DNA of 23,161 nucleotides, from positions 1 through 23,161 of the IMG/VR virus record IMGVR_UViG_3300034418_002632; one strand, given 5' to 3'. The notes below the pieces were generated by a model that was not told the origin of the DNA, searched no databases, and saw only the letters and a list, made by a program, of their open reading frames with translations. The stretch comes from a virus. Of this stretch, positions 1 through 23,161 are shown in pieces (within the stretch, counting starts at the first letter, position 1; every line of letters starts with the position of its first letter). The translations under genes were made by a program, and so were the position numbers.

Positions 1-1712
1 CCAGAAACATAATTTGCTATATTTGCATATGTAACTTCTCCTGTTACATTAGCACCTGCTAGATTAGTTAATCCTGCGCCGTTGCCTGAAATTAACGTAT
101 TAGCAGTTATATTTCCACCAACAATATTGGCTGTTGCATTTAAATCTGTGTATGTCCCAGTGTAAGCAGTAATTAATCCAGTGTTTCCCTGAACATCAAG
201 TCGAGCATTAGCACCTTGCACCGATATAGTATTTACAACATTTAAATTAGCTAGTGTACCAACACTTGTAATGTTTGGTTGCGCCGCAATAGTAACTGTA
301 CCTGCTGTAGTAGCAAAAGTTGCTGAACCAGCAGTTGTAGCAGAGTTAGCGTGAACAGCGTTAGGAACAAAACCTGTTACGTTTGCTCCAGCGATTGCAC
401 TTAGTCCAGAACCATTACCTGAGAAAATACCTGTGTTAGCAGTGATATTTGCCGCAGTGATGTTACCTGAAACATTTAATGATGTTAGCGTACCAACTGA
501 AGTAATATTTGGTTGTGCTGAAACAGTAACGTTACCTGCGTAATTGGCAAAATTAGCATTTAATTGAGTACCAATAGCATCATATGTTATTTCACCTGTG
601 GTATCATCATAATATAAAATGTTACCTGTGTTATCATTACGTACAGGTTTGACTGTAAATGAGTTTGCTGTGCTAGTTGTTAAGTTAGCACCTGTAGCAT
701 TTAAAATGATAGAATTGTTTGCTTGATCTAAATTACCAGCACGTGCACCAATTGCAACAGCATTTGATCCTAAATTAATCTCACCTGCACCAAGACCAAT
801 AGCAACAGTTGTTGCACCTGCATTAGAACCTGTACCTAATTTAATTGAACTTGAATTAACCGTTAAACCAGCGACTTCAGCAGAAACATTTGCTACAAGA
901 TACTTAACATTAGCATATTCTAATACGCTGATATTGTTTGCAGTAAGATTTCCTGTAATATTTGCTGTATTTGCGTTGATAATATCAGTATCTACATTAC
1001 CAGTAACACCTAAGTTACCTTCTACATTAGCACCAACTGTTTGTACTATAAATCTATTTGGTTGTCCACCAACACTGATAGTTACATTGCCATCTAAAAC
1101 AGGAGTATCTACATTACTAGTTCCATTAGCGATCTTACCTACTGCAAGATTAGGAATATTTGCAACGTTGATATTTGATAATCCACCACCATCGCCAGTA
1201 AACAAAGTAGCAGTTACATTGCTATTTGCAATTAAAACTCCATTTATATTTCCTGCTGTAGCAATGTCTCCAGGAGTAGTGAATATATTTGATGCAGTAT
1301 CAAATGTGAAACCTGCACCAGCAACAAAGTTACCAGTACCATCACTGATTTGTATTTGTGTATTTGCTCCGGCTGCTGTACCATTACCTGATACGTTAGC
1401 AGTACCTTGTGCCCAAGTTAAATTACCAGAACCATCTGTTTGTAAATAGTACCCACTTGTTCCACCTGTAATTTTAACATTAGCAACATTACCAAAACTA
1501 ATATTACCATTGCTTACAGCAGTATTAGGTGCTCCACCTAATGCACCATTATTATTGAATTGAATTTCATAAATGTTGCCACCAGGAGGTGCAAAACCTC
1601 CTGCATAAACGCTCATTGTAGTTGTATCTACAGTTACGTTTAAAGGTAAAGTGTTTTGTACAAATGTCGCTTCTATAGGTTGAACTATAATCTCGGCTGT
1701 AATTTCTGGCAT
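1..1712 (-). CDS. Repetitive tail fibre / receptor-binding protein, C-terminus cut by window edge
   Basis: An open frame runs from the ATG at 1712-1710 to the left edge without a stop: 570 complete codons plus two bases. The composition is dominated by G, N, A, T and V, as in beta-structured phage fibres. A G-(N/D)-G-x-G-L motif recurs at residues 173-178, 432-437 and 543-548, the last two followed by AGANVTG. AQPNITSVGTL occurs twice, at 399-409 and 477-487. Residues 294-340 hold a YadA-head-like patch, TTVAIGLGAG followed by GSNAVAIGARAG. The motif LYYDDTTGEITYDAIG lies around 366-381. The start sits 1 nt after the stop of the upstream gene (TAATATG). The frame, start and partial status are seen directly. 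The fibre role is inferred from composition, repeats and position at the end of the tail module. Which receptor it binds cannot be read. Confidence 0.85.
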   Translation of the reverse strand, partial: MPEITAEIIVQPIEATFVQNTLPLNVTVDTTTMSVYAGGFAPPGGNIYEIQFNNNGALGGAPNTAVSNGNISFGNVANVKITGGTSGYYLQTDGSGNLTWAQGTANVSGNGTAAGANTQIQISDGTGNFVAGAGFTFDTASNIFTTPGDIATAGNINGVLIANSNVTATLFTGDGGGLSNINVANIPNLAVGKIANGTSNVDTPVLDGNVTISVGGQPNRFIVQTVGANVEGNLGVTGNVDTDIINANTANITGNLTANNISVLEYANVKYLVANVSAEVAGLTVNSSSIKLGTGSNAGATTVAIGLGAGEINLGSNAVAIGARAGNLDQANNSIILNATGANLTTSTANSFTVKPVRNDNTGNILYYDDTTGEITYDAIGTQLNANFANYAGNVTVSAQPNITSVGTLTSLNVSGNITAANITANTGIFSGNGSGLSAIAGANVTGFVPNAVHANSATTAGSATFATTAGTVTIAAQPNITSVGTLANLNVVNTISVQGANARLDVQGNTGLITAYTGTYTDLNATANIVGGNITANTLISGNGAGLTNLAGANVTGEVTYANIANYVS

Positions 1713-1713
1713 A

Positions 1714-2232
1714 TTACTGATACCTTACTATGAATCCTAATGGTTCCTTTTGATAATCATCCTTTCCACTAACTACATTTGGTCTGTCAACACCTACAGT
1801 AACAATAACTAAAACATTATCAGGAACTGCTGTACCATCGTTTAAGTTTGGTGTAGGTGTTGGATCAGGTGATCCACTACCATTTGCAATTTCATCAGGA
1901 ATATACAAATATCCTGTACCTGCGGCTGCGTTTGACCAATCTGCTACTAAGTTTGCAGAATAAGTACCTGCACCAGTTGAAGGTTGTGTTGCATTTAATG
2001 TAATATTACCTAAAGTCACTACATCAGGTGTAAGTGGGTTATATGTTACATTATCTACAGTATAAAATTTTGCACTTGCGTCTAAAGTCCACGTACTTGC
2101 ATCTACAGCATTACCCGTGTTGTCATTAAATTGTAAGGCAATCGTATACGATTCACCCGTGTATATTTCCAGGCACTGCATCTCAGTACCAGCGAAAGTC
2201 ATTGTTTTAGCGCCTGATAATAATAAACTCAT
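1714..2232 (-). CDS. Putative virion-associated beta-sandwich protein (tail tip/baseplate type)
   Basis: 172 aa, rich in T, N, D and G with alternating beta patterns and no signal peptide or membrane segment. The N-terminal part (about 20-55, YTGESYTIALQFNDNTGNAV) resembles the start of upper-baseplate/BppU-like phage domains, but only weakly. A proline-rich linker (GSPDPTPTPNLNDG) sits near residues 118-131. It lies between the J-like tip protein and the fibre and is directly followed by the fibre start, so an adaptor or second fibre component is plausible. The start is supported by an AAAGGA ribosome site 7-8 nt upstream and by a late-promoter-like motif just before that. No specific family is recognised with confidence. 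Confidence 0.75.
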   Translation of the reverse strand: MSLLLSGAKTMTFAGTEMQCLEIYTGESYTIALQFNDNTGNAVDASTWTLDASAKFYTVDNVTYNPLTPDVVTLGNITLNATQPSTGAGTYSANLVADWSNAAAGTGYLYIPDEIANGSGSPDPTPTPNLNDGTAVPDNVLVIVTVGVDRPNVVSGKDDYQKEPLGFIVRYQ

Positions 2233-2247
2233 TGTCGTGTTCCTTTA

Positions 2248-2260
2248 ATATTGTATTTAT
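2248..2260 (-). promoter_or_regulatory. T4-late-type promoter motif ATAAATACAATAT (exact copy)
   Basis: Exact minus-strand copy of the 13-mer found at four sites in this window. It ends 15 nt before the ATG at 2232 and directly precedes the Shine-Dalgarno sequence. The ATAAATA core matches the T4-family late promoter (TATAAATA, recognised by the gp55 sigma factor with the sliding clamp). The promoter function is inferred; the repetition is seen. Confidence 0.55.
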
Positions 2261-2281
2261 TCTATTGGTTAAAAATTAAAA

Positions 2282-2488
2282 CTATGAGACATCTATTGGT
2301 CCCTCATGGTCTTCTGTAATTATATCTTTATCAACTAATTCTTTTTTTAAGTCTCTGATTTGACTATCAAGTAACGCACTTTGAGGTAGTGTCAAAAGTC
2401 TGTTATATCCTTTAATAGCCTCCTTTCTTCCCACTCTTTCTATATGAGTCATTGTTGGTGGTTTTAGTGGGTGTATTATTCTACGCAT
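2282..2488 (-). CDS. Small hypothetical protein after the tail tip gene
   Basis: 68 aa. The N-terminal part is basic (MRRIIHPLKPP, RKEAIKGYNR) and the C-terminal part acidic and probably helical (SQIRDLKKELVDKDIITEDHEG). There are no membrane segments or cysteines. It lies between the J-like protein and the 172-aa structural protein, in the same direction and 20 nt after the J-like gene in transcription order counted from 2509 to 2488. I do not recognise a family. Position suggests a minor tail or assembly factor, but nothing in the sequence shows this. Confidence 0.6.
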   Translation of the reverse strand: MRRIIHPLKPPTMTHIERVGRKEAIKGYNRLLTLPQSALLDSQIRDLKKELVDKDIITEDHEGPIDVS

Positions 2489-2508
2489 ATTAATTTCCTA
2501 ATTATATT

Positions 2509-5500
2509 TTAAAACTTTTTATATCTTCTAACTAGAACATCACCTGTTACATTATTGGTATCATTTGCATCTAATGCTCGCCACAAATATCCAATAAATT
2601 CTATTGGAAAAAAGAATGGCAAACTAACACCAACATACTCATCCTCAAGTGCATATAATTGAGGTTGATTTGCTTTTAACTCAATAGTAGTGATATTTTG
2701 ATCATTTACAGTAAAAGTTGAACTGTACTTAAATTTAGCAAAAGGATTAAGTTGTATTGTAGCATCGGTAGATGATACAAATTGAAAAACAGCATCAATT
2801 ACAAAATATTCATAAGATGCTATTCCCCCACCAACATCAACAGACCCTAATGGGTACCAATCATTTTGCCCAGTTACAAAGTTACCATCAGTAGCCGCAG
2901 CCGGTGTAAATGAACCAGTACTACTTGCATCATAACCGTTTACTGTACTAGAAGTACCTTGATAATAGGGATACCATCTTGTAGATGAAATTGGTGTAGT
3001 TGTTGGTCTAACAATAGAAGGAGCATTTGTTGCATACAATACAGGAAGTGTCACATTGCCGCCGGAGTCTGACACAGACCAAGTTTCGTCTGCAACAAAA
3101 GTACCAACGTTTACGCCTGTGAGTTTATCATAGCTTATTGTACCATCTTGTATTGTATTACCATTTACACCGCCAGCAGGCTCTCCATTATCTGGATTTA
3201 AACACGTGATTGTTACACATCCATTTGCTATAAATGGAAATACTGGTTGATTAATACGAATCTGAGTATTAGATATATTTTCTACAACATACGTATCTGG
3301 AAGAATATACCCACTATCAGCACTAATAAGTGTTACATTTCCACCTAAACATGGTTTTGGATCCCAATCATAATACGTATTTGATGAAGGAACATAAAGT
3401 TCTAAAACATCGCTGAGAACATTCCCAGCTGTCCAAACATTACAATATGTGTTTGAATTATAATCTGTAATATTAGGTCCTAACCATTGTACAGGGCCTG
3501 CAGAAGGACTGTTAACACCTACTTGATCATTACGTGCTTTAACAGACCAGTAGTAAGTATTTTCTGGCAAATCTGTCATTGTAATTGTATAAGCAGTGTT
3601 TACTGTACCAGTACCTGAACCACTATTATTTGCAATAAATGTAGTTTCTAATGCTTTACCACTACCTGTTGCTAATATATCATCATTTGCAGTAAAAATA
3701 GTACCTACTGCATTAGAAGATGCGCCTGCACTTACCCAGTCAGTATTACCTGACGTATGAATAATGTAGGGTCTACCTACTGTTAAGAAACCTGTATAAT
3801 TAGGTTGATTAGACAAGTCAACTAAGTTTGCACCAAACGTTTCAAATGAACTGTTGCCCAAAGTATTAATTCTATATTCTTGACCTATAGAAATATTAGC
3901 CGCATCTAAGTCACCTGTTAAAGGCGAGCCATCTGCGTTATATGCACTTGTATAAAACGAATGCAATTCTGCATTACTGTCTGTGCCATACTGAAATTCT
4001 AAGTAATTAACAAGACCTGTATTTGGCACAATGCCAGTTACACTTAGATACGCAATTGAGCCATCTGCATTTAACCATAGATCGGGTGCTTCTGGCGTAC
4101 CAATTAAGTTAGGGTCTGCTAATCCAGTGTTTGGATCAGGCTGAAAGTCTAATAATGCTCTATCTGCGTAAATTGTATCGTTATATTCAAATGCAGTGAT
4201 AGAAACGCCTAGCGAACCATCTTGGTATTTTTCTTCTGCTACTGAAGCAACTCTAAACAGTTTACCATATGTAGTTGATGGATCTAATGGGTCTGGATTA
4301 AGTACGTCCCAACCATATACTTCTTGTTTGACACGTATAACATCACCTGCTTCTATTTGTATACCAGAATAGTCTAGTTTGCAAGTAATAGTTAAGTCTT
4401 CTCTACTCTGTAAAAGTCGCCTCACGCCTACGTACAGCGCCTGTACTGAATTGTTTATCACGGGGAAGTCTATGTCTAGTTTATTGACTGCTTCATTAGG
4501 CGACATAACGCCTACTTGATAATCTTCTAACTCAATAACTTGATAATCGATTTGATCTCTAATGTATTGGTTAGGATATGCAACTTCCATTTGGTTGTAA
4601 GTTTCATTTAAATTGATAGGAGCAACATTTATGCCCCCTATAAGATTGCTAGAATCAACTAAAAACAAATTACCAATTGTAGTATAATCTGTGTAACTTT
4701 GATTGATTACAACACTCCACTTTGCATTTAGTTCGTTATATTGTAACCAAGAGTCTGTTGAATCTACAAGAATCTGTAGATTTTCTAAACAACTAATATT
4801 TGTAGCAAGAGGACCATTGATGCGATATCTTGGTTGCGTACCTGTACCATAATCAATAATTTCGTCAGAGTAAGTATTCAATGCTGTTAGTGATGCTGTG
4901 TCAATACGTGATGCAGGAACAGCACAACCATAACGTGTGTTTTGCAAATAATCTGCAATTACATCACCTGGCTTATCTAATGAGTTTATAATTCTGGCTT
5001 GCAATGCACCAAGACTTGTTGTGCCTGAATCTGTGTTATATTCTACACGTATAATAGCAAATGCACAGTCTGTCATTAAATCTGTAGCAGTCCATCGTTC
5101 TCCTACAGGTATACCACCACCTGTAGATGCATCACTTAATATTTGAATAGCAGTTTGTCCACCTGTGTTAAAACCAGAACTCGATCCATCTGTAAACAAC
5201 CAAATCTTAATTTTACCACTAACTTTAGTGTCAATAGTAGGAGGTGTTGTGTTGTTAATTAAGCCAGTTACATTACCATTTGCACCAAATTCGACTTTTT
5301 TACCATCATAATAGATATTATCTGGGATACCCGGAGAAATAGTATCAAAAGTATAACCACCTGTATCTGTAACTTCTGCAAGTGCAACAACATACCACAT
5401 ATACTGTTGATCTTGTGATAGTTTTGCATCAATAACAGGTCCGCTTACATATCCACTACCATAAACTACAGGAATCTTGTTATCTGTTGCAGGTGGTAAT

Positions 5501-5697
5501 TGTACACGACCTCCACCTTGTCCTGCACCTAATCCTGACGCGGCAGACTTTTGCATACGTTTTGCAATTAGCGATGACACACCAACACTTAATAATGTTG
5601 ATCCAACAGCAGTAAAAACAGTAAGTGCCGCGCCACCTAAACCTATTGCAGTACCTATTGCAGTAACTAATGCTGATATCGCTGTAAAAACTGCCAT
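2509..5697 (-). CDS. J-like tail tip / host specificity protein with fibronectin-III-like region
   Basis: 1062 aa, the size expected of lambda J-family central tip proteins. Residues 5-45 are strongly hydrophobic and Gly/Ala-rich, then comes RMQKSAASGLGAGQGGG. The middle part, about 240-512, fits the phage-tail_3/J domain, ending in ITAFEYNDTIYAD, the usual close of that domain. A fibronectin-III-like strand pattern follows (YLEFQYGT near 565-572 and TYYWSVKARND near 714-724). Between these strands lie two tandem copies of the phage motif GxxYxIxxxGxxxFxxxGA, at about 605-623 and 641-682. The last 300 residues are beta-rich and probably bind the host or the fibre. The stop of the GNAT gene overlaps this start region (TAA at 5700-5698, ATG at 5697). 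The role is lambda J-like by order and architecture; receptor specificity is unknown. Confidence 0.85.
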   Translation of the reverse strand: MAVFTAISALVTAIGTAIGLGGAALTVFTAVGSTLLSVGVSSLIAKRMQKSAASGLGAGQGGGRVQLPPATDNKIPVVYGSGYVSGPVIDAKLSQDQQYMWYVVALAEVTDTGGYTFDTISPGIPDNIYYDGKKVEFGANGNVTGLINNTTPPTIDTKVSGKIKIWLFTDGSSSGFNTGGQTAIQILSDASTGGGIPVGERWTATDLMTDCAFAIIRVEYNTDSGTTSLGALQARIINSLDKPGDVIADYLQNTRYGCAVPASRIDTASLTALNTYSDEIIDYGTGTQPRYRINGPLATNISCLENLQILVDSTDSWLQYNELNAKWSVVINQSYTDYTTIGNLFLVDSSNLIGGINVAPINLNETYNQMEVAYPNQYIRDQIDYQVIELEDYQVGVMSPNEAVNKLDIDFPVINNSVQALYVGVRRLLQSREDLTITCKLDYSGIQIEAGDVIRVKQEVYGWDVLNPDPLDPSTTYGKLFRVASVAEEKYQDGSLGVSITAFEYNDTIYADRALLDFQPDPNTGLADPNLIGTPEAPDLWLNADGSIAYLSVTGIVPNTGLVNYLEFQYGTDSNAELHSFYTSAYNADGSPLTGDLDAANISIGQEYRINTLGNSSFETFGANLVDLSNQPNYTGFLTVGRPYIIHTSGNTDWVSAGASSNAVGTIFTANDDILATGSGKALETTFIANNSGSGTGTVNTAYTITMTDLPENTYYWSVKARNDQVGVNSPSAGPVQWLGPNITDYNSNTYCNVWTAGNVLSDVLELYVPSSNTYYDWDPKPCLGGNVTLISADSGYILPDTYVVENISNTQIRINQPVFPFIANGCVTITCLNPDNGEPAGGVNGNTIQDGTISYDKLTGVNVGTFVADETWSVSDSGGNVTLPVLYATNAPSIVRPTTTPISSTRWYPYYQGTSSTVNGYDASSTGSFTPAAATDGNFVTGQNDWYPLGSVDVGGGIASYEYFVIDAVFQFVSSTDATIQLNPFAKFKYSSTFTVNDQNITTIELKANQPQLYALEDEYVGVSLPFFFPIEFIGYLWRALDANDTNNVTGDVLVRRYKKF

Positions 5698-6150
5698 TTA
5701 GATGCCTCCCACCCAAACTTCTTCAGATTTTTGATATCCAAATCTTTCAAATTTTAAATCAGGAGAGTTAGACATCTTTGTAATAGTAAACATTTTGATT
5801 TTATCTTCTTCTACTAATTCTTCTGCTTTTTTGTTATATGCTTGTATTAAACGATAACCTGCTGAACTATTTCTATATTCTGGTTCTACCCAAAAAACTA
5901 ATTCTTGTAAAAATTTAAGTTCTGGGTCCCAAATGCTGTTGTTCATTATACCTGCAATCATACCAATAGGTTTGTCTTTTTCAGCAATGTATAATACTCC
6001 ACCACCTAATAAAATGTGATGAAAAATTGTGTTTACATGATCTGCATTATCGCAATTACGCATTAAATCAATAGGCGTTTCATTGCGAAAATTTCTTAGC
6101 ATATCTAAGATGTAATCAATGTCAAATTTGTCTGCTTCACGTATTTTCAT
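5698..6150 (-). CDS. GNAT-family acetyltransferase-like protein in tail-tip cluster
   Basis: 150 aa from the ATG at 6150-6148. The first residues MKIREADKFDIDYILDML are a typical GNAT opening. A beta strand pair VLYIAEKDKPIGMIAGIM lies at 52-69. ELVFWVEPEYRNSSAGYRLI at 83-102 fits GNAT motif A, the acetyl-CoA pyrophosphate loop, though the R/Q-x-x-G-x-G/A pattern is relaxed. A late FGYQKSEEVW (137-146) closes the fold. The frame is open further upstream, to 6261, but those residues (AEAAEAAAS) are the glycine tract of the neighbour read in another frame. The start at 6150 lies just after the neighbour's stop (TAATATG). GNAT-like proteins are known near virion genes of podoviruses (T7 gp13 region). 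Substrate is unknown, and it may be structural rather than catalytic. Confidence 0.8.
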   Translation of the reverse strand: MKIREADKFDIDYILDMLRNFRNETPIDLMRNCDNADHVNTIFHHILLGGGVLYIAEKDKPIGMIAGIMNNSIWDPELKFLQELVFWVEPEYRNSSAGYRLIQAYNKKAEELVEEDKIKMFTITKMSNSPDLKFERFGYQKSEEVWVGGI

Positions 6151-6151
6151 A

Positions 6152-6826
6152 TTAAGGTATTCTAATGTTTCTAGGATCAAAGCCAGGGAAGCCGCCGCCT
6201 CCGCCGCCTCCACCGCCTCCACCGTAGTATGTTTGATTCTTTGGTTCTTGTCCAAAGTCAAAGTCTACGCCAGAGATAGCATATACACGATCCATTGATG
6301 TATCAGTTGGATTGAATACTTTCCAACTTTCTTCGTTTGTTTTTCTACCAGCAATTCTGTTAGACAACACAGTTTTGTAACTGCTTGCCGCAACTGCTAC
6401 TGTAAAGTTATCTTGCTGACTATCTCTATCTTCTGTAATTCCATAACTTGTTATAATACCTGTAAATCTTAAATATGTATTATCTAATTCGTTATTATCG
6501 TCATAAAAACCACGCCATACTTCAACTTCACTACCTCTAATCTTGCTGTCAAGTACAACAAAGATATTATTTGTGTCAATACCAGACAATGAAATCATAG
6601 TATCACCAGCAGTAACACGTAAATCTCTGTTTTGTGCACCTACTTGCAATAATCCACCTAATGCAAGATAAACATCACCATCGATAGTTTCGTTTTTATA
6701 TGCACTACTAAATGTATATGTAGATGTATCAGTAGGATCAGTGTAATCGTTGTAAATTGTTAGTTTTACAAACTCTGCTGATTTGATTGCGCCTGTATTT
6801 TGTACTTCTGGTATATTTTGTGTCAT
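6152..6826 (-). CDS. L-like / DUF2163-like tail-tip hub protein with polyglycine tail
   Basis: 224 aa. Beta-rich N-terminal two thirds with AGDTMISLSGID, IRGSEVEVWRGFYDD and LRFTGIITSYGITED, a pattern shared with lambda gpL-like and DUF2163-type minor tail proteins. SNRIAGRKTNEESWKVFN followed by VYAISGVDFDFGQ matches the conserved GRxTN...F-W/F-G ending of that group. A run of eleven glycines near residues 201-211 precedes FPGFDPRNIRIP. It follows the M-like gene with a 3-nt gap, in the lambda M-L order. It probably forms part of the tip hub that J sits on. The family assignment rests on motif resemblance and gene order only. Confidence 0.7.
   Translation of the reverse strand: MTQNIPEVQNTGAIKSAEFVKLTIYNDYTDPTDTSTYTFSSAYKNETIDGDVYLALGGLLQVGAQNRDLRVTAGDTMISLSGIDTNNIFVVLDSKIRGSEVEVWRGFYDDNNELDNTYLRFTGIITSYGITEDRDSQQDNFTVAVAASSYKTVLSNRIAGRKTNEESWKVFNPTDTSMDRVYAISGVDFDFGQEPKNQTYYGGGGGGGGGGGFPGFDPRNIRIP
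6191..6223 (-). repeat. GGA/GGC triplet tract encoding eleven glycines
   Basis: 33 bp made only of GGT, GGA and GGC codons on the minus strand, a very GC-rich spot in AT-rich DNA. Such tracts are prone to length change. It also creates an alanine/glutamate-rich reading in another frame, which falsely extends the downstream GNAT gene upstream. Confidence 0.9.
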
Positions 6827-6829
6827 AAT

Positions 6830-7516
6830 TTACGCCGTTGCTACCCATTCGTATAATTGAAAGTCATCAGAAAATTCAATTAGTGCATTTCCTAATATTA
6901 CACCAGATTGTTTTTGATATCCGCCTGGTACTAATTTATAAGTAGGCATATTAGGGCAGAATAATTTAAATTGACATGAATTACCTACTGTAATACCATT
7001 ACCTGCAACACTAGTAGTTAAGATATTAGGTCTGTGTGTAGTAATTTGTACTGTAGAACCAGTTCCACGTAAAACTTGTGATTGCACAGTGAATGGATAA
7101 GTGTTATTACCAATTTGAATCAAGTCATTTGGTTCAAATAACACTCTTGTTGACGCAATAGCAGGTAAATTACTCAATGTTAATGTGCTACCCACAAAAC
7201 TTTGTACTGTTATACCGTTGATTTGTGCTGAACTCATCGACCCTTGATATCTAAATATCCAAGATAAGCAAGCATTGTTACCAAATGTAACTGTTTCTGG
7301 TACATTTCTGTCTAATGTGTCTAATGCTTCCATCAAAGCACGTGCTTCGTTGTATCTAAAACGACCGGGCATAGTTAAATTGATACGCCATGGTTGGTAT
7401 GTTGGTGTTTCTGAAGTTCTTGCAACTTCATTACGTGTAAATTGTATGCCAACAACCTTTCGTCTATCAATTTCTATAGCATTACAATTGTCAATAATTG
7501 TTTGTAATCCAGCCAT
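6830..7516 (-). CDS. M-like minor tail / distal tail protein
   Basis: 228 aa. The N-terminal half, with RRKVVGIQFTRNEV, YQPWRINLTMPGRFRYNEA and ALMEALDTLDRN, resembles distal tail proteins of the lambda M type, which bind the end of the tube. The second half is a small beta domain (VQSFVGSTLTLSNLP, NDLIQIGNNTYPF, VLRGTGSTVQI) similar in pattern to inserted carbohydrate-binding-like or OB-like modules seen in tip proteins. The end (VILGNALIEFSDDFQLYEW) returns to the distal tail fold. It sits between the small membrane protein and the L-like gene. Assignment is by order and pattern; moderate confidence. Confidence 0.68.
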   Translation of the reverse strand: MAGLQTIIDNCNAIEIDRRKVVGIQFTRNEVARTSETPTYQPWRINLTMPGRFRYNEARALMEALDTLDRNVPETVTFGNNACLSWIFRYQGSMSSAQINGITVQSFVGSTLTLSNLPAIASTRVLFEPNDLIQIGNNTYPFTVQSQVLRGTGSTVQITTHRPNILTTSVAGNGITVGNSCQFKLFCPNMPTYKLVPGGYQKQSGVILGNALIEFSDDFQLYEWVATA

Positions 7517-7528
7517 CGTTATTTCCTA

Positions 7529-7729
7529 TTATTTTTTAGAAAACGATTTTAGTTCTGTTACGTTGCGAATCTCTGATCCATAACCAACTGCATACATTAA
7601 CACAGTTAATGGCAATAACCAAAGAGATACTGCTCCTAACATGTGTCCCCATGTTAGAGATATCGCACCTAAACTAAAAACGTTTAATGTGCCTGTTTGT
7701 GGTACTTGTTTTTCACTTACTATTCTCAT
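7529..7729 (-). CDS. Small single-span membrane protein after the tape measure gene
   Basis: 66 aa. Residues about 17-50 are hydrophobic, with one clear membrane segment around 30-49 (LGAVSLWLLPLTVLMYAVGY). The first ten residues are polar and the tail is basic (KSFSKK). The start has a good AAGGAG site in a 17-nt element that is also found before the gene at 11228. The slot between tape measure and M-like protein has no counterpart in lambda. It could be a tail-associated membrane protein needed for DNA entry, or a holin-like lysis protein. The sequence does not decide between these. Confidence 0.65.
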   Translation of the reverse strand: MRIVSEKQVPQTGTLNVFSLGAISLTWGHMLGAVSLWLLPLTVLMYAVGYGSEIRNVTELKSFSKK

Positions 7730-7736
7730 TTGTTTC

Positions 7737-7753
7737 TCCTTATAAATTATTAA
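7737..7753 (-). repeat. 17-nt leader repeat TTAATAATTTATAAGGA (copy 1)
   Basis: Identical to 11236-11252. It contains the stop region of the tape measure gene and the Shine-Dalgarno sequence of the 66-aa membrane protein. Both copies sit immediately before a small gene, which suggests a shared translation or promoter element. Confidence 0.5.
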
Positions 7754-10167
7754 CCGTATGGCATTTCTTTTTGTGCCATTTGCACGGTACCTAGTAATGT
7801 TTTTCTGTTTTCTGCAAACAGTTGTGCAACTGACTTAGCATCGATTGCACTAATTTGGTTAGTAATGTAAGTATTGTTTACTGTGCCTCCCATTCCTAAC
7901 TGATCATTGGGTATAATAGTTCCTGCTGTATTTGGTACAAACAATTCAGGTCCTCTTTCACCAACTATCGATGGTCTACCTACTGGAGGTCTACCACCAT
8001 CTGCAAATCCAAAGAGTGATTTGATTGCACCAAAGAATCCTCCACCAGTGCCTCCTGCACCAGTGCCAAAGATTGTAGCAATCATTTTTTGTATCTGACT
8101 TCTAATTATCAACTCAATCATACTGTTAATTAAATCTTTGAATGACAATTTACCTGTCTTAACAAAATTTACAAGTGCATCTTCCATGCCCTTTGTCATA
8201 GTATCAAATGCTTGTTTTGCTTGTGCGGCACCATCATAGGCTTTTTCTACATAAGCATCAATTGCGTTTGTCCAACCAGTTTCAAATTCACGTGATGCAT
8301 CATAATTTTCTTTAAATTGATCTTTTAATTCTTGTGAACCTTTTTCAGCAGCCGCATAATACGCTTGTATCTCAGCAGTACTTAATTTTTCACCGCGTCT
8401 TGCTTCTTCTGCTTCAATGGCTGCTTGTGCGGCTTCTCTGGCTGCAACTTCAATGTCATAATAACCTTTTTCTAATTCAGTCATCGTCATTTTTGCATAT
8501 TCATCTTGCAAATTACGCAGTTCTTTTTGCATATCAATTTGTTGTTGCAGACTAAATTGTAAAAGTTCGTTGGCACGTGTTTTTTCTATAACAGCATCAG
8601 TACTATTTTCTATTGCTTTCTTTTCTTTTTCGTAATCAGCGATAAGTTTTGCTAATGCCGCTTGTAAAGTCCCTATACTGTTTCTAACATTTTCATCATT
8701 GCTAATTTGTGCTTTAGCAATCTCATCTTGCAATCTACGTTTTTCTTCTAGGTATCTTTCTTCAAATGCTTGTATTTCAGATTGCTTTTTAGCCGCATCT
8801 TCACCTGCACCTATCAATTCACGTTCTAATTTTAATGCTTTTACTTGTTCTTCGTTTCTGCGTTTGTATTCTCTAACGCTATTTGCAATTTCTAAATTAA
8901 CTTGTGCAATTGCATTTGCAATTTCTAATTGCGATTCGGCAGTTGCAACACCAGAACCAGCAACATCACTTAATGCCTTATCAACTTCAGAAATCATTGC
9001 TTCAAATTCTGCTAATTCTGCGGTTAGATCACTTGTATCATCAGCCAGTTCTGAAAAATCGTCAAAAAGTTTGTCTATTCCTATAAATGATGCGATTGCG
9101 GCGGCCAAACCACCGATAAAACCGGTAAGTGTTGCTACGGCTTCTCCCAAATAACCAGCAGATTTGCGTAATCCTTCCCAAATAGGTTTAGTACCTTTTG
9201 CTAGACCTAATGCACGTTTTATATAATGCCCTATAACCGCAAAAGTTTTACCTAAACTACTCAATGCTACGAATGCCTTGTCACTAGATGCTCTGAGGCC
9301 CATAAATGCGGCTGATAATCCCCTAAACAACTTGCCTATTGCACTAAATGCTAATAAAGACATTCCTATTTTAAATACTGTTTTAAGAGGACCTATAATT
9401 TCTTGGATATTTTTTGTTGCTTTGTAAATTGAGAATGCAAAATATGTTATTACTCTACTTACAGATGTAGTAACCTTACCTTGTTCATCTACTGCCCCAA
9501 CTGCTAATAATGCCGCAGTACGCAACTGGTTCATAGCCTGACTAACTGTAGGTATTCTTTTAGCAAGGTTAATTAAACCTTGTTTATCCATTTCTTTTAA
9601 CGCATCAACAATAACATTAGCAGATACTTTACCTTCAGATGCTAATTTTTTCAATGCACCTACACTTTGTACCCCTACAATTTCTGCCATCTTTTGAGCA
9701 ACTGGACCCAAATTTTCAATAACTGCGTTTAAGTCTTCACCTTGGAATCTACCTAGTGAGAATGCTTGACCAATGTTATACAATGCACTTTCTGCTTCTC
9801 GGGAACTAGCACCAAACACTGATAATGCTGATGATAATTGCAATGTAAAATTAGCAGTATCTTGTAACGATAATCCTAAACCGTCAGCAGTTCTACCTAC
9901 TTTAGTAAAAATATCTGCTACCGTTTCAATATTTTGTCCTGTTGCTAATGAAATTTTACCAATAGTATCAAATGCTATTCGGGCTTGATTAGCATCTGTT
10001 ATAAATGAGTTTAATTTATTTTGGATAGTTGTGACAGAATCAGCAAATTCAGTTAATTCTTTAATACTTACCGCGGCGGCAAGAGCAGTTAATGCTTTAG
10101 TTAAACCACCTATGCTTTGTTGAGCACCTTTAGTATCGACTTCAACTGTATATTTTAAATCTGCCAT
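7750..10167 (-). CDS. Tail tape measure protein
   Basis: 805 aa, the longest helical protein in the window. Residues about 60-200 match the tape-measure N-terminal domain (TIGR02675 type), e.g. SALSVFGASSREAESALYNI, FQGEDLNAVIENLGPVAQKM and LKKLASEGKVSANVIVDAL. Hydrophobic stretches follow at about 255-300 and 345-372 (TLTGFIGGLAAAIASFIGI). A long charged coiled coil spans about 380-650. The C-terminus carries GGRPPVGRPSIVGERGPELF, a frequent tape measure ending. It acts as a ruler inside the tube and is ejected with DNA. Using the general rule of about 1.5 Å per residue, a tail near 120 nm is predicted (inference). It follows the chaperone G/T genes and the gp10-like gene, as expected for long-tailed phages. 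Confidence 0.93.
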   Translation of the reverse strand: MADLKYTVEVDTKGAQQSIGGLTKALTALAAAVSIKELTEFADSVTTIQNKLNSFITDANQARIAFDTIGKISLATGQNIETVADIFTKVGRTADGLGLSLQDTANFTLQLSSALSVFGASSREAESALYNIGQAFSLGRFQGEDLNAVIENLGPVAQKMAEIVGVQSVGALKKLASEGKVSANVIVDALKEMDKQGLINLAKRIPTVSQAMNQLRTAALLAVGAVDEQGKVTTSVSRVITYFAFSIYKATKNIQEIIGPLKTVFKIGMSLLAFSAIGKLFRGLSAAFMGLRASSDKAFVALSSLGKTFAVIGHYIKRALGLAKGTKPIWEGLRKSAGYLGEAVATLTGFIGGLAAAIASFIGIDKLFDDFSELADDTSDLTAELAEFEAMISEVDKALSDVAGSGVATAESQLEIANAIAQVNLEIANSVREYKRRNEEQVKALKLERELIGAGEDAAKKQSEIQAFEERYLEEKRRLQDEIAKAQISNDENVRNSIGTLQAALAKLIADYEKEKKAIENSTDAVIEKTRANELLQFSLQQQIDMQKELRNLQDEYAKMTMTELEKGYYDIEVAAREAAQAAIEAEEARRGEKLSTAEIQAYYAAAEKGSQELKDQFKENYDASREFETGWTNAIDAYVEKAYDGAAQAKQAFDTMTKGMEDALVNFVKTGKLSFKDLINSMIELIIRSQIQKMIATIFGTGAGGTGGGFFGAIKSLFGFADGGRPPVGRPSIVGERGPELFVPNTAGTIIPNDQLGMGGTVNNTYITNQISAIDAKSVAQLFAENRKTLLGTVQMAQKEMPYG

Positions 10168-10176
10168 TGTATGTTC

Positions 10177-10461
10177 CTATTTTTTCATTATTTGCTTCAC
10201 AATCTTTCGTACTTGTTTTATCATGGGTTTAGTCATACCATTAGGTGCTTGTTTACTGTACCCTTCGTCTAATCGTTTTGCATATGCGTAGTCTGCAACG
10301 ATTGTATCGCCTTGCAAATATGTATGATCTCTGGCATATCCATTATCTACTGGTGTTTCTTTAACAAAGATTTTGTATGCTTCATCAGGTACATCATCTA
10401 ATTTTTTAATGATGCGTTTGATACTAGGTGTCATTTTATCAGTCTTTTTTATTAACTTCAT
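10177..10461 (-). CDS. HK97 gp10-like tail completion / head-tail joining protein
   Basis: 94 aa, basic. The segment ETPVDNGYARDHTYLQGDTI (35-54) followed by ADYAYAKRLDEGYSKQAPNG (56-75) is the hallmark of HK97 gp10-like proteins (P-V-D-T-G...Y-A..L-E-xG). Its start overlaps the end of the T reading frame by 23 nt, so translation is probably coupled. In HK97-type phages this gene usually lies between the capsid/connector genes and the tail tube. Here it has moved to between the chaperones and the tape measure. The family call is fairly secure from motifs; whether it still works at the neck is unknown. Confidence 0.78.
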   Translation of the reverse strand: MKLIKKTDKMTPSIKRIIKKLDDVPDEAYKIFVKETPVDNGYARDHTYLQGDTIVADYAYAKRLDEGYSKQAPNGMTKPMIKQVRKIVKQIMKK

Positions 10462-10711
10462 ATTTTTTACCTTTTATCGCATACAATTCTTCAAGTGTTA
10501 AATCTGGAACTGGCGCTCTTCCATTTTTACTATTTGCTTTTTTGTTATGATAGTTTTCAAATGTTAATGCCGCATCCATAATATATAAGTCAAATGTATC
10601 TGCTTTCATCAAAACTTCGCTAGGTAAAAGACCATATCTCTTACCTAATGTGTCAATTTGCATTATTGATGTCATCTTAGGAGAATCGATCACTAATGCA
10701 TCAGTTGTTAC
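10439..10711 (-). CDS. T extension of tail assembly chaperone, made by minus-1 frameshift from G
   Basis: This frame is minus 1 relative to gene G and is open from the slippery site to the TGA at 10441-10439. After the slip it reads GTA ACA ACT GAT GCA TTA and then the GTG at 10693. If started at that GTG the protein would be 84 aa, but no Shine-Dalgarno site is visible there. Fusion to the 99 residues of G gives about 189 aa, comparable in organisation to lambda gpG-T. The domain is helical (PKMTSIMQIDTLGKRYGLLP, TFDLYIMDAALTFENYHNKK) with a charged tail. By analogy, the G part coats the tape measure and the T part recruits tube subunits. The chaperone role is inferred from position, frame relation and slippery sequence. 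Confidence 0.8.
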   Translation of the reverse strand, partial: VTTDALVIDSPKMTSIMQIDTLGKRYGLLPSEVLMKADTFDLYIMDAALTFENYHNKKANSKNGRAPVPDLTLEELYAIKGKKYEVNKKD

Positions 10712-10767
10712 TTTCCCAAAAGTTCAGTAACCTTACCAATTGCCTTCATCAAAACTTTACTAGGTAA
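10601..10767 (-). repeat. 27-nt direct repeat (24/27 identical) in chaperone G and its T extension
   Basis: Copies lie at 10601-10627 (T frame) and 10741-10767 (G frame), 140 nt apart. They encode LPSEVLMKA and LPSKVLMKA, each read in its own gene's frame. The 140-nt offset is not a multiple of three, consistent with the minus-1 relation of the two frames. Confidence 0.85.
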
Positions 10768-11007
10768 CATATTTTTATTACTAATAATTTGTTTACCATT
10801 TTCGTCTAAGATAAGATTTTTAACAATATCAATAATATTGCCTGTGTCTTGCTCAGAACCTACGTTTGCAAGTTTAGTAAACACTTCCATAGGTTGACGA
10901 TCCCAACTATAAAAAACTAGAGGTTCACCAAATTCTTTAGTGGTATCTTCGTCATCTATTGTGAGTTCGACTAACTGGGGTTGTGCTGATAATTCTGATA
11001 GTTTCAT
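10708..11007 (-). CDS. Tail assembly chaperone G-like protein
   Basis: 99 aa, acidic and soluble, with a beta-like start (LVELTIDDEDTTKEFGEPLV) and a helical second half (ILDENGKQIISNKNMLPSKV, LMKAIGKVTELLGK). It sits between the tail tube and the tape measure, the fixed place of gpG-type chaperones. Its last codons, TTG GGA AAG TAA, contain the heptamer GGGAAAG that lambda uses for G/G-T frameshifting. The ATG overlaps the previous stop (ATGA) and has a CAGGAG site 8-9 nt upstream. A late-promoter-like motif lies 24 nt before the start. G alone should be the major product and the fusion the minor one. Confidence 0.82.
   Translation of the reverse strand: MKLSELSAQPQLVELTIDDEDTTKEFGEPLVFYSWDRQPMEVFTKLANVGSEQDTGNIIDIVKNLILDENGKQIISNKNMLPSKVLMKAIGKVTELLGK
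10711..10717 (-). other. Minus-1 ribosomal slippery site GGGAAAG
   Basis: In the zero frame it reads G GGA AAG followed at once by the TAA stop of G, a correct X XXY YYZ arrangement. It is the same heptamer as in phage lambda G/T. An AAGG stretch about 13 nt upstream could act as a stimulating internal Shine-Dalgarno sequence. I see no strong downstream hairpin. Confidence 0.85.
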
Positions 11008-11228
11008 TTGTTATTCTCCTGTGAATTGTTGATATTGTATTTAGCAGAATCGTCTACTGATTCTAGTAGTTGATTTAGTAATGCTAAACGAAATTGTTGT
11101 TTGGCTTTGAGTTGCCTGATAGTTGCACCCAAGTTATCTAACATGGGCATCATTTTTGCCTCATCAGCGATGAGTGATCTGAGTTTTTCTTCGTCTGTTT
11201 TGAGCCAGACTTGTGCTGAGTCGTTCAT
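11004..11228 (-). CDS. Small helical protein between tail tube and chaperone G
   Basis: 74 aa, predicted almost fully helical (EEKLRSLIADEAKMMPMLDN, LGATIRQLKAKQQFRLALLN), with a polar tail. No cysteines or membrane segment. It is the first gene after the tube-gene hairpin and is coupled to chaperone G by an ATGA overlap. Its last codons contain a 12/13 copy of the late promoter motif that serves G. I recognise no family. An accessory assembly factor is possible. Confidence 0.65.
   Translation of the reverse strand: MNDSAQVWLKTDEEKLRSLIADEAKMMPMLDNLGATIRQLKAKQQFRLALLNQLLESVDDSAKYNINNSQENNK
11032..11044 (-). promoter_or_regulatory. Late-promoter-like motif, 12/13 match, before chaperone G
   Basis: CTAAATACAATAT on the minus strand, one mismatch to the 13-mer, inside the last codons of the 74-aa gene and 24 nt before the ATG at 11007. 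Being within coding sequence lowers confidence. Confidence 0.4.
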
Positions 11229-11235
11229 TTATTTT

Positions 11236-11252
11236 TCCTTATAAATTATTAA
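11236..11252 (-). repeat. 17-nt leader repeat TTAATAATTTATAAGGA (copy 2)
   Basis: Identical to 7737-7753. It starts in the T-rich tail of the tube-gene hairpin and ends in the Shine-Dalgarno sequence of the 74-aa gene. Confidence 0.5.
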
Positions 11253-11256
11253 AAGT

Positions 11257-11280
11257 GAGTAGGGAGTTGCCTCCCTACTC
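11257..11280 (-). terminator. Hairpin after the tail tube gene, probable intrinsic terminator
   Basis: A perfect 10-bp stem (GAGTAGGGAG / CTCCCTACTC) with a 4-nt loop. On the minus strand it is followed by ACTTTTAAT, a short T tract. It lies 15 nt after the tube gene stop, where phages often limit read-through after a highly expressed tube gene. The weak T tract means it may attenuate, or protect the 3' end, rather than fully terminate. Confidence 0.7.
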
Positions 11281-11294
11281 GATTGGTATAACAA

Positions 11295-11807
11295 TTATGC
11301 TACGGTTGTACCTTGTGATAAGATGCCGTCTACAGCAATAGTCATTGGTGATACCCAAATAGGAGCCTCAGGGCTCACAGTTGGGGCAATGCTAGTAATG
11401 TATCCAAGACCTTGGTAATAGTACTTACCGGTAACATCAATTTCTCCGTCCATAACTACTACGAATTGTACTTCGACTTTGTTTGCAGAAAGACCATTGA
11501 CACCCCATTCAGGAGCAGTAGACTGTCCTGTAGTTAGAGTACCAAAAAACTCAGTGTCTTCGATAACCATATTAGTTTCAATACTGTTATCTGCAGGAGT
11601 AGTAATCTTGTTCATGTCTGTTGAACAGAAGTCTGTCCAAGAGAATACTCCAGTTGAGTTAGTAATGGTAATGTCTTGTAAGCATTCTACATCTAAGAAG
11701 TCAAATCCAGAAACTGTTGCTACAGAACCTGTATAAGCATTTGCAGTGTCAGTACTCAAGTAGATATGAGGTTGTTTACCTGTTGTGTTTACTGTAATTC
11801 TTGCCAT
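11295..11807 (-). CDS. Major tail tube protein
   Basis: 170 aa, beta-rich. It carries VATVSGFDFLDVECLQDI, MVIEDTEFFGTLTTGQS, KVEVQFVVVMDGEIDVTG and WVSPMTIAVDGILSQG, a pattern of strands typical of siphovirus tube proteins. It lies directly downstream of the tail terminator-like gene and upstream of the chaperone pair and tape measure. It has a strong GGAGA site and is followed by a terminator hairpin, both fitting a major virion protein. No Ig-like C-terminal decoration domain is present. Function by order and strand pattern; no catalytic features are expected. Confidence 0.78.
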   Translation of the reverse strand: MARITVNTTGKQPHIYLSTDTANAYTGSVATVSGFDFLDVECLQDITITNSTGVFSWTDFCSTDMNKITTPADNSIETNMVIEDTEFFGTLTTGQSTAPEWGVNGLSANKVEVQFVVVMDGEIDVTGKYYYQGLGYITSIAPTVSPEAPIWVSPMTIAVDGILSQGTTVA

Positions 11808-11819
11808 GTTGTTGTCTCC

Positions 11820-12245
11820 TTAAGATTGATAGGCGTTATTAAATTCTAAACGTGTTAAGTCAAATGTATAGGTATGTATTTCACTACGATTACCTATTGT
11901 AACTTCTCTGTCAAATTCTACTGATGTATAACCATCAAAAAAGTTGACGTTTGCGGCTAAATCTTCAATAGCATCTTGTATTGCTACAGACTGTGGATCA
12001 TTTTGAAATGATATGTACATGATATTGAATTGATCAATAGCATCATACATCGAACCACAGTTTTGAATTGCTAACTGATTAACTGTTCTACTATTAGTAG
12101 TTACGTCATCAACATACAATCCATATGCTACTGTGTCTTCGTCACTAGGATAACTTGCAGATACTTCGATAATTGGAGTCTGTTGTCTCGCAACTGCTCG
12201 TAAGTAAACTACTACATCATCTTTGTCGACCAAAGGTCTAGCCAT
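11820..12245 (-). CDS. Tail terminator-like / tail completion protein
   Basis: 141 aa. DKDDVVVYLRAVARQQTPII at the start, alternating beta/alpha in the middle, and an ending of EIHTYTFDLTRLEFN that fits the small alpha/beta fold of lambda gpU / SPP1 gp17-type terminators, which measure the local value of a regular property per subunit. Its ATG overlaps the stop of the connector gene by 1 nt (TAATG). It is followed within 12 nt by the tube gene, the usual position. Sequence similarity to named families cannot be asserted from sight. Confidence 0.6.
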   Translation of the reverse strand: MARPLVDKDDVVVYLRAVARQQTPIIEVSASYPSDEDTVAYGLYVDDVTTNSRTVNQLAIQNCGSMYDAIDQFNIMYISFQNDPQSVAIQDAIEDLAANVNFFDGYTSVEFDREVTIGNRSEIHTYTFDLTRLEFNNAYQS

Positions 12246-12772
12246 TAAAAGTATCTCCTATCACCAGTGAAATAGTCTGGATCAGATGTCCAGTTTTCTT
12301 CCAACTTAGTAGTAGGACCATCTGGCGCATCATTATTCAAGTCATAAAAATTCATCAATTCTAATGCTTTAGTCCATTCGGCTTCAAATCTGTCAACTGC
12401 ATGATTAAAGTTTGCAGTATCAACAGAGTTGACATTAGACGTATCAGACACGATACTCTCGTAGAAGATTTTCACTGCCATGAAAGTATCAAGTCTGATT
12501 AACGTTTGATCATTTTTAATTAATTGACCTGGATTAAATGCAGATACCATTTGTCCATTAGGTAAGTTAGCGTAATATGATGCTCCAAAAACAGTATCAC
12601 AATACTTAGGCCACCACCCAAATTCAAGTTTATACAAAATCTCTTGCGACCCTACTTTAAAGTAGTTGTCCCAGTCGATTTGCATTTGTGATGCACGCCT
12701 TTCTGCCGCAGGATCATAAAATATGATGTCTGAGACTGTTGCATTTGATACCCTTTGATATGGAACTGACAT
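12245..12772 (-). CDS. Head-tail connector / neck protein
   Basis: 175 aa, mixed helical, with aromatic-rich stretches (IDWDNYFKVGSQEILYKLEF, GWWPKYCDTVFGASYYA) and a helical part DRFEAEWTKALELMNFYDLN. It lies between the major capsid protein and the tail terminator-like gene, where adaptor and stopper proteins are encoded. The acidic/proline tail ends in DPDYFTGDRRYF. I do not recognise a specific family, so neck role rests on synteny. It is coupled to the next gene by a TAATG overlap. Confidence 0.6.
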   Translation of the reverse strand: MSVPYQRVSNATVSDIIFYDPAAERRASQMQIDWDNYFKVGSQEILYKLEFGWWPKYCDTVFGASYYANLPNGQMVSAFNPGQLIKNDQTLIRLDTFMAVKIFYESIVSDTSNVNSVDTANFNHAVDRFEAEWTKALELMNFYDLNNDAPDGPTTKLEENWTSDPDYFTGDRRYF

Positions 12773-12795
12773 ATTATTTTCCTATACTAATTGAA

Positions 12796-13845
12796 TTAAG
12801 CCTGTAGAATGTTAATAGCTCCGCCTCTTCTTAAATCAGCGACACCTGCACCCATGTATGCAAGACCAGTTACCCACATTTGTAGTCCACCGGGCTTCTC
12901 ACCTGTCTTAATTTGAAGTCCTTCTTTAAGAACAGTGAAGATAGCAGTTTCATGGAAGTAAGCACCAACTAATACTGATTCGCCAGATACGCCAGCAACA
13001 GTACGTGTTGCACCATCCAAGAATGTGGTGAAAATAACTGCACAACCATAGATGTTGGATAACTGACCAGTTGCTAATAGTTCTTCACCAAGTGAAGTAA
13101 TAGCAGATCCGCCTGAATCAGCAGAACCAACTGCTCCGCCTGTTAATTCATCAAGCATACGATTCATTGAAGAACCACTTCGTGTTGAAGCAGTAACTTC
13201 AGCAGAGTCACCATTAGAATCTAGTACAACAATAGGTGTACCTGGTAAACGTGCTGTTTTGTAGTTTTGCTTAACGTTACGAATCAAGCCAAGTACTGAG
13301 TTAGCAGTAAAGCCTGATGTAGCACCAGCTGGGGAATCTCCGTCAGCAACAAGTTCCATAGCACCTAACTCAGTTGGACGAGCAAAGCCGTCTTGTGGAG
13401 CAGGTGAGTAGTTTACGTTACCTGGGCCTACTTTAAATGAAGTGAAAGCGGCGCATACACGCTGATCAACTTTCTCTGCATAAGATTCGCCAAGTTCAGC
13501 ACCAATAGTTGCGGCTAATTGGAAAGAAGTTGTCCATCCATAGAACACATCAAATGCTGTGGCTGCAACTGCTGGAGTTGCTGTGATAGAGCCTTGTCCA
13601 AGGCTTGGGTTTTGTTCAACTGCACCACCTGTAGCAAAACCACCGTCTCCATTAACTGGGGTGTAGTCTTGGTATGTGATTGGTGCAAAGTTAGGTACTA
13701 AGTATTCGTTACCTTGAGTAGGTGTAACTACCTGTGTAAAGTCTACTAGACCTTGGCTTTCGTGCATAGCACGTAAAGCAAAGTTTGCAATCGCAGTAGT
13801 GAATCCATCTGATTCGTTATTACTGCCTCCTAATATATATGCCAT
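12796..13845 (-). CDS. Major capsid protein
   Basis: 349 aa, abundant-protein composition (A, G, T, V) with an AGGAGATT site. It begins MAYILGGSNNESDGFTTAIA and includes AVAATAFDVFYGWTTSFQLA and LGESYAEKVDQRVCAAFTSF, consistent with the long helix and belt of an HK97-fold shell protein. LRRGGAINILQA ends it. It follows a scaffold-like gene and precedes the connector genes. There is no obvious separate N-terminal delta domain. No maturation protease is encoded next to it. Identity from position, size and composition; fold inferred. Confidence 0.8.
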   Translation of the reverse strand: MAYILGGSNNESDGFTTAIANFALRAMHESQGLVDFTQVVTPTQGNEYLVPNFAPITYQDYTPVNGDGGFATGGAVEQNPSLGQGSITATPAVAATAFDVFYGWTTSFQLAATIGAELGESYAEKVDQRVCAAFTSFKVGPGNVNYSPAPQDGFARPTELGAMELVADGDSPAGATSGFTANSVLGLIRNVKQNYKTARLPGTPIVVLDSNGDSAEVTASTRSGSSMNRMLDELTGGAVGSADSGGSAITSLGEELLATGQLSNIYGCAVIFTTFLDGATRTVAGVSGESVLVGAYFHETAIFTVLKEGLQIKTGEKPGGLQMWVTGLAYMGAGVADLRRGGAINILQA

Positions 13846-13869
13846 TGTAGTAATCTCCTATATGTTGGC

Positions 13870-14652
13870 TTATAAAACTTTCCTAGATGTACCTGAAACT
13901 GTCATGCCCACACTCTGACTTTTTAAGCCAGTACCTTTACCTAGACCATTCCTTTGAGCCCAAGCATTGAATGCCGCAGGGTCTTTAGAATAATCAGGTA
14001 TTTGGTCAAGGGGAGCACCAGCAAACATGTTGCCTTGTCCAGGTCTTAATCCAGATCCTGATTGAGTTGCTTTTTGCTTAAGTAACTTTGGGTTACCTAT
14101 AGCAATTTCTTCAACTAAACCTCTCAAAGAGAGTGGATTACCATCATCACCATAACGCTCTTGACCTTTGCCATTGACTATGCTGTAAGTTCCATCTTCA
14201 TTCCAAGCAATATTTGCTTTAATCTTTTGGACAGCATATTCTGATAGTTCAGTGTCGAATCTGTCACCCATTGTTTGCAGTATATCTGTTTCAAGTTCTT
14301 TTACTTTCAGTGCTTGCTCTTTTTGAGTAAGTTCTGAACGTAATTTTTGAAACTGTTCATGCAAATCGTTGGTTGAAACACGATTTGATTGTCGTGGCTG
14401 TTGTACTTCCACTGGCTGTACGTTGCCATCGGTTTTTTGAGCCGACATCTTAGCGATAAACGCAACTGCATCTTCTACAGAACTTAAGTCTGTACCAGAT
14501 GCTTTACTCAAAGCATTCAAAATACCTTGAGTTTGTGCTTTGCGAATAGCGCCAGGGTTAACTCTAGGCTCGTTTGAAGAATTTTGAACTTCATCGTTCA
14601 CTTGATCTTCCACAAGGGCTTGTTCGTTGCCAACGTCTATTTGATCACTCAT
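13870..14652 (-). CDS. Capsid scaffold-like protein
   Basis: 260 aa. An acidic, disordered N-terminus (1-35), helix at 35-70, then a charged coiled coil at about 95-128 (LHEQFQKLRSELTQKEQALK). A conserved-looking segment RGLVEEIAIGNPKLLKQKAT follows, then a glycine/serine-rich, basic tail. It lies between portal and major capsid protein, the usual site of the scaffold. It has its own late-promoter-like motif 42 nt upstream. Scaffold function is inferred from architecture and order. No serine protease motif (as in scaffold-protease fusions) is visible. Confidence 0.75.
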   Translation of the reverse strand: MSDQIDVGNEQALVEDQVNDEVQNSSNEPRVNPGAIRKAQTQGILNALSKASGTDLSSVEDAVAFIAKMSAQKTDGNVQPVEVQQPRQSNRVSTNDLHEQFQKLRSELTQKEQALKVKELETDILQTMGDRFDTELSEYAVQKIKANIAWNEDGTYSIVNGKGQERYGDDGNPLSLRGLVEEIAIGNPKLLKQKATQSGSGLRPGQGNMFAGAPLDQIPDYSKDPAAFNAWAQRNGLGKGTGLKSQSVGMTVSGTSRKVL

Positions 14653-14694
14653 TTAATTCTCCTATTATAACGTAATAACCGTTTATTTGTTGTG

Positions 14695-14707
14695 ATATTG
14701 TATTTAT
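14695..14707 (-). promoter_or_regulatory. T4-late-type promoter motif ATAAATACAATAT (exact copy)
   Basis: Exact copy of the 13-mer. It includes the TAA stop codon of the portal gene and ends 42 nt before the scaffold ATG at 14652. Orientation is that of the genes. Confidence 0.55.
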
Positions 14708-16311
14708 CGACCAGTATTCATACCAGTCAATTGTACAGCAATTGCTTGCTGAGTTTCATATGAAGGTCCTGTATTTTGAATGGGTACACCTGGTCCGTTC
14801 TGACCTGTGTAACCAATCATATCATCGCCTGCATATTCACTACCTTCTTCGCCTTCGTATTCTTCTTCCTCTTCACGTTTAGAAGGAATCTGAGATCCTA
14901 AATCTCTGCTCAATACTAACTCGTTTTCTTCAGTCATTAATTGTTTAACTGAAGGATCTTCAATTGTATCAATATATGCTTGTTCATATTGACCAACTGA
15001 TTCTTGAGGTGCTAGAATACCAATAATGTCTTTTGTAATCAATGCATCAACAATAGTATTTTCTGGTACTAATTGTTTTGCTTCTTTATAGACAGCGATT
15101 CGATAGTTTGTGTCATGTGCCTCATAGTCAGTTGCATAAACAACTTCACCCGCCCAACGCATGTCCATAAAACGTGCCGCGTAAGTAAAGATTAATTCTT
15201 CTGCAACTTCCATTAGTCTTGCTTTTGCTTTCGCCAATCTATGAAGTGTTTTACGTTCTTCAATGATTGCTACCCCTGAAGCAATTTGATGTTTATTTTG
15301 TCTTAGTCCACCTAGACCAGTTAAGCCTTCGATTTGATCTAGCAATTGTTTTTGCTTTTCCATAATCTTAGTTACATCGCCTGTATCTACAGGGATAGTC
15401 TCAACTTGCCCTTGTGTTGCTCTAACAATAGCACCAGCATGAACAGGAATAGAAATACCCCTGTCTGCTCTGATAATTGTTTTTGCAAATTGCATTGAAG
15501 AATATGCTTCACATTCTAGTTTGTAATATTCTCTTTGTGCATCTGATGCAGAATCAATGTCTGAAATACCAACATCAAATCTGCGAGGATCTCTGCGACC
15601 ATATGCAATAAATCCAGGTATACCCATACCAGCTGGAAAGTAACCTTGACCTAATACTGTTGCATCGTGGTCCATTTTTTGATCTTTTTCTATTTCATAA
15701 CTAATCCAATATGAAGGTTCGCTTTCATTACCTAAATGATAACACTTGTAATAATAACATTCTTCATTTTCGTTTTCTAATACTTTAACGTATTTTAAAA
15801 TAGGTGCACCACCATAGAAATCAAATTCCCAGTCATGCACTTGTAATGGATTAATTGCAACTACGTAAGGTCTACCTAAGTTACCTTCGCTTTCTTCAGG
15901 CATATCAACAAAGATCCAACAATGTCCATAGATACTAGTAAGATCACCTACGTTCTCCATAAATGCATCCATTGTTCTGTTTTGTAAATCAGCATCCAAT
16001 AACATTAATTGAGACCACTCGATGTTATTTGGATCGATCATTGTGGCTGTGGGTGTGCAAAATCTTAAGTCACGTTTTACGCCCGGCTCAAAAAGAATAT
16101 CGTTGATCGTGTCAACAACATAACGACAGATAGGTTGTGCTACCGTATTCTCAATTAAATCTCGGTAAAGATTTGAATCTTCTGAGGGACGCTTCTTGCG
16201 TACATAAGTTTTGAATGGATAGCCTCCTAGATAAGCATACTGATATCCCATCATTTGAGGATATAGTGCTTCATACATAGGATTGCGTTTTAGCAGTTCT
16301 TTTGCTTTCAT
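14704..16311 (-). CDS. Portal protein
   Basis: 535 aa, standard portal size. IENTVAQPICRYVVDTINDI (53-72) begins the wing/stem-type region. INPLQVHDWEFD lies at 153-164. The C-terminal part holds the stem/clip helices: KIMEKQKQLLDQIEGLTGLG (315-334), then SGVAIIEERKTLHRLAKAKA and LMEVAEELIFTYAARFMDM, the conserved SG-x-A-x8-LH pattern of portals. A very acidic stretch (about 480-497) precedes a disordered tail. It assembles as a dodecamer at one vertex for DNA entry. It comes after TerL and an inserted endonuclease, and is preceded by tandem late-promoter motifs. Confidence 0.9.
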   Translation of the reverse strand: MKAKELLKRNPMYEALYPQMMGYQYAYLGGYPFKTYVRKKRPSEDSNLYRDLIENTVAQPICRYVVDTINDILFEPGVKRDLRFCTPTATMIDPNNIEWSQLMLLDADLQNRTMDAFMENVGDLTSIYGHCWIFVDMPEESEGNLGRPYVVAINPLQVHDWEFDFYGGAPILKYVKVLENENEECYYYKCYHLGNESEPSYWISYEIEKDQKMDHDATVLGQGYFPAGMGIPGFIAYGRRDPRRFDVGISDIDSASDAQREYYKLECEAYSSMQFAKTIIRADRGISIPVHAGAIVRATQGQVETIPVDTGDVTKIMEKQKQLLDQIEGLTGLGGLRQNKHQIASGVAIIEERKTLHRLAKAKARLMEVAEELIFTYAARFMDMRWAGEVVYATDYEAHDTNYRIAVYKEAKQLVPENTIVDALITKDIIGILAPQESVGQYEQAYIDTIEDPSVKQLMTEENELVLSRDLGSQIPSKREEEEEYEGEEGSEYAGDDMIGYTGQNGPGVPIQNTGPSYETQQAIAVQLTGMNTGR

Positions 16312-16326
16312 TGAGTAGTCCTAAAG

Positions 16327-16358
16327 ATATCTTATTTATATTGCAATATTGTATTTAT
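16327..16358 (-). promoter_or_regulatory. Tandem late-promoter-like motifs before portal
   Basis: An exact 13-mer copy at 16346-16358 is followed on the minus strand by an 11/13 copy (ATAAATAAGATAT) at 16327-16339. Both carry the full octamer TATAAATA, 19 nt apart. The nearer copy ends 15 nt before the ATG at 16311. The spacing of the nearer copy equals that of the motif before the 2232 gene. Confidence 0.55.
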
Positions 16359-16361
16359 ATT

Positions 16362-16802
16362 TTATGTTATAGTTTTATGTTTGCAGTTTTCATCATGCCA
16401 ACGTGTAAGCAGTGCTGGTGTTGTATAAACGTTGCAATATTTACATTTGCGTGAATTTTTACTGCCAAAAAGATTATGTCTACCTTTTCCAATCATATCT
16501 TGTGTATTATCTTGTCGTGTACCTAAATGCAAATGATCTGGGTTGCAACATTTAGGATTATCACATGTATGCATTACTACTTTATTGTCAGGTATGTGAC
16601 CCTTGTGTATTTCGTAACTTACTCTGTGCGTAGTTCTCATACCACCTCGTTCGTTGTCCCCATAATCTGTGTCTCTAATCAAACCATACCCAATGTTGTT
16701 TGTAGACAATTGCCATTCCCAACATTCAGTTTGTTCAATGTACTTACAACTACGATATAATCTTTCATCTATTGGTGTTGTTTTTCTTTGTTTTTTAGCC
16801 AT
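16362..16802 (-). CDS. HNH homing endonuclease between terminase and portal genes
   Basis: 146 aa. CWEW at 27-30, IGYG near 37-40, HRVSYEIHKGHIP (59-71), then VMHTCDNPKCCNPDHLHLGT (76-95) with the HNH histidines and asparagine (H78, N87, H90) and DNTQDMIGKGRHN. This is the phage HNH family with a zinc-binding CxNPxCCNPxHL core. A second Cys2-His-Cys cluster (C120, C123, H136, C140) forms a C-terminal finger, likely for DNA recognition. Free-standing HNH genes often sit beside packaging genes, whose conserved sequence they cut in rival phages. It has its own exact late-promoter motif and a GGAGG site. Catalytic residues look intact. Confidence 0.9.
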   Translation of the reverse strand: MAKKQRKTTPIDERLYRSCKYIEQTECWEWQLSTNNIGYGLIRDTDYGDNERGGMRTTHRVSYEIHKGHIPDNKVVMHTCDNPKCCNPDHLHLGTRQDNTQDMIGKGRHNLFGSKNSRKCKYCNVYTTPALLTRWHDENCKHKTIT

Positions 16803-16825
16803 ATTAAATATCCTCCGTATAACAT

Positions 16826-16838
16826 ATATTGTATTTAT
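16826..16838 (-). promoter_or_regulatory. T4-late-type promoter motif ATAAATACAATAT (exact copy)
   Basis: Exact copy of the 13-mer, with a leading T giving the full TATAAATA. It ends 23 nt before the ATG of the HNH gene at 16802. The remainder of 16803-16871 is AT-rich with no other feature seen. Confidence 0.58.
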
Positions 16839-16871
16839 ACTTAGAAAATATTTTTTAAAATAAGATATACT

Positions 16872-18329
16872 TTACCATATTACATGATCAGGCACTTCGT
16901 TAGTTTCACCTAATATTTCTTCCCACGTGGGCCCTCCCTCATAAAGGGGAGAATATGGTTTGTGTCTTAATGCTGGATCGCTATAACGTTGATAACGTTC
17001 ATCCATGCCCACATACTCACCAAACATACTTTGATCGTGTTGCACAGGGAACAAATGATGTATGCCATATCTAATGCAGTCACCTAAACCATCGATGTGT
17101 GCATACTTTGCATCTGCATATTTGACAAGTTTTTTACGTGAACCATCTTCAAAGTGATAACTTTGTAATGCTTCTATCAATTGTGTATCATAAGGTGATA
17201 CATGTAAGCCGCCCCTGTTGATAAAAGCATTACTAGAGTTATCTGTGTCACTAATCAAAGGGTTTGATTTTCTTGTGTTAACAATAATAAAGCCATACTT
17301 TTCTAAGATTACTCTGTCAGTTACACCAAACACACTAGTAGTGTCTCTGTTAGTTTGTGCACCTGTCATATCGATAATAGAGTAAATGCGTCTGTGAGGA
17401 TAATCTTGTCTTATCTTTTGTGCTAGTTGTTCTGTACCACAATCTTTGATTGCATACGATTTTAAGATTTCAATTTTACCAGAAGGTTCGCCTGGTCTAG
17501 TTACTTGTGCAACTGTACAGCACATAACTTTTTTGTTGAAATCGTGGAATGTATAAATGTCACCTAAATTGTCAAAGATATCGTGGCAGTGTTTTGCTTT
17601 GTTAAATGTGTAAAACATTTGATCTGTAATTGCTGACCAACTACACATATAATCTTGGTCAAACTTAAGAGGAGACAATATGCGTTTTTGTTCTTCAATA
17701 AAATCTAAGTTACCAGAACGCATTTGCAAATAGTTCATGTGTCTTACAATATATCTGTCAGGGTTGTTAGTTGCTAAGTTGAACAAATCATAAAGCGGTC
17801 CGTTTCCGTTAGGGGTACTAATCACAATTAGTCTACCTTGTGTATCAGGTGAACCAACACGGGGACGCAATCTGTTTGTAATTTCTTGTAGTGTTTCTTG
17901 TGAATACAAAGCCGCTTCGTCAGCAACCCATATACCTACGTTCAAACCACGTAAGTTTTCTTTCATTTCTGCTGACTTGCATCTTATAAACACACCTGAA
18001 GGAAACTTGATAGTAAGTTCACTATTGTTGATTTCTTTACCATCACGTAAACCAAAGTGTTCAATACAACTTTGTTTTAATGGTTCCCAAATTAGTGACT
18101 TAATCATTGATCCAGTAGGAGCACTATAGATAATATCTTTACCCTTATGATACTTTTCGTCAGTAGCAAATAGTGGTAGGGCTACTGAAGCAAGAAATGT
18201 TTTACCAGATCCTACAGGTACAATATCAATGCAATGCTTGTTTGTAGTAAGCCAATCTTGCATGATAGTAGATTGTTCCCCATAAAGAGGAATATCTATT
18301 GCATTTGTGTTACGCTTTTTTCTTGGCAT
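16872..18329 (-). CDS. terL: Terminase large subunit
   Basis: 485 aa packaging ATPase-nuclease. Walker A VPVGSGKT at 37-44, Walker B IWVADEA at 133-139 (D137, E138), coupling motif ISTPNG at 170-175. The RNase-H-like nuclease follows with acidic candidates D263 (FHDFNKK), D320 (SIIDMTGA) and D413/D417 (HIDGLGD). All catalytic motifs are intact. It drives DNA into the prohead through the portal and cuts the concatemer. The start overlaps the end of TerS by 20 nt. The gene is uninterrupted; the HNH gene sits 69 nt after its stop. The identification is firm, but the packaging strategy (cos, pac or headful) cannot be read from this window. Confidence 0.96.
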   Translation of the reverse strand: MPRKKRNTNAIDIPLYGEQSTIMQDWLTTNKHCIDIVPVGSGKTFLASVALPLFATDEKYHKGKDIIYSAPTGSMIKSLIWEPLKQSCIEHFGLRDGKEINNSELTIKFPSGVFIRCKSAEMKENLRGLNVGIWVADEAALYSQETLQEITNRLRPRVGSPDTQGRLIVISTPNGNGPLYDLFNLATNNPDRYIVRHMNYLQMRSGNLDFIEEQKRILSPLKFDQDYMCSWSAITDQMFYTFNKAKHCHDIFDNLGDIYTFHDFNKKVMCCTVAQVTRPGEPSGKIEILKSYAIKDCGTEQLAQKIRQDYPHRRIYSIIDMTGAQTNRDTTSVFGVTDRVILEKYGFIIVNTRKSNPLISDTDNSSNAFINRGGLHVSPYDTQLIEALQSYHFEDGSRKKLVKYADAKYAHIDGLGDCIRYGIHHLFPVQHDQSMFGEYVGMDERYQRYSDPALRHKPYSPLYEGGPTWEEILGETNEVPDHVIW

Positions 18330-18672
18330 CGATTACAGTTAATTTAGGTGTTACGTCACGCCACTCAGGCAATTCTTGTTGCTGAAAGTTAAAACTGTTA
18401 TGCAACGATTGACCCAATGTAGTATGATCGATTTCATGCTTGTCTGCTACTACTTTTGCTAACAACATTTTTTCGTATGTTAAACGAGCATTCATGTCAC
18501 ACGCTAAAATTGCGGCATGATAACCTTCTGCTAATAATTGCTCAAAAGGTTTACCGCATTGTTTGGCAACTGCTAACAATATCTTAGCGCCATCGATTTT
18601 GTTGGTAGAACCTTTAGGTCTACCAGCGCCTGGCTGTCTGCCCCCTTTTACTGGTTTCTTTTGAGTAGTCAT
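18310..18672 (-). CDS. Terminase small subunit-like protein
   Basis: 120 aa. A basic, AT-hook-like N-terminus (GGRQPGAGRPKGSTNK, 10-25), as in many phage small terminases, followed by helices (AKILLAVAKQCGKPFEQLLA, ARLTYEKMLLAKVVADKH). It ends in a basic tail overlapping TerL by 20 nt. Its role would be recognition of the viral DNA packaging site and regulation of TerL. The start codon lies 3 nt after the stop of the 56-aa gene, with a GAGGG site in that gene's last codons. Identification rests on the AT-hook and position before TerL. Confidence 0.82.
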   Translation of the reverse strand: MTTQKKPVKGGRQPGAGRPKGSTNKIDGAKILLAVAKQCGKPFEQLLAEGYHAAILACDMNARLTYEKMLLAKVVADKHEIDHTTLGQSLHNSFNFQQQELPEWRDVTPKLTVIDAKKKA

Positions 18673-18675
18673 TGT

Positions 18676-18846
18676 TTATCCCTCGATTTTGATTTCGGGA
18701 AATAATGCTTCTAGTTCAGGTGTCATTACACCTTCTCTATGCATATGAGCCTTAAAAATCATTTGTTCGCGGTCAGTAGATAATGTGTTAATAAACTGAG
18801 TTACCGCATCTACAGTTGGGTTTGCTATTACTTCTTCAATAGTCAT
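18676..18846 (-). CDS. Small 56-aa protein directly before terminase small subunit
   Basis: ATG at 18846-18844, TAA at 18678-18676. The protein begins MTIEEVIANPTVDAVTQFIN, continues TLSTDREQMIFKAHMHREGV and ends ALFPEIKIEG; acidic, mostly helical. The start overlaps the stop of the previous gene (ATGA), with GGAGAAAC upstream. The overlap and tight packing support it as a real gene despite its size. No family recognised. It fills what would otherwise be a 170-nt gap. Confidence 0.78.
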   Translation of the reverse strand: MTIEEVIANPTVDAVTQFINTLSTDREQMIFKAHMHREGVMTPELEALFPEIKIEG

Positions 18847-19061
18847 TTTTGTTTCTCCTTTATTAGTGCATCAATCGCTTTTTCAAGTTTGGCACTTAAT
18901 GTTTGTGTACCATTTAGTTGCAACAATTTGGTACGTGCTATAATTACATCACTAGATGTTGACAACTGACTAAACTGTTCAACAATTCTATGCTGACAAT
19001 TTTGACAACACAATTTTTTGTGTAAGTATTTAAAGTCTAAGTCACTTAATTTTAATGACAT
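18843..19061 (-). CDS. Small hypothetical protein with CxxC pair
   Basis: 72 aa. LCCQNCQHRIVEQ near 17-29 has a Cys-Cys-x2-Cys group that could bind zinc or sit in a hairpin. The rest is helical (SSDVIIARTKLLQLNGTQTL, AKLEKAIDALIKEKQK). It overlaps its neighbours on both sides (TAATG at 19061, ATGA at 18846), so it is part of a coupled chain running into the terminase genes. Function unknown. Confidence 0.7.
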   Translation of the reverse strand: MSLKLSDLDFKYLHKKLCCQNCQHRIVEQFSQLSTSSDVIIARTKLLQLNGTQTLSAKLEKAIDALIKEKQK

Positions 19062-19243
19062 TATAATTTTCCTTCATAGTCTAGCAAGTAACTACTGCAT
19101 ATACCCTGATCAATTAACATTTGTTTTATTTTGATCAAGTCTGTTTTTGGTCTATGCACTATCATGTTACCCACTAGTTGTTTTTGCTCTATTTGTTTTC
19201 TATATTCGTTGTGCAAAAAGATTAGTGTTTTTGCATCAATCAT
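19061..19243 (-). CDS. Small hypothetical protein in coupled chain
   Basis: 60 aa, helical N-terminus (AKTLIFLHNEYRKQIEQKQL) and a short C-terminal part ICSSYLLDYEGKL. ATG overlaps the previous stop by 4 nt (ATGA) and its own stop overlaps the next ATG by 1 nt. No family recognised and no membrane segment. Confidence 0.68.
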   Translation of the reverse strand: MIDAKTLIFLHNEYRKQIEQKQLVGNMIVHRPKTDLIKIKQMLIDQGICSSYLLDYEGKL

Positions 19244-19539
19244 ATTCTACCTTCGTCTCGCAAAATGTTGATAGCCCAAGTTAACGCTTCAGGCCCACCC
19301 CACATCAAATATGCTTGGGTACCCTTTGTATTTTGATTGGGTTTGTAATTTTTGCGTTGTCTAGTTAAAAACTGATATGTACGCATTACAGTATCTAAAG
19401 ATACACTTTCACCTTTTGCAAATTGATTTGCACGTTGAAGACCCACTTGGGTACCCCCACGATTTGAAGGTACAGATTCTTCACGCATCTTTAATCCACG
19501 TTTTGCATTTGCTTGCATTTTTTGTGTTGGCTTAAACAT
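19240..19539 (-). CDS. Phage protein with RGGT...LMWGG domain of unknown function
   Basis: 99 aa from the ATG at 19539. KPTQKMQANAKRGLKMREE, NRGGTQVGLQRANQFAKGES, LDTVMRTYQFLTRQRKNY and AYLMWGGPEALTWAINIL follow in order. This K-R-G-L...G-G-T-x-V-G-x-x-R-A...F-x-x-R...A-x-x-x-W-G-G-x-x-x-x-x-W-A pattern recurs in many phage proteins, alone or fused to virion proteins, and to my knowledge has no settled function. An in-frame ATG at 19575 exists, but the conserved part starts at about 19539, where ATG overlaps the end of the previous gene. Position just before the packaging genes suggests a head or DNA-related role (inference). Confidence 0.72.
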   Translation of the reverse strand: MFKPTQKMQANAKRGLKMREESVPSNRGGTQVGLQRANQFAKGESVSLDTVMRTYQFLTRQRKNYKPNQNTKGTQAYLMWGGPEALTWAINILRDEGRI

Positions 19540-19888
19540 AAAATTTCTCGTAGTCTTTAGGATTGTCTTGGTCATCTAACCCATCATATAGTTTACCTGT
19601 TTTTTTGCACTTATACTTTAAGTTACCATATACTGACAACAGTTTTTGATTTTTCTCCTTCCATTCTAGTTTAATCATTTCATAACGTTCAGTGCCCAAG
19701 ATAATACGCAACTGAGTTTCACTGTCACTAACTGTGTAATTGATATCTTGTTCACTTTGTTCTAGTGTCCACATAAAATCAATACACTTATCTAGTTCTA
19801 TAGGCAACATATAAAGTGACAACTCTAAAATCATTTTGTCTAAAACAGGATTCTTTTTAGTGTATGGACGATCTAGTAGTGTTTTCAT
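19532..19888 (-). CDS. Hypothetical acidic/helical protein
   Basis: 118 aa from the ATG at 19888, preceded by AGAGG at 7 nt. An upstream ATG at 19906 lacks such a site, so I prefer the later one. MKTLLDRPYTKKNPVLDKMI starts it, then ELSLYMLPIELDKCIDFMWT, SDSETQLRIILGTERYEMIK, and a YKCKKTGKLYDGLDDQD tail. No family recognised. It overlaps the previous gene by 32 nt and the next by 8 nt. Confidence 0.7.
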   Translation of the reverse strand: MKTLLDRPYTKKNPVLDKMILELSLYMLPIELDKCIDFMWTLEQSEQDINYTVSDSETQLRIILGTERYEMIKLEWKEKNQKLLSVYGNLKYKCKKTGKLYDGLDDQDNPKDYEKFYV

Positions 19889-20120
19889 CGGTTTCCTCTT
19901 TAACATTGTTTAAGTTGTGTTCTAGCATTAGTGAATTCAAAAACTCTAACACGCTTTTGATCGACACGATTGCGGCATTGTGCCCCATCTTTTCTGCTTC
20001 AGTCATAGTATCAGTATCTAAGTTTACAGCATTGTCTAAAATTTCTCGACAGTCTTGTATTAAGGGTTGTATAGTGACCCACGCTACACCATCAGGTCCA
20101 GTTTGTATTTGATATCTCAT
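19857..20120 (-). CDS. Hypothetical small acidic protein
   Basis: 87 aa. Begins MRYQIQTGPDGVAWVTIQPL with a beta-hairpin feel, then a helical part with EAEKMGHNAAIVSIKSVLEF. The C-terminus (EETDENTTRSSIH) overlaps the next gene's start. Its ATG overlaps the stop of the sialyltransferase-like gene by 4 nt. Function unknown. Confidence 0.7.
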   Translation of the reverse strand: MRYQIQTGPDGVAWVTIQPLIQDCREILDNAVNLDTDTMTEAEKMGHNAAIVSIKSVLEFLNSLMLEHNLNNVKEETDENTTRSSIH

Positions 20121-20752
20121 AGTTTGTTAATCTCCTTATTAAATTGTTGGGGTAAAATTTCTGTTAAGTTTGTTTTTCTTTCAGGCATCTTTATTAAACT
20201 GTGATCATTGCCATTTACTCGTATAAACTCTATATCAGGGTTTTTGCGTACTAGTGCAAACAAACGTGATTGCCACTGTTTTTGATTGGTTCTGTTTATA
20301 CCTATAGCAGGTTCTGGTGCATAGTTAGCAGTTGAACGATAAACGTTGTTGTATTTCATGGGCTCGTTGGGCATTACTATGTAATCAAACCCCACTAGAT
20401 AGATTTTTTTAAAGTTTAATTCGATTGCTAGTGCAATAGCAGTGTTGCCCGAGTCATTTTGCTTTACATGTTCTGGAATAACATGTATATGTTTAGTTAA
20501 TTCAGGGTTTTCATTAAATTTGCGGTCTAATTGGCGCTGTGACTGTGCATAACACTTTGATTTTAAGTATGATTTAGTGTCAATCATTTCAAATACCATG
20601 GGTTGGTCGATAACTACCAAATAATCTGTCATAAAGTCTCGCATAATAGCGTTGCATCCAAAGGTAACTGTTTTAGCATTGATTTGATCTAAGTCAAATT
20701 CTAATCTGGATCTACCATTTGCTAAAATTGTGGCTGGGATATCTTTATGCAT
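20117..20752 (-). CDS. Sialyltransferase / DUF115-like Rossmann protein
   Basis: 211 aa. ILANGRSRLEFDLDQI (9-24) resembles a nucleotide-binding NG-x-S loop. TVTFGCNAIMRDFMTDYLVV (29-47) with D50 gives the T-x-GCNA...D-Y-L-V-x-D pattern. NDSGNTAIALAIELNFKKIY (99-118) then LVGFDY (119-124) gives S-G-x-x-A-I-x-L-A...I-Y-L-x-G-F-D. These are the marks of GT29/GT42-like or DUF115 (motility accessory factor) proteins known from bacteria and phages. It could add a sugar to a host or virion surface. Donor and acceptor cannot be read. It is the largest gene of the accessory block and is coupled to the next gene (ATGA). Confidence 0.72.
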   Translation of the reverse strand: MHKDIPATILANGRSRLEFDLDQINAKTVTFGCNAIMRDFMTDYLVVIDQPMVFEMIDTKSYLKSKCYAQSQRQLDRKFNENPELTKHIHVIPEHVKQNDSGNTAIALAIELNFKKIYLVGFDYIVMPNEPMKYNNVYRSTANYAPEPAIGINRTNQKQWQSRLFALVRKNPDIEFIRVNGNDHSLIKMPERKTNLTEILPQQFNKEINKL

Positions 20753-20757
20753 GGTTG

Positions 20758-20883
20758 TTATCTATAGGTATTAGGTACCGGTATAAAATAGGCGGTGCGT
20801 TTACCAGCAGTATAGGCCCCTTTATCGCCCAAAATACTAGACCCACTTTTATTTTCCATAACCTTTTTTCTTTTTCTTGGCAT
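20758..20883 (-). CDS. Small 41-aa ORF overlapping the 51-aa basic protein
   Basis: Starts at ATG 20883-20881, or possibly at the internal ATG 20859 (33 aa). Reads MPRKRKKVMENKSG, then ILGDKGAYTAGKRTAYFIPV and PNTYR. A longer GTG-started reading from 20976 overlaps most of the 51-aa gene in another frame and is not convincing. The GDKGAYTxGxRTAYFxPVPN segment looks like a conserved phage microprotein, but I cannot name it. Start uncertain. Confidence 0.5.
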   Translation of the reverse strand: MPRKRKKVMENKSGSSILGDKGAYTAGKRTAYFIPVPNTYR

Positions 20884-21004
20884 AGCCTGCCGAATAGGCT
20901 GCCATACCCTGGCGTTCAGCGTCTTCCCGTTTCTTATAAAGTTTACCCATCGTGCCCCATCTGTAAAATGTTTCACCCTTTACTGTAACTCTTTGTACTG
21001 GCAT
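20849..21004 (-). CDS. Small 51-aa basic protein with RWG-MGKLY motif
   Basis: ATG at 21004-21002, TAA at 20851-20849, with an AGAGGAG site 8 nt upstream. MPVQRVTVKGETFYRWGTMG, KLYKKREDAERQGMAAYSAG, then a lysine-rich tail YAKKKKKGYGK. The pattern Y-R-W-G-x-x-G-K-x-Y...A-E-x-Q-G-x-A-x-Y-x-x-G-Y is common among small tailed-phage proteins of unknown function. The strong ribosome site and pattern make this frame more credible than the alternative GTG-started one on the same strand. Confidence 0.75.
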   Translation of the reverse strand: MPVQRVTVKGETFYRWGTMGKLYKKREDAERQGMAAYSAGYAKKKKKGYGK

Positions 21005-21051
21005 AATATACTCCTCTGGCTTTGTGTAAGCGCCGTCACGCGCCTTAATGG

Positions 21052-21085
21052 TTAAATGAGTAGTAACGTACTACTCACCATTTAA
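21052..21085. terminator. Strong hairpin between the 94-aa and 51-aa genes
   Basis: A perfect 9-bp inverted repeat, TGAGTAGTA and TACTACTCA, at 21057-21077 with a 3-nt loop. It can be extended by TTAAA/TTTAA with a small bulge, taking in the stop of the 94-aa gene. There is only a short T stretch after it on the minus strand, so a terminator, attenuator or RNA-protection role is possible. The region 21005-21051 is otherwise a leader for the 51-aa gene and contains a GC-rich patch (GGCGCGTGACGGCGC). Confidence 0.55.
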
Positions 21086-21366
21086 ATTAGTTTCTTGCAC
21101 CCCTCTTGGTGCTTTAACATGTGTTCGTATGTTTGTCTTGTTAACCTACACCCATCACATTCAAACTGATATGGTCCCCACTTTTTAATTTTTTCTTTGG
21201 CAATGATCCTACCGTTATCATCGTAATGAATGCGTGTACCCAAATATAATTTATGGATCATGGTAATGCTTGACATATCCCACGCTTTGTTATATAATTT
21301 AAGGTTAGGGTATACGTCTCTATAGTTGCCATTACCATCTACTATCTTGGGTAAAATCTTTGGCAT
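21082..21366 (-). CDS. Hypothetical protein with C-terminal Cys/His zinc knuckle
   Basis: 94 aa. The last 25 residues hold C70-x2-C73-x8-H82-x3-H86-x3-C90 (FECDGCRLTRQTYEHMLKHQ), a C2H2C-like zinc site, consistent with DNA or RNA binding. The first part is basic and polar (LPKIVDGNGNYRDVYPNLKL, GRIIAKEKIKKWGPY). ATG overlaps the stop of the NUMOD3 gene by 1 nt (TAATG), so the two are coupled. The zinc site is inferred from spacing. Confidence 0.68.
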   Translation of the reverse strand: MPKILPKIVDGNGNYRDVYPNLKLYNKAWDMSSITMIHKLYLGTRIHYDDNGRIIAKEKIKKWGPYQFECDGCRLTRQTYEHMLKHQEGCKKLI

Positions 21367-21740
21367 TAACCTGTTTCCAATTGTGAATAAAAGTCTTTAC
21401 CAACTTGACTAGCGATTCTGTACGCTTCTTGTATTCTGGCTTGCTTTTCTTTACGTCTTCTAGCATGGCCCTTACGTATGTTCTCACAATGTTCTGGCGT
21501 TTTCTTTACGCCAAGTTTAGCGTCACGCATTTTTGCTTTTTGCTCATCACTTTTAGGTTTGCCCCTAAACGTTTTGTCAATGTGGTTTATAAGTTTTTTG
21601 TAGGCTTCTGGTGAATGTGGCCCAGTCCCACGTTGCCAGGGTGCACCAGGATTATGGTCGATTGGGAATCGGCGTATTACCTTTTCACCAGTGTGTGGAT
21701 CAAAGTGGTGCCAGCGTGTGTGGTTTGTTGGTTGTTTCAT
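21366..21740 (-). CDS. NUMOD3-repeat DNA-binding protein without a visible nuclease domain
   Basis: 124 aa, strongly basic. FRGKPKSDEQKAKMRDAKLG (58-77) then VKKTPEHCENIRKGHARRRK (78-97) are two adjacent repeats in the style of NUMOD3, the DNA-binding motif of GIY-YIG and HNH homing endonucleases. The N-terminus has WHHFDPHTGEKVIRRFP and GAPWQRGTGPHSPEA, common in phage NUMOD-type proteins. No GIY-YIG or HNH catalytic motif is seen, so it may be a regulator, or the remains of a homing endonuclease. It precedes the zinc-knuckle gene in one unit. Confidence 0.75.
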   Translation of the reverse strand: MKQPTNHTRWHHFDPHTGEKVIRRFPIDHNPGAPWQRGTGPHSPEAYKKLINHIDKTFRGKPKSDEQKAKMRDAKLGVKKTPEHCENIRKGHARRRKEKQARIQEAYRIASQVGKDFYSQLETG

Positions 21741-21755
21741 TTGTTTTCCTCAAAA

Positions 21756-21763
21756 ATATTTAT
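21756..21763 (-). promoter_or_regulatory. Weak late-promoter-like core ATAAATAT before NUMOD3 gene
   Basis: The core ATAAATA on the minus strand lies about 15 nt before the ATG at 21740, the same distance as at two confirmed motif sites, but the ACAATAT extension is missing. The gap 21741-21840 is otherwise AT-rich; I see only a short CACC/GGTG inverted repeat near 21815. Confidence 0.25.
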
Positions 21764-21840
21764 GCAAACAATATAATTTATTTAAAAATTAAAAATATAG
21801 ATATATATTTTTACACCGTAGGTGCCCAGGATTCATACCA

Positions 21841-22410
21841 TTATGTCCCTTTATTGTGTGTATCCTTGCCATATATTGTATTCAAACTCTGCTTAATGTT
21901 TGCCTCTGAACGTTTAATTGAGAGTTGTTTTTTCCTTACATCAATTATGTTCTTGTATACGTTTTGGATTTCTTCTTGTTCTCTCATGTAATCTTGTACA
22001 CGTTCTATGTCTTCTTCTGACATCCATTCTATAAGTTTGATTGCTTGTGGATTGTTTACATAAGTATACCAAAGTTTAATTCTAGGTTCCCATCTAGCAT
22101 TAAATTGTTTTGCTACTTCTTTGTTCTTGTAGTGTACAGATAACCATATGATGTTTTCTCCAAATGCATCTATGTATTGCTCTGGATCTAACTTAAATGT
22201 TTCTTCCTTTAACTCTTGTGCTTCTTCTATGACTTGTTGTACAGTGAGGTTTTGATGCTCATTGTTTGTATAATACCAATCATATACTTTGATCTCGTAA
22301 TGACTTGCATGTTTAATGTACTTGTCACATAGTTTGCAATAAAGATTAGTGAAATTGTTTTTGCCTTTCTTCATTGTCATTGTGTGCTTGTCGCAGGTGT
22401 GTGTGGTCAC
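21841..22410 (-). CDS. DUF5710-like protein with N-terminal zinc-site
   Basis: 189 aa with a GTG start at 22410, chosen because GGAGG lies 8 nt upstream. An internal ATG (residue 11) has no such site and would lose two metal ligands. C6-x2-H9 and C25-x2-C28 suggest a zinc ribbon. Residues 88-118 (IIWLSVHYKNKEVAKQFNAR, WEPRIKLWYTYVNN) match the DUF5710 pattern W-L-x-V...K-x-x-A-K-x-x-G/N-A-x-W-x...W-Y, found in phage and plasmid proteins, often beside nucleic-acid enzymes. The C-terminal half is a charged helix or coiled coil (about 130-175). Exact function unknown. Confidence 0.72.
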   Translation of the reverse strand: MTTHTCDKHTMTMKKGKNNFTNLYCKLCDKYIKHASHYEIKVYDWYYTNNEHQNLTVQQVIEEAQELKEETFKLDPEQYIDAFGENIIWLSVHYKNKEVAKQFNARWEPRIKLWYTYVNNPQAIKLIEWMSEEDIERVQDYMREQEEIQNVYKNIIDVRKKQLSIKRSEANIKQSLNTIYGKDTHNKGT

Positions 22411-22413
22411 GTG

Positions 22414-22734
22414 TTAGTCCTCCAGTAATTCTTTAATGATTGCTATCTTTATAATGTTGTCTAATGTTCTTTCCAATTTGTTTTCATTATAATGTTGATT
22501 AAAATGTGTATGCCTATGTGGTAGTCTATGATTATAGCGAGGCGATTGTAGTGAATATTGTCTGTTACTTGCTATCGGAACCATTGTGTTATGATTGTGA
22601 TAGTGCCTACTAAAATCATATTGTACACACAAGTTTATGTGCCTATCATGTTTCTTTACACAGATGAGTGGCTGCTGATGTGCCATGGCTTGTTGTGATG
22701 CAAGTGCAATAAGTGCTATTAAAATATATTTCAT
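22414..22734 (-). CDS. Exported histidine-rich small protein
   Basis: 106 aa. A signal peptide is clear: MKYILIALIALASQQAMA with an AxA-type site before H19. The mature part (88 aa) has eleven histidines, mostly in two clusters (SRHYHNHN at 42-49, NHRLPHRHTHFNQH at 68-81), and two cysteines (C25, C36) that could form a disulfide. The end is a helix (LERTLDNIIKIAIIKELLED). Histidine-rich secreted proteins often bind Zn, Cu or Ni, but no standard metal-binding motif fits. It would act in the periplasm or outside the cell. Expression of an exported protein from a virion-assembly region is unusual. The start follows GGGGAGG by 11 nt. Confidence 0.78.
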   Translation of the reverse strand: MKYILIALIALASQQAMAHQQPLICVKKHDRHINLCVQYDFSRHYHNHNTMVPIASNRQYSLQSPRYNHRLPHRHTHFNQHYNENKLERTLDNIIKIAIIKELLED

Positions 22735-22737
22735 TTG

Positions 22738-22953
22738 TTACAAGTCCTCCCCTATCATTTCCATTCGTTTGTCTACGATTGCTATACTATCTTCTAGTGT
22801 GGCTTTTAGATGAAATAATGCTCTGGCTTCTTCAAAAGCATTTGGTTCTTCTCCTTCTAGGTATTTGCCTTCGTTTATGTATCGAAAGCACTCTCTAATA
22901 TCATTCTCTAAACAGATTATGCCAAAGAATTGTTTCTCGTCAATATTACTCAT
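22738..22953 (-). CDS. Small acidic hypothetical protein
   Basis: 71 aa, acidic, helical (NEGKYLEGEEPNAFEEARAL, FHLKATLEDSIAIVDKRMEM). ATG overlaps the end of the previous gene by 8 nt, with AAGGAGA upstream, so the two are coupled. Two cysteines (ICLENDIRECF). No family recognised. Confidence 0.68.
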   Translation of the reverse strand: MSNIDEKQFFGIICLENDIRECFRYINEGKYLEGEEPNAFEEARALFHLKATLEDSIAIVDKRMEMIGEDL

Positions 22954-23161
22954 TAATTTTCTCCTTAGTTAATTTAATTGTTAAATCAGTGTGTTTTTTA
23001 ATCAGTTGTTCAAGAGGTAATGTGTCAATTTGTTTGTCTGTATACCACCCGTCGTGCATCCAAAAGTAATCATAATTGTTACTCTTAAGATATGATATGA
23101 TGTGTTGTGCTACTTTGTGTTCTAGTTGCTGATACACACACCATTTGTTTCTAGCAGTTAG
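22946..23161 (-). CDS. Hypothetical protein, N-terminus cut by the right window edge
   Basis: Frame is open to the edge: TARNKWCVYQQLEHKVAQHI continues into ISYLKSNNYDYFWMHDGWYT and KHTDLTIKLTKEKINE. A GTG at 23137 is the only start-like codon nearby, without a clear ribosome site, so the gene probably begins outside the window. The visible part is 71 residues, aromatic in the middle and charged at the end. No family recognised. Confidence 0.6.
   Translation of the reverse strand, partial: LTARNKWCVYQQLEHKVAQHIISYLKSNNYDYFWMHDGWYTDKQIDTLPLEQLIKKHTDLTIKLTKEKINE

Follow-up and report, generated by a model that had tools for sequence, protein, structure and literature searches.

Predicted T4-type late promoters precede the virion genes of an uncultivated phage family in which the T4 late transcription factors are not detected

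Late transcription in phage T4 is a textbook system, bound to the T4 clamp and gp55. In T4 late promoters, the only element is a TATA box of 8 bp, recognised by gp55 and placed about one helical turn ahead of the start (PMC2988020). The window analysed here is an entire 23,161-bp IMG/VR record (IMGVR_UViG_3300034418_002632), itself a genome fragment, in which an initial annotation had described a regulon of T4-type late promoters in a phage with non-T4 structural genes. Which factor would read such promoters in this phage? With gene calls made by simple ORF rules, the relevant features of the window are as follows.

1714..2232, minus strand: 172-aa gene (ORF; MSLLLSGAKTM) heading the tail-fibre unit
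2248..2260, minus strand: predicted late promoter (A)ATAAATACAATAT, exact copy, 15 nt ahead of the 172-aa tail gene
10708..11007, minus strand: 99-aa gene, putative tail assembly chaperone by position only
11032..11044, minus strand: weak copy CTAAATACAATAT (12/13) within the 3' end of the preceding gene, 24 nt ahead of the 99-aa gene
12796-13845, minus strand: major capsid gene (phrog_267, E 3e-4), coming after the scaffold gene
13870..14652, minus strand: probable scaffold gene (260 aa), assigned by position alone, without a family match
14695..14707, minus strand: predicted late promoter (G)ATAAATACAATAT, exact copy that overlaps the stop codon of the portal gene and lies 42 nt ahead of the scaffold gene
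14704..16311, minus strand: portal gene (535 aa; phrog_145, E 1e-24)
16327..16339, minus strand: tandem second TATAAATA (AGATAT), 11/13, 15 nt ahead of the portal gene
16346..16358, minus strand: predicted late promoter TATAAATACAATAT, exact copy, 34 nt ahead of the portal gene
16362..16802, minus strand: HNH endonuclease gene (146 aa; phrog_1872, E 5e-32)
16826..16838, minus strand: predicted late promoter TATAAATACAATAT, exact copy, 23 nt ahead of the HNH gene
16872..18329, minus strand: large terminase gene (485 aa; phrog_2, E 2e-39), the query for finding relatives
19532..19906, minus strand: core protein B (124 aa), family-conserved, predicted fold and profile not sigma-like
19857..20120, minus strand: 87-aa core protein A, without similarity to gp55
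20117..20752, minus strand: 211-aa accessory gene with relatives in the T4-like phage HTVC008M and in 47 T4-like loci, mostly GAP32-like
20849-21004, minus strand: 51-aa protein MPVQRVTVKGETFYRWG..., short and family-conserved (also in G019, G027, G038 and G039), nearly without isolate relatives
21082..21366, minus strand: 94-aa core protein C, carrying a single Cys-Cys-His-Cys zinc motif and without similarity to gp55
21366-21740, minus strand: 124-aa gene, preceded by CATAAATA
21757..21764, minus strand: promoter-like CATAAATA, overlooked in the initial annotation, 16 nt ahead of the 124-aa gene

The four exact copies of ATAAATACAATAT, the 12/13 copy and the 11/13 copy were all found at the coordinates given for them earlier, and the plus strand carried none. 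Every copy was oriented with the coding strand and stood before a gene, the gaps to the next ATG being 15, 42, 34, 23, 24 and 15 nt for the copies at 2248, 14695, 16346, 16826, 11032 and 16327. The core sequence that had been assigned to them was complete only in part: the full TATAAATA is present at 16346, 16327 and 16826, and the remaining copies read AATAAATA (2248), GATAAATA (14695) and CTAAATA (11032). Against Markov shuffles of the window, 0.0075 exact copies were expected (max 1 in 400) and 4 were found. All six sense occurrences of ATAAATA lay 8-75 nt before a start codon, a zone that makes up 10% of the sequence, and the antisense strand had none. When two mismatches were allowed, 9 matches to ATAAATACAATAT stood against a shuffle mean of 3.9, which is scarcely beyond chance; therefore, the two-mismatch copies at 224, 12022 and 21873 were regarded as noise.

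Profile comparison assigned the structural proteins of the window to siphovirus-type families or gave no match, and recognisable T4 structural genes were absent. A gp23-type capsid and a contractile tail with sheath, by which T4-like phages (Tevenvirinae/Kyanoviridae) are delimited, were not found among them, and cross-hits between the family and T4-like phages included no T4-like structural genes. The earlier description of a T4-type regulon in a phage with non-T4 structural genes was thus borne out by the phrog_2 terminase, the phrog_145 portal and a tape-measure protein, which is also encoded in the window, together with the conservation of the motif.

Among 50,697 phage records, the closest terminase matches were below 30% identity and a close isolate was absent. 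IMG/VR held many relatives, with at least 52 family records among the matches listed; their frequencies in IMG/VR are not abundance estimates. Sequence comparison places the window in a family of siphovirus-like phages, uncultivated and with genomes of 30-36 kb. The family is large and environmental and carries predicted capsid, portal, terminase and tail genes of its own. In five relatives (G012, G019, G027, G040 and G042), end overlaps of 126-145 bp closed circles of 30.4-32.9 kb, and G017, whose ends overlap imperfectly, was nearly circular. Such overlaps, of about 130 bp, support completeness at the level of assembly but do not prove it. In most of the longer relatives the tail region ends with a ferritin/Dps-like gene (PF00210, E 2e-15; L218:15558-15992 and relatives). 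The isolate HTVC111P was considered as a carrier of the promoter pattern and rejected, as it is a relative in the portal only and lacks the pattern. A search for the host through 84,980 prokaryote genomes was likewise given up, with only four distant matches (25-30%) among the matches listed.

Conservation of the motif was then read across the family. Over the 384 kb of 44 terminase relatives, ATAAATAC was counted 95 times on the coding strand vs 2 times on the opposite strand, and in 11 longer genomes it was the most enriched upstream 8-mer not resembling a Shine-Dalgarno sequence (37 vs 1.4 expected). The motif stood ahead of the same genes in the relatives, namely the gene after the terminase, the scaffold gene and the portal gene, where the tandem pair is retained in many of them. 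Equal abundance inside genes on both strands, which had been named as the observation that would speak against a regulon, was not seen; strand and position bias extended family-wide. The counterpart of the 172-aa gene (MSLLLNGAKT...) was preceded by the motif in G012, G017, G019, G023, G038, G039, G041, G042 and G043, and ATAAATA was present at the position matching the weak copy at 11032 in G012, G039, G040, G041 and G042. In some relatives a different gene takes the place of the HNH gene, and its ATG directly adjoins the motif. In G043-G046, the late motif is separated from the MAKF..NTLNQVGGFD tail-fibre gene by a second conserved leader, rich in hairpins (GCGAGG repeats).

A logo was built from 306 non-redundant family sites, a set that includes related sequences and was deduplicated by identity only. 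Its core is ATAAATA, after which C A W T A T are favoured (C.57, A.69, W, T.65, A.63, T.51). An upstream element is absent, and no upstream position exceeded 0.35 bit of information where a -35 element would be sought. The motif is thus very probably a T4-type late promoter with NATAAATA as its sole element. The core and the missing -35 element are as in T4, Melnitz, HTVC008M and P-SSM4, from which the downstream sequence differs. That downstream extension, ACAATAT in the window, had been taken as a conserved sign of a different recognition factor. This did not hold up: the extension changes from one family subclade to another, and an identical extended promoter, ATAAATACAATATG, is present in GAP32-like T4-like contigs, before an 82-aa gene adjoining the gp20 portal gene. 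Since the extension varies and T4-like jumbo phages share it, a new reader is not implied.

These GAP32-like jumbo phages (the L064 lineage in IMG/VR) resemble the family in having ATAAATACAATATG, in favouring C after ATAAATA and in placing an ATG at the expected +1. Unlike the family, they belong to the T4 superfamily as judged by capsid (gp23 67-70% to GAP32 and Vibrio phage 2.275.O), and GAP32-type isolates have genomes of about 350 kb. Where the ATG lies at offset 11-13 from ATAAATA, at the expected start, leaderless or near-leaderless late mRNAs are predicted. Counted on the assumption that the first ORF start is used, such ATG-abutting promoters made up 33/306 sites in the family (e.g. 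L014, L016-L018, L021, L023, L025-L028) and 9/28 in HTVC008M (L241-L248); at offset 12 an ATG was found at 38/125 GAP32-like sites (loci L493-L571).

Because the window is a fragment, the absence of the T4 late factors rests on the relatives. In the search that had been proposed for gp55, gp33 and gp45, the complete relatives detectably encoded none of the three. A gp55 profile that recovered 6/6 T4-like phages at E 1e-50 or better matched none of 52 relatives, nor phage DSL-LC06 described below, at E up to 10, and a gp55 HMM at maximum sensitivity, run over every frame of 12 genomes, reached a best E of 0.11. gp33 was found in 0/22 and gp45 in 0/37 and 0/10 family records, with 5/5 T4-like phages recovered in each control, and Sigma70_r2 (sigma70 region 2) was absent in 13 records. 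As core non-structural proteins the family has A, of about 80-120 aa, B, of about 120 aa, and C, with its one zinc motif. None of them showed similarity to gp55 in profile comparison. Protein B was rejected as a sigma, with a confident model (pLDDT 90) that had no PDB match below E 1. Judging by these comparisons, none of the shared genes looks like a substitute for gp55.

A further case was provided by DSL-LC06 (OR003941), which was published as complete and proposed for Nanhuiviridae (PMC10611076). It resembles the family in its 29.8-kb circular genome, a related terminase and portal, the same type of promoter and the lack of detectable gp55, gp33 and gp45, but its proteins are only about 25% identical to those of the family. 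The motif stands before genes in 5/7 cases, a result equalled by 10/4259 circular shifts; promoters are not mentioned in the paper on this phage (PMC10611076). DSL-LC06 had neither core protein A nor B nor the polymerase-like protein described below, and for protein C it had a weak match (E 2e-4). Since DSL-LC06 bears the motif, the three proteins that it lacks are ruled out as the common reader.

The early region carries promoters of another kind. Upstream of the replication-slot gene, several members have a near-consensus sigma70 promoter (TTGACA-17-TATAAT in G017), with a T4-type motif no more than a few bases after it. A leftward operon of small early genes has further strong sigma70 promoters, and strong early-region sigma70 promoters were found in most of the longer relatives. 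Sigma70-like matches per genome were at about the level of shuffles; therefore, only intergenic, recurrent sites carry weight. The slot gene itself is variable and encodes a 471-aa protein, proteins of 245-269 aa or a 517-614-aa protein with polymerase-like motifs, and no early-operon gene was common to all complete genomes. Small predicted lipoproteins (LLTGC-type signal), several with an upstream sigma70 promoter, are encoded in the early operons of G012, G027, G040, G041 and G042 and possibly act in superinfection exclusion. The 5' leader of the slot gene (L214-L223, L353-L362) contains a predicted, covarying H-type pseudoknot: the loop of a GC-rich hairpin pairs with a stretch 4-6 nt downstream in G012, G017, G019, G023, G027, G038, G039, G040 and G042, and P2 comprises 6-9 bp in many sequences, such as TTAGCG/CGCTAA, TTTTGACGA/TCGTCAAAA and CTGATAG/CTATCAG. 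Rfam gave no match in the five genomes scanned (G012, G017, G019, G023 and G027).

Promoter anatomy, its conservation, the lack of recognisable factors and the sigma70-like early promoters are read directly from the sequences. We propose that host sigma70 RNA polymerase would read the replication-slot gene and the short leftward early operon, while the virion genes would await a gp55-class factor that redirects the host polymerase to TATAAATA. Late transcription would start about 6 nt downstream of NATAAATA, with the promoter presumably read in the gp55 manner. Because gp55, gp33 and gp45 went undetected in the complete relatives, the factor would most likely be supplied in trans, and a co-infecting T4-like phage would be its most likely source. 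We hold this explanation as a whole, a T4-type late promoter regulon served by a co-infecting T4-like phage, tentatively and at slightly under an even chance. As weak support we counted a pair of accessory genes that have their closest isolate counterparts in T4-like phages, one of them with the relatives in 47 T4-like loci listed above, and the start-codon-abutting promoters shared with T4-like phages; the few, distant prokaryote matches were also counted for a helper. Counted against it were the small number and weak similarity of the shared accessory genes, early promoters and a replication-slot gene of the family's own, as would be expected of an autonomous phage, and a downstream extension that matches no single T4-like group exactly. 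So was an IMG/VR scan with the exact 14-mer, which failed as a helper detector, with T4-like genes no commoner near it than near the reversed control. Next to T4-like genes, however, copies of the 14-mer preceded ORFs more frequently (24/31 vs 14/32). Pelagimyophage and OM43 T4-like phages were rejected as the promoter source for their poor downstream fit (HTVC008M -2.2 bits, Melnitz -2.3 bits).

The main rival to a helper is a small, divergent or unrelated specificity factor encoded by the phage itself, which would then be autonomous. Early sigma70 promoters and small early genes are present, most proteins have no known function, and the zinc-motif protein C is widespread and reaches DSL-LC06 with its weak match. 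Yet the early operons lack a gene common to all complete genomes, proteins A, B and C lack gp55 profile similarity and B a sigma-like fold match, the gp55 HMM stayed at E 0.11, and DSL-LC06 lacks A and B. We regard a self-encoded factor as possible but rather doubtful. An alternative sigma or other activator encoded by the host and reading NATAAATA would explain why a phage factor went undetected in every complete relative. The motif, however, has no register that fits the key A and T of the sigma70 -10 element, and T4-like phages using the same promoter bring gp55. To our knowledge no host sigma has NATAAATA specificity, and a host factor appears improbable.

A reader of still lower probability is the 517-614-aa protein of many members, taken as a single-subunit polymerase. 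Its motifs YDLNAAVYAI, K..I..IGFGA and RVHD are family-A polymerase-like (L306:2230-4050 and relatives), and its top Foldseek hits were family-A (Pol I-type) DNA polymerases and mitochondrial RNA polymerases, but no fold hit reached E 0.001 and model confidence was low (pLDDT 53). It was rejected as a universal reader, since several motif users lack the gene: the complete genomes G019, G027 and G042, and also G017 and DSL-LC06. That the motif is no promoter at all, and arises from AT-rich chance or from a translation-related element, we find hardly credible. The genome has 36% GC and two-mismatch matches are near chance, but exact copies exceed expectation about 500-fold, strand and position bias recur across the family, copies are placed in tandem and abutting genes, and the logo is the same as that of T4 late promoters.

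The likeness to T4, where gp55, gp33 and gp45 act (PMC2988020, PMC7892883), thus lies in the 8-bp TATAAATA-type box as sole element, without -35, ahead of virion genes; the family differs in its genomes of 30-36 kb, in virion genes that are not T4-like and in that gp55, gp33 and gp45 are undetected beside the promoters. A supply of the factor by a T4-like phage would bring other systems to mind. Known phage satellites take structural proteins from their helper. Like P4, PICI and PLE, the family may depend on a helper phage for late expression, but in contrast to these satellites it encodes capsid, portal, terminase and tail itself. Virophages use giant-virus late promoters. On the best reading the family shares with these Lavidaviridae a small virus size, a capsid of its own and the late promoter of a larger virus; the comparison is one of analogy, not homology. 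A widespread bacterial counterpart of the virophages, with its own capsid and tail genes that are expressed only with the late sigma (and clamp) of a T4-like phage, is conceivable, although we give it less than even weight.

Literature searches, with most subscription papers and preprints outside their scope, found no such system. What appears to be new is the predicted use of T4-type late promoters in a big environmental family without detectable T4 late machinery. Alternatively to a helper, an unrelated factor would have converged on TATAAATA. If the supply by a co-infecting T4-like phage is true, late transcription would be parasitised between phages, and the family would lead a virophage-like lifestyle in bacteria.
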